NCBI RefSeq assembly: GCF_024662235.1
Contig: NZ_CP096276.1
Coordinates: 434,001 to 498,000, forward strand
Direction: 5' to 3'
Length of the DNA: 64,000 nt
DNA from: Pimelobacter simplex
Lineage (GTDB): Bacteria > Actinomycetota > Actinomycetes > Propionibacteriales > Nocardioidaceae
Below, one piece after another: positions 1-64,000 of the stretch (the first letter of the stretch is position 1; each line of letters begins with the position of its first letter). The translations under genes were made by a program, and so were the position numbers. Below the pieces are notes generated by a model. The model saw nothing but the letters and a program-made list of their open reading frames with translations. It made no database searches and had not been told where the DNA came from.

Positions 1-1899
<1,899 letters not shown>

Positions 1900-1930
1900 C
1901 GTGCTCAACAGCCTGGAGTAGGAGTCCCCT

Positions 1931-2662
1931 GTGCGTCGTCGTCCCTTGCTCGTCCCCGTCGTGGCCGCGGTCGCCGCAGCCCTGCTGACCGCCGGGTGCG
2001 GCATCACCGACAACGCCGCGAAGCCGGGCCTGGCCGCCGAGGTCGACGGCCAGACGCTCCAGCTCGACAAGGTCGACCGGGCCGTCGCCGACTTCTGCGC
2101 GCTGCGGGCCGCCAACCCGGAGGCCCCGGCGATGTCGACCGCGCTCGTCCGGGCCCAGTTCGTCACCGGCTGGACCCAGGCCGTCGCCGTCGACGTGCTC
2201 GGCGCCGAGCACGGCGTGGCGCTGCCGCAGGGCGAGATCGACCGGGTCGCGGTCGACCAGGCCTGGGGCCGGCTCGGCACGATCAACGACGACAACTTCG
2301 ACTCGTTCGCCTGGCTGACCTGGATCAGCCTCCGGCTGGCCGAGCCGGTGGCCGAGCTCGGCAGCAAGCTCGCCCTGGCCGAGTCCGGCCAGCAGCTGAC
2401 CGGCGACGCGGCGGCCAACCGCGGCGTCGAGGCGGTCACCGCGTGGCTCGACGACGAGCACGTCGTGCTCAACCCCGTCTTCGGCCAGTACGACGACCGC
2501 ACGGTCTCCTTCAGCGGCGACCCCCTCTCGATCCCGGTCAGCGGCGAGGCGCGCGCGGCCGACAAGACCGCCGAGCTCACCCCCGAGCAGGTCGCGAAGC
2601 TGCCCGCCGGTCAGGTCTGCGGCAAGGCGGCGCCCGTCCCGGCCGCTCCCGTCGGGGGCTGA
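1931..2662 (+). CDS. SurA-N-like lipoprotein
   Basis: A 243-residue exported protein. The GTG start is preceded by GGAG at a good distance. The N-terminus has basic residues, a hydrophobic stretch and a lipobox (LLTAGC, Cys about residue 23), so a lipid-anchored protein on the outer face of the membrane is expected. The body (VDGQTLQLDKVDRAVADFC onward) resembles the helical SurA N-terminal domain of peptidyl-prolyl chaperones, but I see no parvulin PPIase domain. It lies between mfd and mazG and stops two bases before mazG, so co-transcription is likely. A role as an extracytoplasmic folding helper is an inference from family resemblance only. Confidence 0.8.
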   Translation: MRRRPLLVPVVAAVAAALLTAGCGITDNAAKPGLAAEVDGQTLQLDKVDRAVADFCALRAANPEAPAMSTALVRAQFVTGWTQAVAVDVLGAEHGVALPQGEIDRVAVDQAWGRLGTINDDNFDSFAWLTWISLRLAEPVAELGSKLALAESGQQLTGDAAANRGVEAVTAWLDDEHVVLNPVFGQYDDRTVSFSGDPLSIPVSGEARAADKTAELTPEQVAKLPAGQVCGKAAPVPAAPVGG

Positions 2663-2664
2663 GC

Positions 2665-3291
2665 ATGGGCGAGGCGCCCGAGGGCGCCGTCGCCGAGCTC
2701 GTCGCGGTGATGCGGCGGCTGCGCGCGGAGTGCCCGTGGAAGCAGGAGCAGACCCACCGCTCGCTGGTGCGCTACCTGCTCGAGGAGACCTACGAGACGG
2801 TCGACGCGATCGACGCCGGTGAGCTCTCGGGCGACTGGTCCCACCTGGCCGAGGAGCTCGGCGACGTCCTGCTCCAGGTGGTCTTCCACGCGGCGATCGC
2901 CGAGGAGCGCGGCGAGTTCGACCTCGACGACGTCGCGCGCGGGATCACCGCCAAGATGCGCCGGCGCAACCCCCACGTCTTCGGCGCCGCCGAGGGAGGC
3001 GCCGACGCCGACGCCGGTACCGAGGGGCTCAGCGCGGCGGAGGTCGACGCCCTCTGGCAGCGGATGAAGGCCGCCGAGAAGCCGGGCGCCATGGCGTCCC
3101 CGCTCCCGTCGGGACTGCCGGCCCTGCTCTACGCCGACAAGGCGCTCGCCCGCCGCGAGCGCGCCGGCTCCGCGCTCCCGGACGCCGGTCCGGGCATCGG
3201 GGAGCGCCTGCTCGCGCTGGTCGCCGAGGCGCGGGCGGCGGGGGTCGATCCCGAGGAGGCCCTGCGCGACGTCGTCCGCGGGCTCGACTAG
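2665..3291 (+). CDS. mazG: MazG nucleoside triphosphate pyrophosphohydrolase
   Basis: A 208-residue all-alpha NTP-PPase that hydrolyses NTPs or dNTPs to the monophosphate and PPi (house-cleaning). The family fingerprint is clear: CPWKQEQTHRSL near residue 24, EETYE metal-binding glutamates, ELGDVLLQVVFHA further on, and an RRNPHVFG motif. It is shorter than the two-domain E. coli enzyme because the second MazG repeat is missing; only a low-similarity C-terminal tail follows. That is normal in actinobacteria. The ATG start is two bases after the lipoprotein stop, so translational coupling is likely. Confidence 0.93.
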   Translation: MGEAPEGAVAELVAVMRRLRAECPWKQEQTHRSLVRYLLEETYETVDAIDAGELSGDWSHLAEELGDVLLQVVFHAAIAEERGEFDLDDVARGITAKMRRRNPHVFGAAEGGADADAGTEGLSAAEVDALWQRMKAAEKPGAMASPLPSGLPALLYADKALARRERAGSALPDAGPGIGERLLALVAEARAAGVDPEEALRDVVRGLD

Positions 3292-3292
3292 G

Positions 3293-3315
3293 GCCCGGCT
3301 GGGACTCGGCCGGGC
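3293..3315. terminator. Bidirectional hairpin between mazG and the peptidase
   Basis: GCCCGGC (3293-3299) and its complement GCCGGGC (3309-3315) with a nine-base loop lie exactly between two convergent stop codons. There is no T-run, as is usual in high-GC actinobacteria. Terminator function is inferred from position and symmetry. Confidence 0.5.
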
Positions 3316-4425
3316 TCAGCGGCGCAGCGCGTCGTGGGGCAGCGCCGGCGTGCGGTGACCGGCGCGGCCGACCATCTCGTCGTTGACGACCAGCGCGTTG
3401 AGGACCGACTCCTCGACGGCCTCGACGACGGCGGTGAGGAACGGGTCGATCGCGCCCCACGGCACGAGCTGCTGGGTGGCGAGCTCGGTCGGCGTGGGGG
3501 ACATCGTGCTGCGCAGCCCGGGGGCGGGCGCGGTCGAGAAGGCCAGGAAGATGTCGCCGGAGAAGTGCCCGCCCGCCGTACCGGTGCGGGCGAGGCCGAG
3601 CGGGACCCGCCGGGCGAGCGCCTTGCACTGGTGGGGGAGCAGCGGGGCGTCGGTCGCCACGACGACGATCACCGAGCCGGCGCCGGCCGGCACCCGGTCG
3701 CCGCCGGCGCCGAGGTCGCGCTCGAACCAGGGGGTGGTCTCCATCGGGTTGTCGTCGCGCAGGCTGCGCCCGACCGGTACGCCGGCCACGACGAGCTCCT
3801 CGCGGGAGCCGAAGTTGGCCTGGACCAGCGCGCCGACCGTGTAGGTGGCCTCGCCGAACCGGACCCGGCGCGAGGCGGTGCCCGTCCCGCCCTTGAAGGC
3901 GTAGCAGTTCATGCCGGTGCCGCCGCCGACCGAGCCCTCGGGGACCGGACCGCCGGTGGCGGCGTCGAGCGCCGCGCGGGCGTGCTCGGGCCGGACGTGG
4001 CCACCGTTGATGTCGTTGAGGTAGCCGTCCCAGGTCTCGCCGCAGACCGGGAGCAGCCACGCCGCGGCGAGCCGGGGGTGGACCTCGTTGACCCACGCGA
4101 CGACGCCGGTGTGGCAGGCGCCGACGGCGTGGGTGTTGGACAGGGTGACGGGCATCGTGAGGGCGCCGGACTCCTCGATCCAGGTGGTGCCGGTGAGCTC
4201 GCCGTTGCCGTTGAGGGAGTACCAGCCGGCCGCGCACGGCTCGCCGACGCCCTCGCGGCCGCGGGGCAGGATCGCGGTGACGCCGGTCCGGACGTCGTCC
4301 CCCTGGACGAGGGTCTCGACGCCGACGGTCACGCCGGGCACGTCGGTGATCGCGTTGTGCGGGCCCGGCTCGCCGGGCAGGTCGACGAGGTCGCGGGCAC
4401 GGGGGCGGTGGGCGTCACGGGGCAT
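3316..4425 (-). CDS. P1 family (DmpA-type) peptidase
   Basis: A 369-residue N-terminal-nucleophile-like hydrolase of the DmpA/BapA group (L-aminopeptidase D-amidase/esterase, beta-peptidyl aminopeptidase). The family blocks are present: NAITDVPGVTVG near residue 24, SVGGGTGMNCYAFKGG near 165-180, YTVGALVQANFG near 195, and the autoproteolytic Gly250-Ser251 junction in AGSVIVVVATDAPL, where Ser251 becomes the new N-terminal nucleophile. No signal peptide is seen, so it is probably cytoplasmic. Its ATG overlaps the end of the upstream TetR gene by 11 bases, so the two form an operon divergent from an APC permease. Uptake and hydrolysis of a small peptide or amide is a reasonable inference; the substrate is unknown. 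Confidence 0.9.
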   Translation of the reverse strand: MPRDAHRPRARDLVDLPGEPGPHNAITDVPGVTVGVETLVQGDDVRTGVTAILPRGREGVGEPCAAGWYSLNGNGELTGTTWIEESGALTMPVTLSNTHAVGACHTGVVAWVNEVHPRLAAAWLLPVCGETWDGYLNDINGGHVRPEHARAALDAATGGPVPEGSVGGGTGMNCYAFKGGTGTASRRVRFGEATYTVGALVQANFGSREELVVAGVPVGRSLRDDNPMETTPWFERDLGAGGDRVPAGAGSVIVVVATDAPLLPHQCKALARRVPLGLARTGTAGGHFSGDIFLAFSTAPAPGLRSTMSPTPTELATQQLVPWGAIDPFLTAVVEAVEESVLNALVVNDEMVGRAGHRTPALPHDALRR

Positions 4426-5047
4426 GGGGGACCTCCCGGTCGGGGACGATGTCGGCGCAGCGGGTCGCGAGCCGGGCGTAGCCGCAGAGCAGCTCGACCA
4501 CGCGCTCGTAGTGCAGGGAGCGGACGCCGACGACGATGTGCTCGCCGTAGGCGTCCTCGAGGGCGACCAGGTTCTGGGCCAGGTCGGTCGGGTCGGCGGC
4601 GAGCTCGAAGTGGCCCTGGGCCACGCCGACCTCGAGGATGCCGACGTAGATCGCGACCTGGGTGTCGTAGAGCGCGGTGTAGAGCTCGGAGTTGGGCTCG
4701 CGGAACCTCATCTGGCCGTCGAGGTGGTAGAGCGCGGCGACGAGGTCGTCGTCGGTCGAGGTGGGCAGCCCGCCGCGGATGGCGGCGACCAGCTTGTCCC
4801 GGGCGTCGGGGAGCTGGGTGAGCCGGGAGAGCCGGTCGTCGTAGAAGCGCTTGCGGGCGCGGGCGTGCACCTCGGCGAGCAGCCCCTGGACGTCGTCGAA
4901 GTAGTAGTGCACGGTGCCGGTCGAGACGCCGGCCCGGGCCGCCACGTCGCGCAGCCGCAGGGCCGCCGAACCGGACTCGCGCAGCACCTGGAGGGTCGCC
5001 GCCACGATCTCGTCGCGCCGCCGCTCCTGGTCCTTGAAGCGTGCCAC
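4415..5047 (-). CDS. TetR family regulator
   Basis: A 210-residue regulator with an N-terminal HTH (RLRDVAARAGVSTGTVHYYFDD, about residues 31-52) followed by a helical ligand domain resembling TetR_C proteins (GLAEVHARARKRF onward). It is first in an operon with the P1 peptidase and divergent from the APC permease at 5165. Two dyads in the intergenic space (5070-5097 and 5132-5154) are candidate binding sites, which suggests it controls itself and the permease. The effector is unknown. Confidence 0.9.
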   Translation of the reverse strand: MARFKDQERRRDEIVAATLQVLRESGSAALRLRDVAARAGVSTGTVHYYFDDVQGLLAEVHARARKRFYDDRLSRLTQLPDARDKLVAAIRGGLPTSTDDDLVAALYHLDGQMRFREPNSELYTALYDTQVAIYVGILEVGVAQGHFELAADPTDLAQNLVALEDAYGEHIVVGVRSLHYERVVELLCGYARLATRCADIVPDREVPHAP

Positions 5048-5069
5048 TCCCGCTGCTCCTCCCGCCTCT

Positions 5070-5097
5070 CCTGACGGACAGTCAAAGTTTTGTCAGG
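5070..5097. promoter_or_regulatory. Inverted repeat upstream of the TetR gene
   Basis: CCTGAC (5070-5075) and GTCAGG (5092-5097) form a 6-bp dyad about 25 bases upstream of the leftward TetR start. It is a candidate autoregulatory operator. The sequence shows the symmetry only; binding is an inference. Confidence 0.35.
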
Positions 5098-5110
5098 GTA
5101 CAAACGAGCG

Positions 5111-5154
5111 TTGACACGGGAATCCAAGCAGTTCTTTGATCGGGAGTCAAAGAA
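5111..5154 (+). promoter_or_regulatory. Promoter with overlapping palindrome for the APC permease
   Basis: TTGACA (5111-5116) and TTTGAT (5135-5140) are separated by 18 bases and make a plausible -35/-10 pair for the permease at 5165. A perfect 8-bp inverted repeat, TTCTTTGA (5132-5139) and TCAAAGAA (5147-5154), overlaps the -10 box. That is a repression geometry, and the divergent TetR product is the obvious candidate repressor. Confidence 0.45.
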
Positions 5155-5164
5155 AGGGGTTCCC

Positions 5165-6616
5165 ATGGCCGAGCTCGACCCGCACGAAACTCCCGCCGCC
5201 GGAATGATCGAGGACAACCCGTCTCCGGAGGGTCCGGCCCGCTACGAGCAGCAGCTCGCACGGTCGCTGACGATGCGCGAGAACATCATGATCACGCTGT
5301 CCTCGGTGACCCCGGCGTCGAGCGTCTTCATCATCGTCCCGGCGATCCTGCTGGGCGTGGGCGGTGCCTCGGTGCTCACCCTGGCGCTGGCCGCGGTCGC
5401 GGCCGTCCTGGTCGGGGTCTGCTACGCCGAGCTGTCGGCGACGTACCCGGTGACCGGGGGCGAGTACACCTGGGCCGCCCGGCTGCTCGGGCGCCCCGCG
5501 GGCTTCGCGACCTTCCTGCTCACGCTGGTCAGCGGGATCCTCATCATCGCGGTGATCGCGCTCGGCACCGGCGACTACCTCGGGGCCGCGTGGTCCGGGC
5601 TCAGCGGCAGCTGGGTCGGGGTCGCCGTGATCGTCGTGACGACCGCGGTGGCGGCGCTCGACATCCGCACCAACGCCTGGGTCACCGGTCTCTTCCTCGC
5701 CACCGAGGTGCTCGCGCTCATCGTCCTGGCGGTGCTCGGGTTCCTGCACCCCGAGCGCGGCATCGCCACCTTCTTCTCCGCCCAGACCATGGGTGCGCAC
5801 GGCCTCGAAGGCGTCGGCGTCGCCGCGGTCGTCGCGCTGCTGCCGGTGGCGCTCTTCGCGTTCAACGGCTACGGCGCCGCCGTCTACTACGTCGAGGAGA
5901 CCAAGGACGCCAACCGCACGATCGGCCGGGTCATCCTGGTCGCGCTCGCCGTGACGGCGCTCGTCGAGATCGTGCCGCTCGCCGCCGTCGTCGTCGGTGC
6001 GCCCAGCATGGAGGCCCTGCTCGCCAGCGACGCCCCGATGAACTACTTCCTCCTCGAGCGGGGCGGCTCGGCCCTCAACGTCGTGATTAGCGTCGGCATC
6101 GCCCTGGCCATCGTCAACGCGGTGATCGCGATCATCATCCAGATCGCCCGCCTGGTCTACGCCTCGGCGCGCGACCGCTCCTGGCCGGGCCCGGTCGACG
6201 ATGTCCTGGGCCGGATCCACCCGCGCTTCAAGTCGCCGGTCAACGCGACCCTGCTCGTCGGCGGCGTCGCCGCCCTGGCCGCGGCGCTCATCCCGCTGTC
6301 GTGGCTGATCACGGCGACCGGTGCGTCCGTGGCCGTCGTCTACCTCGTGGTCGGCACGAGCGCCCTGCGGCTGCGCCGCCCGGGGCTCGCCCGCTCGCGC
6401 GGCTACCGGATGCCGTGGTGGCCGCTGCCGCCGCTGCTCCTCATCGCCGGGATGGTCTACGTGTGCGTCCAGGTCGCCCGGGACACGCCCTCGCAGCTCG
6501 CGATCAGCCTGACCACGATGGTGCTGGGTCTCGTCTACTACCTGGGCTTCATCCACCCGCGGCGCGGCGAGCGCTGGACGCTGCCGGACCCGGTCGAGGA
6601 GGAGGGTACGGCCTGA
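5165..6616 (+). CDS. APC family amino acid/amine permease
   Basis: A 483-residue integral membrane protein with about 12 hydrophobic segments. The APC signature around TM1 is present (LTMRENIMITLSSVTPASS) and GGEYTWAARLLGRP follows near TM2-3. APC carriers take up amino acids or polyamines by proton symport or exchange. I chose ATG 5165 over an upstream in-frame GTG because AAAGGGG sits just ahead of it and the palindromic promoter would otherwise lie inside the gene. It is divergent from the TetR/P1-peptidase operon, so its substrate is probably hydrolysed or sensed by those products. Confidence 0.9.
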   Translation: MAELDPHETPAAGMIEDNPSPEGPARYEQQLARSLTMRENIMITLSSVTPASSVFIIVPAILLGVGGASVLTLALAAVAAVLVGVCYAELSATYPVTGGEYTWAARLLGRPAGFATFLLTLVSGILIIAVIALGTGDYLGAAWSGLSGSWVGVAVIVVTTAVAALDIRTNAWVTGLFLATEVLALIVLAVLGFLHPERGIATFFSAQTMGAHGLEGVGVAAVVALLPVALFAFNGYGAAVYYVEETKDANRTIGRVILVALAVTALVEIVPLAAVVVGAPSMEALLASDAPMNYFLLERGGSALNVVISVGIALAIVNAVIAIIIQIARLVYASARDRSWPGPVDDVLGRIHPRFKSPVNATLLVGGVAALAAALIPLSWLITATGASVAVVYLVVGTSALRLRRPGLARSRGYRMPWWPLPPLLLIAGMVYVCVQVARDTPSQLAISLTTMVLGLVYYLGFIHPRRGERWTLPDPVEEEGTA

Positions 6617-6641
6617 CCGGGCCGTCGTCCGGGCTCAGGGC

Positions 6642-7088
6642 TCAGGGAGCGAAGAACGGCGGCTTCGGGTCGCACCGGCAGGCGTAGAACGGCCACCCGT
6701 AGGTGCGGACCGCGCGGTAGTAGGCGAAGGCCCACGACTGGCACCACAGGTTCAACGGCCCGCAAGCCTTCTTCATGTCGGTGTAGAACTGCTCGTCGCA
6801 GCCTGCCTGGCTGGACGCGTGGAAGTGGTAGCAGCCGTCGTGGCGGTCGCACGCCGCCTTGAAGCTCACTCCTGACGGAGAGCTCCCGAACGGCGAGGTG
6901 CACCCGTTCGGCGCCCAGCCGGCGAGTGCCGCGCCGGCCGGGGCCGCTGCGGCGGCTGGTGCTGGAGGAGCAGCCCGAGCCGGCGAGGTCGTCGCGAGCG
7001 AGAGGCCCACGACGACCAGGAGCGCGGCCGCGAGGGCGAGCAATCGGCTGAGGGCGATCCCGAGAGGGACGCTGGGGGCAGAGCGCAT
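6642..7088 (-). CDS. Secreted prokaryotic phospholipase A2
   Basis: A 148-residue protein with a Sec signal peptide (basic start, hydrophobic core, cleavage around ARA-AP near residue 40) followed by an Ala/Pro-rich linker. The mature part carries the bacterial PLA2 motif FKAACDRHDGCYHF with the catalytic His-Asp pair, and several Cys residues positioned for disulfides (Cys in NGC, AC, CY, GCD, ACG, WCQ, ACRC). It should hydrolyse the sn-2 ester of phospholipids outside the cell. It is a single-gene unit convergent with the APC permease. Confidence 0.88.
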   Translation of the reverse strand: MRSAPSVPLGIALSRLLALAAALLVVVGLSLATTSPARAAPPAPAAAAAPAGAALAGWAPNGCTSPFGSSPSGVSFKAACDRHDGCYHFHASSQAGCDEQFYTDMKKACGPLNLWCQSWAFAYYRAVRTYGWPFYACRCDPKPPFFAP

Positions 7089-7188
7089 GTCCGAGTCCTT
7101 TCGCCGGGCCAGCCTGTGCTGGCCTCCTCAGGGTCACACCGCCCTTCGAACGGCGATACCCACGGAAACCGCGGGGAGGGCGAGCCGG

Positions 7189-7884
7189 TCAGTGCGGCGC
7201 GTCGAGGCCGGTGACCCGGATGCCGGAGTGCGTCTTGTACTTGCGGTTGATCGAGATCAGGACCGCGGTGAACGGCTCCAGCACCCGCGCCAGGCGCAGC
7301 TTGCCGCCGTCGATCCCGGGGCGGCCGGTGACCGAGGCGGCCAGGTCGATCGCGACCTGCTTGCCCTCGACGGAGTCGCCGACGACGATGACGTCCTCGT
7401 CGAGGAAGTCATCGGCGCCCCACAGGGCGGGGGCGGCGACGTTGTGGAAGGCGCCGACCACGGTGGCCTCGGGTGCGATGCGGGCCGCGGACTCCGCGGC
7501 GGAGCCCTCGCCGGCGTCGATGACCTGACCGTGCGCGCCGCGCTTGTCGAAGGCCAGCGGGTTCACGCACGAGATCACGGTCTTGCCCGCGAGCGCCTCG
7601 GCCAGGGAGGTGACGAGGTCGTCGTGGCCGTCGTAGGGCACCGCGAGCAGGACGACGTCCGCGGCGGCGATGGCGTCGGCGTTGGCCGCGCCGCGGGCGG
7701 TCCCGGCACCGGGCAGGCCGGTGAGCCGCTCGCTGACCTCGGCGGCGACGGTCTCGGCCTTCTCGGCGGCCCGGGAGCCGAGCACGATGTCGTGGCCGTG
7801 GCGGGCGAAGCGGTAGCCCAGGCCCTTGCCCTGCGGGCCGGTCCCGCCGATCACGGCGACGGTGTAGCGGTGGGTGCTGCTCAT
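7189..7884 (-). CDS. npdG: NADPH-dependent F420 reductase
   Basis: A 231-residue oxidoreductase that transfers hydride between NADPH and coenzyme F420. The N-terminal Rossmann motif is VAVIGGTGPQGKGLGYRFA (residues 9-27), followed by GSRAAEKAE, DVVLLAVPYDGH and CVNPLAFDKRG, all typical of the family. It is divergent from the IclR gene at 7935 with a 50-base gap. It could supply F420H2 to the LLM-type oxidoreductases at 9969 and 27118; that link is an inference. Length is normal. Confidence 0.88.
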   Translation of the reverse strand: MSSTHRYTVAVIGGTGPQGKGLGYRFARHGHDIVLGSRAAEKAETVAAEVSERLTGLPGAGTARGAANADAIAAADVVLLAVPYDGHDDLVTSLAEALAGKTVISCVNPLAFDKRGAHGQVIDAGEGSAAESAARIAPEATVVGAFHNVAAPALWGADDFLDEDVIVVGDSVEGKQVAIDLAASVTGRPGIDGGKLRLARVLEPFTAVLISINRKYKTHSGIRVTGLDAPH

Positions 7885-7934
7885 GGGGATTCTCCTGGTG
7901 AGACGGGGTGTGGGGGACTGGAAGGATGCAGGCC

Positions 7935-8687
7935 ATGGAGCGACGTGCGCCCGCCGCGGCCCAGGCGCTCGACGTGCTGCGGGTGATCTCGGGGAGCGTC
8001 GAGCCGGTCTCGGCCAGCCACATCGCCCGGGAGCTGGGGCTGGCCCGGTCGACGACGTACTACCTGCTCGACGTGCTCATCGAGCACGGCTACGTGCGCC
8101 ACCACGTGGAGCGCCGCCGCTACGGACTGGGGATCGCCGCGCACGAGCTCGGTTCGGCGTACCAGCGCCAGGCGCCGTTGCGCCGGATCGCCCAGCCGAT
8201 CATCAACCGGCTCGTCGACGAGGCCGGCCACAACGGGCACTTCACGATCCTGCACGGCAGCCACGTGGTCTACCTGATCGAGGAGCGGGCGCCCGGGCGG
8301 CCGGTGCTGATCAGCGAGGTGGGCGTGCGGCTGCCCGCCCACCTCACCGCCAGCGGACTCGCCCTGCTGGCCCGGCTCCCGGTGCCGCAGGTACGGGCGC
8401 TGTTCCCGTCGAAGGAGGCGTTCTTCACCCGGCGCGGGCTCGGGCCGCAGTCGCCGACCGAGCTGCGCCGCGCCCTGACGACCGTACGACGCGACGGCTA
8501 CGCCTTCGAGCAGGGCTGGATCATGCCCGACCTGGCCTCGGTCTCGGCCGCCGCGGTCGACGACAACGGCCTGCCGCTGGGGTCGTTCACGCTGACCTTC
8601 GCCGAGGAGCACGTCGACACGCTGCCCGCGCTGGCCGCACTCGTCGTCCAGGCCGCCGAGCGGCTGAGCGAGCGAGTGCGGCACTGA
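7935..8687 (+). CDS. IclR family regulator
   Basis: A 250-residue regulator with an N-terminal winged helix (AAQALDVLRVISGS, SASHIARELGLARSTTYYLLDVL) and a C-terminal IclR effector domain (RIAQPIINRLVDEAGHNGHF, APGRPVLISEVG, LPAHLTASGLALLA). I chose ATG 7935 because GGAAGG at 7920-7925 is nine bases upstream; in-frame alternatives are ATG 7926 and GTG 7908. It is divergent from npdG and convergent with the urocanase-LLM-transporter operon. In Corynebacterium an IclR-type protein (HutR) controls histidine use, so control of that operon is plausible. Confidence 0.9.
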   Translation: MERRAPAAAQALDVLRVISGSVEPVSASHIARELGLARSTTYYLLDVLIEHGYVRHHVERRRYGLGIAAHELGSAYQRQAPLRRIAQPIINRLVDEAGHNGHFTILHGSHVVYLIEERAPGRPVLISEVGVRLPAHLTASGLALLARLPVPQVRALFPSKEAFFTRRGLGPQSPTELRRALTTVRRDGYAFEQGWIMPDLASVSAAAVDDNGLPLGSFTLTFAEEHVDTLPALAALVVQAAERLSERVRH

Positions 8688-8694
8688 CGCGTGC

Positions 8695-9972
8695 TCAGTG
8701 CTGCCGGTAGATCCTGCGGGCGAGCACCACGCCGATCACCGACAGCGGCGCGATCATCATGAAGTAGTACGCCGGCGCGCGCAGCGTCACGTCGCTCCAC
8801 GCGGTCAGCAGCAGCGGCCCGAGGCTGCCCATGAAGATCATGCCCACGTTGTACGACAGCGCGATGCCGGTCGTGCGCACCTCGGTGTCGAACAGGTCGA
8901 CCAGCAGCCCGGTCAGGGTGCCGAAGTAGGCCGCGATGATCACGCCGAGGAAGACCTCGACCGCGATGAGCGCGCCCGTGGTGCGGTGCGTGAGCAGGAA
9001 CGACAGCAGCGGGTAGATGCTGACGAACCCGACGACGGCCGCCGTCAGCAGGATCGGTACGGCGCCCGTGCGGTCGGCGAGCCGCCCGAACACGGGGGCG
9101 AGCACGGCGACGACGGTGCCGGCGCCGGCCGCGGCGGCGTACCCGGACCAGGGGGCGAGGTCGAGGCGGATCGCGTAGGCGGCGAGGAAGGTGATCAGGT
9201 AGACGCCCATGCCGGCCATGCCGACGCACAGGGTCCCGACGAGGACCCGGCCCCAGTGCTCACGCAGCGTGGTGCGCAGGGGGTTGGCGATCGGCTCGGT
9301 CGCGCGGAACTCCTCGGTGTCGGGGATCCGGTTGCGGATCCAGAGCCCGATCGGGCCGATCAGGATGCCGAAGATGAACGGCAGCCGCCACGCCCACGCG
9401 TGCAGCGTCTCGGTGTCGACGGTCGTGAAGAGCAGCCACCCGGAGACGCCGGCGAGGATCATCGCCATGCCCTGCGTGGCCGCCTGCCAGCTGGCCAGGA
9501 ACCGGCGCCCGGCCTGGGCGCTCTCGGCCATGAAGGTGGTCGCGGCGCCGAACTCACCACCGGCGGAGAAGCCCTGGATCAGCCGGGAGACCATGAGGAT
9601 CGCGGGTGCGGCCAGGCCGATGCTGGCGTACGTCGGCGTCACCGCGATGATCGCGACGCCCAGGGTCATCAGCCCGATGGTGAGCGTCAGCGCGGTCTTG
9701 CGGCCGTGCTTGTCGGCCAGGTTGCCGATCACCATCGCGCCGACGGGGCGGATGAGGTAGCTGATGAGCAGGCCGGCGTAGGTGCTGATCAGGGCCGCCG
9801 TGGGATCGGACTTCGGGAAGAAGAGGACGGCCAGCACCGGCGCCATGTAGGCGTAGATGATGACGTCGTACCACTCCATGACGTTGCCGAGCCCGGCCGC
9901 GACGACGGAGCGCCAGGCGGAGCGGGGCGCCGCGCGGCGCGGCCCGGAGGCGGTGGTGGGTGCTGTGGTCAT
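8695..9972 (-). CDS. MHS-type major facilitator transporter
   Basis: A 425-residue MFS symporter of the metabolite:H+ symporter group, with about 12 TM segments. Signatures are GLGNVMEWYDVIIYAYMAP in TM1, ISYLIRPVGAMVIGNLADKHGRKTAL between TM2 and TM3, and a sugar-porter-like RLIQGFSAGGEFG. Members carry organic acids, betaines or dicarboxylates. Its ATG overlaps the stop of the LLM gene by four bases, so it is the last gene of the hutU-LLM-transporter operon. The likely cargo is the pathway substrate, perhaps urocanate or a related imidazole acid; this is inferred from context. Confidence 0.88.
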   Translation of the reverse strand: MTTAPTTASGPRRAAPRSAWRSVVAAGLGNVMEWYDVIIYAYMAPVLAVLFFPKSDPTAALISTYAGLLISYLIRPVGAMVIGNLADKHGRKTALTLTIGLMTLGVAIIAVTPTYASIGLAAPAILMVSRLIQGFSAGGEFGAATTFMAESAQAGRRFLASWQAATQGMAMILAGVSGWLLFTTVDTETLHAWAWRLPFIFGILIGPIGLWIRNRIPDTEEFRATEPIANPLRTTLREHWGRVLVGTLCVGMAGMGVYLITFLAAYAIRLDLAPWSGYAAAAGAGTVVAVLAPVFGRLADRTGAVPILLTAAVVGFVSIYPLLSFLLTHRTTGALIAVEVFLGVIIAAYFGTLTGLLVDLFDTEVRTTGIALSYNVGMIFMGSLGPLLLTAWSDVTLRAPAYYFMMIAPLSVIGVVLARRIYRQH

Positions 9973-10997
9973 GACGGGTGGACCTCGCTCGTGAAGGGGA
10001 GAGCTGCGGGACGGAGCGCGGGGATGACCTCCGCGCCCAGGAGCGCGGCGCTGTCCAGCAGGTCCTGCCGGCGTGCGTCGCGAGAATGACCGGCCACGAT
10101 CACGAAGTCCAGCCCGAGGTCGATGAGGGGCTGGATCCGCTCGACGCAGTGGTCGGGGTCGCCGACGATGGCGAACCGTTCCCGCAGGATCCGGTCCTCC
10201 TCGCTCAGCGTCGTGCGGAGGTTCGCGTGGGTGTCGATCCGGTAGTCGCCGTGGAGCTTCGAGCGCTGGTCGCGATCCGCGAACCTGGCGAGGACGCTGA
10301 GGCTTCCCGAGATGAGCTGGTTGGCGACGTCGAGGTCGCGGTGGGTGGCGACGTTGAGGTACGCGCCGTACTGGATGCCGTCGGGGTCGAGTCCCGCGTC
10401 GGCGCGGGCCTTGCGCGCGGTGTCCAGTGCCTCCGCGATCGGCTCCGGCTCGACGCCGACGGTGAGCACGAGGCGGTCGGCCAGGCAGGCGCCGAGCCGG
10501 ATCACCCGGGGACCGGACGCCGCGACCTCGATCGGCACGGGCGGCAGGCCGGTCTCGGCGACCCAGTCCATCCGGCTCTCGAACTCGTCGATCTGCGTGC
10601 GGCCGTCGTTGAGGTAGCCGCGCAGCCGGGTCAGCACCTCCTCGAACTCGCGCACCGGCGCGGGTCCGCGGCCGATGTGGGAGAGCGAGGAGTCGCCGCG
10701 GCCGATGCCGAGCACCATCCGCCCGTCGGAGAAGGCGTGGGCCGTCGCGGCCGCCGAGGCGAGCGCGGCGACGTGACGGGTGACCGGGTTGGTGACGCCG
10801 GTGCCGAGCCGGATCCGCTCGGTCCGGGTCGCGGCGACCGAGATCGCGGCGAACGGGTCGCCGGTGAGGTTCTGGCTGTCGGCGGCCAGGAGCCCGTGCC
10901 AGCCGGACTTCTCGTAGTGGACGGCCAGGTCGGGGAACTCGGTGGCGGGGACGAAGCTGAGGGCGAAGACCTCCACCTCGCGACGGTCGGGGTTCAT
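9969..10997 (-). CDS. LLM class flavin/F420-dependent oxidoreductase
   Basis: A 342-residue luciferase-like TIM-barrel protein. Mer/F420-type features are [25 protein letters not shown] (residues 60-84), [13 protein letters not shown] and [12 protein letters not shown] near the C-terminus. Members use FMN or F420 for oxidations or reductions. The start ATG overlaps the urocanase stop and its own stop overlaps the transporter start, each by four bases, so translation is coupled. Its place between urocanase and a transporter is unusual for a histidine pathway and suggests a further redox step on an imidazole or hydantoin-like intermediate. Confidence 0.85.
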
Positions 10998-12661
10998 CGG
11001 GCGTCTCCCATCGGGATCTCGAGCCCGGTGCGCTCGGCGCACTCCCGGGCGATCGGGTAGCCCGCGTCGGCGTGCCGCAGCACCGCCGTCGCGGAGTCGT
11101 TGCGGAACACGCGGGACAGCCGCGCGGCGGCCAGGTCGGTGCCGTCGGCGACGCAGACCTGACCGGAGTGGATCGACTTGCCCATGCCGACGCCGCCGCC
11201 GTGGTGGATCGAGACCCACGAGGCGCCGGAGGCGACGTTGACCAGGGCGTTGAGCAGCGGCCAGTCCGCGATCGCGTCGGAGCCGTCGAGCATCCCCTCG
11301 GTCTCGCGGTACGGCGACGCGACCGAGCCGCCGTCGAAGTGGTCGCGGCCGACCACGATGGGCGCGGCCACCTCGCCGCGCCGGACCAGGTCGTTGAAGG
11401 CGAGCGCGGCCAGGTCGCGCTGCCCGTGGCCCAGCCAGCAGATCCGTGCGGGCAGGCCCTGCTGGGGGACCCGGTCACCGGCCAGGCGCAGCCAGCGCTG
11501 GAGCCCGTCGTCGTCGGGGAAGAGCTCGGCGACGGCCCGGTCGGTACGGGCGATGTCGGCCCGGTCGCCGGAGAGCGCGACCCAGCGGAACGGGCCGCGG
11601 CCCTCGCTGAAGAGCGGGCGGACGTACTCCTGCACGAAGCCGGGGATCTCGAAGGCGTCGGTGCAGCCGCCCTGGGCGGCGAACGCGCGCAGCGAGTTGC
11701 CGTAGTCGAAGACCACCGCGCCGCCGCGCCGGAACCCGAGCATCGCCTCGACGTGAGCGGCCATGGACGCCAGCGCCTGCTCGTGGCAGCCGGCCGGGTC
11801 CCGGCGTACCTTCTCGGCCCAGACGTCGAGGTCCTCGCCGGCGGGCAGGTAGGTCAACGGCTCGTGCGCCGAGGTCTGGTCGGTGACGATGTCGATGCGC
11901 GCCCCGCTGCGCAGGTACGCCGGCAGCACCTCCGCGGCGTTGGCGCACACCCCGATCGAGAGGGGACGCCGGGCCGCGGCGGCCTCCTCGGCCATCCGCA
12001 GCGCCGCCTCCGGGCTGTCGGCCACGGTGTCGAGGTAGCCGAGCTCGACCCGGCGGGCGACCTTGGCCGGGTCGACGTCGAGGCAGATCGCGACGCCGCC
12101 GTTCATGGTCACGGCCAGCGGCTGCGCGCCGCCCATGCCGCCGAGCCCCGCGGTCACGGTGATCGTGCCGCCGAGGTCGCCGCCGAAGCGCTGCCGGGCG
12201 ACCGCCGCGAACGTCTCGTAGGTGCCCTGCACGATGCCCTGGCTGCCGATGTAGAGCCACGATCCGGCGGTCATCTGGCCGAACATGATCAGCCCGAGCT
12301 CGTCGAGGCGGCGGAACTCGTCCCAGTTGGCCCAGTCGCCGACGAGGTTGCCGTTGGCGATGAGCACGCGCGGCGCCTCGGGGGTGGTGTCGAGGACACC
12401 GACCGGCTTGCCCGACTGGACGAGCAGCGTCTGGTCGGAGCGCAGCGTGGTGAGCCGCCGGGCGATCGCGTCGAAGGACGCCCAGTCGCGGGCGGCCTTG
12501 CCCGAGCCGCCGTACACGACGAGGTCGGCGGGGTTCTCCGCGACCTCGGGATCGAGGTTGTTGTGGAGCATCCGGTACACCGCCTCCTGCTCCCACCCGA
12601 GGGTGGAGAGCCCGCTGCCGTGCGGGGATCGGAGGGTGCGGACGGGGGACACGGCTGTCAT
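10994..12661 (-). CDS. hutU: Urocanate hydratase
   Basis: A 555-residue NAD+-dependent urocanase that converts urocanate to imidazolone propionate. Recognised blocks are [21 protein letters not shown], the NAD+-binding [30 protein letters not shown], and the active-site [17 protein letters not shown] with DGT after it. I chose ATG 12661 because AGGAG lies six bases upstream; a longer in-frame start adds a basic leader without support. The usual partners hutH, hutI and hutG are absent, and an LLM oxidoreductase and MHS transporter follow in the operon. A close substrate such as thiourocanate (ergothioneine breakdown uses a urocanase homologue) is therefore also possible. Confidence 0.92.
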
Positions 12662-12739
12662 GCGGAACTCCTGCTCTCGACGCTTCTTGCCCGTCATCCT
12701 GGGCGCGCGGAGCAGGTGTGCGGGAGGTCACAACAGGCA

Positions 12740-12764
12740 TTTGTGTCCCGCTGGTGGGACAAAA
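12740..12764. promoter_or_regulatory. Palindrome upstream of the urocanase operon
   Basis: TGTCCC (12744-12749) and GGGACA (12756-12761), extended by T/A-rich arms (TTTG to the left, AAA to the right), form a dyad about 80 bases upstream of hutU. IclR-type regulators bind such short palindromes, and the nearest candidate is the IclR at 7935. Function is inferred. Confidence 0.45.
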
Positions 12765-12775
12765 GGCGAGGTGCC

Positions 12776-12943
12776 TCAGCGAGTGGGCAGGGCGGCCGCG
12801 GGCAGCGTCACGCGGTCCATCTCCTGGCCGCCGTCGCAGGTGAGCAGGGCGACGGTCGCCGTGCCCTCGCGCTCGCCGACGACCTCCCAGTGCCCACCGG
12901 AGGTGATCCAGCGCTCGAGCGCGGTGCGCCCGTCAGACGACAC
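12776..12943 (-). CDS. Conserved small actinobacterial protein (55 aa)
   Basis: A 55-residue protein from GTG 12943, overlapping the end of the methyltransferase gene by 11 bases in a different frame. It reads RWITSGGHWEVV, then ATVALLTCDGGQEMDRVT, a compact pattern I recognise from small uncharacterised actinobacterial proteins of this size. No signal peptide or membrane segment is seen. The GTG start is chosen because the conserved-looking part begins right after it; an upstream start would put most of the reading frame over the methyltransferase. Function unknown. Confidence 0.65.
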   Translation of the reverse strand: MSSDGRTALERWITSGGHWEVVGEREGTATVALLTCDGGQEMDRVTLPAAALPTR

Positions 12944-13712
12944 CGGAGGCCGCCCAGGCGACGCCGGTGACGGTGAACGGGCCGTCGCCGAGGTCGGCGC
13001 GCAGTGCTGCCGCGAGCCGCTCGCGCGCGTCCGGGTCGAGCCCGGCGACATAGCCTCCGGCCGGCCCGACGCCGAAGGTGTAGGGCTCCCACCAGTCCGC
13101 GAAGCGGGCGAACTCGACCTCGACGGTCAGCTCGACCTCGTCGACCTCGCGCAGCCCCGCCGCGTCGAGCAGGCTCGCCAGGTCACCGCCGTGGGAGCCC
13201 GGCAGGGCGCCCTCGCCGCCCACGCTCGGATCGAGGGCGGCCGCCACGTGCCACAGCGGCGACAGCGGTCCCCGCCCGCCGCCGTGGTCCCAGACGCAGG
13301 CGCTCACCCGGCCGCCCGGCCGGGTCACCCGGACCATCTCGCCGACCCCGGCGGCGGGGTCGGCCATGAAGTTGACGACGAGCTGGGCCAGGGCGGCCCC
13401 AAAGGCGGCGTCGGCGAAGGGGAGGGTCTCCGCCGACGCCGCACGTACGTCGGCGCCCGGGTGGGCCGCCGCGGTCGCCGTCACGAACGACGCGACGGGG
13501 TCGATCGCCGCGACCCGGTCCGCGCCGTGGCGCCGGACGAGCTCGGCGGTGAGCATGCCGGGCCCGCAGCCGACGTCGAGCACCGCCGCCGACGGATCGA
13601 CGCCGGCCAGGCCGACGTCGGCGAACAGGCCGGCAAGAGGACCCGAGAAGGTCCCCATGAAGCGGACGTAGGCGTCGGCCGCGACCTCGAACATGGCCAC
13701 CGGGCCGATCAT
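12933..13712 (-). CDS. Class I SAM-dependent methyltransferase
   Basis: A 259-residue cytoplasmic protein with the SAM-binding Rossmann motif VLDVGCGPGMLTAEL (about residues 44-58), the acidic VAAIDP motif, ASAETLPFADAAFG and EMVRVTRPGGRVSACVWD. It is of the UbiE/Methyltransf_11 type; the acceptor cannot be read from sequence. ATG 13694 (MFEVAADAY) is an alternative start that matches where relatives usually begin. It is followed by the overlapping 55-residue gene and is divergent from the gamma-glutamyl hydrolase gene. Confidence 0.85.
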   Translation of the reverse strand: MIGPVAMFEVAADAYVRFMGTFSGPLAGLFADVGLAGVDPSAAVLDVGCGPGMLTAELVRRHGADRVAAIDPVASFVTATAAAHPGADVRAASAETLPFADAAFGAALAQLVVNFMADPAAGVGEMVRVTRPGGRVSACVWDHGGGRGPLSPLWHVAAALDPSVGGEGALPGSHGGDLASLLDAAGLREVDEVELTVEVEFARFADWWEPYTFGVGPAGGYVAGLDPDARERLAAALRADLGDGPFTVTGVAWAASGVV

Positions 13713-13751
13713 TCTCCGGTCGGCGGCCGCTGTCCATGGTCACTCGAAGTC

Positions 13752-13769
13752 GTTAGGATCAAAACGATC
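13752..13769. promoter_or_regulatory. Diverged MarR-regulon operator at the GATase promoter
   Basis: GTTAGGATCAAAACGATC matches 14 of 18 positions of the exact site GTACGGATCCGAACGATC found at 16407 and 22918. It overlaps a TAGGAT -10-like box (13754-13759), 27 bases ahead of the GATase start at 13796, and GTTCGGAAC (13771-13779) next to it resembles a further half-site. Membership of this gene in the MarR regulon is inferred from the match. Confidence 0.5.
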
Positions 13770-13795
13770 TGTTCGGAACGCCGGAAGGACCCCCT

Positions 13796-14518
13796 ATGCC
13801 CCGCCCGCTCATCGCCGTCCCGGCCCGCTTCTCGGCGTCCGCCTCGGCCCTGCGGTACGGCGCGGACGTGACGGCGCGCGCCCTCCTCGACGCCGTGCAT
13901 GCCGCCGGCGGCGAGCCGCTCGTCGTCCACCCGGTCGCGCCCGGTGCCCGGGTCGACCCCGACGAGGTCGCCGAGCGTCTCTGGTACGCCGACGGCGTGC
14001 TCCTGCCCGGCGGCGGCGACCTGGCCGCGCACTGGTCCGGGCAGCGCCCGCACGCGACGCAGTACGACGTCGACGAGGAGCAGGACGCCTTCGACCTCGC
14101 GGTGGCCCGCCACGCGCTCGCCGCGGGCCTCCCGCTGCTCGCCGTGTGCCGTGGCAACCAGGTGGTCAACGTCGCGCGCGGGGGAGACCTGGTCCAGGAC
14201 CTGGGGGAGCGCACGCACCGCCACGTCGTCCAGGCGATCGAGGTGGCGCCGGACTCGCTGTTGGCGGGCGTGGTCGGCACCGCTCCGACGATCTCCTGCT
14301 ACCACCACCAGGGCATCGGCCGGCTCGGCACCGGGCTGCGCCCGGTCGCGCTCGCGCCCGACGGCGTGATCGAGGCGGTCGAGCTCGACGACGCCCGCTC
14401 CTGGTACGTCGGCGTCCAGTGGCACCCCGAGGACACGGCGGCCACCGATCCCGCCCAGGCGGCGCTGTTCGCGGCGCTGGTCGAGGCCGCGGCGGCGTAC
14501 CGCGGCGTCACGCCCTAG
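13796..14518 (+). CDS. Gamma-glutamyl amide hydrolase (peptidase C26, PuuD-like)
   Basis: A 240-residue class I glutamine-amidotransferase-fold hydrolase. The nucleophile elbow is LLAVCRGNQVVNVARGGDLVQDL (Cys about residue 119), with the His-Glu pair in VGVQWHPEDT, and LLPGGGDL as the oxyanion region. The CRGNQ elbow is typical of gamma-Glu-GABA and other gamma-glutamyl amide hydrolases rather than synthetase-bound amidotransferases. It would release glutamate from a gamma-glutamylated intermediate. The glutamine-synthetase-like ligase at 17979 could make that intermediate, and both promoters carry the same operator type. Confidence 0.87.
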   Translation: MPRPLIAVPARFSASASALRYGADVTARALLDAVHAAGGEPLVVHPVAPGARVDPDEVAERLWYADGVLLPGGGDLAAHWSGQRPHATQYDVDEEQDAFDLAVARHALAAGLPLLAVCRGNQVVNVARGGDLVQDLGERTHRHVVQAIEVAPDSLLAGVVGTAPTISCYHHQGIGRLGTGLRPVALAPDGVIEAVELDDARSWYVGVQWHPEDTAATDPAQAALFAALVEAAAAYRGVTP

Positions 14519-15661
14519 GAGTAGCCGAGGACGCTGCCGATCCGGCGGGCGAGGGCGTACTGCCCGCGGGCCATCGGATTCCCTGCCTGCGCGTTGGTGG
14601 CGGGCTTGATCGGGTAGACCCACGACGCCCCGCCGGTGCAGGCCTCGTGCCCGCTGAGCGTGTCGAGCACGTCGACGAAGGTCGCGCCGTTGCGGGTAGC
14701 GGTCGCCCGAATGACGTTGTCGAGCTCGACGGCGAGGCCGTTGAGCGCCTTGCGCACCTGCGGCACCAGCCAGCCGCACTTGCGGACGGCCTTGCCCCGG
14801 AGCGGGAACAGTCGCGGGTACCCGACCACCACCAGCCGGGCGTCCTTCGGCGCCTGCGCCCGGATCGCCTGGTAGCTCGCGCCGAGCCGGCTCGCCAGCG
14901 GGCCCCGGACGAGCTTCTTGGCCTGCCCGTAGGGCTTGCCCTTCTGGACGCAGTTCTTCTGGTGGAGCTTCCACCGCAGGAAGCAGCTCGTCAGGACGTC
15001 GCTGAAGCCGGTGTCGTTGCCGCCGATGGTCACCGTGACGACCTCGGTGAACGGGTGGATCCGGGACACCTGCGGCCCCTCGCCCTTGAAGGTGCCGGTG
15101 AGGTTCGGCATCTCGGCGCCGGAGCAGGCGAGGAACGACTCGACGCGCCACCGGGTGGGGTTGCGGGCCTCCAGGTACTTCGTCCAGGCGTAGGGGCTGC
15201 GGTGGCAGCCACGGCTCGCCGGGTCGTAGCCGCCGGCGCCCTCGCCCGCGCTGTAGGAGTCGCCGAGCGAGGCGACCGCGGTCGGCCGCTTCGAGGCCCG
15301 GTAGCACTGGCGCCAGCCGTCGTTCGGGGGAGTGCTGCAGACCTCCAGCGACTGGCCGTCGCGGGACACGGTGAACGAGGCCTGGGTGTCGTCGCCGATG
15401 GGCTGGCCGGGCGCCAGGTGATGCACTCGTCGAGCCCCGACCCCCACAGGCCCAGGTGGGTCGCCGCGACCGCGGTGATGGTGCCGCCGCGGGCGGTGAC
15501 CTTGACGGTGCCCCCGGTGTACGACCAGTAGCCGGCCAGGGGACGGTGCCCGCGGCCGCCGCGGCCGCCGCGGCCGCCGCGCCCGCCGCGCGCGCCGGGC
15601 TCGCCGCGACGAGCGTGGTCGTCGCGGCACGGGAGCGTGCGGGACGAGGGGCGTGCGGCAT
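14515..15661 (-). pseudogene. Secreted SGNH/GDSL hydrolase broken by two frameshifts
   Basis: Read in three frames, this is one exported esterase/lipase. The ATG 15661 frame (GGGAG five bases upstream) gives an Ala-rich signal peptide. A second frame gives LAGYWSYTGGTVKV to GLDECITW. A third gives the catalytic domain: LGDSYSAGEGAGGYD (Ser), IGGNDTGFSD (Gly/Asn), and DTLSGHEACTG with the late His. The first shift falls in the GCGGCC-repeat tract at about 15540-15590, the second at about 15410-15425; each fits one missing base. Sequencing or assembly error in GC repeats is as likely as a true pseudogene, because the catalytic residues are all intact. Its stop overlaps the GATase stop region. 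Confidence 0.7.
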
Positions 15662-15758
15662 CGGGGCTCCCGTTCGTCGGGCACGTCGTGCTCCGGGGGG
15701 TGCGCCCAGCCCAGGGCACGACGGCCTCGGCGGCCAGGTGCCCGAACGATCCCGAACG

Positions 15759-16268
15759 TCAGGCGGTCTCGTCCTCGCCCTCGACCGCGTTGACGACCTC
15801 GCGCAGGGTCTTGGTGAAGGTGCTGACCTTGCGGTCGGAGAGCTTGCCGATGATCTCGGCCTCGACGGCGTTGAACTCCGGGTAGAGGCGCTCCATGAGG
15901 GTGATCCCCTCGGGGGTCAGTCGCAGCCGGACCAGGCGGCGGTCGCTCTCGTCGCCTTCGCGGGCGATGAGGCCGCGGGTCTCGAGGGTCTTGACGACGC
16001 CGGTGAGGGTCGCCTTGGAGATGTCGGCCGACTCGGCGACGTGGCGGGTCTCCATGCCGTCCCAGATCCAGACCACCCACATCACGACGAACCCGGTCCA
16101 GGTCATGTCGTGCTGGCGCAGCACCCGGTTGGTCAGCTCGCTGCGGACCGCATTGGCGGCGCGGAAGAGGTTCGAGAGCGCGTTGGCGGCGGCGAAGTCG
16201 AGCGGCAGTGCGCCCACGTGGTCCTTCATCGCACGCTCGGTCTCGGCGAGCGTGTGGCGGTCCGGCAT
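15759..16268 (-). CDS. MarR family regulator
   Basis: A 169-residue winged-helix regulator: helices around NALSNLFRAANAVRSELTNRVL, recognition region RHVAESADISKATLTGVVKTLETRGLIAR, and wing DESDRRLVRLRLTPEG. I chose ATG 16268 because the region upstream is the promoter with operator-like repeats; a longer frame to 16367 exists. It is divergent from the permease operon at 16484, with the palindrome GTACGGATCCGAACGATC in between. The same palindrome recurs at the other promoters of the 13.7-29.6 kb block, so this protein is the likely repressor of the whole block, with a pathway metabolite as ligand. Confidence 0.9.
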   Translation of the reverse strand: MPDRHTLAETERAMKDHVGALPLDFAAANALSNLFRAANAVRSELTNRVLRQHDMTWTGFVVMWVVWIWDGMETRHVAESADISKATLTGVVKTLETRGLIAREGDESDRRLVRLRLTPEGITLMERLYPEFNAVEAEIIGKLSDRKVSTFTKTLREVVNAVEGEDETA

Positions 16269-16338
16269 GCGGTCAGCGTAGTCAGCGCCGCCGTGCGAGC
16301 TCGGTAGCAGGGCGCCGAGGGTCAGGTGTCGCCAATTC

Positions 16339-16365
16339 GTTCGGGAACAAACATTTTCGGAAAAC
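16339..16365. promoter_or_regulatory. Operator-like half-sites in front of marR
   Basis: TCGTTCGGGAAC (16337-16348) contains the left half-site TCGTTCGG of the regulon palindrome but with compressed spacing, and TTTTCGGAAAAC (16354-16365) is a second short dyad. They sit about 70 to 100 bases upstream of the MarR start. A weaker autoregulatory site is possible. Confidence 0.3.
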
Positions 16366-16401
16366 ATCGGCTTCGGGGATGGTGTCCTGGGTCACATCCC
16401 A

Positions 16402-16424
16402 TTATCGTACGGATCCGAACGATC
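16402..16424. promoter_or_regulatory. MarR-regulon operator, permease operon
   Basis: The core GTACGGATCCGAACGATC (16407-16424) is preceded by TTATC, and the whole 23-base block recurs identically at 22913-22935. It differs at one position per half from the perfect palindrome ATCGTTCGGATCCGAACGAT. It lies between marR and the permease operon, about 60 bases before the permease start, where a bound repressor would cover the promoter. Confidence 0.7.
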
Positions 16425-16483
16425 CGGTGAACAGGTTCGCCGGGCACCAGCGGCCACGTCGCTGCGGACACTAAGGAGTCCCG

Positions 16484-17941
16484 ATGTCGGACACCGTCAA
16501 CACCACCCTGCGCAAGAACGCGCTCGGCGTCGGCGCGATCGTCTTCCTCGTCCTCGCCGCGGTCGCACCGCTCACCGGCATGGTCGTGGTCGCCTCGCTC
16601 GCGATCGCGCTCGGCAACGGCGGTGGGTCGCCGTTCGCGTTCTTCGCGGTGGCCGTCGTGCTCCTGCTCTTCGCCATCGGCTACGGCAAGATGTCGAGCG
16701 AGCTGGTCAACGCGGGCGGCTTCTACGCCTTCGTGGTCAAGGGCCTCGGCCGGCCGGCGGGGCTCGCGGCGGGGTTCATCGCGATGCTCGGCTACAACTT
16801 CTTCGTCGTCGGCACGATCGGCACGAGCGGCTTCTTCATGAAGATCGTCATCGCCGACAAGACCGGCCTCGACATGCCGTGGCTCTTCTGGGGGCTCGCC
16901 TCGATCACGGTCTGCTACCTGATGGCGCTGCGCGGGGTCGACTTCAGCTCCAAGATCCTCGGCATCTCGCTCATCCTGGAGACCTCGATCCTGATCGTCT
17001 TCGACCTCGCCGTGCTGTTCAAGGACGGCTTCTCGTTCTCGGCGTTCTCGTTCGACTCGATCACCTCCGGCTCCCTGTCCATCGGCCTGCTGCTCGCCGC
17101 GACCGGCTTCCTCGGCTTCGAGGCGACCTCGCTGTTCAGCGAGGAGGCGAAGAACCCGCTCAAGACCGTGCCCCGGGCGACGTACGTCGCGATCACGCTG
17201 ATCGGCGTCATCCTCGGGGTCAGTACCTGGGCCGTGGTCAGCGCGACCGGTGTCGCCCAGGCCCAGGACACCGCCCTCGCGCACCTGCCCACCGGTGACC
17301 TCGTCTTCAGCCTGGCCGACAGCTACATCGGCGGCTTCCTGACCGATGTGATGCAGTGGCTGCTGCTGGTCAGCCTGTTCGCCGCGATGCTCGCCTTCCA
17401 CAACTCGTCGAGCCGCTACCTGTTCTCGCTCGGCCGGGCCCGGGTACTGCCCCAGGCCCTGGCGCGGACCGCGCGCAGCGGAGCGCCGTACGTCGCCAGC
17501 ACCGTGCAGGCGGGCTTCGCGGTCACCGTCGCGGTGATCTTCGCGATCGCCGGTGCCGACCCGATCCTGACCGTCGTGCCCAGCATGCTCGGCTTCGGCA
17601 CGCTCGCCATCCTGGTCCTCCAGGCCCTCGCGGCGCTGTCGATCGTCGTCCACTTCCGTCGTGCCAATGACCCGCGGATCGGCACCACCCTGGTGGCGCC
17701 CGGCCTGGGCTTCCTCGGGCTGTGCTTCGCGGTCACCCTGGCGTTCAAGCACTTCGAGATCGTCGCCGGCTCCGAGTCCCGTGCGGTCAACTCGCTGCCG
17801 TGGCTGCTGGTCGCGGCGCTCGTCGGCGGCATCGGCTACGCCTTCTACCTGCGCACCTCCCGACCCGCCGTGTACAGCGCCCTGTCCAGCGACCTGGAGC
17901 GGTTCGACGATGAGCACCCCGTGACCGCCCCCGTCGCCTGA
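16484..17941 (+). CDS. APC family permease (amine or amino acid uptake)
   Basis: A 485-residue membrane protein with about 12 TM segments. It starts LRKNALGVGAIVFLVLAAVAPLTGM, the APC TM1 pattern, and has GFLGFEATSLFSEEAKNPLKTVPRATY in the TM6-TM7 region. AAGGAG lies upstream of the ATG. It is first in an operon with the glutamine-synthetase-like ligase, reductase and Rieske-like protein, and carries the regulon operator in its promoter. It most likely imports the nitrogenous substrate that the block degrades. It is only distantly similar to the other APC permease at 5165. Confidence 0.9.
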   Translation: MSDTVNTTLRKNALGVGAIVFLVLAAVAPLTGMVVVASLAIALGNGGGSPFAFFAVAVVLLLFAIGYGKMSSELVNAGGFYAFVVKGLGRPAGLAAGFIAMLGYNFFVVGTIGTSGFFMKIVIADKTGLDMPWLFWGLASITVCYLMALRGVDFSSKILGISLILETSILIVFDLAVLFKDGFSFSAFSFDSITSGSLSIGLLLAATGFLGFEATSLFSEEAKNPLKTVPRATYVAITLIGVILGVSTWAVVSATGVAQAQDTALAHLPTGDLVFSLADSYIGGFLTDVMQWLLLVSLFAAMLAFHNSSSRYLFSLGRARVLPQALARTARSGAPYVASTVQAGFAVTVAVIFAIAGADPILTVVPSMLGFGTLAILVLQALAALSIVVHFRRANDPRIGTTLVAPGLGFLGLCFAVTLAFKHFEIVAGSESRAVNSLPWLLVAALVGGIGYAFYLRTSRPAVYSALSSDLERFDDEHPVTAPVA

Positions 17942-17978
17942 TGATGGATCACTGAGAGACCAACGAGGAGAACCGACT

Positions 17979-19331
17979 GTGGAGCACATCGACGAGAACG
18001 CCCTGCGCGCGGCTGTCCAGCAGTTCGCGGAGGACGGGATCGACGTCGTCCGGCTCGGCTACAGCGACCTGATCGGCACCGAGCGAGGCCGGGACATCCT
18101 GGCCGACCGGTTCGACCGGACCGTCGGCGACGGCGTCGCCTTCTGCCGCTCGGTCTACGCCACCTCGCCGCTCGGGGACGTCGTCGACATCGCCGGCGGG
18201 CTCTCCGCCGGCCTGCCCGACATCGTCGCGGTCCCCGACCTCGCCACGGTGAAGCCGGTCCCGTGGGAGCCGGGCGTCGCGCACGTCATCGCCGACGTCT
18301 ACAACCCCGACGGCACGCCGTCCGAGGAGAGCCCGCGCCAGGTGCTCAAGCGCGTCGTCGACCGCTTCGCCGAGCTCGGCATGCGTCCGGTCGTCGGACC
18401 GGAGCTGGAGTTCTACGTCCTCGAGCCCGACGAGACGAAGACCCACGGCTGGCGCCGGTACGGCGAGGCCACCGGCAACGTCTACGTCTCCGGTCTCAAG
18501 GGCGACCCCGAGAACACCCTGCTGTCCTCGCTGCGCGAGCTGGCGGCGTACGGCCTCGACGTGGTCGCGGCCAACCACGAGTTCTCCAGCGGCCAGTTCG
18601 AGATCAACCTCTGGCACTCCGAGGCGCTCGACGCGGCCGACCGGGCGTTCCGGTTCAAGACCGCGGTCCAGGAGCTCTCCCGGCGCCGCGGCAAGATGGC
18701 GACCTTCATGGCCAAGCCGTTCAACGACGAGGGCGGCTCGGGCTTCCACGTGCACTTCAGCACTCTCGACGCCGAGGGACGGCCGCTCTTCGACGACCCC
18801 GCGAGCGAGGACGGCCTCTCCACCGTGGCCCGCTCCGCGATCGCCGGCATCCTCGCGCACGCCCCGGCGCTCGCCGCGATCAGCAACCCGACGATCAACT
18901 CCTACAAGCGCTTCGGCCCCGACACGCTCGCGCCCTGGCTCGTCGACTGGGGCCTCGACAACCGCAGCGCGATGGTCCGGATCCCGCCCGAGCGCGGCCG
19001 CGCGTCCCGGCTCGAGCTGCGCCTCGGCGACGCCTCGGCCAACCCGTACCTGGCGATCGCCGGGCTGCTCGCGGCGGCGTACCTGGGCATCCGCGACGGG
19101 CTCACCCCGCCCGCCAAGCTGGAGGGCTACGGCTACGACCCGGCCAAGGCCGACCGGCTCCCCGGCGACCTCGGCTCCGCCATCGACGCGTTCGAGGACG
19201 ACAAGGACCTCGCCGACCTGCTCGGCCCGTCGTTCGTCGCGTCCTTCGTCGCCTACAAGCGCAACGAGCTCGAGCGGTTCAGCCAGTTCGTGACCGACTG
19301 GGAGTTCCGGGAGTACGCCTACCACCTCTGA
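17979..19331 (+). CDS. Glutamine-synthetase-like gamma-glutamyl-amine ligase
   Basis: A 450-residue GS-fold enzyme from a GTG start with GAGGAG upstream. The catalytic blocks are visible: GPELEFYV, NHEFSSGQFEIN, GSGFHVHFS, NPTINSYKRF, NRSAMVRIP and LELRLGDASANPYLA. The N-terminal beta-grasp region is divergent and the adenylylation-site Tyr of GlnA-I is not apparent, so a role in amine metabolism is more likely than ammonia assimilation. Relatives such as PuuA, GlnA3/GlnA4 and gamma-glutamylanilide synthase join glutamate to amines using ATP. Its neighbours (permease, oxygenase components, C26 hydrolase) fit a gamma-glutamylation route. Confidence 0.87.
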   Translation: MEHIDENALRAAVQQFAEDGIDVVRLGYSDLIGTERGRDILADRFDRTVGDGVAFCRSVYATSPLGDVVDIAGGLSAGLPDIVAVPDLATVKPVPWEPGVAHVIADVYNPDGTPSEESPRQVLKRVVDRFAELGMRPVVGPELEFYVLEPDETKTHGWRRYGEATGNVYVSGLKGDPENTLLSSLRELAAYGLDVVAANHEFSSGQFEINLWHSEALDAADRAFRFKTAVQELSRRRGKMATFMAKPFNDEGGSGFHVHFSTLDAEGRPLFDDPASEDGLSTVARSAIAGILAHAPALAAISNPTINSYKRFGPDTLAPWLVDWGLDNRSAMVRIPPERGRASRLELRLGDASANPYLAIAGLLAAAYLGIRDGLTPPAKLEGYGYDPAKADRLPGDLGSAIDAFEDDKDLADLLGPSFVASFVAYKRNELERFSQFVTDWEFREYAYHL

Positions 19332-19358
19332 GGTGGCCGGCGCGGAGGGAGGATCCCC

Positions 19359-20327
19359 ATGACGACACAACCCATCGTCCGCGAGTACGAGGCGGACCTG
19401 ACGGTGGTCTCCGCCGTCGAGGCCGCGGCCGACGTGATGACGCTGACGCTCGCCGCGGCCGACGGCTCGGCGCTGCCCCCGTGGACGCCCGGCGCCCACA
19501 TCGACCTCGTCCTCGGCGACGACCTGGTGCGCCAGTACTCGCTCTGCGGCAGCCCCGCCGACAGCACCACCTGGCGGATCGGCGTCCTGCGGGCGCCCGA
19601 CAGCCGCGGCGGCTCCAAGGCCGTGCACGCCGAGCTGTCCGCCGGTACGACGGTCCGGGTGCGCGGTCCGCGCAACCACTTCCCGATGGTCGCCTCGCCC
19701 CGCTACCTCTTCGTCGCCGGCGGCATCGGGATCACCCCGATGCTGCCGATGATCGCCGAGGCCGAGGCGTCCGGTGCCGACTGGCGCCTCGTGTACGGCG
19801 GCCGCTCGCGCGCCTCGATGGCGTTCACCGACGAGCTCGCCCCCTACGGCGACAAGGTGACCCTGCTGCCGCAGGACGAGGCCGGCCTGCCCGATCTCGA
19901 CGCCCTGCTCGGCGTACCGGCGCCGGACACGCTCGTCTACACCTGCGGCCCGACCGGCCTGCTCGACGCCGTCGAGGCGCGCTGTGGCGCGTCCTGGCCG
20001 GCCGGGAGCCTGCACCTGGAGCGGTTCGCGGCCAAGGCCGCGGTCTCCGAGGGGGAGGACGAGGCGTTCGAGCTGGTCCTGCAGCGCTCGGGGCTCACCC
20101 TGGAGGTGCCCGCCGGCCAGTCCGTGTTCGAGGTCTGCCGGGCCGCCGGCGTCAGCGTCGTCGGCTCCTGCCTCGAGGGCGTCTGCGGCACCTGCGAGAC
20201 CGAGGTGGTCGACGGCGACGTCGACCACCGCGACTCCATCCTCAACGAGGAGGAGAAGGAGTCCAACGAGTTCATGATGATCTGCGTGTCCCGGTGCCGC
20301 TCGGGCCGGCTGACACTGGACCTGTGA
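19359..20327 (+). CDS. Oxygenase reductase (VanB type: FMN, NAD(P)H, 2Fe-2S)
   Basis: A 322-residue electron-transfer protein. The N-terminal flavin domain has RQYSLCGSP (RxYS FMN/FAD motif, about residue 62) and FVAGGIGITPMLPMI for NAD(P)H binding, then YTCGPTGLLDAV. The C-terminal plant-type ferredoxin domain has a complete cluster motif, GSCLEGVCGTC with a later ICVSRC Cys. It is the class IA reductase layout of vanillate O-demethylase-like systems. It ends 13 bases before the Rieske-like gene, yet that partner lacks cluster ligands. The P450 at 21540 is a possible alternative acceptor. Confidence 0.9.
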   Translation: MTTQPIVREYEADLTVVSAVEAAADVMTLTLAAADGSALPPWTPGAHIDLVLGDDLVRQYSLCGSPADSTTWRIGVLRAPDSRGGSKAVHAELSAGTTVRVRGPRNHFPMVASPRYLFVAGGIGITPMLPMIAEAEASGADWRLVYGGRSRASMAFTDELAPYGDKVTLLPQDEAGLPDLDALLGVPAPDTLVYTCGPTGLLDAVEARCGASWPAGSLHLERFAAKAAVSEGEDEAFELVLQRSGLTLEVPAGQSVFEVCRAAGVSVVGSCLEGVCGTCETEVVDGDVDHRDSILNEEEKESNEFMMICVSRCRSGRLTLDL

Positions 20328-20340
20328 CGGGAGCCCGGAG

Positions 20341-21366
20341 ATGAGAGACCGCAGCACCCCCGGCTACCCCCGCAACGCGTGGTACGCCCTCGCCGCCTCG
20401 TCCGACGTCGGCGCCGCCACCCCGGTCGGCACCCGCGCCCTCGACACCCCCGTCGTCCTGTTCCGCACCGGCGACGGCTCGGTCGTCGCCCTCGGCGACC
20501 GCGACGCCCACCGCCCGTACCCGCTCAGCCTCGGCCACGTCGACGGCGACACCATCGTGTCCGGCTACTCCGGCTTCGCCTACGACCGCACCGGCACCTG
20601 CGTGCACGTGCCCTCGCAGGCGCAGGTGCCCTACGGCGCCCGGGTGCCGTCGTACCCGGTGCGCGAGGAGGGCGGCCTGGTCTGGGGCTGGCTCGGCGAG
20701 CCCTCCCTGGCCTCGCTGCGCCCACCCGTCGCGACCCCCTGGCTGACCGATCCCGGCTGGGAGACCTTCGGCGGAGCCTGGGAGACCGCGGCCAACGTTG
20801 CCCTGCTCCACGACAACTTCGCCGACATCACCCACGTCGCCGTCATCGACCCGGTCATCTCCCCGCCCGCCCTGGCCGGCATCGCGCCCGCCCTCCAGGT
20901 CGAGCTGACCGAGACCACCGTGCAGTTCCACCGCGACTGGCCGCCCGCCCCCATGCCGGAGTGGCAGGCCGAGGTGTCCGGGGCATCGGCCACGTCGTCG
21001 TACGGGCAGCGGGAGGAGGGCGCCTTCCTCGCCCCCGGCCTGTGGGCCGACCGCTGGGACGTCCTCCTGCCCGCCGCCGAGGGCGGCCCCCAGACCTTCC
21101 GCTTCACCCACGCGGTGACCCCGGTCGACGAGCGTCGTACCCGGCACGTGTGGCGGGTCAGCCGCAACTTCGCCCCGGGCGCGGAGGCGAGCGACGTGCT
21201 GCGGCCGATCTTCGAGTCGTACTACCTCAAGGTCCGCGAGATCCTCGAGACCATGCAGCAGGTCATCGACCGCGACGGGTACGGCGACGACGTCAACGTC
21301 GCCGCGGACCTCGCGGCGCTGCAGGTGCGCAAGATCCTGCGGCGGTTGGTGGCGGACGAGGGCTGA
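20341..21366 (+). CDS. Rieske-oxygenase-like protein lacking most metal ligands
   Basis: A 341-residue protein with the overall layout of VanA-type oxygenase subunits (N-terminal Rieske region, C-terminal StAR-like domain). The usual CxH...CxxH ligands are replaced: it reads GDRDAHRPYPLSLG (Asp55 for Cys, His57 kept) and VSGYSGFAYD (Ser74 for Cys, Ser77 for His). In the mononuclear iron motif, DNFADITHVAVID keeps Asp162 and His165 but has Asp170 where the second His should be. The frame is intact and codon use matches its neighbours, so this is not a simple pseudogene. It lies in an operon behind its expected reductase. It may be structural, a binding protein, or an enzyme with new chemistry. 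Confidence 0.85.
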   Translation: MRDRSTPGYPRNAWYALAASSDVGAATPVGTRALDTPVVLFRTGDGSVVALGDRDAHRPYPLSLGHVDGDTIVSGYSGFAYDRTGTCVHVPSQAQVPYGARVPSYPVREEGGLVWGWLGEPSLASLRPPVATPWLTDPGWETFGGAWETAANVALLHDNFADITHVAVIDPVISPPALAGIAPALQVELTETTVQFHRDWPPAPMPEWQAEVSGASATSSYGQREEGAFLAPGLWADRWDVLLPAAEGGPQTFRFTHAVTPVDERRTRHVWRVSRNFAPGAEASDVLRPIFESYYLKVREILETMQQVIDRDGYGDDVNVAADLAALQVRKILRRLVADEG

Positions 21367-21396
21367 GCGCCGCCCGCCGGGCTCCCGCCCACCCCA

Positions 21397-21520
21397 CGAA
21401 GTGTGGCGGTTGCGGCGACGAGGTGCGGAGCTTGCTGGCACGAGGTAGGGCGGCGGGCTACAACCGACGCACCTCGTGGCCGCAACCCCCGCACCTCGTC
21501 CCAGCAACCGCCACACTTCG
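21397..21520. repeat. Nested inverted repeat between convergent genes
   Basis: A perfect 17-bp outer arm, CGAAGTGTGGCGGTTGC (21397-21413), pairs with 21504-21520. A 12-bp inner arm, GACGAGGTGCGG (21417-21428), pairs with 21489-21500. An 8-bp innermost arm, CACGAGGT (21439-21446), pairs with 21471-21478, leaving a 24-base loop. It fills the gap between the stop codons of the Rieske-like gene and the P450. A bidirectional terminator or a dispersed repeat element (REP/MITE-like) would both fit. Confidence 0.7.
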
Positions 21521-21539
21521 CGGAGGGGGAGGGGACGGG

Positions 21540-22823
21540 TCAGCGGGTGGTCACCTTCACCGGCAGCGTCTTGATCCCGTTGACGAAGTTGCTCCGCACC
21601 CGCCGTACGTCGCCCGCCAGCTCGATCGACCCGAGCCGGGGGATGAGCTCCTCGAACATCAGCCGGATCTCCATCCGAGCCAGGTTGTTGCCCATGCACA
21701 GGTGGGGGCTGCCCTTGCCGAAGGTGACGTGGTCGATGTTGCGCCGGGTCACGTCGAACGCATAGGGCTCGTCGAAGACGTCGGCGTCGCGGTTGCCCGA
21801 GGCGAACCACATGACGACCTTGTCGCCCTCCTTGACCTGCTGGCCGCCGAGCTCGACGTCGCGGGTGGCGGTGCGGCGGAAGTGGTAGACGGGGGAGGCC
21901 CAGCGGAGGAACTCCTCGACGGCGTCGGGGATGAGTGACGGGTCGGCCTGGAGCTTGGCGAGCTGCTCGGGGTGCTCGATCAGGGCGAGCATCGAGTGCG
22001 TGATGGTGTGGCGGGTGGTCTCGTTGCCGGCGACGACGAGGAGCAGGAAGTACGAGTCGTACTCGGAGGCCGACATGGCCTGGCCGTCCTCGGGGATCTT
22101 GTTGACGAGCTGGCTGACCAGGTCGGTGCCTTCGCCGCCCTTGCGGTCGGCGGCGAGCACGCGGCCGTAGTCGAAGACCTCCTGCGAGACGGGGGAGCGG
22201 AAGGGCAGGTGCTTGTACTGCTCGCTCTCGGCGTCGGAGATGAGGATCTTGGCGTGCTCGGGGTCGGAGAAGCCGATGATCTCGTTGCCCCAGTCGATGA
22301 GCTGCCCCGTCTTCTCCTGGGGTACGTCGAGCAGCCGGGCCAGCACCTGGATCGGGAAGTCGGCGCTGACGTCGGCGACGAAGTCGAACTCGCCCTTGGC
22401 GAGCGCCGCGTCGACGGTGGTGCGCGTGATGTCGCGCAGGAGCGCCTCGTAGTTGCGCATCAGGTTGGGCCGGCTGAACTCGCGGGAGATGAGCTTGCGC
22501 AGTGCGCGGTGGCGCAGGCCGTCCATCTCCAGGATGGAGCGGCGGGCCTCCTGCAGCTCGGGGTCGACCTCCTCGAGGTTGACGAAGTTGGTCGAGGTGA
22601 ACGTCTCGGGGTCCTTGTCGACCTCGCAGATGTCGGCGTGCCGGGTGACGGCCCAGAAGCCGCTGCCGCCGTCGGTCTCGCGCTGCCAGAACACCGGTGC
22701 CTCCGTGCGGAGGGTGTCGAGCATGCCCCAGGCCTCGGGCCCGGCGAAGCGGTCCAGGTCGACGAGGTCGACGTCGGCCAGGGGGACGTACGGCGGCTTG
22801 TCCACGGCGGGTTCTCCGTCCAT
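21540..22823 (-). CDS. Cytochrome P450
   Basis: A 427-residue soluble bacterial P450. The I-helix motif is LLLVVAGNETTRHTIT, the K-helix ExxR is EEFLRW, and the haem loop is HVTFGKGSPHLCMGNNLAR with the proximal Cys. I chose ATG 22823, since further upstream the frame runs through the operator region. It is divergent from the seven-gene operon at 22963, with two regulon operators between. No ferredoxin gene is adjacent, so the FMN/2Fe-2S reductase at 19359 may supply electrons. Substrate unknown; a ring or side-chain hydroxylation in the block is likely. Confidence 0.93.
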   Translation of the reverse strand: MDGEPAVDKPPYVPLADVDLVDLDRFAGPEAWGMLDTLRTEAPVFWQRETDGGSGFWAVTRHADICEVDKDPETFTSTNFVNLEEVDPELQEARRSILEMDGLRHRALRKLISREFSRPNLMRNYEALLRDITRTTVDAALAKGEFDFVADVSADFPIQVLARLLDVPQEKTGQLIDWGNEIIGFSDPEHAKILISDAESEQYKHLPFRSPVSQEVFDYGRVLAADRKGGEGTDLVSQLVNKIPEDGQAMSASEYDSYFLLLVVAGNETTRHTITHSMLALIEHPEQLAKLQADPSLIPDAVEEFLRWASPVYHFRRTATRDVELGGQQVKEGDKVVMWFASGNRDADVFDEPYAFDVTRRNIDHVTFGKGSPHLCMGNNLARMEIRLMFEELIPRLGSIELAGDVRRVRSNFVNGIKTLPVKVTTR

Positions 22824-22843
22824 TCGGTGAGGGTGTCGCGCAG

Positions 22844-22863
22844 ATCGTTCGGATCCGAACAAT
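22844..22863. promoter_or_regulatory. MarR-regulon operator, P450 promoter
   Basis: ATCGTTCGGATCCGAACAAT differs from the perfect 20-bp palindrome by one base; the inner 14 bases GTTCGGATCCGAAC (22847-22860) are a perfect palindrome. It begins about 20 bases upstream of the P450 start, a position suited to repression. Confidence 0.7.
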
Positions 22864-22912
22864 ATCTGCCGAGAAGTTTGCTCGCAAGGGTGGTCTTTCG
22901 GCCGGCCGGTGG

Positions 22913-22935
22913 TTATCGTACGGATCCGAACGATC
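22913..22935. promoter_or_regulatory. MarR-regulon operator, seven-gene operon
   Basis: GTACGGATCCGAACGATC (22918-22935) with TTATC before it is identical over 23 bases to the site at 16402-16424. It lies 28 bases ahead of the acetoacetate-decarboxylase-like start and faces the P450 site across the divergent promoter region. Confidence 0.7.
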
Positions 22936-22962
22936 TTCGTGCCGCCGACTGAATGAGGCCTG

Positions 22963-23781
22963 ATGAACGACATGGCTGGGTTCTTCTACCCCCGCACCGC
23001 GACCGGCCGGTCGTCCCTGATCCCGTCGCCGCCGTGGTACTACTCCGGCGACCTGCTGACCGTCGAGTACCGCACCGACCCGGCGCGCGTCGCCGAGCTG
23101 CTGCCGGCCCCGCTCGAGGTCGCGCCGGAGGACCCGGGCGCGGTCGCGCTCATCTGGGCCGACTGGCAGTCGTGCTCGGGCACCCGGGAGGAGCTGCTCG
23201 ACCCGGTCCGCTCGCAGTACAAGGAGGCGTTCGTCGTCGTGCGTTGCGCGTACGAGGGCGTGACCTACTCCCGCTGCGTCTACATCTGGGTCGACAAGGA
23301 CTTCGCGATCGCCCGCGGCATGCACCAGGGCTATCCCAAGAAGCTCGGCTCGATGTGGCAGACCCGTCCGCACCCGTTCGCGCACGCGGCCCCGCAGGTC
23401 GCGCCCGGGGGAGTCTTCGGCGCCACCCTCGCGGCCGGCGACCGGCGGCTCGCCCAGGCGGTGCTCACGCTGCGCGAGGAGTCGCCCACCAACGGCTTCG
23501 TCAACGGTCACCCGATGGCGCACCACCGGGTCTACCCGGGCATCGCCAAGGGCTCGCCCGACGCCTACGCCGAGCTCATCGCGTCGGGGGCCAGCTCGTT
23601 CGAGGCCGGTCCGGCGTACGCCGGCGACGTCGAGCTCGAGCTCTTCGAGTCGCCCACCGAGGAGCTGCACCGGTTGCCGGTGCACGAGATCATCGGCGGC
23701 TACTACCGCCAGGTCGGCGTCGTCTGGGACGGCGGTACGTCGCTCGCGCGCCTCACCCCCCAGCAGGAGGCCGCCCGATGA
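22963..23781 (+). CDS. Acetoacetate decarboxylase-like protein
   Basis: A 272-residue member of the ADC superfamily. The Schiff-base region GYPKKLGSM (about residues 124-132) keeps the paired lysines of acetoacetate decarboxylase, and VVVRCAYEGVTYSRCVYIWVDKD precedes it. Superfamily members include decarboxylases, aldolases/dehydratases and cyclases, so the exact reaction is open. It is first in an operon that continues with HpaE-, HpaD- and HpaG-like genes; its stop overlaps the next start (ATGA). A decarboxylation or isomerisation of a meta-cleavage product is a reasonable guess. Confidence 0.85.
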   Translation: MNDMAGFFYPRTATGRSSLIPSPPWYYSGDLLTVEYRTDPARVAELLPAPLEVAPEDPGAVALIWADWQSCSGTREELLDPVRSQYKEAFVVVRCAYEGVTYSRCVYIWVDKDFAIARGMHQGYPKKLGSMWQTRPHPFAHAAPQVAPGGVFGATLAAGDRRLAQAVLTLREESPTNGFVNGHPMAHHRVYPGIAKGSPDAYAELIASGASSFEAGPAYAGDVELELFESPTEELHRLPVHEIIGGYYRQVGVVWDGGTSLARLTPQQEAAR

Positions 23782-25277
23782 GCAGCGAGCACCTCGCACT
23801 GGTCGAGGGCGTCGCGGTCGACACCCGCCACTGGATCGGTGGCGAGCGGGTCGCGTCCGCGACGACCTTCACCGACATCTCGCCGATCGACGAGACGCCG
23901 ATCGCCCAGGTCCACGCCGGTACGGCGACCGAGGTCGACGCCGCCGTCGCCGCCGCCCGTGCGGCGTTCCCGGCGTGGGCGGCGCTGTCGGTCAAGGAGC
24001 GCGGCGACATCCTGCGCGCCGTCGCGGACGGCATCGAGGCGCGCGTCGAGGACCTCTCGCGCGTCGAGACCCGCGACAACGGCTCGCTCATCCGCAGCCA
24101 CCGGCGCGGTGTGATGCCCCGGGTCGCCATGAACTTCCGGGCCTTCGCCGACTTCGCCGAGCACCAGCTCGGGCACCCCGACATGGAGGTGCCGGGCCGC
24201 GGCCACCGCGAGCGGATCACCTACGACCCGGCGGGCGTCGTCGCGATCATCACGCCGTGGAACGCCCCGCTGATGCTCGCCTCCTGGCGGATCGGCCCGG
24301 CGCTGGCCGCCGGCAACACGGTCGTGGTCAAGCCGCCGGAGTGGGCACCGCTCACCGCGAGCCTGCTCGCCGACATCATGGCCGAGGCCGGCGTACCGGC
24401 GGGCGTGTTCAACGTCGTCCAGGGCACCGGGCTCGATGCAGGCGCCCCGCTCACCGCGCACCCCGGCATCAACCGGCTCGCCTTCACCGGCTCGGTCCCG
24501 ACCGCGGGCGTGATCTCGAAGGCCGCGGCAGCCAACATCGTCCCGCTGTCGTACGAGCTGGGCGGCAAGTCGCCCCTCCTCGTCTTCGAGGACGCCGACC
24601 TCGACCTCGCCGTCGAGCTGGCCGTCGAGCAGTTCGACAACGCCGGCCAGGTCTGCCTCAAGGCGGCCCGGATGATCGTGCACTCCTCGCTCGCCGACGC
24701 GTTCACCGAGCGCGTCGTCGCGAAGGCGCGGACCCTGGTCCAGGGCGACCCGCGCGACGAGGCGACCGACGTGTCGGCGCTCGTCTCGCGGCGCCACTTC
24801 GAGCAGATCTCCGGCTTCGTCGAGCGGGCCCTCGCCGACGGCGCCCGGCCGCTGCTCGGCGGTGGGCCCAACACCGAGCTCGGCGGGCTGTACTTCAACC
24901 CCACCGTCCTCGTGGACGCCGCGCCCGACGCGGAGATCATGACCGAGGAGGTCTTCGGCCCGGTCGTCACGATCGAGACGTTCGAGACCGAGGCCGAGGC
25001 GGTCGCCCGAGCGAACGACACCCCGTTCGGGCTGGCCGCAACGCTCGCCACCGGCGACCCCGACCGCGCGGAGCGGGTCTCGAAGCAGCTGCGGGCCGGC
25101 ACGGTCTGGGTCAACTGCTTCTTCGTCCGCGACCTCAACGCCCCCTTCGGCGGCAGCGGCCGGTCCGGCATCGGCCGCGAGGGCGGGATCTGGTCGTTCG
25201 ACTTCTACACCGACATCAAGAACAGCGTGTTCTCGCCCACCGGCTGGGCGGAGCAGGGAGGTGGGTCCGATGGGTGA
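23778..25277 (+). CDS. hpaE: Aldehyde dehydrogenase (HpaE-like semialdehyde dehydrogenase)
   Basis: A 499-residue NAD(P)+-dependent aldehyde dehydrogenase with the complete fold: ITPWNAPLMLASW for cofactor binding, FTGSVPTAG, catalytic Glu in YELGGKSPLLVF, and catalytic Cys in DNAGQVCLKAAR. The start overlaps the upstream stop by four bases, and the stop overlaps the HpaD-like start by eight. Between an ADC-like gene and a class III extradiol dioxygenase, the best reading is 5-carboxymethyl-2-hydroxymuconate semialdehyde dehydrogenase. Other aromatic semialdehydes cannot be excluded. Confidence 0.85.
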   Translation: MSSEHLALVEGVAVDTRHWIGGERVASATTFTDISPIDETPIAQVHAGTATEVDAAVAAARAAFPAWAALSVKERGDILRAVADGIEARVEDLSRVETRDNGSLIRSHRRGVMPRVAMNFRAFADFAEHQLGHPDMEVPGRGHRERITYDPAGVVAIITPWNAPLMLASWRIGPALAAGNTVVVKPPEWAPLTASLLADIMAEAGVPAGVFNVVQGTGLDAGAPLTAHPGINRLAFTGSVPTAGVISKAAAANIVPLSYELGGKSPLLVFEDADLDLAVELAVEQFDNAGQVCLKAARMIVHSSLADAFTERVVAKARTLVQGDPRDEATDVSALVSRRHFEQISGFVERALADGARPLLGGGPNTELGGLYFNPTVLVDAAPDAEIMTEEVFGPVVTIETFETEAEAVARANDTPFGLAATLATGDPDRAERVSKQLRAGTVWVNCFFVRDLNAPFGGSGRSGIGREGGIWSFDFYTDIKNSVFSPTGWAEQGGGSDG

Positions 25278-26229
25278 GGTCGTCGGCGCGGGACTGATCG
25301 CGCACGTTCCCACGATCGTGCTGCCCGAGGAGGTGCGCCGCGAGCTCAACGGCGGCCGGGACTCCACCCTGGTCGCGGGGCTCCAGCAGCTGCGGCGCGA
25401 GGTGTTCGACGTCCTCGACTACGACACCGTCGTCGTCCTGGACTCGCACTGGGCGACGACCGTGGAGTTCGTCGTCACCGCGCAGCAGCGGCGCAGCGGC
25501 CTGTTCACGTCCGAGGAGCTGCCGCGAGGCATGAGCCAGCGGCCGTACGACTTCGCCGGCGACCCCGAGCTGGCGCACCTGATCGCGAGCAAGGCCGCCG
25601 AGCACTCGACGTGGATCACCCCGATCGAGGACGACGCGCTGCCGATCTTCTACGCGACCACCAACGTGTGGGAGTACCTCGGCCAGGGACTGCCCGACAA
25701 GAAGTGGATCTCGATCGGGGTCTGCCAGACCGCCGACGGCGAGGACGCGCTGCGGCTGGGCCGGGCGCTCGGCCAGGCGATCGCCGCGTCCGACCGCAAG
25801 GTCCTGCTCATCGCGAGCGGCGCGATGTCCCACACGTTCTGGCCGCTGCGCCGGCTGCGCGACCACGAGGCCGCCGGCGTCGAGCACATCTTCACGCCCG
25901 AGGCCGCAGCCGCCGACGCCGAGCGGATCGACTGGTTCAAGCGCGGCGAGCACGCCCGGGTCGTCGACACGATGGACGAGTTCTACCGGTTCAAGCCGGA
26001 GGCGCGGTTCCAGCACTACCTGATGATGATCGGAGCCCTCGGCGAGGGCGACTGCACCGCACCCGGCCGCCAGTACGGCGAGTACGAGAACTCCGTGGGC
26101 ACCGGCCAGGTGCACCTGTGGTTCGACCGTCCCGACGCGGGCTTCCCGGCCGCGCGGGCGACCCCGACCGACCCCGACTACGTCCGCCAGATGAGCGCGC
26201 CCGGTGCCGACGTACCGGCCGCGGGCTGA
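25270..26229 (+). CDS. hpaD: Class III extradiol dioxygenase, HpaD-like
   Basis: A 319-residue LigB-superfamily Fe(II) dioxygenase. The line-up with E. coli HpaD is good from memory: AHVPTIVLPEE at the N-terminus (first His), VVVLDSHWATTVEF (second His), SGLFTSEELPRGM, FAGDPELAHLIA, IASGAMSHTFW, and a late SVGTGQVHLWF. It should cleave 3,4-dihydroxyphenylacetate (homoprotocatechuate) or a close catechol next to the diol. I chose ATG 25270 because GGGAGG sits eight bases upstream; GTG 25261 would overlap that Shine-Dalgarno sequence. It is the diagnostic ring-cleavage gene of this block. Confidence 0.87.
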   Translation: MGEVVGAGLIAHVPTIVLPEEVRRELNGGRDSTLVAGLQQLRREVFDVLDYDTVVVLDSHWATTVEFVVTAQQRRSGLFTSEELPRGMSQRPYDFAGDPELAHLIASKAAEHSTWITPIEDDALPIFYATTNVWEYLGQGLPDKKWISIGVCQTADGEDALRLGRALGQAIAASDRKVLLIASGAMSHTFWPLRRLRDHEAAGVEHIFTPEAAAADAERIDWFKRGEHARVVDTMDEFYRFKPEARFQHYLMMIGALGEGDCTAPGRQYGEYENSVGTGQVHLWFDRPDAGFPAARATPTDPDYVRQMSAPGADVPAAG

Positions 26230-26240
26230 GAGGAACACGC

Positions 26241-27101
26241 ATGACCACCGAGTACCGCCGGATCCTGCTCGACGGCAACGCGGTCGACGTACGACGCGAC
26301 GGCGAGCTGCTCGTCGCGGGCGACGGCCGCACGGTCGCGATCGCCGACGCGACGCACCTGCCGCCGGTCACGCCGAGCAAGATCGTCTGCGTCCACCTCA
26401 ACTACGCCTCGCGCGTCGCGGAGATGCTGACCACACTGCCGCCGGCGCCGACGTACTTCCACAAGCCGGTGTCGGCGCTCAACGCGCACGAGTCGGCCGT
26501 CGTCCGGCCGCAGGGGTGCAAGTGGCTCAACTACGAGGGCGAGATCGCCATCGTGATCGGCCGCACGGCGCGCAACATCGCGCCGGAGGAGGCGGGGGAG
26601 TACATCCGCGGCTACTCGATCGGCAACGACTACGGCCTGCACGACTTCCGCGACACCGACTCCGGCTCGATGCTGCGGGTCAAGGGCGCCGACACGCTCT
26701 GCCCGATCGGGCCGGGCATCGTCGAGGGCTGGGACTTCCGGGACAAGCGGATCCGCACGCTCGTCAACGGTGAGGTCCGCCAGGACGGCAGCACCAGCGA
26801 GATGAAGTGGGACATGCACTACCTCGTCGCCGACATCGCGCGCACGATCACGCTCCAGCCCGGTGACATCCTGCTGTCCGGTACGCCGGCGATCTCGCGC
26901 ACCGTCTATCCCGGCGACGTCGTCGAGGTCGAGGTCGAGGGCCTCGGCACGCTGCGCAACCACATCGTCGAGGGCCCGACGCCGGTCCGCAGAGACGTCG
27001 GTGCGCAGCCGACCGAGAGCGAGGAGGTCCTCTCGACCGCCCAGGGCGGCGACTGGGAGTTCCGCGGCATCCGCAAGCCCGACCTGTCGAACACCCACTG
27101 A
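26241..27101 (+). CDS. Fumarylacetoacetate hydrolase-family protein (HpaG-like)
   Basis: A 286-residue FAH-fold protein. The metal ligands appear in NYEGEIAIVIG and YGLHDFRD, with KPVSALN before them and ILLSGTPA near the C-terminus. In homoprotocatechuate pathways this family supplies the decarboxylase/isomerase (HpaG) or hydratase (HpaH) after HpaE. It ends 16 bases before an LLM oxidoreductase gene. The exact step among decarboxylation, hydration or hydrolysis cannot be decided by eye. A separate HpaF isomerase and HpaI aldolase are not in the window. Confidence 0.83.
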   Translation: MTTEYRRILLDGNAVDVRRDGELLVAGDGRTVAIADATHLPPVTPSKIVCVHLNYASRVAEMLTTLPPAPTYFHKPVSALNAHESAVVRPQGCKWLNYEGEIAIVIGRTARNIAPEEAGEYIRGYSIGNDYGLHDFRDTDSGSMLRVKGADTLCPIGPGIVEGWDFRDKRIRTLVNGEVRQDGSTSEMKWDMHYLVADIARTITLQPGDILLSGTPAISRTVYPGDVVEVEVEGLGTLRNHIVEGPTPVRRDVGAQPTESEEVLSTAQGGDWEFRGIRKPDLSNTH

Positions 27102-27117
27102 TCCGGAGGATCGCGCC

Positions 27118-28053
27118 GTGCCCGCACCCCGCATGCTGATGATCCTCAGCGAGAACTGGACCCTCACCGACGGCCGCAGTCTCGGCGACCTCGTCACCTG
27201 GGCCCGGACCGCCGAGGACGCCGGCTTCGACTCGGTGATGATCTCCGAGCACGTCGTGCTCGGCCCGGACGCCAGCGACAAGGGCGTGATGGGCAACCCG
27301 CGCGACTACGCGATGCCCGGCAACCAGGACCCGCTGATGCCCTGGCCGCACTCGCTGACGCTGTTCTCGGCGATCGCCGCGGTCACGTCGCGGATCCGGC
27401 TCGTCGGTGCCGCTGTGCTCGCGCCGCTGCGCCACCCGCTGATGCTCGCCCGCGAGCTCGGCACCCTCGACCTGCTCTCCGAGGGCCGGCTCGTCGTCCA
27501 GCCCAGCGTGAGCTGGAGCAAGGACGAGTACGCCGCGCTCGGCGTCCCGTTCCGCGAGCGTGGCCGGATCCTCGACGAGCAGCTCGAGGTGATGAACCTG
27601 GTCTTCACGCAGTCGCCGGCCACCCACCACGGGCGCTACTTCGACTTCGAGGACATCTACCTGGAGCCGAAGGCGTTCCGCCCCGAGGGGCCGCGGATGT
27701 GGTTCGGCGGGCAGAAGGCGCACGGCGCCGTCGTCGACCGCCTCGCGCGGTACGGCCACGGCTTCCACCCGCTGGGCAGGCCGACCGAAGAGGACCTGCG
27801 CGTCGTCCGCGAGGCGATGGCCGCGGCCGGGCGCGACGCTGCCGACCTGGAGATGGTGGGCGGCGTCCGGTACCGGTTCCCCGACGACCGCTCCCTGGCC
27901 GACCTGGGGGAGTCGATGGACTCGATCCCGGCACAGCTCGACCAGGGTTTCACGACCTTCTGCATCAAGCCGTCGATGTACATCGACGATGCTTCGGGGA
28001 TGGAGAACTTCTGCAGGGACGTCATGAAGCGCGCCGAGGCGATGGGCCGATGA
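27118..28053 (+). CDS. LLM class flavin/F420-dependent oxidoreductase
   Basis: A 311-residue luciferase-like protein from GTG 27118 with GGAGGA seven bases upstream. Features are WARTAEDAGFDSVMISEHVVLG, RIRLVGAAVLAPLRHPLMLARELGTLDLLSEGRL with the usual strand-helix pattern, and FTTFCIKPS near the end. Members act as monooxygenases with FMNH2 or as F420-linked dehydrogenases. It overlaps the GATase start by four bases. In this operon it may hydroxylate or oxidise an intermediate. It is not a close copy of the LLM protein at 9969. Confidence 0.85.
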   Translation: MPAPRMLMILSENWTLTDGRSLGDLVTWARTAEDAGFDSVMISEHVVLGPDASDKGVMGNPRDYAMPGNQDPLMPWPHSLTLFSAIAAVTSRIRLVGAAVLAPLRHPLMLARELGTLDLLSEGRLVVQPSVSWSKDEYAALGVPFRERGRILDEQLEVMNLVFTQSPATHHGRYFDFEDIYLEPKAFRPEGPRMWFGGQKAHGAVVDRLARYGHGFHPLGRPTEEDLRVVREAMAAAGRDAADLEMVGGVRYRFPDDRSLADLGESMDSIPAQLDQGFTTFCIKPSMYIDDASGMENFCRDVMKRAEAMGR

Positions 28054-28760
28054 GCGCCGGGACCAAGCGGCTGCTGGTGATCGGGCACGACTACCTGGCG
28101 ACGTCCGGGGCGATCGAGGGCCGCTTCGCCGAGCGCGGGTACGAGGTGGAGAGCATCCGCGTGGTGCCCTCCGACCGCTTCGACGACCCCGGTGTGGACG
28201 TCGACTTCCCGGACCCGCGCGACTACGACGCCGTCCTCGTGCTCGGTGCCCGGTGGGGTGTCGACGGCGACGAGGTCGCGTCGTGGGTCAAGCCCGAGCT
28301 CGAGCTGCTGCACACCGCGGACGAGGCCGAGGTCCCCGTCCTCGGTATCTGCTTCGGCGGCCAGATGCTCGCCCAGGCCCACGGCGGGTCGGTCGGCCGG
28401 TCGCCCGTGCCCGAGATCGGCCCCCACGTGGTGTCGGGAGAGCCGGCCGTGGCCGGGATCTGGACGCAGTGGCACTACGACCGGTTCGTCCCGCCGGCGG
28501 ACGCGACGGTGATCGGCGTCAACGCCGCGGCACCCCAGGCCTTCGTGCTGCGGCGCAACCTGGCGGTGCAGTTCCACCCCGAGGTCGACGCCGACAGCGT
28601 CGCCGCGTGGATGGCGGACGGCGGCGCCGCGGACGCCCGCGACCAGGGCCTCGACCCGGACGTGCTGCTCAACCACATCCGCTCGCTCGACGACGACATC
28701 CGGGTCCGGGCCGCGGCGCTCGCCGACTACTTCCTCGACGTGGTCGCCGTGGGCCGATGA
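28050..28760 (+). CDS. Class I glutamine amidotransferase-fold protein
   Basis: A 236-residue GATase1 protein. The nucleophile elbow is VLGICFGGQMLAQAHGG (Cys about residue 104), with His-Glu in LAVQFHPEV. The elbow is of the GMP-synthase/GATase type, unlike the CRGNQ elbow of the C26 hydrolase at 13796. No synthetase domain is attached, so it may be a stand-alone gamma-glutamyl amide hydrolase like the amidotransferase gene of aniline clusters. Start and stop both overlap neighbours by four bases, so it belongs to the operon from 22963. Confidence 0.85.
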   Translation: MSAGTKRLLVIGHDYLATSGAIEGRFAERGYEVESIRVVPSDRFDDPGVDVDFPDPRDYDAVLVLGARWGVDGDEVASWVKPELELLHTADEAEVPVLGICFGGQMLAQAHGGSVGRSPVPEIGPHVVSGEPAVAGIWTQWHYDRFVPPADATVIGVNAAAPQAFVLRRNLAVQFHPEVDADSVAAWMADGGAADARDQGLDPDVLLNHIRSLDDDIRVRAAALADYFLDVVAVGR

Positions 28761-29561
28761 GCCGGGTCGTCCTCGTCACCGGCGGCGGTACCGGCATCGG
28801 TGCCGCGGTCGCCCGGCTGCTCACCGCGGGCGGCGACCAGGTCGTCGTCTGCGGCCGCCGCGAGGAGCCGCTGCGCGACGTGGCGGCCGGGACCGGGGCC
28901 CGCGCCGTCGTCGCCGACGTCAGCGAGCCGGCCGGCATCGCCCGGGTCGTCGACGAGACGATCGCCGCGCACGGCCGGCTCGACGGACTCGTCCTCAACC
29001 ACGGGATCATCCACGTCGGCCGCGTGGACGAGGTCACCCCCGAGCAGTGGGAGGAGACCCTCCGGGTCAACCTCACCTCGCCCTTCCTGCTGGTCCGGGC
29101 CGCCCTCCCGCACCTGCTGGCCGCGCGCGGCGCGGTCGTCGCGGTGTCGTCGGTCGCCGCGCTGCGCGCCGCCGACGGCATGGCCGCCTACTCCGCCAGC
29201 AAGGCCGGCCTCCAGATGCTCGTGCAGTCGCTGGCGGTCGACCACGGCCGTGACGGGCTGCGCGCCAACGCGGTCTGCCCCGGCTGGACCGCCACCGAGA
29301 TGGGCGACGCCGAGATGGCCGAGCTGGGCGCGGCCCGCGGGCTCTCGGTCGCGGACGCCTACCGGCTCGCCCACGGCGGTCGTGCCGCAGCGGCGGGCGG
29401 CCCGGCCCGAGGAGGTCGCGGCGGCCGTCGGCTGGCTGCTGTCGGGGGCGGCGTCGTACGTGAACGGGGTGGTGCTGCCCGTCGACGGCGGCTCGTGCGT
29501 CGTCGATCCCGGCACGCTCGCGCTCGACCCGCGGGTCACCGTCGACCTGACGGGCGGCTGA
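28757..29561 (+). pseudogene. SDR family oxidoreductase with an apparent one-base insertion
   Basis: The frame from ATG 28757 (TGGGTGIGAAVA cofactor motif, NHGIIHVG, VSSVAAL, catalytic YSASKAG, NAVCPGWTATEM) runs correctly to YRLA at about 29370. The true C-terminus, PQRRAARPEEVAAAVGWLLS to VNGVVLPVDGGSCV, is in the next frame. Removing one C from CCC at 29370-29372 restores a normal ~267-residue SDR. Either the sequence has a homopolymer error or the last gene of the operon is recently broken. It would act as an NAD(P)-dependent alcohol or diol dehydrogenase. Confidence 0.8.
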
Positions 29562-29588
29562 GCCCGCACCAGCAGCCCCGCGCCGGCC

Positions 29589-30287
29589 TCAGCAGGCCTC
29601 GAGCACGAAGAAGAGGAAGCTGAGGAAGCGCCGGCGCTGCCCCAGGTCCGGCGGGATCAGGGCGGCCGGGGTGTCGGTCGCGATCGACGGCTCGCTGATC
29701 ACCGCGATCCGGAAGCCGGCGGCGGTGAAGGCGTCGGTCATCGCCTGCAGCGGTCGGTGCCAGTTGGTGTAGGTGACCGTGCGACCGGCGTGCTCGGCGT
29801 CGTAGGAGAACTCCGTGACGTCGAAGTAGGAGCCCTCGGGACGGAGGAGCGGGTAGAGGACCGGGTGGTTCACCGACGCCACGAGCCGTCCGCCGGGGCG
29901 CAGCACCCGCCGCAGCTCCGCGAGGGGACCGGTCCAGTCCTCGAGGTAGTGCAGGACGAGCGAGGCGACGACGTCGTCGAACGCCGCGTCGGGGTAGGGG
30001 AGCGGGTCGGCGAGGTCGGCGACCCGCAGGTCTGCGTCCTCGCCCAGCCGCCGCCGGGCCAGCGCGATCATCGCGGCACTCAGGTCGAAGCCGGTGATCG
30101 TCGCCCCCCGGTCGCGCAGCGCCGCGGACAGCGGCCCGGCGCCGCAGCCGGCGTCGAGCACGCGGCGCCCGGCGACCTCGCCGAGGAGGTCGAGCACCGC
30201 CGGGCGCTCGTAGTGGCCGTTGAGGAGGTTGACCTCGTTGTCCGCCGCGTAGGCCTCGGCGAACTCGTCGTAGTCGGTGGTCGGCAC
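29589..30287 (-). CDS. Class I SAM-dependent methyltransferase
   Basis: A 232-residue methyltransferase with VLDAGCGAGPLSAALRDRG (SAM motif I, about residue 43), ITGFDLS, DLADPLPYPDAAFDDVV and ELRRVLRPGGRLV. It is related to UbiE-like proteins; the acceptor is unknown. I chose GTG 30287 because the longer frame runs back through the stop of the next leftward gene at 30301. It follows the WXG-like pair and converges with the SDR gene. Confidence 0.82.
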   Translation of the reverse strand: MPTTDYDEFAEAYAADNEVNLLNGHYERPAVLDLLGEVAGRRVLDAGCGAGPLSAALRDRGATITGFDLSAAMIALARRRLGEDADLRVADLADPLPYPDAAFDDVVASLVLHYLEDWTGPLAELRRVLRPGGRLVASVNHPVLYPLLRPEGSYFDVTEFSYDAEHAGRTVTYTNWHRPLQAMTDAFTAAGFRIAVISEPSIATDTPAALIPPDLGQRRRFLSFLFFVLEAC

Positions 30288-30300
30288 GGTGGCGGCCGGC

Positions 30301-31581
30301 TCAGTCGAGCACGCCGGGTGCGGCTCCCTCGTCGTCCAGCCAGTCCTGGCCGTCGTCGAACAGGTCGCGCTCCTGGCCCTTCTCGTCGTCGCGCTTGCGC
30401 TCGCCGCGCCGGCCCCCGCCGGCTGCACCGGCGGCTCCGGACCGGCCCCGGGCGCCCTGGTTGCCGCGGCCGCCGGCCCCGCCCGCGGCGCCACCGCCCC
30501 GGCCGCCGCCCGCGCCGCGGCCGGCGGCCCGGTTGACCTGGCTGCCGGGCGTGCCGGTCCCGTTACCGGTACCGGCGCCCACGCCGCCGCGGGTCAGCGA
30601 GCCCGGGCCGCCGGTGCGGGTGGTGCCACCGATGGTGCCGCCCGAGCCGCTCAGGCCGCGGCCGTTGAGCAGGCCGCGCAGGCCGTTGACCAGGCCCGGC
30701 CCGCCGAAGACACCGGCGCCGACCGCGCCGCCGAGGACCGCGGGTCCGACGCCGCCGCCACCGCCGCCGCCCGGGCCTCCGGGCACGTGCGGACCACCGG
30801 GGTCGACCGGCGGGAAGCCGGTCGGGACCTCGGGCGGGTGGACGGGGCCGACCGGCGGGACCGGCGGGTGCTCGATCGTGGGCGGCGGGTGCTCGATGAT
30901 CGGCGGCGGCGTGACCGGGATGGTCGGGTGCAGCGGCGGCGGCACGTACGGCGTGCCGGGCCGCCCGATCGGCGGGACCCCGCCGCCGGTGCCCGGGTCG
31001 GCTCGCCCGGGCTTGTTGGGGGTGCGCTCCTCGGGCTCGCCGTGGATGCGCTGGAAGACGTCGCCGGCCTCGCGGTAGCGGGCCCGGAGGTTCTCGAGCT
31101 TGACCCGGGCGTCCTCGTCGGCCCCGGCGTACGCGCTGACCTGGTTGTTGTAGGTCTCCATCTGGCGCGCGTGCTTCTTGAGCGCCTGGATCTCGGCCGC
31201 GTCGTCGGTGCCGGTCGGCGTCGGGAAGGGCGGCGGGCTGCCGGGGGAGGTGCTGGGGGCGCCGGCGGCCGCGGTCCGGGCCGCCTGCATGGCCGGGAGC
31301 ACCTTGAGCAGCACGTCCTGGGCGTCCGCGAGGTCGGTCTGGCGCTCGCCGATCCGGGTGGCCGCCTGGACGAAGGCGTCGTGGGCGTCGGTGCCGATCG
31401 TGGAGCCGGCCCCGAAGCCCTCGAGGATCTTGGGCGCGGCCTGGGTGAGCGCGCCGGCGATCTTCTCGAACGCCGTCGCGTTGTTGTTCCACGCACTGCG
31501 GGAGGTGGCGACGTCGTCCATCGCGCCCTCGTCGATCCCCGTCGTGACGTGCTTGAGCTCCGCGATGTGCTGCCCGGTCAT
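30301..31581 (-). CDS. WXG/PPE-like helical protein with Pro/Gly-rich tail
   Basis: A 426-residue protein in three parts: a helical N-terminus (about 1-190, with SAWNNNATAFEKIAGAL and a coiled-coil-like second half), a Pro-rich stretch (PPPIIEHPPPTIEHPP, about 190-250) and a Gly-rich stretch (about 250-390), ending in an acidic tail with ERDLFDDGQDWLDDE. The helical part and Trp-containing turn resemble substrates of type VII secretion (WXG100/PPE), and the C-terminal Trp/acidic motif recurs in such actinobacterial proteins. Its start overlaps the stop of the upstream partner by four bases. No ESX core gene is in the window, so export is an inference. Confidence 0.6.
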   Translation of the reverse strand: MTGQHIAELKHVTTGIDEGAMDDVATSRSAWNNNATAFEKIAGALTQAAPKILEGFGAGSTIGTDAHDAFVQAATRIGERQTDLADAQDVLLKVLPAMQAARTAAAGAPSTSPGSPPPFPTPTGTDDAAEIQALKKHARQMETYNNQVSAYAGADEDARVKLENLRARYREAGDVFQRIHGEPEERTPNKPGRADPGTGGGVPPIGRPGTPYVPPPLHPTIPVTPPPIIEHPPPTIEHPPVPPVGPVHPPEVPTGFPPVDPGGPHVPGGPGGGGGGGVGPAVLGGAVGAGVFGGPGLVNGLRGLLNGRGLSGSGGTIGGTTRTGGPGSLTRGGVGAGTGNGTGTPGSQVNRAAGRGAGGGRGGGAAGGAGGRGNQGARGRSGAAGAAGGGRRGERKRDDEKGQERDLFDDGQDWLDDEGAAPGVLD

Positions 31582-32081
31582 GAGGGGTCCTCTCCGGTCT
31601 CGTCCTCGGTGCCCGCGGGGGTCTCGTTGCTGGGCAGGTCGTTGGTGTGGTCGTTCTGGGCGTCGACGTGGCCCTGCTGGCCCAGGTCGATGTTCTCGGT
31701 CCGGGCCACGATCTGGGTCAGGTCCGCCTGGGCCTGCTCGTCGGTACGGGTGATCAGCGCCTGGGCGTCGAGGACGGCGGCGTGGAACTTCTCCAGGTCG
31801 GCCTTCATGCCCTTGAGCGTGTCGACCACGACGCCGTGGGCGCGGGTGTGGTGGTACGACAGCCGCGTGGCCTCGGTGCCCATCCCGAAGGACGCGGCGC
31901 GGATGAAGCCGTCGACGGGGAACTTGTTGGTCTCCAGGTCGGTGATGCCCTCGTCGAGGGCGGTCAGGACGAGCTGGATCTGCTCCTCGACCAGGTCGAG
32001 GCCCTGGGCGGGGGCACCGTCGGGTTTGAGGTCGCCGATCGAGAGAGCGCCGGCGAGCCGTGTGCCGAGTTCAGCGAACAT
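31578..32081 (-). CDS. Helical partner protein upstream of the WXG-like gene
   Basis: A 167-residue, mostly helical, hydrophilic protein (LDLVEEQIQLVLTALDEGI, THRAHG-like HHTRAHGVVVDTLKGMKADLEKFHAAV) with an acidic, low-complexity C-terminus (NETPAGTEDETGEDPS). The four-base overlap with the next gene suggests a translationally coupled pair, as in WXG100 or PE/PPE partners. No signal peptide. AAGGAC lies upstream of the ATG. Function unknown. Confidence 0.6.
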   Translation of the reverse strand: MFAELGTRLAGALSIGDLKPDGAPAQGLDLVEEQIQLVLTALDEGITDLETNKFPVDGFIRAASFGMGTEATRLSYHHTRAHGVVVDTLKGMKADLEKFHAAVLDAQALITRTDEQAQADLTQIVARTENIDLGQQGHVDAQNDHTNDLPSNETPAGTEDETGEDPS

Positions 32082-32212
32082 GGTGCGTATGTCCTTCGGA
32101 TCCGAGAGGGGAGGGCCATCGGCCGACTACCCACCCCGGTCCGCGGTGAAACCGGCCCGTCGTCCTCCGTTGCTAGGGTGGCCGCTCCACTGCCCCCGGA
32201 AGGATGGGTCGG

Positions 32213-32812
32213 ATGTCGTCTCGGGTCCCTCGTGCCGCGCTCGCGGCCCTCGCCGCCGGTGCGCTGGTCGCGGCTCTCGCGGCGTGCGACGACGAGCCGG
32301 GCAAGGCCGGGGGTGACGGCCCCAGCGGGACGCCGACCGCGGCGTCGACGGCCACCTCCGGCAGCACCGGTACGCCCTCGGCCACCGTCGAGCCCGCCAC
32401 CGGCGAGGTGCTCGAGGTCGCCGCGCTGAGCCTGCACCTGACCGAGGGGCCGCGGTGGCTCAAGCCGCCGGCGGGCGCCCTGACGGTCTCGGCGACCTAC
32501 GTGAGCGACAGCGGCCTGCCCGTGACGATCACGCTCAGCGACATCAGCGCCGTGCAGACCGACCTCGAGGCGGACGCCGAGGCGTTCCTCCAGGTCTCCA
32601 AGAACGACCCGCCCCCGCGCCGGATCGACAACCGCACGGTCAACGGGGTCGAGGTCTGGGCCGCCGAGGGCAGCAACGCCGAGCTGCGCTCCTCGTGGAT
32701 CGGCGGGATCCACGACGGCCGCCAGTGGACCCTCCAGGTGGAGACCCCGGTCGACCTCCCGGATGCCGACCGGCTGCGCGAGCAGGTCATCGCCAGCATC
32801 GCCTGGAAGTAG
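32213..32812 (+). CDS. Putative lipoprotein
   Basis: A 199-residue exported protein with lipobox LAAC (Cys about residue 25) followed by a Thr/Ser/Gly-rich linker (to about residue 60) and a compact domain (LEVAALSLHLTEGPRWLKPPAG to QVIASIAWK). I chose ATG 32213, nine bases after GGAAGG; ATG 32204 is too close to it. A TAGGGT -10-like box lies at about 32173-32178. No family recognised. Confidence 0.75.
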   Translation: MSSRVPRAALAALAAGALVAALAACDDEPGKAGGDGPSGTPTAASTATSGSTGTPSATVEPATGEVLEVAALSLHLTEGPRWLKPPAGALTVSATYVSDSGLPVTITLSDISAVQTDLEADAEAFLQVSKNDPPPRRIDNRTVNGVEVWAAEGSNAELRSSWIGGIHDGRQWTLQVETPVDLPDADRLREQVIASIAWK

Positions 32813-32827
32813 CCGGCGCCCGGGCCC

Positions 32828-33418
32828 TCAGCCCGCCGCGCCCACCAGGCGCAGCGCGAGATCGGCGTAGTAGTCGCCGATCTGGGTCGGGGTCCACTCG
32901 CCGTCCTCGCGGTACCACCGCGCGATGTCGACGCCCATCGAGGCGAGCGCCGTCGCGGCCAGGGCCGGGTCGGGGGCGTCGAAGACGCCGGCCGCGACAC
33001 CGTCGCGCACCAGGGTGCGCAGCTCCTGGTCGATGCCGGTGCGGAGCTCGTCGATGCTCGCCCGGTGCTCCTCGCTGAGCGCGGCGAGCTCGTAGTTGAG
33101 GATCCGCGCGACCGTGTGGTGGTGGGCGTGGAACTCCGCGAACGCGCGGGCCACGGCCGCCAGCTGCGCGACCGGGTCGGCCGTGGTGGCGCGGGCCGCG
33201 CGGATGATGTCGAGCGCGGACTGGTGGCCCTCGCGCGAGATGAGGAAGAGCAGCTCCTCCTTGGACTTGTGGTGCACGTAGACCGCCGCCGGGCTCATCC
33301 CCGCCGCGCCCGCGATGTCGCGGGTGGTGGTGCCGTGGAAGCCCTTCTCGGAGAAGGCCGTGACGGCGGCCTCGAGCAGCCGGGCCCGGGTGGCCTCGGC
33401 ACGCGACGAGCCGGTCAT
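32828..33418 (-). CDS. TetR family regulator (acyl-CoA type context)
   Basis: A 196-residue regulator with HTH RDIAGAAGMSPAAVYVHHKSKEELL (about residues 32-56) and a TetR_C-like ligand domain. It is divergent from an SDR - kinase - acyl-CoA dehydrogenase operon, with a strong palindrome between (33475-33497). Regulators in this setting usually sense acyl-CoA thioesters; here that is inferred from the neighbours. Confidence 0.9.
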   Translation of the reverse strand: MTGSSRAEATRARLLEAAVTAFSEKGFHGTTTRDIAGAAGMSPAAVYVHHKSKEELLFLISREGHQSALDIIRAARATTADPVAQLAAVARAFAEFHAHHHTVARILNYELAALSEEHRASIDELRTGIDQELRTLVRDGVAAGVFDAPDPALAATALASMGVDIARWYREDGEWTPTQIGDYYADLALRLVGAAG

Positions 33419-33474
33419 CGGCGTCCCTCCTCGGGTTCTTGACGGGGCGCGGTGCCCGCGTGCAGAGTAGAGGC

Positions 33475-33497
33475 TAGCGCGCTAAGCAAGCGCTTAG
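33475..33497. promoter_or_regulatory. Palindromes between TetR and the SDR operon
   Basis: TAGCGCGCTA (33475-33484) is a 10-bp perfect palindrome. CTAAGC (33482-33487) and GCTTAG (33492-33497) form an overlapping dyad around AAGC. They lie 28 to 50 bases ahead of the rightward start and about 57 to 79 ahead of the TetR start. CTAAGCAAGCGCTTAG has the look of a TetR-family operator. Confidence 0.6.
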
Positions 33498-33524
33498 TAA
33501 CCACCTGACGGAGTGAGGCAGACG

Positions 33525-34283
33525 GTGAGCACCAGATTCGAGGGCAGGACGGCGATCGTCACCGGCGCGAGCCGGGGGATCGGACTCGCGATCGCCGAGC
33601 GGCTCGTCGCCGACGGCGCGCGGGTGGTCATCACCGGGCGCGGCCAGGAGGCGCTGGACGAGGCCGTCGCGACGCTCGGCGGCCCCGCGCACGCGCTCGG
33701 CGTGGCCGGCAAGGCCGACGACGCCGCGCACCGCGCGGACACGGTGCGCCAGGCGATCGCGACCTTCGGCAGTGCCGACCTCCTCGTCAACAACACCGGC
33801 ATCAACCCCACCTACGGCCCGATGATCGAGCTCGACCTCGACGTCGCCCGCAAGGTCGTCGAGGTCAACTGCATCGCCGCCCTGGCCTGGGCCCAGGAGG
33901 TGCACGCCGCCTGGACCAAGGAGCACGGCGGCGCGATCGTCAACGTCTCCTCGGTGGCCGGGGTCAAGCCGGCGCCCGGCATCGGGATCTACGGCGCCAG
34001 CAAGGCCATGCTCATCTCCATCACCGAGCTCCTGGCCGTCGAGCTCGGCCCCGGCGTCCGCGTCAACGCGGTCGCCCCGGCCGTGGTCAAGACCAAGTTC
34101 GCCACGGCGCTCTACGAGGGTCGCGAGGCCGAGGTCTCCGCGCAGTACCCCCTCAAGCGGCTCGGCGAGCCCGACGACATCGGCAGCGTCGTGTCCTTCC
34201 TGCTCTCCGGCGACGCCGCCTGGATGACCGGCCAGACCCTCGTCGTCGACGGCGGCGTCACCCTCACCGGAGGCGTCGAGTGA
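33525..34283 (+). CDS. SDR family oxidoreductase
   Basis: A 252-residue short-chain dehydrogenase: cofactor motif TGASRGIGLAIAERL, NNTGIN, catalytic NVSSVAG and YGASKAML, and C-terminal MTGQTLVVDGGVTL. I chose GTG 33525 with AGG six bases upstream; GTG 33513 is an alternative. It is first in an operon with an APH-like kinase and an acyl-CoA dehydrogenase. A 3- or 4-hydroxyacyl dehydrogenase role fits the operon. Confidence 0.87.
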   Translation: MSTRFEGRTAIVTGASRGIGLAIAERLVADGARVVITGRGQEALDEAVATLGGPAHALGVAGKADDAAHRADTVRQAIATFGSADLLVNNTGINPTYGPMIELDLDVARKVVEVNCIAALAWAQEVHAAWTKEHGGAIVNVSSVAGVKPAPGIGIYGASKAMLISITELLAVELGPGVRVNAVAPAVVKTKFATALYEGREAEVSAQYPLKRLGEPDDIGSVVSFLLSGDAAWMTGQTLVVDGGVTLTGGVE

Positions 34284-35302
34284 ACCCCCCGGGCCTCGAC
34301 CTCGACCGCCTCGGCGCCTGGCTGTCCGCCGAGGTGCTCGGCGCTGGCGCACAGCTGAGCGCCGAGCTCGTCGCGGGCGGCAAGTCCAACCTGACCTTCG
34401 TCGTCTCCGACGGCACCCAGGACTGGATCGTGCGCCGCCCGCCGCTGGGTCACGTGCTGGCGACCGCGCACGACATGGGGCGCGAGTACCGCGTGATGTC
34501 GGCGCTGCAGGACACCGGCGTCCCGGTGCCGCGCACGTTCGCGTTCTGCTCCGACCCCGAGGTGATCGGCGCGGACTTCTACGTCATGGAGCGGTGCGCC
34601 GGGGTGCCCTACCGCCGCGCCTTCGAGCTCGAGCCGCTCGGCGCGGAGCGCACCCGCGGCATCTCCGAGCGTCTCGTCGACACCCTGCTCGCGCTCCACG
34701 CGGTCGACCCGGCGGACGTCGGGCTCGGCGACTTCGGCCGCCCCGAGGGCTTCCTCGGGCGCCAGGTCGGACGCTGGCGCAAGCAGCTCGACGCGTCGTA
34801 CACGCGGGACCTGCCGGCCGCCGACGAGCTGCACCGCCGGCTTGCTGCCAGCGTGCCGCCCGAGTCGCCGACCGGGATCGTGCACGGCGACTACCGCCTC
34901 GACAACGTGCTCGTCGACAGCACCGACGGGCGCGACCGTGCGACCGCCGTCCTGGACTGGGAGATGGCCACGCTCGGAGATCCCCTCACCGACCTCGCGC
35001 TGATGCTGACCTACCACCAGCTCGCCACCGAGATCGGCGAGGCCGTCGCCGACGCCTCCGAGGCGCCGGGCTTCCTGGGCGAGGACGAGATCGTCGCCCG
35101 GTACGCCGCCGGCAGCGACCGCGACCTGTCCCGCTTCGGCTGGTACCGCGGCCTCGCGGCGTTCAAGCTCGCCGCGATCCTCGAAGGCATCCACTACCGC
35201 TTCCTCGCCGGCCAGACCGTCGGCGAGGGCTTCGCCGGGATCGGCGAGGCCATCCACCCCCTGCTCGATGCCGGCCTGGCCGCACTGAAGGAGAACGACT
35301 GA
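34280..35302 (+). CDS. APH-fold phosphotransferase (ACAD10/11 kinase-like)
   Basis: A 340-residue small-molecule kinase. The ATP-binding GGKSNLTFVV, catalytic loop GIVHGDYRLDNVLVD and metal-binding VLDWEMATLGDPLTDLALML identify the aminoglycoside-phosphotransferase/choline-kinase fold. This kinase type is fused to an acyl-CoA dehydrogenase in human ACAD10 and ACAD11, where it phosphorylates 4-hydroxyacyl-CoA. Here the dehydrogenase is the very next gene (one-base overlap). GTG start overlaps the SDR stop. Confidence 0.85.
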   Translation: MNPPGLDLDRLGAWLSAEVLGAGAQLSAELVAGGKSNLTFVVSDGTQDWIVRRPPLGHVLATAHDMGREYRVMSALQDTGVPVPRTFAFCSDPEVIGADFYVMERCAGVPYRRAFELEPLGAERTRGISERLVDTLLALHAVDPADVGLGDFGRPEGFLGRQVGRWRKQLDASYTRDLPAADELHRRLAASVPPESPTGIVHGDYRLDNVLVDSTDGRDRATAVLDWEMATLGDPLTDLALMLTYHQLATEIGEAVADASEAPGFLGEDEIVARYAAGSDRDLSRFGWYRGLAAFKLAAILEGIHYRFLAGQTVGEGFAGIGEAIHPLLDAGLAALKEND

Positions 35303-36534
35303 TGGACTTCGGATTCGACGCCCGTACCGAGGAGCTCCGGGCCACGCTGCTCGACTTCATGGACTCCCACGTGCACCCGGCCGAGGCGGTCTTCCACGAC
35401 CAGCTCGCCGCGCTCGACGACCGCTGGGCCTGGGACTCGACGCCCGTCATGGTCGAGCTGCGCGCCGAGGCGCGCCGCCGCGGCCTGTGGAACCTCTTCC
35501 ACCCGGGCGAGGAGGGCGCCGGCCTGACCAACCTCCAGTACGCCGTGATGGCCGAGATCTCGGGCCGCAGCATCCACCTGGCCCCGGCCGCGATGAACTG
35601 CGCCGCCCCCGACACCGGCAACATGGAGGTGCTCTCGCAGTTCGGCACCCCGGAGCAGAAGGCGCAGTGGCTCGAGCCCCTGCTCGCCGGCGAGATCCGC
35701 TCGGCGTTCGCGATGACCGAGCCCGACGTGGCGTCCTCCGACGCGACCAACATCGAGATGTCGATCGTGCGCGACGGCGACGAGTACGTCCTCAACGGCC
35801 GCAAGTGGTGGATCACCGGCGCGATGAACCCCAACTGCACGATCTTCATCGTCATGGGCAAGACCGACCCGGTCGCCGAGCGGCACCGCCAGCAGTCGAT
35901 GGTCCTCGTCCCGCGCGACACCCCGGGGCTCGAGGTCGTGCGCGGCATGGAGGTCTACGGGTACGACGACCACGAGCACGGCGGCCACGCCGAGCTGCGG
36001 TTCACCGACGTCCGGATCCCGGTCAGCAACCTGATCGGCGAGGAGGGGGGCGGCTTCGGCATCGCCCAGGCCCGCCTCGGTCCCGGCCGGATCCACCACT
36101 GCATGCGGTCGATCGGCATCGCCGAGCGCGCCATCGAGATGATGTGCGAGCGGGCCGACGCGCGGGTCGCCTTCGGCAAGCCGCTTGCCGACCAGGGCGT
36201 CGTCCGCGGCTGGATCGCGGAGTCGCGGGTGCGCCTGGAGCAGCTGCGCCTGCTCGTGCTCAAGACCGCGTGGCTGATGGACACCGTCGGCAACAAGGGC
36301 GCGCACACCGAGATCCAGGCGATCAAGATCGCCACCCCCGAGACCGTCCAGTGGATCCTCGACAAGGCGATCCAGCTGCACGGCGCCGGCGGTCTCTCGC
36401 AGGACCTCCCGCTCGCCAACATGTACGCCGGCATCCGCACCCTGCGCTTCGCCGACGGCCCCGACGAGGTGCACAAGAACGCCCTCGCGCGCACCGAGCT
36501 GCGCCGCCAGGCGGCGGCCCGCGAGGCGCGCTGA
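35302..36534 (+). CDS. Acyl-CoA dehydrogenase (ACAD10/11-like)
   Basis: A 410-residue FAD-dependent acyl-CoA dehydrogenase with all three domains: FAMTEPDVASSDATN (FAD and substrate contacts), GRKWWITGAMNPNC, FGKPLADQGVVR, and QLHGAGGLSQDLPLANMYAGIRTLRFADGPDEVH at the C-terminus. It is directly coupled to the kinase gene. In the mammalian fusions, the ACAD domain removes phosphate from the 4-phosphoacyl-CoA to allow beta-oxidation. The same division of labour is inferred here. Confidence 0.92.
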   Translation: MDFGFDARTEELRATLLDFMDSHVHPAEAVFHDQLAALDDRWAWDSTPVMVELRAEARRRGLWNLFHPGEEGAGLTNLQYAVMAEISGRSIHLAPAAMNCAAPDTGNMEVLSQFGTPEQKAQWLEPLLAGEIRSAFAMTEPDVASSDATNIEMSIVRDGDEYVLNGRKWWITGAMNPNCTIFIVMGKTDPVAERHRQQSMVLVPRDTPGLEVVRGMEVYGYDDHEHGGHAELRFTDVRIPVSNLIGEEGGGFGIAQARLGPGRIHHCMRSIGIAERAIEMMCERADARVAFGKPLADQGVVRGWIAESRVRLEQLRLLVLKTAWLMDTVGNKGAHTEIQAIKIATPETVQWILDKAIQLHGAGGLSQDLPLANMYAGIRTLRFADGPDEVHKNALARTELRRQAAAREAR

Positions 36535-36576
36535 GCGCGGCGGAGAGCTGCGGGGAGGGCCACTACGATCGTCCTC

Positions 36577-38221
<1,645 letters not shown>

Positions 38222-38226
<5 letters not shown>

Positions 38227-38244
38227 CCCTTGACCAGGGTCAGG
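38222..38244. terminator. Hairpin overlapping two convergent stop codons
   Basis: CCTGACCC (38222-38229) and GGGTCAGG (38237-38244) with loop TTGACCA. The ABC-F stop (38224-38226) is in the left arm and the PhoD stop (38240-38242) in the right arm. A shared bidirectional terminator is likely. Confidence 0.6.
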
Positions 38245-39928
38245 TGAGCGCCCGCGCCGCCGCGGTCACCCGCCGCGTCCCGGCCTTCGTCTGACGCGAG
38301 GCCGCCCACCGGATCGGGCTGTTCGGGTCGGTGCCCTTGTCGACGAGGAACCAGTCCGCCTGCACCCGGTCGCTGGCGAACTCGACGACGAGGCAGCCGG
38401 TCCGGAAGCCCTCGGACCAGCGGATCCACGGGTTCGCGAGCGCCGCGTTGGTGTTGAGGACGGTGTCGAGCAGGTTGCCGACCCCGGGCGCGACCTGGTT
38501 GACCATCGTCTGCAGCGACGGCGAGGCCACGCCCGGCGTGACGTACTCGACGGCGACGGACCTGCGGTCGAGCAGGTAGCGGTTGGGGCGGGCCGGGATC
38601 TCGCTGGCGAAGCTCTGGTGCACGTCGCCGGTGAGGATCACGACGTCCTCGATGCCGGCCATGCCGTCGACGAGGCGCTGGCGCTGGGCGAGGAAGCCGT
38701 TCCAGTCCTCGACGTAGAGCTGCAGCAGCGGCTCCTCCAGCTTCTTCGACAGCGCCGGGCCGAGCAGGTCGGTGATCTGACCGGGGAGCTGGGGGAGCAG
38801 CACCTGCGGGAAGAACGGCACCTGGTTGCCGAGCACCTTCCAGCGCGCGGTGCTGGCGGCCAGGCCCTGGACCAGCCAGTGCTCCTGGTCGTCGCCGATC
38901 ATCGACGCGTCGGGGTCGCTGGACGACGAGCCCAGGGCGACGTACCCGAGGAGGGCGCTCTTGGGCGGCTGGGTGCGGAACCGTCGCTCGTCGAGCATCC
39001 AGAGGTCGACCTGGTCGCCGAACGCGAGGCGGCGGTTGATCCGCTGCCAGTCGTCGGGGTCGGTGTGCCGGATCGGCAGCCACTCGAGGAACGCGCGGCG
39101 TCCCGCGGTGGCCCGGGTCGCCCAGTCGCCCTCGGTGGCGGGATCGTGGTTCTCCGCGCCGTTCTGCCAGGTGTCGTTGGCGATCTCGTGGTCGTCCCAC
39201 ACCGCGACCATGGGGTGCGCGGCGTGCAGGTCCTGGAGGTTCGGCTCGAGCTTGTAGCAGCCGTGCCGCACGCGGTAGTCGGCCAGCGTCGTGCACTCGT
39301 GGAGCGGGTCGGCGTTGCGCGGGTTCTTGGGGTAGCCGCCGAGGACGCCGCCCGGGGCGTACTCGTAGACGTAGTCACCGAGGTGCAGGATCGCGTGCAG
39401 GTCCGTGCGCTGGGCGAGGAACTTGTAGGGGACGAAGTAGCCCCAGTCGTAGTTGGCGCACGAGACCACGCCGAACCGCACCGGCGCCGACGAGCCGGGC
39501 GCGGCCGCCGTACGGGTGCGGCCGGTGCGGGAGGTCGCGCCCAGCGCGGTGAACCGGTAGAAGTACGCCGTCGCGGGCTGCAGCCCGCTGACGTCGACGT
39601 GCACGGTGTGGTCGCGCTCGGCGGAGGCGACGGCGCTGCCCTGCTGGACGACGAGGCTGAAGCCGGCGTCGCGCGCGATCTCCCACGTGACGTCGACGTC
39701 CGGGCCGACGCCGGAGCCCGGCGCCGCCTCGACCGACGGCGTGACCCGGGTCCACAGCACGATGCCGCCGGGCAGGGGATCGCCGGACGCGACGCCGTGC
39801 ACGAACGGCGCGCCCGCGGCGACCGCGTCGGGCCACGAGGCGAGGGCGAGCGCCGCACCGCCTCCGATGGCGCCGGCGATGAGGGTGCGCCGGGACAGGG
39901 CGCGCTGCGGAAGGGACGAGTCGGACAC
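38240..39928 (-). CDS. phoD: PhoD-family alkaline phosphatase, Tat-exported
   Basis: A 562-residue phosphodiesterase/phosphatase. The N-terminal twin-arginine signal is ALSRRTLIAGAIGGGAALALASW. The PhoD core follows: HGVASGDPLPGGIVLWTRV, VRFGVVSCANYDWGYF, ILHLGDYVYEYAPGG, VAVWDDHEIANDTW and VVILTGDVHQSFASE, with the Fe/Ca ligands in these blocks. It should release phosphate from organic esters outside the cell. I chose GTG 39928, with AGGAGG six bases upstream. Regulation by phosphate limitation is likely, but no PHO box was identified. Confidence 0.93.
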   Translation of the reverse strand: MSDSSLPQRALSRRTLIAGAIGGGAALALASWPDAVAAGAPFVHGVASGDPLPGGIVLWTRVTPSVEAAPGSGVGPDVDVTWEIARDAGFSLVVQQGSAVASAERDHTVHVDVSGLQPATAYFYRFTALGATSRTGRTRTAAAPGSSAPVRFGVVSCANYDWGYFVPYKFLAQRTDLHAILHLGDYVYEYAPGGVLGGYPKNPRNADPLHECTTLADYRVRHGCYKLEPNLQDLHAAHPMVAVWDDHEIANDTWQNGAENHDPATEGDWATRATAGRRAFLEWLPIRHTDPDDWQRINRRLAFGDQVDLWMLDERRFRTQPPKSALLGYVALGSSSSDPDASMIGDDQEHWLVQGLAASTARWKVLGNQVPFFPQVLLPQLPGQITDLLGPALSKKLEEPLLQLYVEDWNGFLAQRQRLVDGMAGIEDVVILTGDVHQSFASEIPARPNRYLLDRRSVAVEYVTPGVASPSLQTMVNQVAPGVGNLLDTVLNTNAALANPWIRWSEGFRTGCLVVEFASDRVQADWFLVDKGTDPNSPIRWAASRQTKAGTRRVTAAARALT

Positions 39929-40018
39929 GGGGGGCCTCCTGCTGGACTGACCTCGCAACGACCCGGATGTGACCTGCGTTACGTCCCGGTCTGGTCCGGC
40001 CGTTCTTGCTTATCTTTG

Positions 40019-40031
40019 TAAGTCGTACTTA
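40019..40031. promoter_or_regulatory. Dyad in the psuK promoter
   Basis: TAAGT (40019-40023) and ACTTA (40027-40031) around CGT, in an AT-rich patch that stands out from its surroundings and ends 11 bases before the psuK ATG. The HTH at the N-terminus of the kinase could bind here. Function inferred. Confidence 0.4.
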
Positions 40032-40042
40032 TTGTTCTCAGC

Positions 40043-41155
40043 ATGACCACGCTGACACCCCGCGAGCGCCAGATCGTGGAGCTGCTGCGGACGCAGCCCC
40101 TCCTCGACGCGCAGGCCATCGCGGAACGGCTCGGCAGCACCCGCGCCTCGGTCGCGATGGCGCTCTCGTCCCTCACCCGCAAGGGCGCCATCGCGGGCCG
40201 CGGCTACATCGTGCGCGACGAGCCGCACGTCGTCGTGCTCGGCGGCGCGGTGATGGACATCAAGGCCCGCACCGTCGCGGCCGCCGGGCTGCACACCAGC
40301 AACCCGGCGACGATCCACACCTCGCCCGGAGGGGTCGGCCGCAACATCGCCGAGGGGCTGGCGCGACTCGGTCGTCGTACCTCGTTGATCGCGGCGGTCG
40401 GCGACGACGTGTTCGGGCGCGAGCTGATCGCGCACACCGCCGACGCCGGCGTGTACGTCGACCACGTCGTCCGCGGCGCGCTCGCGACCGGCACCTACCT
40501 CGCCACGCTCGACCGCGACGGCGAGCTCCTCGTCGGCGCCTCCGACATGCGCGCGACCGACTCCCTGACCGTCGAGCAGATCGGCCGCGGGCGCGACGTC
40601 CTCGCCCGCGCCGACTTCGTCGTGATCGACGGCAACATCCCCGCCGACGTCGTGCGGTGGGCGCTCCAGACCTGCGCCCAGCACGGCGTACCGGTGTTGC
40701 TCGACCCGGTCAGCGTCGCCAAGGCCGCGCGCCTCGCGCCGCTCCTCGACGGCGTCGCCGTCGACACCGTCACCCCCAACATCGCCGAGCTCGGCGCCTT
40801 CGCCGGCGCCCCCGTCGCCGACAACCGGCCCGCGATCACCCGCGCCGCGGCGGCTCTCCACGAGCGCGGCGTACGCCGGGTGTGGGTGCGCCGCGGCAAG
40901 CGCGGCAGCCTGCTCAGCGACGACGGCGAGGTCACCCTCCTCGCCTCGCGCCCGGCCGACGTCGTCGACGTCACCGGCGCCGGTGACGCCATGACCGCCG
41001 CCTACGTCGACGCCCGCAGCGGCGGCGACACCCCCGTCGACGCGGCCGACCTCGGCCACGTCGCCGCCGCCCTCACCGTCGCCCACCCCGACAACGTCCG
41101 CCCCGACCTCGACGCCGCGGCCATCCGCACCGCCCGAACGGAGACCCCCTCGTGA
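40043..41155 (+). CDS. psuK: Pseudouridine kinase with N-terminal HTH
   Basis: A 370-residue PfkB/ribokinase-family protein. Residues 1-60 form a winged HTH ([41 protein letters not shown]). The kinase has [17 protein letters not shown] (substrate motif), [10 protein letters not shown] and the C-terminal [16 protein letters not shown] with the catalytic Asp. This is the layout of E. coli YeiI rather than the shorter PsuK. It phosphorylates pseudouridine to its 5'-phosphate. The stop overlaps the psuG GTG by four bases. Confidence 0.88.
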
Positions 41156-42078
41156 CCAGCATCAACCCCGTCCTGTCCGTCGCCCCCGAGGTCCGCACGG
41201 CCCTCGAGTCCGGCGGCCCGGTCGTGGCCCTCGAGTCGACGATCATCAGCCACGGCATGCCCTACCCGCGCAACGTCGAGATGGCCCGCGAGGTCGAGCA
41301 GATCGTCCGCGACCACGGCGCCACCCCCGCCACCATCGCCATCCTCGACGGGGTCCCGCGCATCGGCCTGTCCGCCGACGAGCTCGACGTCCTCGCCTCC
41401 GACGAGTCCGTCGCCAAGGTCAGCATCCGCGACATCGGCTACGTCGCCGCCCGCCGCGCCCACGGCGCCACCACCGTCGCCGCCACCATGCGCCTCGCGG
41501 CCCTCGCCGGCATCCGCGTGTTCGTCACCGGCGGCCTCGGCGGCGTCCACCGCGGCGGCGAGACCTCGATGGACGTCTCCGCCGACCTCACCGAGATGAG
41601 CCGCACCGACGTCGCCATCGTCAGCGCCGGCGTGAAGTCCCTCCTCGACATCGGCCGCACCCTCGAGGTCCTCGAGACCCTCGGCGTCCCCGTCGTCGTC
41701 CACGGCGCCGACGAGTTCCCGTCGTTCTTCTCCCGCTCCAGCGGCTTCGCCGCCCCCATGCGCCTCGACTCACCCGCCGAGCTCGCCGCCATGATGCGCG
41801 CCAAGTGGTCCCTCGGCCTCGAGGGCGCCGTCTCCATCGCCAACCCCGTCCCCGCCGCCGACGAGATCCCCCAGCCCGAGATCGAGGCCACCATCCGCCA
41901 GGCCCTGGCCGACGCGGACGAGCGGGGGATCCGCGGCAAGGACATCACGCCGTACCTGCTGGGGCGGATCGTGGAGCTGTCCGACGGGGCCTCGCTGGAG
42001 ACCAACATCGCGCTGGTGCGGAACAACGCGCGGCTCGGGGCGGCGGTCGCGGTGGCGTACGCGGGGCTCGGCGCCTAG
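41152..42078 (+). CDS. psuG: Pseudouridine-5'-phosphate glycosidase
   Basis: A 308-residue C-C glycosidase that splits pseudouridine 5'-phosphate to uracil and ribose 5-phosphate. Family blocks: [63 protein letters not shown] (Mn and catalytic residues) and [21 protein letters not shown] [26 protein letters not shown]. Length is standard. It works with psuK to salvage pseudouridine from RNA turnover. Confidence 0.95.
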
Positions 42079-42095
42079 AGGCTCTGGGCGCGGCC

Positions 42096-42590
42096 TCAGC
42101 CGGAGCCGCTGGCCTCAGCGGTGAGCGAGTGGAACGTCAGCTCAGGACCGTAGTCACCGTCAGGATCGGTGAGCACCCGGAACGTCCGCGTCGGGAAGGC
42201 TGCTCGCAGCGCCGCACCCCACGACGTCGCCAACGGGGCCAACAAGAGCTCCGTCTCGGCCTCGAAGGCGGTGCTCGGCGCGAAGACGTCCCAGAGGTGG
42301 ATGTGGTTCATGACCAGCTCGACGGCGACGGCGTCGCCGTCGAGCTGTTGGAACCAGGCCTCCACGGCCTCCTCGTCGTATGCGCTCTCGAGGAGGACTG
42401 CTCCGCGGTGCTCGACGAACCTCGGGAAGGCGAACGTCAGGGCCAGCGCCATCATCGAGGGCTTGAGCATGATGCTCAGGTAGGTCCGGGGGTCGTACTC
42501 GGCTCGGGGACCGAGCAGCTCGGTCACGTCGGAGAACCCGGCCAGGTCGATCTCGACGTGCTCGGGATGCACCTGCCCGTCTGCGGTCAC
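42096..42590 (-). CDS. Hypothetical protein (164 aa)
   Basis: A 164-residue soluble protein from GTG 42590, with no signal peptide. It looks globular (LSIMLKPSMMALALTFAFPRFVEHRGAVLL; HIHLWDVFAPS) with codon use like the core genome. No family recognised. It converges with psuG and is divergent from the interrupted tadA gene. Confidence 0.6.
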   Translation of the reverse strand: MTADGQVHPEHVEIDLAGFSDVTELLGPRAEYDPRTYLSIMLKPSMMALALTFAFPRFVEHRGAVLLESAYDEEAVEAWFQQLDGDAVAVELVMNHIHLWDVFAPSTAFEAETELLLAPLATSWGAALRAAFPTRTFRVLTDPDGDYGPELTFHSLTAEASGSG

Positions 42591-42721
42591 GGTCGCGAGC
42601 GTAGGCCCTGGGGAGCGAGCCGGGCCACGAGTTATCCGCAGTTTGCGAACAGCCCTTCCGGAGCCCGCAGACCCCGACCTAGGTTGCTGGTCAGCCAGCC
42701 GTCCTATCTCGGGGAGTCGTC

Positions 42722-43240
42722 ATGGCGCTGCTCCAGCCACCCGTCGTGTCCGACGACCTCGTCGCGCGTCTCGACGACCACCTCCGCGCCGCCGTACGGC
42801 GTGAGGCGATCGACCCGCAGCGCGATCCCGCCGCCGTACGACGCCTCGCGGTCGCCCTCGTCCGCGACCACGACGAGCGCAGCCTGACCGGTGTGGTGCC
42901 ACCCGTCGGTGACCACGAGGCGGTGCTCACCGAGCTGATGGCGCGGGTGGCGGGGTTCGGGCCGCTGCAGCGCTATCTCGACGACCCGACGGTCGAGGAG
43001 CTGTGGATCAACGCGCCCGACCGGGTGTTCGTGGCCCGGGCGGGGCGGCACGAGCTGACCAACGTGGTGCTCACCGAGGCCCAGGTGGGTGAGCTGGTCG
43101 AGCGGATGCTCAAGTCGACCGGGCGGCGGGTCGACCTGAGCCGGCCGTTCGTCGATGCGGTGCTGCCGGACGGTCATCGGCTGCACGTGGTGCTCCACGG
43201 GATCGCGCGGGGGTTCTCGGCGGTCAAGACCGCAGTGAAG
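42722..43240 (+). pseudogene. Tad/CpaF pilus ATPase, 5' half, cut by an integrative element
   Basis: About 170 residues of a TadA/CpaF-type secretion ATPase from ATG 42722 (GGGGAG upstream). The N1 domain blocks are present: MARVAGFGPLQRYLDDPTVEELWINAPDRVF and VDAVLPDGHRLHVVLHGIARGFSAV. Right where relatives continue NIRKF and then the Walker A domain, the reading frame enters foreign sequence (about 43227-43240) with a serine recombinase 25 bases further on. The Walker A, Walker B and His-box half is absent and should lie at the other end of the element. Another CpaF gene inside the element (58534) is a different copy. Confidence 0.8.
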
Positions 43241-43251
43241 AAAACCACTGC
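43232..43251. repeat. Inverted repeat at the left element junction
   Basis: GCAGTG (43232-43237) and CACTGC (43246-43251) with an eight-base spacer lie between the tadA break and the recombinase start. TAGGCT (43252-43257), eight bases ahead of the recombinase ATG, is a possible -10. The dyad could be part of attL or a recombinase binding site. Confidence 0.4.
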
Positions 43252-43265
43252 TAGGCTCGCTTCGC

Positions 43266-44264
43266 ATGGGACAGCCGCGCGGAGCTCCTCAAGCCCCGGC
43301 AATCTATGCGCGAATCAGCCTCGACCGCACAGGTCAGGCACTCGGCGTGCAGCGGCAGGTTGACGAGTGCCGCGAACGATGTCGATCGCTCGGATGGCCC
43401 GAGCCCAAGATCTACTCCGACAACGACATCTCGGCACGCTCCGGCAAGCGACGACCGAGCTTCGAGCAGCTTCTGCTAGACGTCGAGTCCGGGTTCGTAG
43501 ATGGCATCGTCGCTTGGCACCTCGACCGCGTCCTACGACGAGTAGTGGACCTTGAACGAGTGCTCGACGCGATCGAGTCCCAGAGGTCTGCGGTTCCGGT
43601 GGTCTTTCTTCAAGCCGGTGAGATCGACTTGATGACCCCCTCCGGGCGCCTCTTGGCTCGAATCCTGGCTGCAGTTGCCGCCAATGAAGGTGACGTGAAG
43701 TCTGCTCGTCTGTCTGCGCAACGGGCGCAGGCTGCACAGTCAGGCCAGGCCCACGGGCCTCTTGGCTACGGTTACGACGACCAGCAGCGAATCATCCCTG
43801 AGGAAGCAGAGGTCATTCGAGAGGTTGCGCAGCGGGTTGTCGACGGTGACTCGCTGTACTCGATCGCCTCTGACCTCAATGCTCGAGGGGTCCCGACGCC
43901 CGGGAGTGGACGATGGGACGCGAGGCGCGTCGACCGGGCAGTTGGACTCAATCAGCGCCCCGAGGTCACCGCAGTCATCACTGCCGTGCGGGGCAACTCC
44001 GCGGTTGCACCTGCCGCGCTCGCGCGGCTGTTGCGAGCTGCGGGGGGAACGCCCGGGCTTTGTACGGCGTCCTGGGTGCGCGACCAGCCGTGGGCGGACC
44101 ATGTCCTCTCTGGTGATCATGGTTTAGACGATTCCACCATTGCGCGCCTACTCGCGTCGGCTGGCGTTGAAGCGGATCGGTCCTACTGGCGAGCTGCGAA
44201 TGTCCGAGCGATGGTTCGTCGAGGATCGCTTTGCGGGTGGCGTGAGTTAGTGGAGTCCAGCAGA
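43266..44264 (+). pseudogene. Large serine recombinase, N-terminal part
   Basis: About 333 residues upstream of the IS insertion. The resolvase domain starts IYARISLDRTGQALGVQRQ with nucleophile Ser18, then VDGIVAWHLDRVLRRVVDLE and AAVAANEGDVKSARLSAQ. The recombinase domain begins GPLGYGYDDQQRIIPEEAEVIREVAQRVVDG and SDLNARGVPTPGSGRWD. Between RWD and RAMVRRGSLCGWRELVE there is an extra helical segment of about 75 residues not usual in this family. It would catalyse integration and excision of the element, but the C-terminal zinc and coiled-coil parts are now separated by an IS. Codon use is less GC-biased than the chromosome. Confidence 0.88.
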
Positions 44265-45654
44265 GTGGTGTACGACGGACCTGAGTGAGCGCGTGCCTCC
44301 AACGTAGGCGCGGCCACCGGGTGGATCCTTCGAGTGATCTGCGAAAACCGACTCGAAGAAGGACCACGACGATGACCGCTGGACCCAGTATCGACCCTGC
44401 ACAGTTCCTGAACGAGCAGCTGTCCCAGGCCAGTCCTGATCTGATGCGGGACCTGCTCACCACGTTCGTCAATGCGCTGCTCTCGGCGCAGGCCGACGCG
44501 GTGTGCGGCGCCGGCTACGGCGAACGCAGCATGGAGCGCGTCAACTCCCGCAACGGCTACCGGCACCGCGACCTCGACACCCGCGTCGGCACTCTGGACG
44601 TCGCGGTTCCCAAGCTGCGCACCGGTTCGCTGTACCCCGAGTGGCTGCTGGAGCGCCGCAAGCGAGCAGAGCGGGCACTGACCAGTGTGGTCGCGACCTG
44701 TTACCTGCTCGGCGTCTCGACGCGGCGGATGGACAAGCTGGTGCAGACCCTCGGCATCACCGGCCTGTCCAAGAGCCAGGTCTCGGTGATGGCCAAGGAA
44801 CTCGACGAGCACGTCGAGCAGTTCCGCACCCGACGGCTGGAGGAGGCCGGGCCGTTCACCTTCGTGGCCGCCGACGCGTTGGTGCTCAAGGTCCGCGAAG
44901 GTGGCCGGGTGGTGCCGGTCCACGTGCTGGTCGCCACCGGCGTCAACGCCGACGGGCACCGCGAGATCCTCGGCGTGCAGGTCACCAGCAGCGAGGACGG
45001 CGCCGGGTGGCTGGCCTTCTGGAGGGATCTGACCGCCCGCGGCCTGGCCGGGGTCAAGCTCGTCACCAGCGACGCCCACGCCGGGCTGGTGGCCGCGATC
45101 GGCGCCACGTTGCCCGGCGCCTCGTGGCAGCGCTGCCGAACCCACTACGCGGCGAACCTGATGTCGGCGACGCCGAAGTCCTCGTGGGGCTGGGTCAAGG
45201 CGCTGCTGCACTCGATCTACGACCAGCCCGACGCCGACGCTGTCCACGCCCAGTTCGACCGGGTCGTCGACGCCCTGGCCGAGAAGCTCCCCAAGGTGGC
45301 CGAGCATCTGGAGGACGCTCGTGCCGACATCCTCGCCTTCACCGCGTTCCCGAAGGAGATCTGGCGCCAGATCTGGTCCAACAACCCCAACGAGCGCCTC
45401 AACCGCGAGATCCGCAGGCGAACCGACGTGGTCGGGATCTTTCCCGACCGGGCCAGCATCATCCGGCTCGTCGGCGCCGTCCTGGCCGAGCAGCACGACG
45501 AGTGGGCCGAAGGCCGCCGCTACCTCGGACTCGACGTCCTCGCCCGCGCCCAGGCCGTCGACACCTGCGTCGTCGAGGAGGTGACCGAACCCGAACTCCA
45601 GGCCCTCACAGCCTGACCGACACGCCCAACCGAGGGATCAACCTCGTACACCAC
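44265..45654 (+). mobile_element. IS256-family insertion sequence
   Basis: A ~1.39-kb element bounded by GTGGTGTACGA (44265-44275) and its exact complement TCGTACACCAC (45644-45654). Imperfect flanking repeats TCCAGCAGA (44256-44264) and CCCAGCGGA (45655-45663) agree at 7 of 9 positions and may be the target duplication. One transposase gene fills the element. It sits inside the serine recombinase gene. Confidence 0.85.
44372..45616 (+). CDS. IS256-family transposase
   Basis: A 414-residue mutator-type DDE transposase. Seen: ERVNSRNGYRHRDLDTRVGTLDVAVPKLR near the N-terminus, the first catalytic Asp region TFVAADALVLKVRE, the second in KLVTSDAHAGLVAAI, and the Glu in NPNERLNREIRRRTDVVGIFPD. 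The length and order match intact active members. I chose ATG 44372 with GAAGAAGGA upstream; an earlier GTG at 44285 adds residues unlike the family. It appears complete, so the IS may still move. Confidence 0.93.
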   Translation: MTAGPSIDPAQFLNEQLSQASPDLMRDLLTTFVNALLSAQADAVCGAGYGERSMERVNSRNGYRHRDLDTRVGTLDVAVPKLRTGSLYPEWLLERRKRAERALTSVVATCYLLGVSTRRMDKLVQTLGITGLSKSQVSVMAKELDEHVEQFRTRRLEEAGPFTFVAADALVLKVREGGRVVPVHVLVATGVNADGHREILGVQVTSSEDGAGWLAFWRDLTARGLAGVKLVTSDAHAGLVAAIGATLPGASWQRCRTHYAANLMSATPKSSWGWVKALLHSIYDQPDADAVHAQFDRVVDALAEKLPKVAEHLEDARADILAFTAFPKEIWRQIWSNNPNERLNREIRRRTDVVGIFPDRASIIRLVGAVLAEQHDEWAEGRRYLGLDVLARAQAVDTCVVEEVTEPELQALTA

Positions 45655-45655
45655 C

Positions 45656-46408
45656 CCAGCGGACTTGACCCGTGAGTTCAGCCCCGGCCAGCGCGGTGGG
45701 TACGGGGAACTCGTTTCCCAGGGGGATTGGACGCCGATCCTGCCGAAGGAACTGATCGAGGAAATCAGACAGGTCACCGACCGGCCGTCGATCAAGAGAG
45801 GACGTGAGCCAAAGTACCTGCTTGCGGGCATCTTGAAGTGTGGGAAGTGCGGCTCGAGTCTGGGTGGTTCGCCGACACAGGACGGTGCCTTCCGCTATGC
45901 CTGCTCGAAGCAGCCGGGACGAGCCCATACATGCGGCGGCCTGACAGTTGCGGGGGCTCAGACTGACTTGGTCGTTTCCATGGCGATCATCGACGCCGTG
46001 GCGGAGGCCAAGGTTCGGTCAGGTGCCATTCGGCGCCGCAGCAGCGCGGGTGCTGCCGCTGCAGAGCGTGAGATCGTGGAGATTGGTCGGTTGCGGAAGC
46101 ACTACGGCCTTGAGTTTGCAGCGAATCGACTCCACCAAGATGAGTGGGACGCCATGAGGGAAGGCTGGGCGGCTCGACAGCGCGAGGCGGAGCGGGTGCT
46201 TGGGCAGTGGGCTCCGAGCCTGCAGGCTGTGCTGACGGACGTGCCGAAGAAGCGAGGCGACATCGAGAAGTGGTGGGATGCAGCGCCCGTGCGGCGGCGG
46301 CGGGAGATCGTTCGGGCGCTGGTCGAGAGGATTGAGATCGCGCCCAGGGGGAAGTCGGGCAATCGCTTCGATGACTCGCGAATCGGCGAGCCCGTGTGGC
46401 GGGCCTAG
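45656..46408 (+). pseudogene. Large serine recombinase, C-terminal part
   Basis: About 248 residues beyond the IS. They hold the end of the recombinase domain (GELVSQGDWTPILPKELIEEIRQV), the zinc ribbon KYLLAGILKCGKCGSSL with later FRYACSKQPGRAHTCGG, and a coiled-coil/C-terminal region (AAAEREIVEIGRLRKHYGLEF, RRREIVRALVERIEI). Joining the two halves across the possible 9-bp target repeat leaves a one-base frame difference, so a small sequence change has also occurred or the true boundary differs by a base. On its own it could only start from TTG 45665. Confidence 0.8.
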
Positions 46409-46599
46409 GCAGCGGGGCGACCCTCAGGGCAGGCAGGAGGGACTTCTGCGGCCATGATCTCGGCGATTCGGTTGAGCACATTGGCGCCTGAGATTACTGG
46501 AGGTTTGCCCTGCTTGACGCGGGCTTCGCGGGCTCGTAGTGAGTACGCGTCGGCCATCTCGCGAAGGGAGCGCTGCCGAGGCGCTTGAGTACGATCCAT
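46405..46599 (-). CDS. Small element-encoded protein (64 aa)
   Basis: A 64-residue basic protein from ATG 46599 with a near-perfect Shine-Dalgarno (AAAGGAGG six bases upstream). It reads LREMADAYSLRAREARVKQGKPPVISGANVLNRIAEIM, probably helical. Its stop overlaps the end of the convergent recombinase part. It is the last gene of a leftward group with 46615 and maybe 48165. No family recognised; a small regulatory or DNA-binding protein is possible. Confidence 0.6.
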   Translation of the reverse strand: MDRTQAPRQRSLREMADAYSLRAREARVKQGKPPVISGANVLNRIAEIMAAEVPPACPEGRPAA

Positions 46600-46614
46600 G
46601 GCGGTCCTCCTTTC

Positions 46615-48012
46615 TTACCGGCCGTAGCTCTTGGCGTCGAGGGCGCGTGTGGCGGGGAAGGGGGACGGCGGCCGCGGCGCGGTCGGCGTCATGTCGAGGG
46701 TCTGGCGCAGAGCGGCGCGTTGGAGGGGATTGCTGAACTGCGTGGTAGGCGACTTGGGCGCTGGCATGTTGACCAGGTCGGTGAGAGTGGCCTCCAGCCG
46801 GGAGCTTCTGCCGACTCGGACGGGCCCTCCCGCGTGACGAGGGCTGCCATTAAGGATGTTGGTGTTGGAGCGGAGCAGTTCCCGGCGCAGCGACCTGCCA
46901 AGGTTGTAGGTGACCTCGTGGGTGGCGTTGGCCAGGGTGAGCATCTGATGGGGCTGCAATGTCAGCTCGACGCCTCGTTCTTGCATCCGGTTGATGGCCG
47001 CGGTTAGTTCGCCTTGCTGCCAGAACCTGCGCATGTTCGGTTCCCGTGCGGTTACGTCGATCAAGTGGGTGACTTGCGGTTGGAGTGCCTCGAGCACCTC
47101 GGTGCGTTCGTTGAAGAAGGGCACGAACACGACGGTCTTGGCAGAGCGGGCCGCCATGTTCGCGAACACTCGGCACAGGTGGAGCTGGCTGGCGATTACC
47201 TGTCGTGCGGAGTCGGCGCTGATCTCGGGTTCGCCGATGTAGAAGGCATTGTTGGCATTCAGCGGTCGCAGGAATGCCGCGAGCCGCTGCTGGGCGGCCG
47301 CGAGGTCTTCGGGCACCGAAACCAGCGACACCGGGTGCATCACGTTCGCGGCGGCTCGCGGCGTGCGGGGCGTGGCCAGGTCGGGCGCGTCGCTGGTGGC
47401 GTACCATGTGGCGACGCGGGCGGCCTGCGAGGTGATGAGCCGCTTCTCTTCCAGACCCATCGGGTATGCAGGCTGCTGGTGGCCGTTGAACAGCCCGACC
47501 TCGGCGAGCCGGTCGTCGAGTACGAGTACCGCCTCGATGGCAACGGCGGCGTCGCGAAGTACATACCACCCGGCGCCGTGATCCCGAACCCACGATTTGT
47601 CATCGGCAGAGTCCAGGGCATGGGTCGCGGCCAGCAGTTCGGTCGCGGCCTCCCGCCAGGTCTCGACCACCGGATCGGTGCTTGCCGTACCGAGCACCTC
47701 CAGCGGGGAGAGTCGCTCATCGTTCGGGAGGGTGGGCATCGAGGACGCGATGTTGTGCAGCAGGGTCGCCAGCTTGTTGTCGATGCCCTCCAGGTTCAGT
47801 CCGGGCGCCGGCGCCGGCAGGTTCCTTGCTGGATAGGCGGTGTTGAGCCCAACACCGTAGAGCCGCTGCCGCAGTGCGTCGACCACGGCCTGGCGGCAGG
47901 GCAGCAACTGGTCGACAGCGGCCGTCTCGGCCGGGATCGAGTCGTCGCAAAGGAGACGGTTCAGCGCCCAGGCTGCGTTCTCGGCGTGCTCGCCGTATGT
48001 CTCGACGGTCAT
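46615..48012 (-). CDS. Uncharacterised element protein (465 aa)
   Basis: A 465-residue soluble, largely helical protein from ATG 48012 with GGGGAG eight bases upstream. The frame continues further upstream without a good start. There are no membrane segments or P-loop. Notable stretches are RDAAVAIEAVLVLDDRLAEVGLF, FYIGEPEISADSARQVIASQLHLCRVFANM, and MLTLANATHEVTYNLGRSLRRELL. The C-terminus is Pro-rich. It reads like a large accessory protein of actinobacterial integrative elements; no defined domain recognised. Confidence 0.65.
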   Translation of the reverse strand: MTVETYGEHAENAAWALNRLLCDDSIPAETAAVDQLLPCRQAVVDALRQRLYGVGLNTAYPARNLPAPAPGLNLEGIDNKLATLLHNIASSMPTLPNDERLSPLEVLGTASTDPVVETWREAATELLAATHALDSADDKSWVRDHGAGWYVLRDAAVAIEAVLVLDDRLAEVGLFNGHQQPAYPMGLEEKRLITSQAARVATWYATSDAPDLATPRTPRAAANVMHPVSLVSVPEDLAAAQQRLAAFLRPLNANNAFYIGEPEISADSARQVIASQLHLCRVFANMAARSAKTVVFVPFFNERTEVLEALQPQVTHLIDVTAREPNMRRFWQQGELTAAINRMQERGVELTLQPHQMLTLANATHEVTYNLGRSLRRELLRSNTNILNGSPRHAGGPVRVGRSSRLEATLTDLVNMPAPKSPTTQFSNPLQRAALRQTLDMTPTAPRPPSPFPATRALDAKSYGR

Positions 48013-48164
48013 GACCGCAGCTCCCCCGGAAGCGCCGGGAGCAGCGGGAGCACGCCGTGCCAGCTCGCTGAGAGTGTCTGTGGTGCCATGTCGGGGAGAA
48101 GCAACCCCGCCGTCGCCGGATCGGACACGAGATCGCGAGCAATCCGCGACACAGGCGTGGTTAG

Positions 48165-48521
48165 TTAGTAGGCGGTTCCGACACCGGCCGCGGCGATGCC
48201 GCACCGCAACAGCCGGCGCGCCGCCTCGAGGCGCAGGCTGTGCCGGAGGACCTGGGAGGTCGCCAGCATCGCGGTCAGCCGCCCCTCGAGTTCGGCTAGC
48301 CCTGTGCGGAAGTCATCGACGTTGACGTTGACGTAGTGGGTGGGGCACCGCTGCCCGTAGTCGACGAGCTCGGCCCGTGCCATACCGAGGTACGGCAGCG
48401 CGACGCGATGTCCTTCCTGGCCGACGGCGCCCTCGATAGCGGCGAGGAGTGAGACCGTGTAGACGAAGGCGGGGGTCCCGTCGTAGACGTCGCCGGCGAG
48501 CCCGGCATGACGCGCAATCAT
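48165..48521 (-). CDS. Uncharacterised element protein (118 aa)
   Basis: A 118-residue protein from ATG 48521 with GGAAGGA nine bases upstream. It reads HAGLAGDVYDGTPAFVYTVSLLAAIEGAVG, then YVNVNVDDFRTGLAELEGRLTAML. It is soluble and helical. It is separated by about 150 bases from the next leftward gene. No family recognised. Confidence 0.55.
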   Translation of the reverse strand: MIARHAGLAGDVYDGTPAFVYTVSLLAAIEGAVGQEGHRVALPYLGMARAELVDYGQRCPTHYVNVNVDDFRTGLAELEGRLTAMLATSQVLRHSLRLEAARRLLRCGIAAAGVGTAY

Positions 48522-49033
48522 CAAGCTTGGTCCTTCCGCGAGACCGGCCACGGTCGGCGAGGTTACCGACCATGCGGGTCTAGCAAGAATCGAATGGAGG
48601 GAGGAACACCTCCAGCCGCTGGCTGTGGACAAGCCGCGCGGGGAGTGCCTGTGGACGCCAACTGGACGTGCCGCGAGCCTGGGCCCTGGGCGGCGCCCCA
48701 CTGAGCGGATGCGCGCGGATCGGCGTCGCCGCCGCCTGATCATGGACCTGATCGAGGACAGCTCACCCATGACCCGCGCCGAAGGGTCGGGCCTCGCTTG
48801 GCTTCGGGTATGGCGCCGCCGTGCAGCACATGCGCGACGATCTGCGCCGGTTCGACGACGAAAGCACCACATTCACTCTCACGGGGGTCGCTGAGCGCCT
48901 GTCCGGCAAAGGCCGGGGCGGAGATCGGGCGACGCAGGATGTCCGAACCGCGAAACCGCGCGTTGCCTTTCCCCGCATGCCAGTCGTGCCCGCACCACGC
49001 GAGCACCCAGCCCAAGGAGAAAGGCAGCACGCC
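48522..49033. other. Divergent noncoding region, possible decayed gene
   Basis: It separates the leftward 48521 gene from the rightward 49034 gene. TGGAGG (48595-48600) and CCTCCA (48609-48614) form a small hairpin. Rightward short frames (around 48625-48894 and 48773-48960) contain protein-like stretches such as FGYGAAVQHMRDDLRRFDDES, but in different frames and without good starts. That may be a decayed small gene. No intact gene is supported. Confidence 0.4.
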
Positions 49034-49636
49034 ATGCTCAACTCAACACCGGGGCCGAACGAGAACGCCCGGCCGCCCTTCGTCCCCTCCGAGGACGACC
49101 GGACGCGCGGCATCCTCACCGAACAGCAGCGGTACGTCCTCTGGCAGGCGACGGGCGTCCTCATCGACGACACCTTCGCTACGGCTGCGGGCGCGGCGCC
49201 GGACCACATGTGGTTCCCGCCCTGCACCCACCAGATGCGACCCCAATGGTGGGCGAAGATGCGAAGTGCAGGTGACCGCATCGCGGAGGCATTTCGTACT
49301 GGAAAGGACCTCGCCTGTCAGAACTTCGCCGAAGAGGTCGTCGTCGCGACCGTCCTCGGCTCAGAAGCCATCGACCAGATCCTCGACTACGTCGACGACG
49401 ACCCCGATGAGTACGCCTCCCTCTCGGGAGGGGCCGAGTTCGACTTCACCGAGACCCTCGGCGACCTTGCCGATGATATGGACGCGGCCCTCTTGTTCCC
49501 GTCCAGCTTCGAGGTTGATAGGGACGGCAGTGTCGTCGATGCGCAGTGGCCCGTTCCCGTGGCGGTAGTCGCAGCAGTGTGCGGTGATCCCGAGCGTTGG
49601 TTCGACCCCTACCCCCTCACTCTGCCGGGCGCCTGA
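49034..49636 (+). CDS. Uncharacterised acidic protein (200 aa)
   Basis: A 200-residue acidic protein from ATG 49034 with AAGGAG upstream (an earlier in-frame GTG 48821 has weaker support). It reads RYVLWQATGVLIDDTFATAAG, then an acidic helical middle (DDDPDEYASL) and PVPVAVVAAVCGDPERWFDPYPL. No signal or membrane segment. It precedes the DUF1173 gene by 36 bases and is probably co-transcribed. Family not recognised. Confidence 0.6.
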   Translation: MLNSTPGPNENARPPFVPSEDDRTRGILTEQQRYVLWQATGVLIDDTFATAAGAAPDHMWFPPCTHQMRPQWWAKMRSAGDRIAEAFRTGKDLACQNFAEEVVVATVLGSEAIDQILDYVDDDPDEYASLSGGAEFDFTETLGDLADDMDAALLFPSSFEVDRDGSVVDAQWPVPVAVVAAVCGDPERWFDPYPLTLPGA

Positions 49637-49672
49637 GCCGGCCCGCCCCCGGTCGCTCGCGAGGAACGCAGG

Positions 49673-50965
49673 ATGAACTCCGCAGCCCCGCAGCCAACGG
49701 AACAAACACGGTCTGCCGGCGCAGAGAGTGGTGAGCGACAGAGGTTCTGGCTCTACGGCCGCCACATCACTCTCGCCACGAACTCCGAAGTCCAGAAGCT
49801 CCTCGCCACTGCACATGCCGATCGGGTCCGGCCGCTGTGCCTGTGCCGGCCCGGGGGAGTGGCGATGTACGTTGCGAGGATCGGCACCGGCCGGTACGTC
49901 GTCAAGCGGATGCCCGACAGCGGGCTCGCCCATGCGCACCACTGCCCCTCCTACCTGCCGCCCGAGGCGCTCTCAGGGCTCGGCCAGGTTCTCGGCAGCG
50001 CGATCACCGAGGAAGCCGACAGCGGACTCACCGCGATCAGGCTCGGCTTCCGGATGTCCAAGACCGAGCGAGCATCGTCGGCTGACGCCGGTAGCGGGAG
50101 CGGGGCCGATTCGGTTGCTGCCGACCCGAACCGGCTTACCCTGCGCGCGGTCCTGCACTACCTGTGGCAGGAAGCCGACCTCGCGACCTGGTCGCCGGGC
50201 ATGGCGGGCAAGCGCAACTGGCGCGTGGTGTCGTGGCATCTGCGCGAGGCCGCTCGTGGGAAGTACACCTTGGGCAAGCCGCTGGCCGTCCGCCTCTATG
50301 TCCCGGAACCGTTCACCGCCGAGAAGAAGAGGGAGATCGCTGCCCGGCGGCTGTCTACGTGGGCGCCGCTGCAGCAGCGTGGCTCCGCTCAGCAGTTCAT
50401 GATGCTTATCGGTGAACTCAAAGCAATCGAGTCCGCCCGGTTTGGTCACAAGCTGGTCGTCAAGCACTTGCCCGACGCGCCGCTGATGGTCGACGACGCG
50501 CTCTGGGCCCGTCTCGACAAGCGGTTCCGCGACGAGGTTGAACTCTGGCGGGCCGACGAAAAGGGACACCTGATGGTCATCGCCACCTTCTCTGTCGGCC
50601 GCGCTGGGCTCGCGACTGCAGAGGAGATCTCGTTGGTCATGACCGACCGCAACTGGCTGCCGTATGATTCCGTCGCCGACAAGCTGCTCCTGGATACCGC
50701 GGTCGAGCACCGCCGCCGGTTTACCAAGTCGCTGCGCTACAACCTCGCACCCAACAGGCCGATGGCCACCCTGGTGTTCACCGACACCGAGACCCCCACC
50801 GCCGCCTTCTTGCTCAGCAGCGAGGAGGGCCGCGAAGCCGTCGCCGAGATCGCCACCCAGACCGAGACCGAGGTCTGGACGTGGGTCCTCGGCGAGGACA
50901 TGCCAACCCTGCCGCCCCGGGCCGACACGTCGCGACCCGCGAACAACAACTATCCCGCCGAGTAG
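49673..50965 (+). CDS. DUF1173 family protein
   Basis: A 430-residue protein of the DUF1173 type, found on plasmids and integrative elements. The N-terminal Cys pattern (RPLCLCRPGGVAMYVARIGTGRYVVKRMPDSGLAHAHHCPSY) is the mark of the family and may bind metal. The rest is mixed alpha/beta without a recognised catalytic motif. ATG 49673 follows GAGGAACGC. Biochemical role unknown. Its presence supports the mobile nature of the region. Confidence 0.8.
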   Translation: MNSAAPQPTEQTRSAGAESGERQRFWLYGRHITLATNSEVQKLLATAHADRVRPLCLCRPGGVAMYVARIGTGRYVVKRMPDSGLAHAHHCPSYLPPEALSGLGQVLGSAITEEADSGLTAIRLGFRMSKTERASSADAGSGSGADSVAADPNRLTLRAVLHYLWQEADLATWSPGMAGKRNWRVVSWHLREAARGKYTLGKPLAVRLYVPEPFTAEKKREIAARRLSTWAPLQQRGSAQQFMMLIGELKAIESARFGHKLVVKHLPDAPLMVDDALWARLDKRFRDEVELWRADEKGHLMVIATFSVGRAGLATAEEISLVMTDRNWLPYDSVADKLLLDTAVEHRRRFTKSLRYNLAPNRPMATLVFTDTETPTAAFLLSSEEGREAVAEIATQTETEVWTWVLGEDMPTLPPRADTSRPANNNYPAE

Positions 50966-50979
50966 CCGCCCGCGGCGGC
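50965..50979. terminator. Hairpin after the DUF1173 gene
   Basis: GCCGCC (50965-50970) and GGCGGC (50974-50979) around CGC, starting at the last base of the DUF1173 stop and ending just before the convergent stop at 50983. Likely a bidirectional terminator. Confidence 0.45.
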
Positions 50980-50982
50980 GGG

Positions 50983-51390
50983 TCACGTCTGGTTCCAGGG
51001 CATCGACTCCTGTCCGTCGGCTACGCCTTGGCTGATGATGTGGGCGGTCGCGTTCCGCGCATTGTTGAGGTGCTTGTAGAGGTCCACGGCGAGTCCGCGG
51101 GTCTCCTCGAGGTGGAGGCGGGCGAGCCCGATGGCCATCGACGGATCGGACTCGTCGGTCATCTCGTCCATGCTGAGCACCTGGTCGGCCAGCGCCTGCT
51201 CCAGCACGGTGGACAGTTGGGAGCACGCCTGGGGGAGCGCGCCCGCAAGGTCGGCGAACTCGGCGAGCTGGTCGGAGGTGTCGGACGGAAGCTGGTTGCG
51301 GGCCCACATGGTGGCGCGGTTGAAGCCGTCGACGTGTTCGCGGGCAGCGGTGGCGTGGCCGCTTGCTCCAAGGTCATCGCTGTGGTCCAT
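50983..51390 (-). CDS. Uncharacterised helical protein (135 aa)
   Basis: A 135-residue, mostly helical soluble protein from ATG 51390 with GGAG eight bases upstream. It has QLAEFADLAGALPQACSQLSTVLEQAL and RLHLEETRGLAVDLYKHLNNARNATAHI. It could be a small dimeric helical bundle. It lies downstream of the membrane protein at 51429, with 38 bases between. No family recognised. Confidence 0.6.
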   Translation of the reverse strand: MDHSDDLGASGHATAAREHVDGFNRATMWARNQLPSDTSDQLAEFADLAGALPQACSQLSTVLEQALADQVLSMDEMTDESDPSMAIGLARLHLEETRGLAVDLYKHLNNARNATAHIISQGVADGQESMPWNQT

Positions 51391-51428
51391 GTGTGGCGCT
51401 CCGTTCGGCCGAGATCCGGGTGATGGTG

Positions 51429-52361
51429 TCACTGGTGCACAGCTGGTGGGTGGACCAGGACCTGGCGACCGCCCGGGGGCCCCACCTTCGCCATGTTCGT
51501 TGGCGCGGCCGAGGCGGGATCTGTCTTCGGTTCCGCGGCGGCCGAGCGGATCCGGTGAACCCGCCCGAGCGACGCGGGCCCGTAGCGCCACTGGACGAAG
51601 TTGATGAGCGAGTTTGCGAGCCCGACGCGGGCCATGATCCGGTCGGCATCCCTCTCCACCACCGAGCGCCACGCTCGATCGGCAGCCGGGGCGAGGTAGC
51701 TGATGGCGACCAGGACCGCGGTCGCGACCCCGAGTCCGGGATCACCTTCCGGCTCGAAGCCCTGCACCAGTGCGACGACGCCGAGCACGATTCTCAGGTG
51801 CCACGCCAGGTCGCCGGCCGGCACCCATGAGAACAGGCGCGCGATCTGGCGGATGACGACGAACAGCAGCGTCCAGGGGAACGCCCACAGGCGCGCCGCG
51901 AAATCGAGGCGCGCCGGCCCGACCCGCTGGCGGGCGACGGCGTGTCCGATCGCGGTCGCGGCGTCCGCAGTCGTGAGCCGCCTCTCGTACAGGCTCCGCA
52001 ACAGCCACGGCTCGACGATCACGGTGCGGCGCCCGATCTGAGTCGCCGGCGGTCCCTCGAGGTCGGTCAGCCGTACCAGCACCTGCCCGGGCGCGAGGCC
52101 GAGGTTCGCGGTCAGGCGCAGCGTCGGCTCCAGCAGGGCGCGCTCACCGGGGCGCAGTCCGCGCGCGAAGCCGAAGATCCGTGCTACCGGCGGCTCCCAC
52201 CAACCGCACCCCAGCACGATCGACACGACAAGGGTGCCCAGGAACGCGAACACCAGCCCCGCTTCGGGGAGGAACCCCAGGCCCATGATCGCGACGAAAC
52301 TCCCCGCGACGCCGGCAGGCACGACCGCACAGAGCCGGATCAGCTTCGTCGACGTCCGCAT
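51429..52361 (-). CDS. M48-like membrane protein without the HExxH motif
   Basis: A 310-residue membrane protein from ATG 52361 (GGGGAGG seven bases upstream). Two N-terminal TM helices (about 8-55), a soluble segment (QIGRRTVIVEPWLLRSLYERRLTTADAATAIGHAVARQRVG) and further TM helices (WAFPWTLLFVVIRQIARLF; VLVAISYLAPA) match the HtpX/M48 layout, and SVVERDADRIMARVG matches the late Glu region. Where HExxH should be, it reads GHAVA, so it is unlikely to be a zinc protease. The intact reading frame suggests a kept, non-proteolytic role on the element. Confidence 0.65.
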   Translation of the reverse strand: MRTSTKLIRLCAVVPAGVAGSFVAIMGLGFLPEAGLVFAFLGTLVVSIVLGCGWWEPPVARIFGFARGLRPGERALLEPTLRLTANLGLAPGQVLVRLTDLEGPPATQIGRRTVIVEPWLLRSLYERRLTTADAATAIGHAVARQRVGPARLDFAARLWAFPWTLLFVVIRQIARLFSWVPAGDLAWHLRIVLGVVALVQGFEPEGDPGLGVATAVLVAISYLAPAADRAWRSVVERDADRIMARVGLANSLINFVQWRYGPASLGRVHRIRSAAAEPKTDPASAAPTNMAKVGPPGGRQVLVHPPAVHQ

Positions 52362-52550
52362 GCCCTTACCTCCCCGTTAGACGGGACCGACCTTCCACGG
52401 CTCGCGGCCCGGCCCTCCCGGACGAGCCGGCACTTCCCCTGAGTGTGCGCCGACGGACCGACGGCGCAACCCAGTCGTCTCGAGGCTGTGGACGACGCCG
52501 CGTCATGCACAGGAGGTGGGCTCAACCCTTGACATGCAAAGGGGCTGGGA

Positions 52551-52706
52551 CTAGTCGAGCAGCCTGTCGAGGCGGTTCTGGTCCTCACCGGAGAGGTAGA
52601 CGAGGTCCAGCTTGGCGATCGGCGTCGTAGCCGGAACCGCGAGTGGGGGTGGGGCGAGGAGGAGGCGGGCGAGCCGCGCCTCGAGGCGTGAGTGCATGTT
52701 CGTCAC
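52551..52706 (-). CDS. Small element protein (51 aa)
   Basis: A 51-residue protein from GTG 52706 with AAGGAG six bases upstream; ATG 52721 is an alternative that overlaps the Shine-Dalgarno. It reads SRLEARLARLLLAPPPLAVPATTP and ends YLSGEDQNRLDRLLD. It follows the DUF4192 gene with an 18-base gap and is probably co-transcribed. No family recognised. Confidence 0.5.
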   Translation of the reverse strand: MTNMHSRLEARLARLLLAPPPLAVPATTPIAKLDLVYLSGEDQNRLDRLLD

Positions 52707-52723
52707 CGGGTTCTCCTTCATGG

Positions 52724-53797
52724 TCAGTGGCCCACGGCCGGGCCGCGAGGGTCCGGGTCGATGGATCCGCGACGGTGGGCCTCGGCCTCGGCCGCGGCCT
52801 GGTCGTTCGTCCGTCGTCCCGGGGCGAAGGTGTCGCGCAGCGCTGCCTGCTGCATGAGGGTGCCGGCAGTCGCAGGCAGGGCCTTGTCCCACTCGCGAGG
52901 GTCGACCGCCTGGGTGAGGGCGGCGGCGACCAGGTCGCCGAGCCGGTTGTTCTTCGAGAGCTGGTCGAGCGCGACCCATGCCTGGGCGCCGCGACCCTCG
53001 AGGAACGAGCTCAGCGCCAGCAGGGTTGCCGGGGTGTCGCGCACCTCCACCGGCGCCCGGCGGACCAGGTCCTGCCAGAGCTCGGAGAAGACCGCAGCAT
53101 CCTCGCGGCTCATCGTGAACACGGCCGCGTCGCGGATCCGCGTGTCGCTGATCGCGACCAGGACCCGTGCCGCGTCGACGTCGGAGAGGTACTCCCGATC
53201 GCGGTGGAAGCGGTCCAGCACGGCACCGAACCACTTGACCTCACCTCGCCGCCCCCGGTCGTCGAGGTCGCCGAACCGCTCCCACGCTGCGGGCAGGCAC
53301 TCGGCCACGCCGCTGGAGTCGCCCTTCATCACCGCGGCCAGATCGTCGCGACCGGCGGCCGGCATCACGCGGCCGCGGATCGCGAACTCGGCGTCGATGC
53401 GGGCGCGGGCGCTCGGGTCCACGGTGCCGTGGGTGCCTTCGAGCAGATCGGTCCACTGGTTGCCGTTGACCCACAGCACCGGTCCCACGTCGGGGCCGAC
53501 GACACCGTCGGTGAGGAGAGCGTCACCCAGCGCAGCAAGCGCCTCGACGCAGCGGCGCCCGTCCTCGCCGTAGGCCACCAGCGCAACACGTTGCGGATGG
53601 TGCCGGTTGAGGTATACATCGGTGAGCTGCTGGAGCCACGCGCCCGTGTCCTCGTGCGAGTCGGGAAGGTCGATGCGGGCGGTAGGACCATCACCGAAAC
53701 TGAGGCACACCATGCTTTCGGAGGGCGCAAATCCAAGGGCATGGGGGATGGATGCGATCAGCTCGTCGCGCGAGGTGATCTTGAGAATGCCGGTCAT
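52724..53797 (-). CDS. DUF4192 family protein
   Basis: A 357-residue cytoplasmic protein matching DUF4192: KITSRDELIASIPHALGFAPSESMVCLSFG at the N-terminus, QRVALVAYG, and a C-terminal region with DTPATLLALSSFLEGRGAQAWVALDQL and PREWDKALP. This family is common in actinobacterial chromosomes and elements, and its function is unknown. ATG 53797 is chosen; GTG 53806 is nine bases upstream. Confidence 0.8.
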   Translation of the reverse strand: MTGILKITSRDELIASIPHALGFAPSESMVCLSFGDGPTARIDLPDSHEDTGAWLQQLTDVYLNRHHPQRVALVAYGEDGRRCVEALAALGDALLTDGVVGPDVGPVLWVNGNQWTDLLEGTHGTVDPSARARIDAEFAIRGRVMPAAGRDDLAAVMKGDSSGVAECLPAAWERFGDLDDRGRRGEVKWFGAVLDRFHRDREYLSDVDAARVLVAISDTRIRDAAVFTMSREDAAVFSELWQDLVRRAPVEVRDTPATLLALSSFLEGRGAQAWVALDQLSKNNRLGDLVAAALTQAVDPREWDKALPATAGTLMQQAALRDTFAPGRRTNDQAAAEAEAHRRGSIDPDPRGPAVGH

Positions 53798-54263
53798 CGA
53801 CGACACCTACTTCGGGTTGGAAGGGACGGTTCTTCTCCCGCGGAGAAGCAACCGGCCGCGGCGAGGATCGGACAGCGCTCTACCGGTCGGCTGCCACGGT
53901 CGACCCGGGTCTGGGCAGGTGCTTCGGGCGGGTCCAGCGCGACGGCCCGGAGGCGAACCTGTTGAGGGTGAGGCTTGCGACAGTACTGACGCCGCGGCGG
54001 CGTCGCGTTGGAGCACGATCCCGTGATTCGCCTCGTTTTAATGCTCGACGCCGTCCGCGACCGCCAGCCGGTCGGTGGCCAAGATGTACGCAATTTGCGC
54101 GTCCGGGCAACCATCGTCGTCGCTCTCCGAGGTGGTGAGCCCCGGGCGCGCGGGGGTGTCACCCTCCCGGCGGGCGCTCCCAGCTCTGGGTGGTTTACGA
54201 GCAAGTTGCCGAGGTGCACGTACCGGCCGCTCGGCTGCACACCCTCTACGCCGCCGCTGGCTC
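53798..54263. other. Noncoding gap between DUF4192 and ArsR-like genes
   Basis: About 466 bases between two leftward genes. Several short overlapping frames exist on both strands but none has a good start and protein-like composition together. It should hold the DUF4192 promoter. I see no clear repeat or hairpin. Confidence 0.4.
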
Positions 54264-54614
54264 CTACTCGTCCTCAGCGGAGTCGTGGGAGTTGCGGCCG
54301 GTGACGTAGTCGACCCAGCGTCGGCCAACTTCCTCGGCTCGCTGGTGGTTTGTCTTCCAGAGCACGAAGCGCCCGCGGCCGGGGCCTCGGTCATCTTGCG
54401 GTCGGTCCGCGTTGACTAACCCGAGCTCCTCGAGGATGGCGAGGTGTCGGCGGATGGTGGTGACGTCCCCGCCAGTGGCTTCGGCGAGGTCGCTGGCGGT
54501 CATTGCTGTGTCCGCGATCAGGCTGAGGATCTCTGTGCGCAGGCGGTTGCCGATCGCGTCGATGATGGCCGCCACCTCCCGTGACATTCGCGGTGGTGAT
54601 GGGAGGCTTGGCAT
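54264..54614 (-). CDS. ArsR-like winged-helix regulator
   Basis: A 116-residue regulator from ATG 54614 (ATG 54587 is the alternative). The winged HTH is REVAAIIDAIGNRLRTEILSLI, then MTASDLAEATGGDVTTIRRHLAILEELGLVNA and the wing RGRFVLWKTN. No Cys-based metal motif is seen, so it is probably not a metal sensor. It could control element functions from the large noncoding region beside it. Confidence 0.8.
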   Translation of the reverse strand: MPSLPSPPRMSREVAAIIDAIGNRLRTEILSLIADTAMTASDLAEATGGDVTTIRRHLAILEELGLVNADRPQDDRGPGRGRFVLWKTNHQRAEEVGRRWVDYVTGRNSHDSAEDE

Positions 54615-54767
54615 GGCCGCATTTTGCCCCACGCCACGACCCACTAAATGATGGTGTTACTGCACGTTTTCGGTCATACTCAGCTAACGTCCGGCAACGC
54701 TTCGAAAGCGGGAACAGCAAGGCGCGCCGGCGGCGGACGGGCTTGACGGCGCCCGGACAATGAGTTG

Positions 54768-54789
54768 CCTCCCCCGATCGGGCGGGAGG
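54768..54789. repeat. Hairpin CCTCCC...GGGAGG
   Basis: CCTCCC (54768-54773) pairs with GGGAGG (54784-54789) around a segment that itself contains the palindrome CCGATCGG (54774-54781). It could be a terminator or a structured RNA element. Confidence 0.4.
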
Positions 54790-54830
54790 GGAAGGACGCG
54801 GTCGTGGCGATGCGTCAGCAGTTCAAAGCA

Positions 54831-54852
54831 CCAGGGGCCGGGATGCCCCTGG
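54831..54852. repeat. Hairpin CCAGGGGC...GCCCCTGG
   Basis: A perfect 8-bp stem (54831-54838 with 54845-54852) and loop CGGGAT, inside the noncoding region. No T-run follows. Confidence 0.45.
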
Positions 54853-55456
54853 CGGTTCACGATGTGCTCAGGATTCCTCTCCCCGGGGCCTCGCGTGCTG
54901 CTGTCCTGCCCCTGCGCCGGACTCCGCTCTCGACACCCAGCTCGGGGCGCAGATCCGTAACCCCGATCGCTGCGCCGTCCGCGCCGAGTGACGCACCCCT
55001 AGCCACCAGTCGTGCGGACTTTCCGCGGCCGGATGTCCGATTTCCGGCGTCCGTTGTTGCCTTCACCTGTTGGAGCGCATGCGGAAGGAGGCGACCCATG
55101 GACCGGAGTCGGTGTGACATGAACTCGGACGCGACGCGCGGCATGAGGAGGGATCGATCTGAGCGACCGGCATCAACGCCCGGCGAGCACGGGCGGAGCG
55201 GGACCACTTGCGCGCCGACGACCTGGATTCCGCATGCTGCGACCGCGACGCCGAGCGAATTTGCCACAACGACACGACGTGCGGCGCGCCATCCGCGGGC
55301 CATACACCCCTCGCCGGCGTCTGTGTCCGCCAGTCTGGCGCGGGCCGTCGGGCAACCAGAGCAGGATCCGGTGGCGCTCGCATCGTTGAGAAGTTGTGCC
55401 GGGCGGAAGCACTACGCTCTGGCAAGCACAAGATCTCACTCGGGGAGGCCTTGCCC

Positions 55457-56092
55457 GTGATTCGTCGTCCGCTCGTCACAGCCACCATCTTGGCCGCCCT
55501 CACACTCGGCCTCACCGCATGCGGTGACGACGACGCTCCCGACCCGATCCCCAGAGCCGAGCCGAGCAGTACCTCCAGTGCGCCGACCGAGCCGACCAAG
55601 CCAACGGAGACTGCAACGACGCCGGCCTGGGAAGCCGACTACACACCCAAGCAGATCCGTGCGTACGAGGCCGCGCTCCAGCGGTTCGAATCCTATGAGC
55701 AGAGGTCCGAACCAATCTGGGCCGACGGCGCGGCAACGCCGGCGGCCGAAGCCGTCTTCAAGGACTACTTCCCTAGCCCCCAGTGGCAGTTCCTTCTCCG
55801 GCGACTCGAGGACTACGAGCAAGTCGAGGTGAGAAGCGAGGGAACGGCCCACGTCTATTGGACGCGCGCCAAGTCGATCACCGGTGACGGTCTCAACGTC
55901 GAGATCGAGCAGTGCGTCGACTACACGTCGATCACGAACACCCAACGCGGGAAAACGATCGAACCCGATCCTTGGGCTACGCACCCCCGGCTCCGCGTGA
56001 TCAGGTTGTCCAAGCCCGAGGGATACGACTGGCTGATCTACCAACTCAGCGATGCGACGAGTGAGCCGAGGCCTCAACGATGCGATCGCTGA
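55457..56092 (+). CDS. Putative lipoprotein
   Basis: A 211-residue exported protein from GTG 55457 with GGGGAGG eight bases upstream. The signal peptide ends in lipobox LTAC (Cys about residue 23), followed by an acidic and Ser/Thr/Pro linker and a compact domain (YTPKQIRAYEAALQRFESYEQRSEP to GYDWLIYQLSD). It is first of the rightward group leading into the Tad-like cluster, and overlaps the next gene by 13 bases. Function unknown. Confidence 0.75.
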   Translation: MIRRPLVTATILAALTLGLTACGDDDAPDPIPRAEPSSTSSAPTEPTKPTETATTPAWEADYTPKQIRAYEAALQRFESYEQRSEPIWADGAATPAAEAVFKDYFPSPQWQFLLRRLEDYEQVEVRSEGTAHVYWTRAKSITGDGLNVEIEQCVDYTSITNTQRGKTIEPDPWATHPRLRVIRLSKPEGYDWLIYQLSDATSEPRPQRCDR

Positions 56093-56997
56093 GAACAGCC
56101 CTTGCCTGTGCCGTGACTTCCGCATGCCTGGCGTTCCTACCGATCCAATCCGCCGACGCCGACGGCAGCGGATGCCCCGACGGCGAAACGCCGGCTCCAG
56201 GCCCAGGCGGCGGCACCATCTGTGTCCCGGCACAGGACCCGGGAAGCCCGGCGGATCCGGGTGGCCCCGGTGACAACAACGGCGGCGCCAGCACGTGCCC
56301 TTCCGCTCCTGACAGCCAATGCACAGACGGGAACGGCGGGGTTTGGATGAATCCGCCCGGCGCCTACTGCTACGGACCCACCGAACCTCCGCCGCCCGCG
56401 AGCGATCCTGCTTGGGGAAACCACGACCCAACGGCGGGAAGCATCTACCAGTGCCCCGGCCCTCCGATCACCTATATCTTCGTCGGCAACGGCCAGGCGC
56501 CACTGCCGGATCCGCGCGTGCTAGCGCAGCGGGCATTGGATCAGCTGGACCTAGCGGTGCCGGCGATTCACATCGCGCCGGATCCGCCGCTGGCGACGTA
56601 CGTCGGGCTCGAGACCTGGCTGTGGCTGCCCGAAGCACAATGGGACTCGCTGTCGCTGACGGTGACCGCCGGCGCTACGTCGGTGACGGTAACTGCGGCT
56701 CCCGTGCGTGTGGACTGGGGCCTGACTGAGGGCTCAACGTCGTGCAGTTCAGTTGGACGGCCCTGGGTTCGTGGGATGTCGTCGAACGCGCAGACCGACT
56801 GTTCTTACACGTTCTCGACGCTGTCGGACGGGCAGCCCGATGGGAAGTACGACGTGAGCGCGACCATCACCTACTCCGCGACTTGGACCTGCTCTGGTGC
56901 ATGCCTCATCGACAACGGGGATCTCGGAGAGGTGCCGAGTCTGACAAGCAACGACGCGATCGAGGTCGACGAGCGACAGTCGGTCGTCGTCCAGTAG
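56080..56997 (+). CDS. Secreted Cys-rich protein
   Basis: A 305-residue exported protein with signal peptide (RTALACAVTSACLAFLPIQSADA, cleavage about residue 28), then a Gly/Pro- and Cys-rich segment (GCPDGETPAPGPGGGTICVP; TCPSAPDSQC; AYCYGP) and a C-terminal beta-rich domain (LSLTVTAGATSVTVTAAPV; KYDVSATITYSATWTCSGAC). The Cys pairs suggest disulfides outside the cell. It lies just before the SAF/CpaB gene, so it may be a surface component tied to that apparatus. Confidence 0.75.
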   Translation: MRSLRTALACAVTSACLAFLPIQSADADGSGCPDGETPAPGPGGGTICVPAQDPGSPADPGGPGDNNGGASTCPSAPDSQCTDGNGGVWMNPPGAYCYGPTEPPPPASDPAWGNHDPTAGSIYQCPGPPITYIFVGNGQAPLPDPRVLAQRALDQLDLAVPAIHIAPDPPLATYVGLETWLWLPEAQWDSLSLTVTAGATSVTVTAAPVRVDWGLTEGSTSCSSVGRPWVRGMSSNAQTDCSYTFSTLSDGQPDGKYDVSATITYSATWTCSGACLIDNGDLGEVPSLTSNDAIEVDERQSVVVQ

Positions 56998-57020
56998 TAG
57001 CCGTACGGGAGGGAACTCGG

Positions 57021-57776
57021 GTGACCACCACGACGAACAGCGACAGCCGCAGCGAAAGCGGGCGTCAGCAGCAGGCGCAGAGCTTGCTGTCAGGTCAGCG
57101 CAAGGCAGCGACCGGGCCGCTGCGACCTCGCGAGCGGTCGATGGGCCTGGTGATCCTGGGGGCGCTGTTGGTGATTGGCTGCGGCCTGGGTGTTGCTGCT
57201 TGGGGCCTGAGGGCCGGTGACAAGACCTCGGTGCTCGCGGTCGGGGCGCCGATCGCGAAGGGTCACGTACTCGAGCGTGGAGATCTGGTGTCGGTGTCGG
57301 TCTCCGGGGTCGACGATGCGATCCCTGTCGAGAACGTCGACCAGGTCGTCGGGAAGGCGGCCACTGTCGACATAGTCGAGGGCGAGGTGCTCACCGAGGC
57401 GATGGTCACCAGCTCTCCGGTGCCGGGGGAGGGGAAGGCGGTGATCGGGCTTGCTCTCGAACCGACCCGGGTCCCCGGTGCAGGTCTGCAGCCGGGTGAC
57501 CACGTCGATGTCATCGCGGTCCCTTCCGGTGACGGCGCTCCAGTCGGTGGCAAGGATGCCGACGCTGCGCTCGACGCGCCGGAGGTGTTGGCGACCGCAG
57601 CCGAGGTCTATGAGGTTGGCGGTGACGCGGTGGCCGGGTCGCAGGTGCTGCTGACGCTGATCGTCGACGAGGGCGATGCCAGTCGCGTTGCGGCGTACTC
57701 GACGCAGAACCGGGTCGCGGTCGTCGAGATCGCTCTCACCCCCGACTGGACGGGGGGAGTGACCTCGTCGTGTTGA
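57021..57776 (+). CDS. SAF-domain protein (CpaB/RcpC-like)
   Basis: A 251-residue protein from GTG 57021 with GGGAGG upstream. A single TM helix (MGLVILGALLVIGCGLGVAAWGL, about residues 34-56) is followed by an extracytoplasmic SAF domain (VGAPIAKGHVLERGDLVSVSVS; GKAATVDIVEGEVLTEAMV; PGDHVDVIAVPS). This is the CpaB/RcpC layout of Tad pilus systems. Its stop overlaps the CpaE-like start, so the cluster is tightly coupled. Confidence 0.8.
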   Translation: MTTTTNSDSRSESGRQQQAQSLLSGQRKAATGPLRPRERSMGLVILGALLVIGCGLGVAAWGLRAGDKTSVLAVGAPIAKGHVLERGDLVSVSVSGVDDAIPVENVDQVVGKAATVDIVEGEVLTEAMVTSSPVPGEGKAVIGLALEPTRVPGAGLQPGDHVDVIAVPSGDGAPVGGKDADAALDAPEVLATAAEVYEVGGDAVAGSQVLLTLIVDEGDASRVAAYSTQNRVAVVEIALTPDWTGGVTSSC

Positions 57777-58534
57777 TCGCAATCGCTTCTATGAAGGGCT
57801 CGCCCGGGGTTACCTCCACGGCGCTCGCGCTGGCCGCGGTGTGGCCGCGCCAGGTGGTGCTGCTCGAGGCTGATCCGGCCGGTGGCGATCTGGCGTACCG
57901 GTGCAAGGCCGCGTACGGCGGTCTCCTGTACACCGACCGGGGGGTCCTGACGCTGGCCGCGGCGATGCGTGACGGGCTGGCGGACCCGGACGCGATCGCG
58001 GCGCAGGCCCAGTTGCTCGCCTGCGGGGTGAACGTGATCCCGGGCGTGGCGTCGGTTGCTCAGGCCCGCGGTGTTGGCCAGCTGTGGTCGACGATCGCTG
58101 AGGCATGTCAGGCCGCCGACGTCGACGTGATCGCCGACCTCGGACGACTCGACCGGGCCAGCACCGTGATGCCGCTCGCGAAGGCCGCTGAGGTGTTCCT
58201 GCCGGTCGTGGCCACGACCTTCGATTCGGTCATGCACCTCAACGAGGGGCTGCAGGACCTCGTTTCGGCACTCGTCACCGACGGGCGTGCGCGGATCGTG
58301 CCGCTGCTGGTCGGTCGCGACGAATACGCAGGCAGCGACCTGGCCGAGCTCGACCGCGTCCTCGGGACTCACGGGCTGCCGATCTCGCCGGCGATGCCGA
58401 TCCCCGCCGACCCGCGCACCCTCGACCGCGTCCAGGAGGGCGAGAAGGCCACCGGTCGTCTCTCGCGCACCCTGCTGCTACGTGGCGCGCGTGCGGTCGC
58501 CCAGACCATCCTCCAGCCGGCAGGAGTGCTGTGA
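57770..58534 (+). CDS. CpaE/MinD-like ATPase with altered P-loop
   Basis: A 254-residue ParA/MinD-fold protein from GTG 57770. The deviant Walker A is IASMKGSPGVTSTALALA: the first Lys is kept but the catalytic-type GK(T/S) reads GVTST. It has VVLLEADPAGGD after it and DVIADLGRLD as the Walker B region. In Tad systems CpaE localises the machine at the membrane. Loss of the second Lys suggests altered ATP use. The stop shares one base with the CpaF ATG. Confidence 0.8.
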   Translation: MLIAIASMKGSPGVTSTALALAAVWPRQVVLLEADPAGGDLAYRCKAAYGGLLYTDRGVLTLAAAMRDGLADPDAIAAQAQLLACGVNVIPGVASVAQARGVGQLWSTIAEACQAADVDVIADLGRLDRASTVMPLAKAAEVFLPVVATTFDSVMHLNEGLQDLVSALVTDGRARIVPLLVGRDEYAGSDLAELDRVLGTHGLPISPAMPIPADPRTLDRVQEGEKATGRLSRTLLLRGARAVAQTILQPAGVL

Positions 58535-59829
58535 TGCGCGTCGATCCCGCACTGCTTCGCCAGGTCCACAAGGAAGTAGGCGAGAGACTCCAGCGCACGC
58601 AACGTGAGCGCCGCCAAACCGGCCAGCCGCCACTGAGCGGCCAGCACGAGCAGCAGTACGCGCGCAAGCTGATAGCCGACGTCGTCCGCGAGCAAGCCGA
58701 GAAGCGCCTCGCGCTGGGCGAGTCGCCGCTCGATACCGACGTCGAGCAGGAACTCGTCGACGGCGTCCACGCCCGCATGTACGGCGCCGGTCGCCTCCAG
58801 GCCCTCCTGAACGACGAATCGATCGAGAACATCGACATCAACGCCTGCGACGAGGTCTGGATCACCCGGGCCAACAGCGCGAGGCACGAACCGGGCGACC
58901 CGATCGCCAGCAGCGACGAGGAGCTCATCGAGCTCATCCAGACCCTGGCGTCCTACGCCGGTCTCAACTCCCGACCCTGGGATGCCGCCAACCCGCAACT
59001 GGACCTCAAGCTCCCCGACGGCTCCCGCCTCTCCGCGGTCATGGGCGTCGCCACGCGGCCCTCGATCAGCATCCGACGGCAACGCTACGACAAGCCGACA
59101 CTGGAGGACCTCCTCGGCAACGACACCCTGACCGAGGAGCACGTCGACTTCCTCCGAGCCCTGGTCAAGGCCCGCTTCAACGTGATGATCGCCGGTGGCA
59201 CCCGCGCCGGGAAGACCACCCTGCTCAAGGCCATGGCCTCCGAGATCGACCCCGAAGAGCGGATCATCACCATCGAGAAGACCCTCGAGCTGGCGCTGCG
59301 CGCGGACCGAGCGCGGCACCCCAACTGCGTGGAGTTCGAGGAGCGCGTCGCCAACTCCGAAGGCCAGGGCGGGGTCACCATGTCCGACCTCGTGCGCCGG
59401 ACCCTGCGGCAGAACCCCGACCGGGTCATCGTCGGGGAGACCCTCGGCCCGGAGATCATCGACCTGCTCAACGCGATGGGCCAGGGCAACGACGGCTCGT
59501 TCTCCACGATCCACGCCCGGACCGCCCGCGAGGTCTTCACCAGGATCGCGACCTACGCCATCGAGTCCGAGGCCAAGCTGCCCACCGAGGCCTCCTACCG
59601 GCTCATCGCCGGCGGCCTCGACTTCGTCGTCTACATCAGCCGCCACCCGGTGACCGGGAAGCGGCGACTCGACTCGATCCTCGAGGTGAACGGGTACGAC
59701 GAGGGCGTTGCGCTCGCCTCGGAGATCTTCCAGATCGGCGAGAGCGAGAAGGCCGACTTCACCGGCAGCCTGCCGCAGCGGCTCCCACAGCTCAAGGCGG
59801 CCGGCTGGGCGCCCCCGGGGAGCTGGTGA
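58534..59829 (+). CDS. cpaF: CpaF/TadA secretion ATPase
   Basis: A 431-residue hexameric secretion ATPase that powers Tad pilus assembly. Domains: helical N-terminus (1-90), N1 domain (VHARMYGAGRLQALLNDESIENIDINACDEVWI), Walker A IAGGTRAGKTTLLKAM (about residue 220), Asp box TIEKTLELAL, Walker B NPDRVIVGETLG and His box GSFSTIHARTARE. It is complete, unlike the chromosomal tadA cut at 43.2 kb, and diverges from it. I chose ATG 58534 with AGGAG seven bases upstream. Confidence 0.92.
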   Translation: MRVDPALLRQVHKEVGERLQRTQRERRQTGQPPLSGQHEQQYARKLIADVVREQAEKRLALGESPLDTDVEQELVDGVHARMYGAGRLQALLNDESIENIDINACDEVWITRANSARHEPGDPIASSDEELIELIQTLASYAGLNSRPWDAANPQLDLKLPDGSRLSAVMGVATRPSISIRRQRYDKPTLEDLLGNDTLTEEHVDFLRALVKARFNVMIAGGTRAGKTTLLKAMASEIDPEERIITIEKTLELALRADRARHPNCVEFEERVANSEGQGGVTMSDLVRRTLRQNPDRVIVGETLGPEIIDLLNAMGQGNDGSFSTIHARTAREVFTRIATYAIESEAKLPTEASYRLIAGGLDFVVYISRHPVTGKRRLDSILEVNGYDEGVALASEIFQIGESEKADFTGSLPQRLPQLKAAGWAPPGSW

Positions 59830-59833
59830 CGGT

Positions 59834-60745
59834 ATGTCCCCGACCACACTGACCGGACTGTTCCTCGGGCTCGCCTTCGGCGGGAGCCTCGTGTTCCTGG
59901 GGGCGGCCTGGATGGGGTGGCGGCCTACCCTGTCGACCACGCCGTCGGGCCGGCCGCGCCGCGGCGCGATGTTGTGGGGCACCGCCGCACGTCGGCGCGC
60001 GGCGATCGGGATTGGCGTCGGCCTGGTGGTGGCGATCGCGACCAGGTGGCCGGTGGCAGCGATCGCGGCCGCGGCACTGATCTACCTGTGGCCGACAATG
60101 TTCGGCGGCCACAAGACCGCTGTCGGGCACGTCGAGCGGCTCGAGGCGCTGGCGGTGTGGACCGAATCGCTGCGGGACACGATCGCGGGCGCGATCGGGC
60201 TCGAGCAGGCGATCCGGTCGACCACCGCGACCGCGCCGCCGATCCTGCGCCCGGCATTGGAGCGGCTCGAGGGTCGGATGAACGTGCAGACCCCGCTACC
60301 GGAAGCGCTTGCAGAGTTCGCCGAGGAGTTCGAGGACGCCTCGGCCGACCTGGTCGTCGCCGCGCTCATCCTGAACTCGCGGCTGCGCGGGAAGGGGCTC
60401 GGCAAGACGTTGAGCGAGCTCGCGACCTCGGCCCGCGAGGAGATCGAAATGCGCCGCCGGGTCGAGGAGAACCGCAAGGCACTGCGCCGGGTGGCCACCA
60501 TCATCCTGATCTCCACCGGCGCGTTCGCACTCGGTGTCGCCGTCCTCTCCCGCGAGTACGTCGCGCCCTACTCCACCGTGCTCGGCCAGTTCGTGCTGGC
60601 CCTGGTGCTCGCCATCTTCGCAGCCGGCCTCGTGTGGATCCGCGCCGCGGCACAGGCCCGCCCGCCCGCCAGATTTTTGGTCGGGGTCGGCGAGGTCGGC
60701 GATGCGCTGCAGGTGCCGATGTCGATCGGAGGCGCTCGGCGATGA
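59834..60745 (+). CDS. tadB: TadB-like inner-membrane protein (T2SSF domain)
   Basis: A 303-residue membrane protein with N-terminal TM helices (about 5-25, 55-85), a cytoplasmic T2SSF domain (WTESLRDTIAGAIGLEQAIRSTTATAPPIL; PLPEALAEFAEEFEDASADLVVAALILNSRLRGKGLGKTLSELATSAREEIEMRRRVEENRKALR) and two C-terminal TMs. It forms the platform with TadC for pilin assembly. It starts four bases after the cpaF stop and overlaps the tadC start. Confidence 0.87.
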   Translation: MSPTTLTGLFLGLAFGGSLVFLGAAWMGWRPTLSTTPSGRPRRGAMLWGTAARRRAAIGIGVGLVVAIATRWPVAAIAAAALIYLWPTMFGGHKTAVGHVERLEALAVWTESLRDTIAGAIGLEQAIRSTTATAPPILRPALERLEGRMNVQTPLPEALAEFAEEFEDASADLVVAALILNSRLRGKGLGKTLSELATSAREEIEMRRRVEENRKALRRVATIILISTGAFALGVAVLSREYVAPYSTVLGQFVLALVLAIFAAGLVWIRAAAQARPPARFLVGVGEVGDALQVPMSIGGARR

Positions 60746-61653
60746 CGACCGGTCTGGTGCTCGGCTGCCTGTTCGGCGCCGCGGTGTGCCTGCTGATCTA
60801 CGCCCTGGTGCCACCGCGGCCGCAACTCGCCACTTCGCTTCGTCGTTGGGAGCGGCAGCGCGCCCAGCGAGCCGCCGGCGGCCAGGTCGAGGCTGTGGGG
60901 TTCGACCTGGGGTCCCAGCAGCGTCGGCTCGGACGGTGGCTGGTCACCCAGCTGATCCGGCATGGGATCACGATGACCAAGCTGCGCGGCAACCTCGAGC
61001 TCACCGAGACCAGTCTCGAGGCCCACCTGGTTCGCAAGTGCGGCTACGGGCTGTTCGGACTGCTGTTCCCGACGGTCGTCGTGACGCTGCTCTACGCGAC
61101 GGCTGGGATCACGCTCGGGTTCACCGTCCCCGCGGTGGCTGGGATTGTGTTCGGCGCCATCTTGTTCTGGCTGCCCGACCTGTCCGCGGCCCAAGCTGCC
61201 GAAGGGCGACGGCACGATCTGCGGCGGGCGCTGGCGTGCTACCTAGACCTGGTGTCGATGTCGCTGGCCGGCGGCCGTGGCATTCCCGAGGCGCTCCCGA
61301 CGTGTGCGCGGATTGGGTCGGGGTGGGCGTTCGAGCTGATCCGCGACACGATCGACGAGGCCCGCTATGTCGGCGCGACGCCGTGGCGGGCTCTCGGCGA
61401 GCTGGGGGAGCGCACCGGGCTGCAGGAGCTCGCGGACCTAGGGGCCGCGCTCACGCTGGTGGCCGACGATGGCTCCAAGGTTCAGGCCTCGCTCTCGGCG
61501 CGTGCCGCGACCCAGCGGCGTCGACAGCTCGCCGAGGACGAGGGTTCGGCCGGCAAGTCCGATCAGACCATCCAGCTCGCCCAGGTCGTGCTCGCGATCG
61601 GGTTCTTCATCTTCATCGGATTTCCGGCGCTGTACGCGGTGCTGGCGATCTGA
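60742..61653 (+). CDS. tadC: TadC-like inner-membrane protein (T2SSF domain)
   Basis: A 303-residue membrane protein paired with TadB. An N-terminal TM, a cytoplasmic stretch, two central TMs (LFGLLFPTVVVTLLYATAGITLGFTVPAVAGIVFGAILFWLP), a T2SSF domain (DLRRALACYLDLVSMSLAGGRGIPEAL; LQELADLGAALTLVADDGSKVQASL) and a C-terminal TM. The four-base overlap with tadB signals coupling. Confidence 0.87.
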   Translation: MTTGLVLGCLFGAAVCLLIYALVPPRPQLATSLRRWERQRAQRAAGGQVEAVGFDLGSQQRRLGRWLVTQLIRHGITMTKLRGNLELTETSLEAHLVRKCGYGLFGLLFPTVVVTLLYATAGITLGFTVPAVAGIVFGAILFWLPDLSAAQAAEGRRHDLRRALACYLDLVSMSLAGGRGIPEALPTCARIGSGWAFELIRDTIDEARYVGATPWRALGELGERTGLQELADLGAALTLVADDGSKVQASLSARAATQRRRQLAEDEGSAGKSDQTIQLAQVVLAIGFFIFIGFPALYAVLAI

Positions 61654-61687
61654 CGCAACCACCAACACAAAGAGAGGAGTGGTTCGG

Positions 61688-61891
61688 ATGTTGTTTCTCG
61701 AGATTCTCGTGGTTCGTGCCTGGATGGGATCGGCGATCACGCAGGTCAAGGCGACCCGCGCCGAGCGAGGTGCTGTCGAGCTGGGCACCGTGGTGGTGCT
61801 CGGCGCGATCATCGTCGGCGGCGCGATCGTGATCGGCGGGATCCTGATCAACAAGTTCAAGGGATCCGCCGAGGGCATCCCCACCCCCTGA
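61688..61891 (+). CDS. Small Flp-pilin-like membrane protein
   Basis: A 67-residue protein from ATG 61688 with GAGAGGAG eight bases upstream. A basic stretch ending ERGAVELG is followed by one hydrophobic helix (TVVVLGAIIVGGAIVIGGILI) and a short polar tail. Position right after tadC and the Glu-containing pre-helix fit a Flp-type pilin or a pseudopilin. It lacks the usual GxxxxEY Tyr. Confidence 0.7.
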   Translation: MLFLEILVVRAWMGSAITQVKATRAERGAVELGTVVVLGAIIVGGAIVIGGILINKFKGSAEGIPTP

Positions 61892-61895
61892 GCCC

Positions 61896-62303
61896 ATGGA
61901 TTGGGTCATGTCGCGGAGTCGAGACGATCGAGGCGCGGTCTCGCTCGGCCAGATGGTCGTGATCGCGCCCGCGCTGCTGTTCGGCCTGATGCTCATCGTA
62001 CAGGCCGGGCTGTACTTCCATGCCCGCAACGTCGCCGAGCAGGCAGCCCAGGAAGGCGCGGCCGAGGCCCGTGCCTTCGACGGCGACGAGGCGAGCGCCA
62101 AACAACGGGCAATGACCTTCCTCGGTGCGCTCGGAGATCGGGCACTGACCGACCGCAACGTCGAGGTCGACCGCGGCGCAGAGACCGCGACCGTGACCGT
62201 CTCGGGTGACGTGATCTCGCTGGTGCCGGGGGTGTCCTGGAGCGTTTCGGAGTCGGCCTCCGGGCCCGTTGAACGGTATGTGCCACCCACGGGTGGTCAG
62301 TGA
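61896..62303 (+). CDS. TadE-like pseudopilin
   Basis: A 135-residue protein with a positively charged start (SRSRDDRGAVS), one TM helix (LGQMVVIAPALLFGLMLIVQAGLYFHARNVAEQAAQEGAAEARAF) of TadE type, and an extracytoplasmic domain. ATG 61908 (MSRSRDDRG) is an alternative start. It overlaps the next TadE gene. Confidence 0.8.
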   Translation: MDWVMSRSRDDRGAVSLGQMVVIAPALLFGLMLIVQAGLYFHARNVAEQAAQEGAAEARAFDGDEASAKQRAMTFLGALGDRALTDRNVEVDRGAETATVTVSGDVISLVPGVSWSVSESASGPVERYVPPTGGQ

Positions 62304-62737
62304 TGATCCCGCGGATCAGCCGGCTGACTGCGCCTCGTGGGGAGCGGGGGACAGCGGCCTTAGAGATGGTCGTGGTCGCGCCGGTGCTGATCGTGATCCT
62401 GCTGTTCGTCGTCGGACTCGGCCGCATGGCCCACGCCGACCAACAGGTCCAGGCCGGCGCCGCGGACGCCGCCCGGGCCGCCTCGCTCGAGCGGAACACC
62501 GGCGCGTCAGATGCGGCCGCGCGGCAGGCCGCCCGCGACTCGCTCGGCCAGGCCGGTATCAGCTGCACGAACCTAGACGTCTCGGTCAACCTCGGCGGCT
62601 ACGAGCCCGGCGGCCAGCTGAGTGTGACCGTGAGATGCACTGCGGACCTCAGCTCGGTCGCTCTGGCGGGCTTCCCAGGCAGCAGGGTCTTCACCGCAAC
62701 CTCCACTGTCCCGATCGAGACGTGGAGAGCCGAGTGA
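62303..62737 (+). CDS. TadE-like pseudopilin
   Basis: A 144-residue TadE-family protein: GERGTAALEMVVVAPVLIVILLFVVGLGRM with the conserved Glu after the cleavage-like site, HADQQVQAGAADAARAAS, and a C-terminal domain with ISCTNLDVSVNLGGYEPGG. It follows the previous TadE with a one-base overlap and overlaps the next gene by four bases. Confidence 0.85.
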   Translation: MIPRISRLTAPRGERGTAALEMVVVAPVLIVILLFVVGLGRMAHADQQVQAGAADAARAASLERNTGASDAAARQAARDSLGQAGISCTNLDVSVNLGGYEPGGQLSVTVRCTADLSSVALAGFPGSRVFTATSTVPIETWRAE

Positions 62738-63210
62738 GCGCGAAGATGCTGGTGGCCACCAGGTTCGCGTTGGCCGCTGTCGCAGCGGTCTTGAAGGGGC
62801 GACGGTGCAAAGCACGTGGTCAGCGTGGTGCGGCGTCAACCGGGATGGTGGTCATCCTCGGCGTCGCCCTGCTGGTCGTCGGCGGGCTGGTTATCGACGG
62901 CGGCTACACCCTCGGCGCTCGACGGGAGGCGATGAACCAGGCCGAGCAGGCCGCCCGGGCCGGTTCGGATGCATTGAATGAGGGGTCGCTGCGGGACGGC
63001 GTGGTGCGCGTCGACCCGGGCCGGGCGATCTCGGCCGCAAACGCCTACCTGGCGCGGGTGGATGCTCACGGGAGCGTGTCGGTGAACGGCGACGAGGTCA
63101 CGGTCACGGTGACCTCGAGGCAGGACACCAAGATCCTCTCGATCGTCGGCGTGGGGTCCCTGCCCGTCGAGGCGACCGCCTCAGCAGTCTCGATCGCCGA
63201 GAACGACTAA
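62734..63210 (+). CDS. TadG-like pilus-assembly protein
   Basis: A 158-residue protein from GTG 62734. A basic start (KGRRCKARGQRGAAS) and one TM helix (TGMVVILGVALLVVGGLVIDGGYTLG) of the TadG type are followed by REAMNQAEQAARAGSDALN and a small extracytoplasmic domain. It is much shorter than full TadG proteins with vWA domains. It is the last of three overlapping pseudopilin-like genes. Confidence 0.8.
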   Translation: MSAKMLVATRFALAAVAAVLKGRRCKARGQRGAASTGMVVILGVALLVVGGLVIDGGYTLGARREAMNQAEQAARAGSDALNEGSLRDGVVRVDPGRAISAANAYLARVDAHGSVSVNGDEVTVTVTSRQDTKILSIVGVGSLPVEATASAVSIAEND

Positions 63211-63286
63211 CCGAAGGCCGTCACACATCGCGCGATTGGTGGACTTCCCCAAGTAGAGGTCCTGGCGCGCGAAGAAGGGAAGACAT

Positions 63287-64000
63287 ATGAAGGTGATCAA
63301 GGCGCTGGCCGCCGTCGTGGTGCTTCTGGCGGTGGTCGTCGGGCCACCGTGGGCGCTGATCACGTTCATCGGGAACCCCTGGCCGACCGAGGGTGTCTCG
63401 CTCACCGCGCCTCTCACCGACGGTGCCATCGTCGGCCTGCTCGCCGTCGTGGTGTGGGTGCTGTGGCTGCAGCTGCTCGCGTGCATCGCGACCGAGGCGA
63501 TCGCAGCCGTCACCGACGACCGGGTCCAGCTGCGGGCGCCGTTGACGCTGGGTGTGCAGCAGCAGTTCGCGCGGCGTCTGGTGACGGCGGTGGTCGTGGC
63601 CGCGATCCCGGCGTCGGTCGCGGTGGGCGGCGTGGCCGCGATGACCGCCCCGGGGCCCTCGGCGGCCGGTCAGGTGGTGCAGGCTGCTGAGCAGAATGGG
63701 CACGACCTTCCTGCGCAGCCGGTGGTGACGACGGAGAAGAAGGACAGGCCGGTCAAGACCATCACCGTTCCGGTGAAGCGGCTCGACACGCTGTGGGACA
63801 TCGCGGATCGGGTGCTGGGCGATGGGGACCGGTGGCCGGAGATCGCGGTCCTGAACGAGGGCCGCGAGATGAACGACGGCGCGGTGTTCACCTCGGCCGA
63901 TCAGATCCGACCCGGGTGGGAACTCGTGGTGCCCGCCCAGGGCCGCGAGACATCCCAGATAGTCGCGGAGATCGTGACGGTCGACCCCGGCGACACCCTG
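63287..64000 (+). CDS. LysM-domain membrane protein, 5' part
   Basis: The open frame begins at ATG 63287 with GAAGGGA six bases upstream and runs off the window (238 codons). Three N-terminal TM segments (AAVVVLLAVVVGPPWAL; VGLLAVVVWVLWLQLLACIA; LVTAVVVAAIPASVAVGGVAA) are followed by a LysM motif (VPVKRLDTLWDIADRVLGDGDRWPEIAVLNEG to IRPGWELVVP) and the start of a second (VDPGDTL). It should bind peptidoglycan. Proteins of this type near Tad clusters often carry a C-terminal BTAD domain, which would lie outside the window. Confidence 0.8.
   Translation, partial: MKVIKALAAVVVLLAVVVGPPWALITFIGNPWPTEGVSLTAPLTDGAIVGLLAVVVWVLWLQLLACIATEAIAAVTDDRVQLRAPLTLGVQQQFARRLVTAVVVAAIPASVAVGGVAAMTAPGPSAAGQVVQAAEQNGHDLPAQPVVTTEKKDRPVKTITVPVKRLDTLWDIADRVLGDGDRWPEIAVLNEGREMNDGAVFTSADQIRPGWELVVPAQGRETSQIVAEIVTVDPGDTL

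Follow-up and report, generated by a model that had tools for sequence, protein, structure and literature searches.

The homoprotocatechuate (hpa/hpc) pathway comprises a LigB-type extradiol dioxygenase, a semialdehyde dehydrogenase, an FAH-fold isomerase/decarboxylase and a MarR regulator, and the gamma-glutamyl-putrescine (Puu) pathway starts with a glutamine synthetase (GS)-like ligase and also employs an aldehyde dehydrogenase (ALDH), PuuC, and a C26 hydrolase. A GS-like ligase is likewise found together with a GATase-like protein and downstream ring cleavage in the aniline and 1-naphthylamine systems (AtdA/TdnQ/NpaA), which, according to an excerpt of PMC11335346, use a two-component Rieske dioxygenase, the ligase NpaA1 being described in the same excerpt as devoid of the Glu flap. 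The isopropylamine (IpuC) cluster of pTC1 combines a GS-like ligase with a GATase, a P450, a ferredoxin with its ferredoxin reductase, an SDR and an ALDH, and Rieske oxygenases of the VanA/DdmC type are paired with PDR-type reductases.

The block at positions 13796-29561 of the window, that is, the whole 64-kb stretch of Pimelobacter simplex DNA analysed here, is a catabolic gene cluster that joins elements of these systems. To the hpa/hpc gene complement it adds a GS-like ligase, a P450 and a C26 hydrolase, and it has an acetoacetate-decarboxylase-fold (ADC) enzyme with no HpaH or HpcH seen. It resembles the Puu pathway in the ligase at the beginning, the C26 hydrolase at the proposed end and a PuuC-like ALDH that adjoins C26 in 12 of 55 related loci (the window not among them), but differs in the ring cleavage in between, and the ligase, second ALDH (ALDH2) and C26 proteins scanned fall under the PuuA, PuuC and PuuD cut-offs. 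Unlike the aniline systems, the block has a ligand-depleted Rieske homologue (RSK) and, as the likely oxygenase, a P450. In the 13 kb of the pTC1 cluster that were read, the annotation shows no genes for ring cleavage, and its ligase IpuC is 38.6% identical to that of the block. RSK shares the Pfam Rieske and VanA_C matches and the paired reductase with the VanA/DdmC-type oxygenases, whereas its Rieske ligands and iron-site residues are replaced and a P450 is encoded in the same cluster. Every gene class that a first-pass annotation had claimed for the block was found as an open frame in its place, and the MarR, ADC-fold, LLM and SDR genes are further members, beyond those it had listed:

13796-14518, plus strand: PuuD-like class I GATase-fold hydrolase, Peptidase C26 (Pfam C26, 2e-47)
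15759-16268, minus strand: MarR-family regulator, HpaR-like (HpaR TIGR02337, 55 bits, cut-off 121)
16484-17941, plus strand: APC-family amine/amino-acid permease (Pfam AA_permease_2, 4e-24)
17979-19331, plus strand: GS-like ligase (Pfam Gln-synt_C, 3e-100; under every NCBIfam GS cut-off)
19359-20327, plus strand: PDR-type reductase, NAD domain and C-terminal plant-type [2Fe-2S] ferredoxin (Pfam NAD_binding_1, 2e-6; Fer2, 2e-12)
20341-21366, plus strand: RSK, degenerate VanA/DdmC-type Rieske oxygenase homologue (Pfam Rieske and VanA_C; alignment to DdmC)
21540-22823, minus strand: cytochrome P450 (Pfam p450, 2e-22)
22963-23781, plus strand: ADC-fold protein with Lys motif GYPKKLG (Pfam ADC, 2e-57)
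23778-25277, plus strand: HpaE-like semialdehyde dehydrogenase, an ALDH (TIGR02299, 486 bits, cut-off 638)
25270-26229, plus strand: HpaD/LigB-type extradiol dioxygenase (TIGR02298, 132 bits, cut-off 316)
26241-27101, plus strand: HpaG-like FAH-fold isomerase/decarboxylase (TIGR02303, 212 bits, cut-off 276)
27118-28053, plus strand: LLM-class flavoprotein, accessory (69% identity to a Streptomyces canus protein annotated as a TIGR03619-family LLM oxidoreductase)
28050-28760, plus strand: second class I GATase-fold protein (GAT2)
28757-29561, plus strand: SDR oxidoreductase gene (frame broken near 29370; unbroken in the relative locus L020)

A minus-strand gene at 14515-15405, SGNH lipase-like by eye and matching no NCBIfam family, was left out of the pathway.

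A 20-bp palindrome, ATCGTTCGGATCCGAACGAT, occurs with up to four mismatches at exactly four sites in the 64 kb, against a mean of 0.0 in 30 first-order Markov resamples:

13749-13768, unstranded: operator-like site with 4 mismatches to ATCGTTCGGATCCGAACGAT, upstream of the C26 gene
16404-16423, unstranded: operator-like palindrome, 1 mismatch, between the MarR and permease genes
22844-22863, unstranded: operator-like palindrome, 1 mismatch, P450 promoter
22915-22934, unstranded: operator-like palindrome, 1 mismatch, ADC promoter

The P450- and ADC-promoter sites are 71 bp apart, and pairs spaced by 70-72 bp recur in relatives. Across 21 relative loci (L007-L027), 62 sites were found at ≤4 mismatches versus ~0.2 expected in all; 57 of these, spread over 20 of the 21 loci, precede a cluster gene by ≤350 bp, and allowing ≤6 mismatches places a site before a cluster gene in all 21. 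Given these excesses over the Markov and expected counts, the grouping of the block goes beyond chance. A MarR relative was found in 20 of the 21 RSK loci, and we infer that the block apparently constitutes one MarR regulon. The shared operator-like sites, together with the conserved gene set, bear out the tie between the ligase and an extradiol meta-pathway drawn in the first-pass annotation. The block could instead serve an amine-free aromatic acid or a step of secondary metabolism, with the GS-like protein as a bystander; however, operator-like sites precede both the GS and the HpaD operons, and GS is present in 48 of the 55 related loci alongside HpaD (50), FAH (48) and ADC (47), rendering such an arrangement highly improbable.

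As for the occurrence of the same gene set elsewhere, it recurs across Actinomycetes with changed gene order, the HpaD model matching 30 of 394 genomes. The LLM flavoprotein is present in 10 and the second GATase in 14 of the 21 RSK loci. Behind the SDR, L007, L009 and L020 encode an additional ALDH, for which succinic semialdehyde dehydrogenase is the best family in the two loci scanned (L020 and L127).

We read the block as encoding MarR-controlled catabolism of an arylethylamine (tyramine or dopamine), in which gamma-glutamyl protection of the Puu type is joined to meta-cleavage of the Hpa type, and assign this reading a probability of about 0.5. The APC permease would take up the amine (step 1) and the GS-like ligase would make gamma-Glu-tyramine (step 2), the ring of which would be hydroxylated to give gamma-Glu-dopamine by the P450, with electrons coming from the reductase and the Rieske-derived protein (step 3); with dopamine as the start, the ring would already be a catechol. 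The HpaD-like dioxygenase would open the ring bearing CH2CH2NH-gamma-Glu as the side chain in place of CH2COOH (step 4), and since the tag would be on during cleavage, the amine could not cyclise on the new aldehyde. The HpaE-like ALDH and then the HpaG-like FAH protein would produce a decarboxylated 2-oxo-enoate (steps 5 and 6), and the ADC-fold enzyme, through hydration and retro-aldol cleavage, would yield pyruvate and gamma-Glu-4-aminobutanal, the PuuC substrate (step 7). The second, PuuC-like ALDH would oxidize the latter to gamma-Glu-GABA (step 8), from which the C26 (PuuD-like) hydrolase would finally release GABA and Glu (step 9). The 29 kb read of pSLUN1 from Streptomyces lunaelactis contain the decarboxylase, GS, HpaD, ALDH, FAH, ADC, ALDH2 and C26 genes but neither a P450 nor a redox module, in line with a P450 whose sole role is to make the catechol; a P450 serving pSLUN1 may be encoded elsewhere in that genome.

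The GS-like protein scores 270 bits against PuuA (cut-off, 650), and Leu stands in for the Glu of its -EAP- flap motif in the window and all 18 relatives aligned, arguing that this ligase, recognized as GS-like from the outset, is probably no glutamine synthetase; we propose that it glutamylates an organic amine rather than ammonia. Some support for an arylethylamine as the substrate comes from pyridoxal phosphate (PLP) decarboxylases encoded in 11 of the 55 related loci, and in 9 of the 30 genomes chosen by HpaD alone; the window's own cluster contains none. The best family is tyrosine decarboxylase for the enzyme of L094 (S. lunaelactis) and diaminobutyrate decarboxylase, with tyrosine decarboxylase MfnA lower, for those of L019 and L054, all three scoring under every family cut-off, and the other eight were called from 28-71% tblastn identity. 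When the GS-like protein was searched against PDB sequences, glutamate-methylamine ligase (220 bits) and type III GS (187 bits) outscored 8wwu (167 bits), which we take to be NpaA1. Both the decarboxylases and this ranking speak against a tag-retaining route for amines located on the ring or one carbon off (of the aminophenol, aniline or benzylamine type), which would end in glycine or beta-alanine instead of GABA. We consider such a substrate unlikely, even though the chemistry of steps 4-9 is independent of chain length and the aniline/1-naphthylamine GS-like enzymes, as far as the excerpt of PMC11335346 goes, are likewise devoid of the Glu flap and accompanied by a GATase-like hydrolase.

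The HpaD-like protein has unbroken His and Glu motifs in the window and in 17 of 17 aligned relatives and is about 30-34% identical to annotated hpaD products of Ruegeria/Phaeobacter plasmids. HpaD, HpaE, HpaG and HpaR rank first or close to first among the curated families matched by the respective proteins, consistent with the earlier proposal of a gamma-glutamyl route feeding homoprotocatechuate cleavage. The gamma-glutamylated amine would then have to give up its nitrogen ahead of ring opening, for example through N-dealkylation by the P450 to an arylacetaldehyde and glutamine, leaving homoprotocatechuate as the true ring-cleavage substrate. A StyD-type phenylacetaldehyde dehydrogenase among the next-best matches of ALDH2 and the further ALDH behind the SDR would also fit. 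However, the HpaD-, HpaE- and HpaG-like scores are all under the equivalog cut-offs, as are those of the S. canus copies (127, 518 and 212 bits, respectively); no HpcH/HpaI aldolase family is among the Pfam families listed; L094 retains the lower pathway and the decarboxylase without a P450 or amine oxidase match in 29 kb; and the C26 hydrolase would have no work. On balance, homoprotocatechuate is a rather doubtful substrate, and cleavage of the tagged catechol is preferred here.

Consistent with retention of the nitrogen, limited searches of the clusters found no nitrogen-removing enzyme ahead of ring cleavage. Eight PF01593-type queries yielded no amine oxidase match in the 55 loci (the PuuB amine oxidase belongs to another family), copper amine oxidase is absent from the window's genome, and the families listed for unassigned cluster ORFs include no oxidase except one FMN_dh. 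Both hpa-type clusters read contain a hydratase and an HpcH aldolase, whereas NCBIfam and Pfam family scans of the block genes in the window returned neither an HpaH-type hydratase nor an HpcH/HpaI aldolase, and an ADC-fold protein is present instead. In the other cluster spans, 38 of 42 unassigned ORFs were scanned, and the 25 Pfam families listed out of 40 include no aldolase; these ORFs had been picked by codon-position GC, which may miss some. The ADC-fold protein aligns across its Lys motif, kept in the window and all 18 relatives aligned, with PDB 6eej/4zbo, and MppR is among the further matches; by analogy with the chemistry of relatives, we propose that it acts as a hydratase-aldolase.

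For the C26 protein of the window, the best NCBIfam family is gamma-glutamyl-GABA hydrolase, with 68 bits against a cut-off of 266 (just 68-92 bits among the C26 proteins scanned), and the Cys and His motifs are unbroken in 18 of 18 aligned relatives. ALDH2 is found in 13 of the 55 loci; 9 of its 12 pairs with an adjoining C26 gene come from Streptomyces-type clusters and are thus not independent, and the pair occurs in 6 of the 30 HpaD-picked genomes, all of one family. PuuC is the best NCBIfam family for all six ALDH2 proteins scanned, with scores under its cut-off, albeit this model is broad and many ALDHs match it best. The window's own cluster has no PuuC-like ALDH, the nearest relative in the same genome being located outside the cluster and 52% identical to the S. 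lunaelactis enzyme. Of 38 genomes, 37 encode a GABA transaminase, which was seen close to the cluster in a single case.

Alignment of the window's RSK to DdmC showed that the Rieske ligand positions read D55-H57-S74-S77 and the iron-site positions H165-D170-V298, that is, three of the four Rieske ligands are gone and two of the three mononuclear-iron positions hold other residues. We counted these positions in the window and 120 homologues listed out of 506, the cluster ligands being covered by 119 sequences. The first His is retained in all 119 and the second Cys position is invariably Ser, whereas the first Cys position is Asp (74) or Cys (45) and the second His position Ser (84) or Thr (35); at the iron site, the 121 sequences have His at the first position (121), Asp (117) or His (4) at the second and Val (120) or Met (1) at the third. 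With these replacements, RSK probably no longer works as a Rieske oxygenase, and the oxygenase-type redox proteins of the first-pass annotation do not amount to an aniline-type Rieske system, the P450 being the likely oxygenase of the pathway. The haem Cys motif of the P450 is kept in the window and all 19 relatives aligned, and the ferredoxin Cys motif of the reductase is unbroken in the window and all 20 relatives aligned. Among the 30 HpaD-picked genomes, 7 contain RSK, 23 a ferredoxin reductase, 2 both and 2 neither (one cut by a 9-kb contig, the other with HpaD alone). Because the two alternate in this manner, RSK and its reductase probably supply electrons to the P450, and they probably represent one of two exchangeable P450 redox modules.

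Taken together, we tentatively suggest, at less than even odds, a previously undescribed tyramine/dopamine route in which the gamma-glutamyl tag is kept through ring cleavage and which leads into GABA metabolism by way of gamma-Glu-4-aminobutanal and gamma-Glu-GABA. In many actinobacteria, a former Rieske oxygenase stripped of its cluster and iron site would assist the P450 of this route as a redox or docking partner without oxygenase activity, replaceable by an ordinary ferredoxin system. If so, soil actinobacteria would use catecholamine-type compounds without amine oxidases or reactive cyclising intermediates, gamma-Glu-GABA would be the one diagnostic metabolite predicted, and many proteins annotated as 'aromatic ring-hydroxylating dioxygenase', '3,4-dihydroxyphenylacetate 2,3-dioxygenase' or 'glutamine synthetase family protein' would gain a different, testable function.

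RSK might still be an oxygenase that has formed a new metal site from H165, D170 and further conserved residues and takes its electrons straight from the ferredoxin domain of the reductase. Indeed, an alignment of 27 sequences from the nearer family shows no variation at H57, S74, H165, H257 and H269, the reductase gene adjoins that of RSK in 20 of 21 loci (the contig ends at the remaining one), and the best AlphaFold2 model of RSK is confident (pLDDT 87; the other four, 59-75). We deem this quite unlikely, given that the P450 occurs with a ferredoxin reductase where RSK is absent and that a single new metal site does not explain the variety of residues in the 34-row clade of the tree that holds the window. 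Cluster-ligand sets in this clade comprise CH/CC, CH/DH, CH/SS, CH/ST, DH/SS and DH/ST, with HD, HH, HA and QA at the iron site, a gradation from complete ligand sets down to almost none that is suggestive of a Rieske oxygenase shedding its metal sites within a conserved pathway, beside a P450.

All the gene classes that the first-pass annotation had named, from the glutamine synthetase (GS)-like ligase to the HpaD-, HpaE- and HpaG-like enzymes, were found in the block at 13796-29561, which additionally holds a MarR regulator, an acetoacetate-decarboxylase-fold protein (ADC), an LLM flavoprotein and one frame-broken SDR gene. A second, PuuC-like aldehyde dehydrogenase (ALDH) and a PLP decarboxylase, which occur in some of the related loci, are absent from the cluster of the window, which spans G000:C1:434001-498000 of a 6.26-Mb genome in 3 contigs. 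An aniline-type Rieske dioxygenase system, with which the block had been compared, was rejected: its Rieske homologue no longer has the cluster ligands, and a beta-subunit gene is not among the block genes. The annotation had also let the route feed homoprotocatechuate cleavage; plain homoprotocatechuate breakdown did not hold up, since the cut-offs of the Hpa families were missed and neither HpaH nor HpaI was seen in the block.

The Rieske-derived protein of the block, RSK (20341-21366), adjoins its partner reductase (19359-20327). In the alignment with dicamba monooxygenase, residues C49, H51, C68 and H71, which we take to be the Rieske ligands of DdmC, correspond to D55, H57, S74 and S77 of RSK, and the DdmC iron triad H160, H165 and D294 corresponds to H165, D170 and V298. 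We tallied these positions in the window protein and the best 120 of 506 homologues, 119 sequences of which cover the Rieske region: His57 and Ser74 are each found in 119/119, position 77 holds Ser (84) or Thr (35), and position 55 holds Asp (74) or Cys (45). At the iron site (n = 121), His occupies position 170 in four sequences and Met position 298 in one. The nearest named homologues among the matches listed belong to Nocardioides and Pimelobacter. The best AlphaFold2 model of RSK was confident (pLDDT 87); the other four, at 59-75, were not.

RSK relatives recovered by the genome search form a gradient, which runs from an intact VanA-type end (loci L042-L048 and L078) through intermediates, such as L037, L038 and L040, with an intact Rieske motif and Asn or Asp in place of the first iron His, to a 34-row clade that includes the window (support 100/98). 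Throughout this clade Asp is absent at the third iron position, and the cluster ligands read CH/CC, CH/DH, CH/S(S,T) or DH/S(S,T); genomic surroundings were inspected for part of it. The Cys-His/Cys-Cys set, without the iron-site residues, is seen in RSK of L051-L054 (rows L033-L036) and L071, and these proteins could possibly carry a 3Cys:1His cluster. In six further loci, L055-L060, which do not belong to the present pathway, genes for a P450, a reductase and an RSK-type protein also occur side by side; there the Rieske motif is intact in 5/6 (the second Cys is lost in L057), and Asn, Asp or Tyr replaces the first iron-binding His in 5/6 (kept in L059).

With an RSK protein alignment as the query, a scan of GTDB species genomes yielded 21 useful loci (L007-L027) from Nocardioides, Pimelobacter, Mycolicibacterium/Mycobacterium, Paractinoplanes, Ornithinimicrobium, Aeromicrobium, Pseudonocardia, Propionibacteriaceae and others. 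The annotation had proposed a search for the same gene set in other genomes; across the 21 loci the set is kept and its order shuffled. The counts, which include several loci truncated by contig ends, were MarR 20, reductase 20, GS 19, P450 19, ADC 18, the GATase-fold protein C26 18, HpaE-like ALDH 17, HpaD 17, the HpaG-like protein (FAH) 16, the second GATase-fold protein GAT2 14, APC permease 13, LLM 10 and SDR 8. A larger table of 55 loci, comprising the window, L007-L027, L050-L054 (5 of the 14 stretches of one search, the other nine, L055-L063, being left out) and loci from later searches, contained HpaD 50, ALDH 49, GS 48, P450 48, FAH 48, ADC 47, MarR 43, C26 40, GAT2 32, PuuC-like ALDH 13 and PLP decarboxylase 11, presence being called by tblastn thresholds of our own choosing (e.g., 27% for the decarboxylase and 50% for the PuuC-like ALDH). 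This table is skewed to RSK, through which 26 of its loci (L007-L027 and L050-L054) were found. Figures free of this bias come from the 30 genomes selected on HpaD only, the HpaD-like protein model matching 30/394 genomes of the class. Loci L028 and L029 were left out of the 21-locus tally, the 55-locus table and the palindrome and ligand-residue tallies, as were 4 of 42 unassigned open reading frames (two near-copies of those of L012 and two already identified) from the set of such frames. The loci are partly non-independent: L011 and L127 are taken as two contigs of one genome, L053 and L143 lie on one contig, and L093 and L128 are nearly identical.

The 30 HpaD-picked genomes comprised 7 with RSK (G000, G027, G045, G105, G158, G256 and G288), 23 with a putidaredoxin-reductase-like protein, 2 with both (L052 and L054) and 2 with neither: L142, where the contig is 9 kb long, and L151, where HpaD stands alone. 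Among the 48 P450 loci of the larger table, the corresponding figures were RSK 25, ferredoxin reductase 24, both 2 and neither 1, the last being L127 of genome G045, whose RSK and reductase sit on another contig. The reductase accompanies RSK in 24/25 of these loci (the exception, L019, is at a contig end), and a small CxxHGxC-type ferredoxin accompanies the ferredoxin reductase in 23/24. Given this distribution, one module mostly takes the place of the other beside the same P450. In addition, an open frame beside one cluster (L050:16566-18752, minus strand), whose first part matches P450 and whose second part matches a reductase, appears to be a fusion of a further P450 with a reductase broadly of the type that accompanies RSK, a precedent for this reductase type serving a P450. 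We infer that reductase and RSK constitute the electron supply of the P450, in which electrons may be transferred by the reductase [2Fe-2S] domain, with RSK as a possible docking partner. Counter to the link between P450 and RSK, L046, with intact Rieske and iron motifs, has a P450-like gene nearby too.

Alignment across the loci shows that the haem Cys of the P450, HpaD His/Glu motifs, reductase ferredoxin Cys, ADC Lys motif, ALDH Cys, Cys/His of C26 and GAT2, and FAH motifs are all intact. The GS-like protein has Leu at the Glu of the -EAP- motif, presumably the Glu flap, in 19/19 sequences including the window; the reference that keeps this Glu is L002, a GS paralogue encoded in the same genome. 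According to PMC11335346, the Glu flap is lost in NpaA1-type ligases. Loss of the GS residue Asp50' was rejected as evidence, and the Glu flap alone was used, because Asp is alignable there in most relatives (Gly in three).

Several observations suggest that the gamma-glutamyl tag may be retained through ring cleavage. The Hpa-like enzymes score under the homoprotocatechuate equivalog cut-offs, and the ADC-fold protein stands where hpa-type clusters have the HpcH aldolase and hydratase (present in 2/2 such clusters read). Solved ADC-fold relatives, which share its Lys motif, form Schiff bases and catalyse aldol and dehydration reactions. With CH2CH2NH-gamma-Glu replacing CH2COOH, the same chemistry would yield pyruvate and gamma-Glu-4-aminobutanal (a chain length that sequence does not fix), the latter being the PuuC substrate. 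Further pointing to a retained tag, the PuuC-like ALDH adjoins the C26 gene in 12/55 loci, 9 of them Streptomyces-type, and 8 amine oxidase queries found no match in the 55 loci. Class III aminotransferases are present in 3/55, one of which (L127) exceeds the GABA transaminase cut-off; the other two do not.

The S. lunaelactis plasmid (pSLUN1) carries a PLP decarboxylase, GS and lower pathway genes, whereas the 29 kb read there contain no P450, reductase or ferredoxin gene, which would fit a substrate that is already a catechol on uptake. The plasmid's decarboxylase matched the tyrosine decarboxylase family best (129 bits, below cut-off). Weighing against the proposed route, besides the lack of this gene and of the second ALDH in the window's cluster, those of L019 and L054 matched diaminobutyrate decarboxylase best; all three scanned are below every cut-off, and the remaining eight were called by similarity alone. 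Likewise, GABA transaminase is encoded in 37/38 genomes searched but next to the cluster in one, G045, where it (649 bits against a cut-off of 507) and an SSADH-like ALDH lie beside the cluster (L127:66-1412 and 2890-4143). Such proximity was rejected as proof of a GABA end, being seen in 1/38 genomes, for which chance could suffice by our own rough estimate. On Phaeobacter porticola pP97_b (L176), genes for a PLP-dependent decarboxylase and for succinate-semialdehyde dehydrogenase form part of an annotated hpa cluster.

A 20-bp palindrome, ATCGTTCGGATCCGAACGAT, recurs in the window at the following positions:

Operator-like palindrome sites in the window
13749, 4 mismatches, precedes the C26 gene
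16404, 1 mismatch, between MarR and the permease-GS-reductase-RSK genes
22844, 1 mismatch, precedes the P450
22915, 1 mismatch, precedes the ADC-to-SDR genes

Allowing up to 4 mismatches, no site beyond these four occurs in the 64 kb, and on average none is expected by chance (30 first-order Markov resamples). Across the 21 related loci, 57/62 sites, in 20/21 loci, precede a cluster gene by no more than 350 bp, against ~0.2 sites expected in all, and paired sites are usually spaced by 70-72 bp. The MarR protein is HpaR-like, scoring under the HpaR family cut-off. The block genes with palindromes are taken as one predicted regulon.

In searches of an open-licence PMC collection, we recognised no description of gamma-glutamyl-tyramine/dopamine catabolism and no Rieske oxygenase lacking the Rieske ligands, which is not proof of absence. 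The pathway parts are of known kinds; neither their combination nor a ligand-free Rieske oxygenase homologue within a P450 pathway found a match there.

A Novosphingobium plasmid encodes GS, P450, HpaD, FAH and ADC (36%, 42%, 56%, 76% and 56% identical, respectively) and two ALDHs, flanked by an annotated MarR and a 2Fe-2S ferredoxin; across the 28.9 kb examined, C26 was neither annotated nor matched. Given how distant this GS is, it may act on a different substrate. In Nocardioides-type L007, L008, L010, L011 and L020, a large amidase-like protein is encoded upstream of C26 (at about 2500-4770), with operator-like sites before or near its gene; its family search covered L007. In the window, the SDR gene (28757-29561) has a single frame break near 29370, due either to true decay or to a base-calling error; the L020 copy is intact. 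Adjoining the block, 8695-12661 (minus strand) encodes urocanate hydratase (824 bits against a cut-off of 375), an LLM-class protein and an MFS transporter, all in the same direction.
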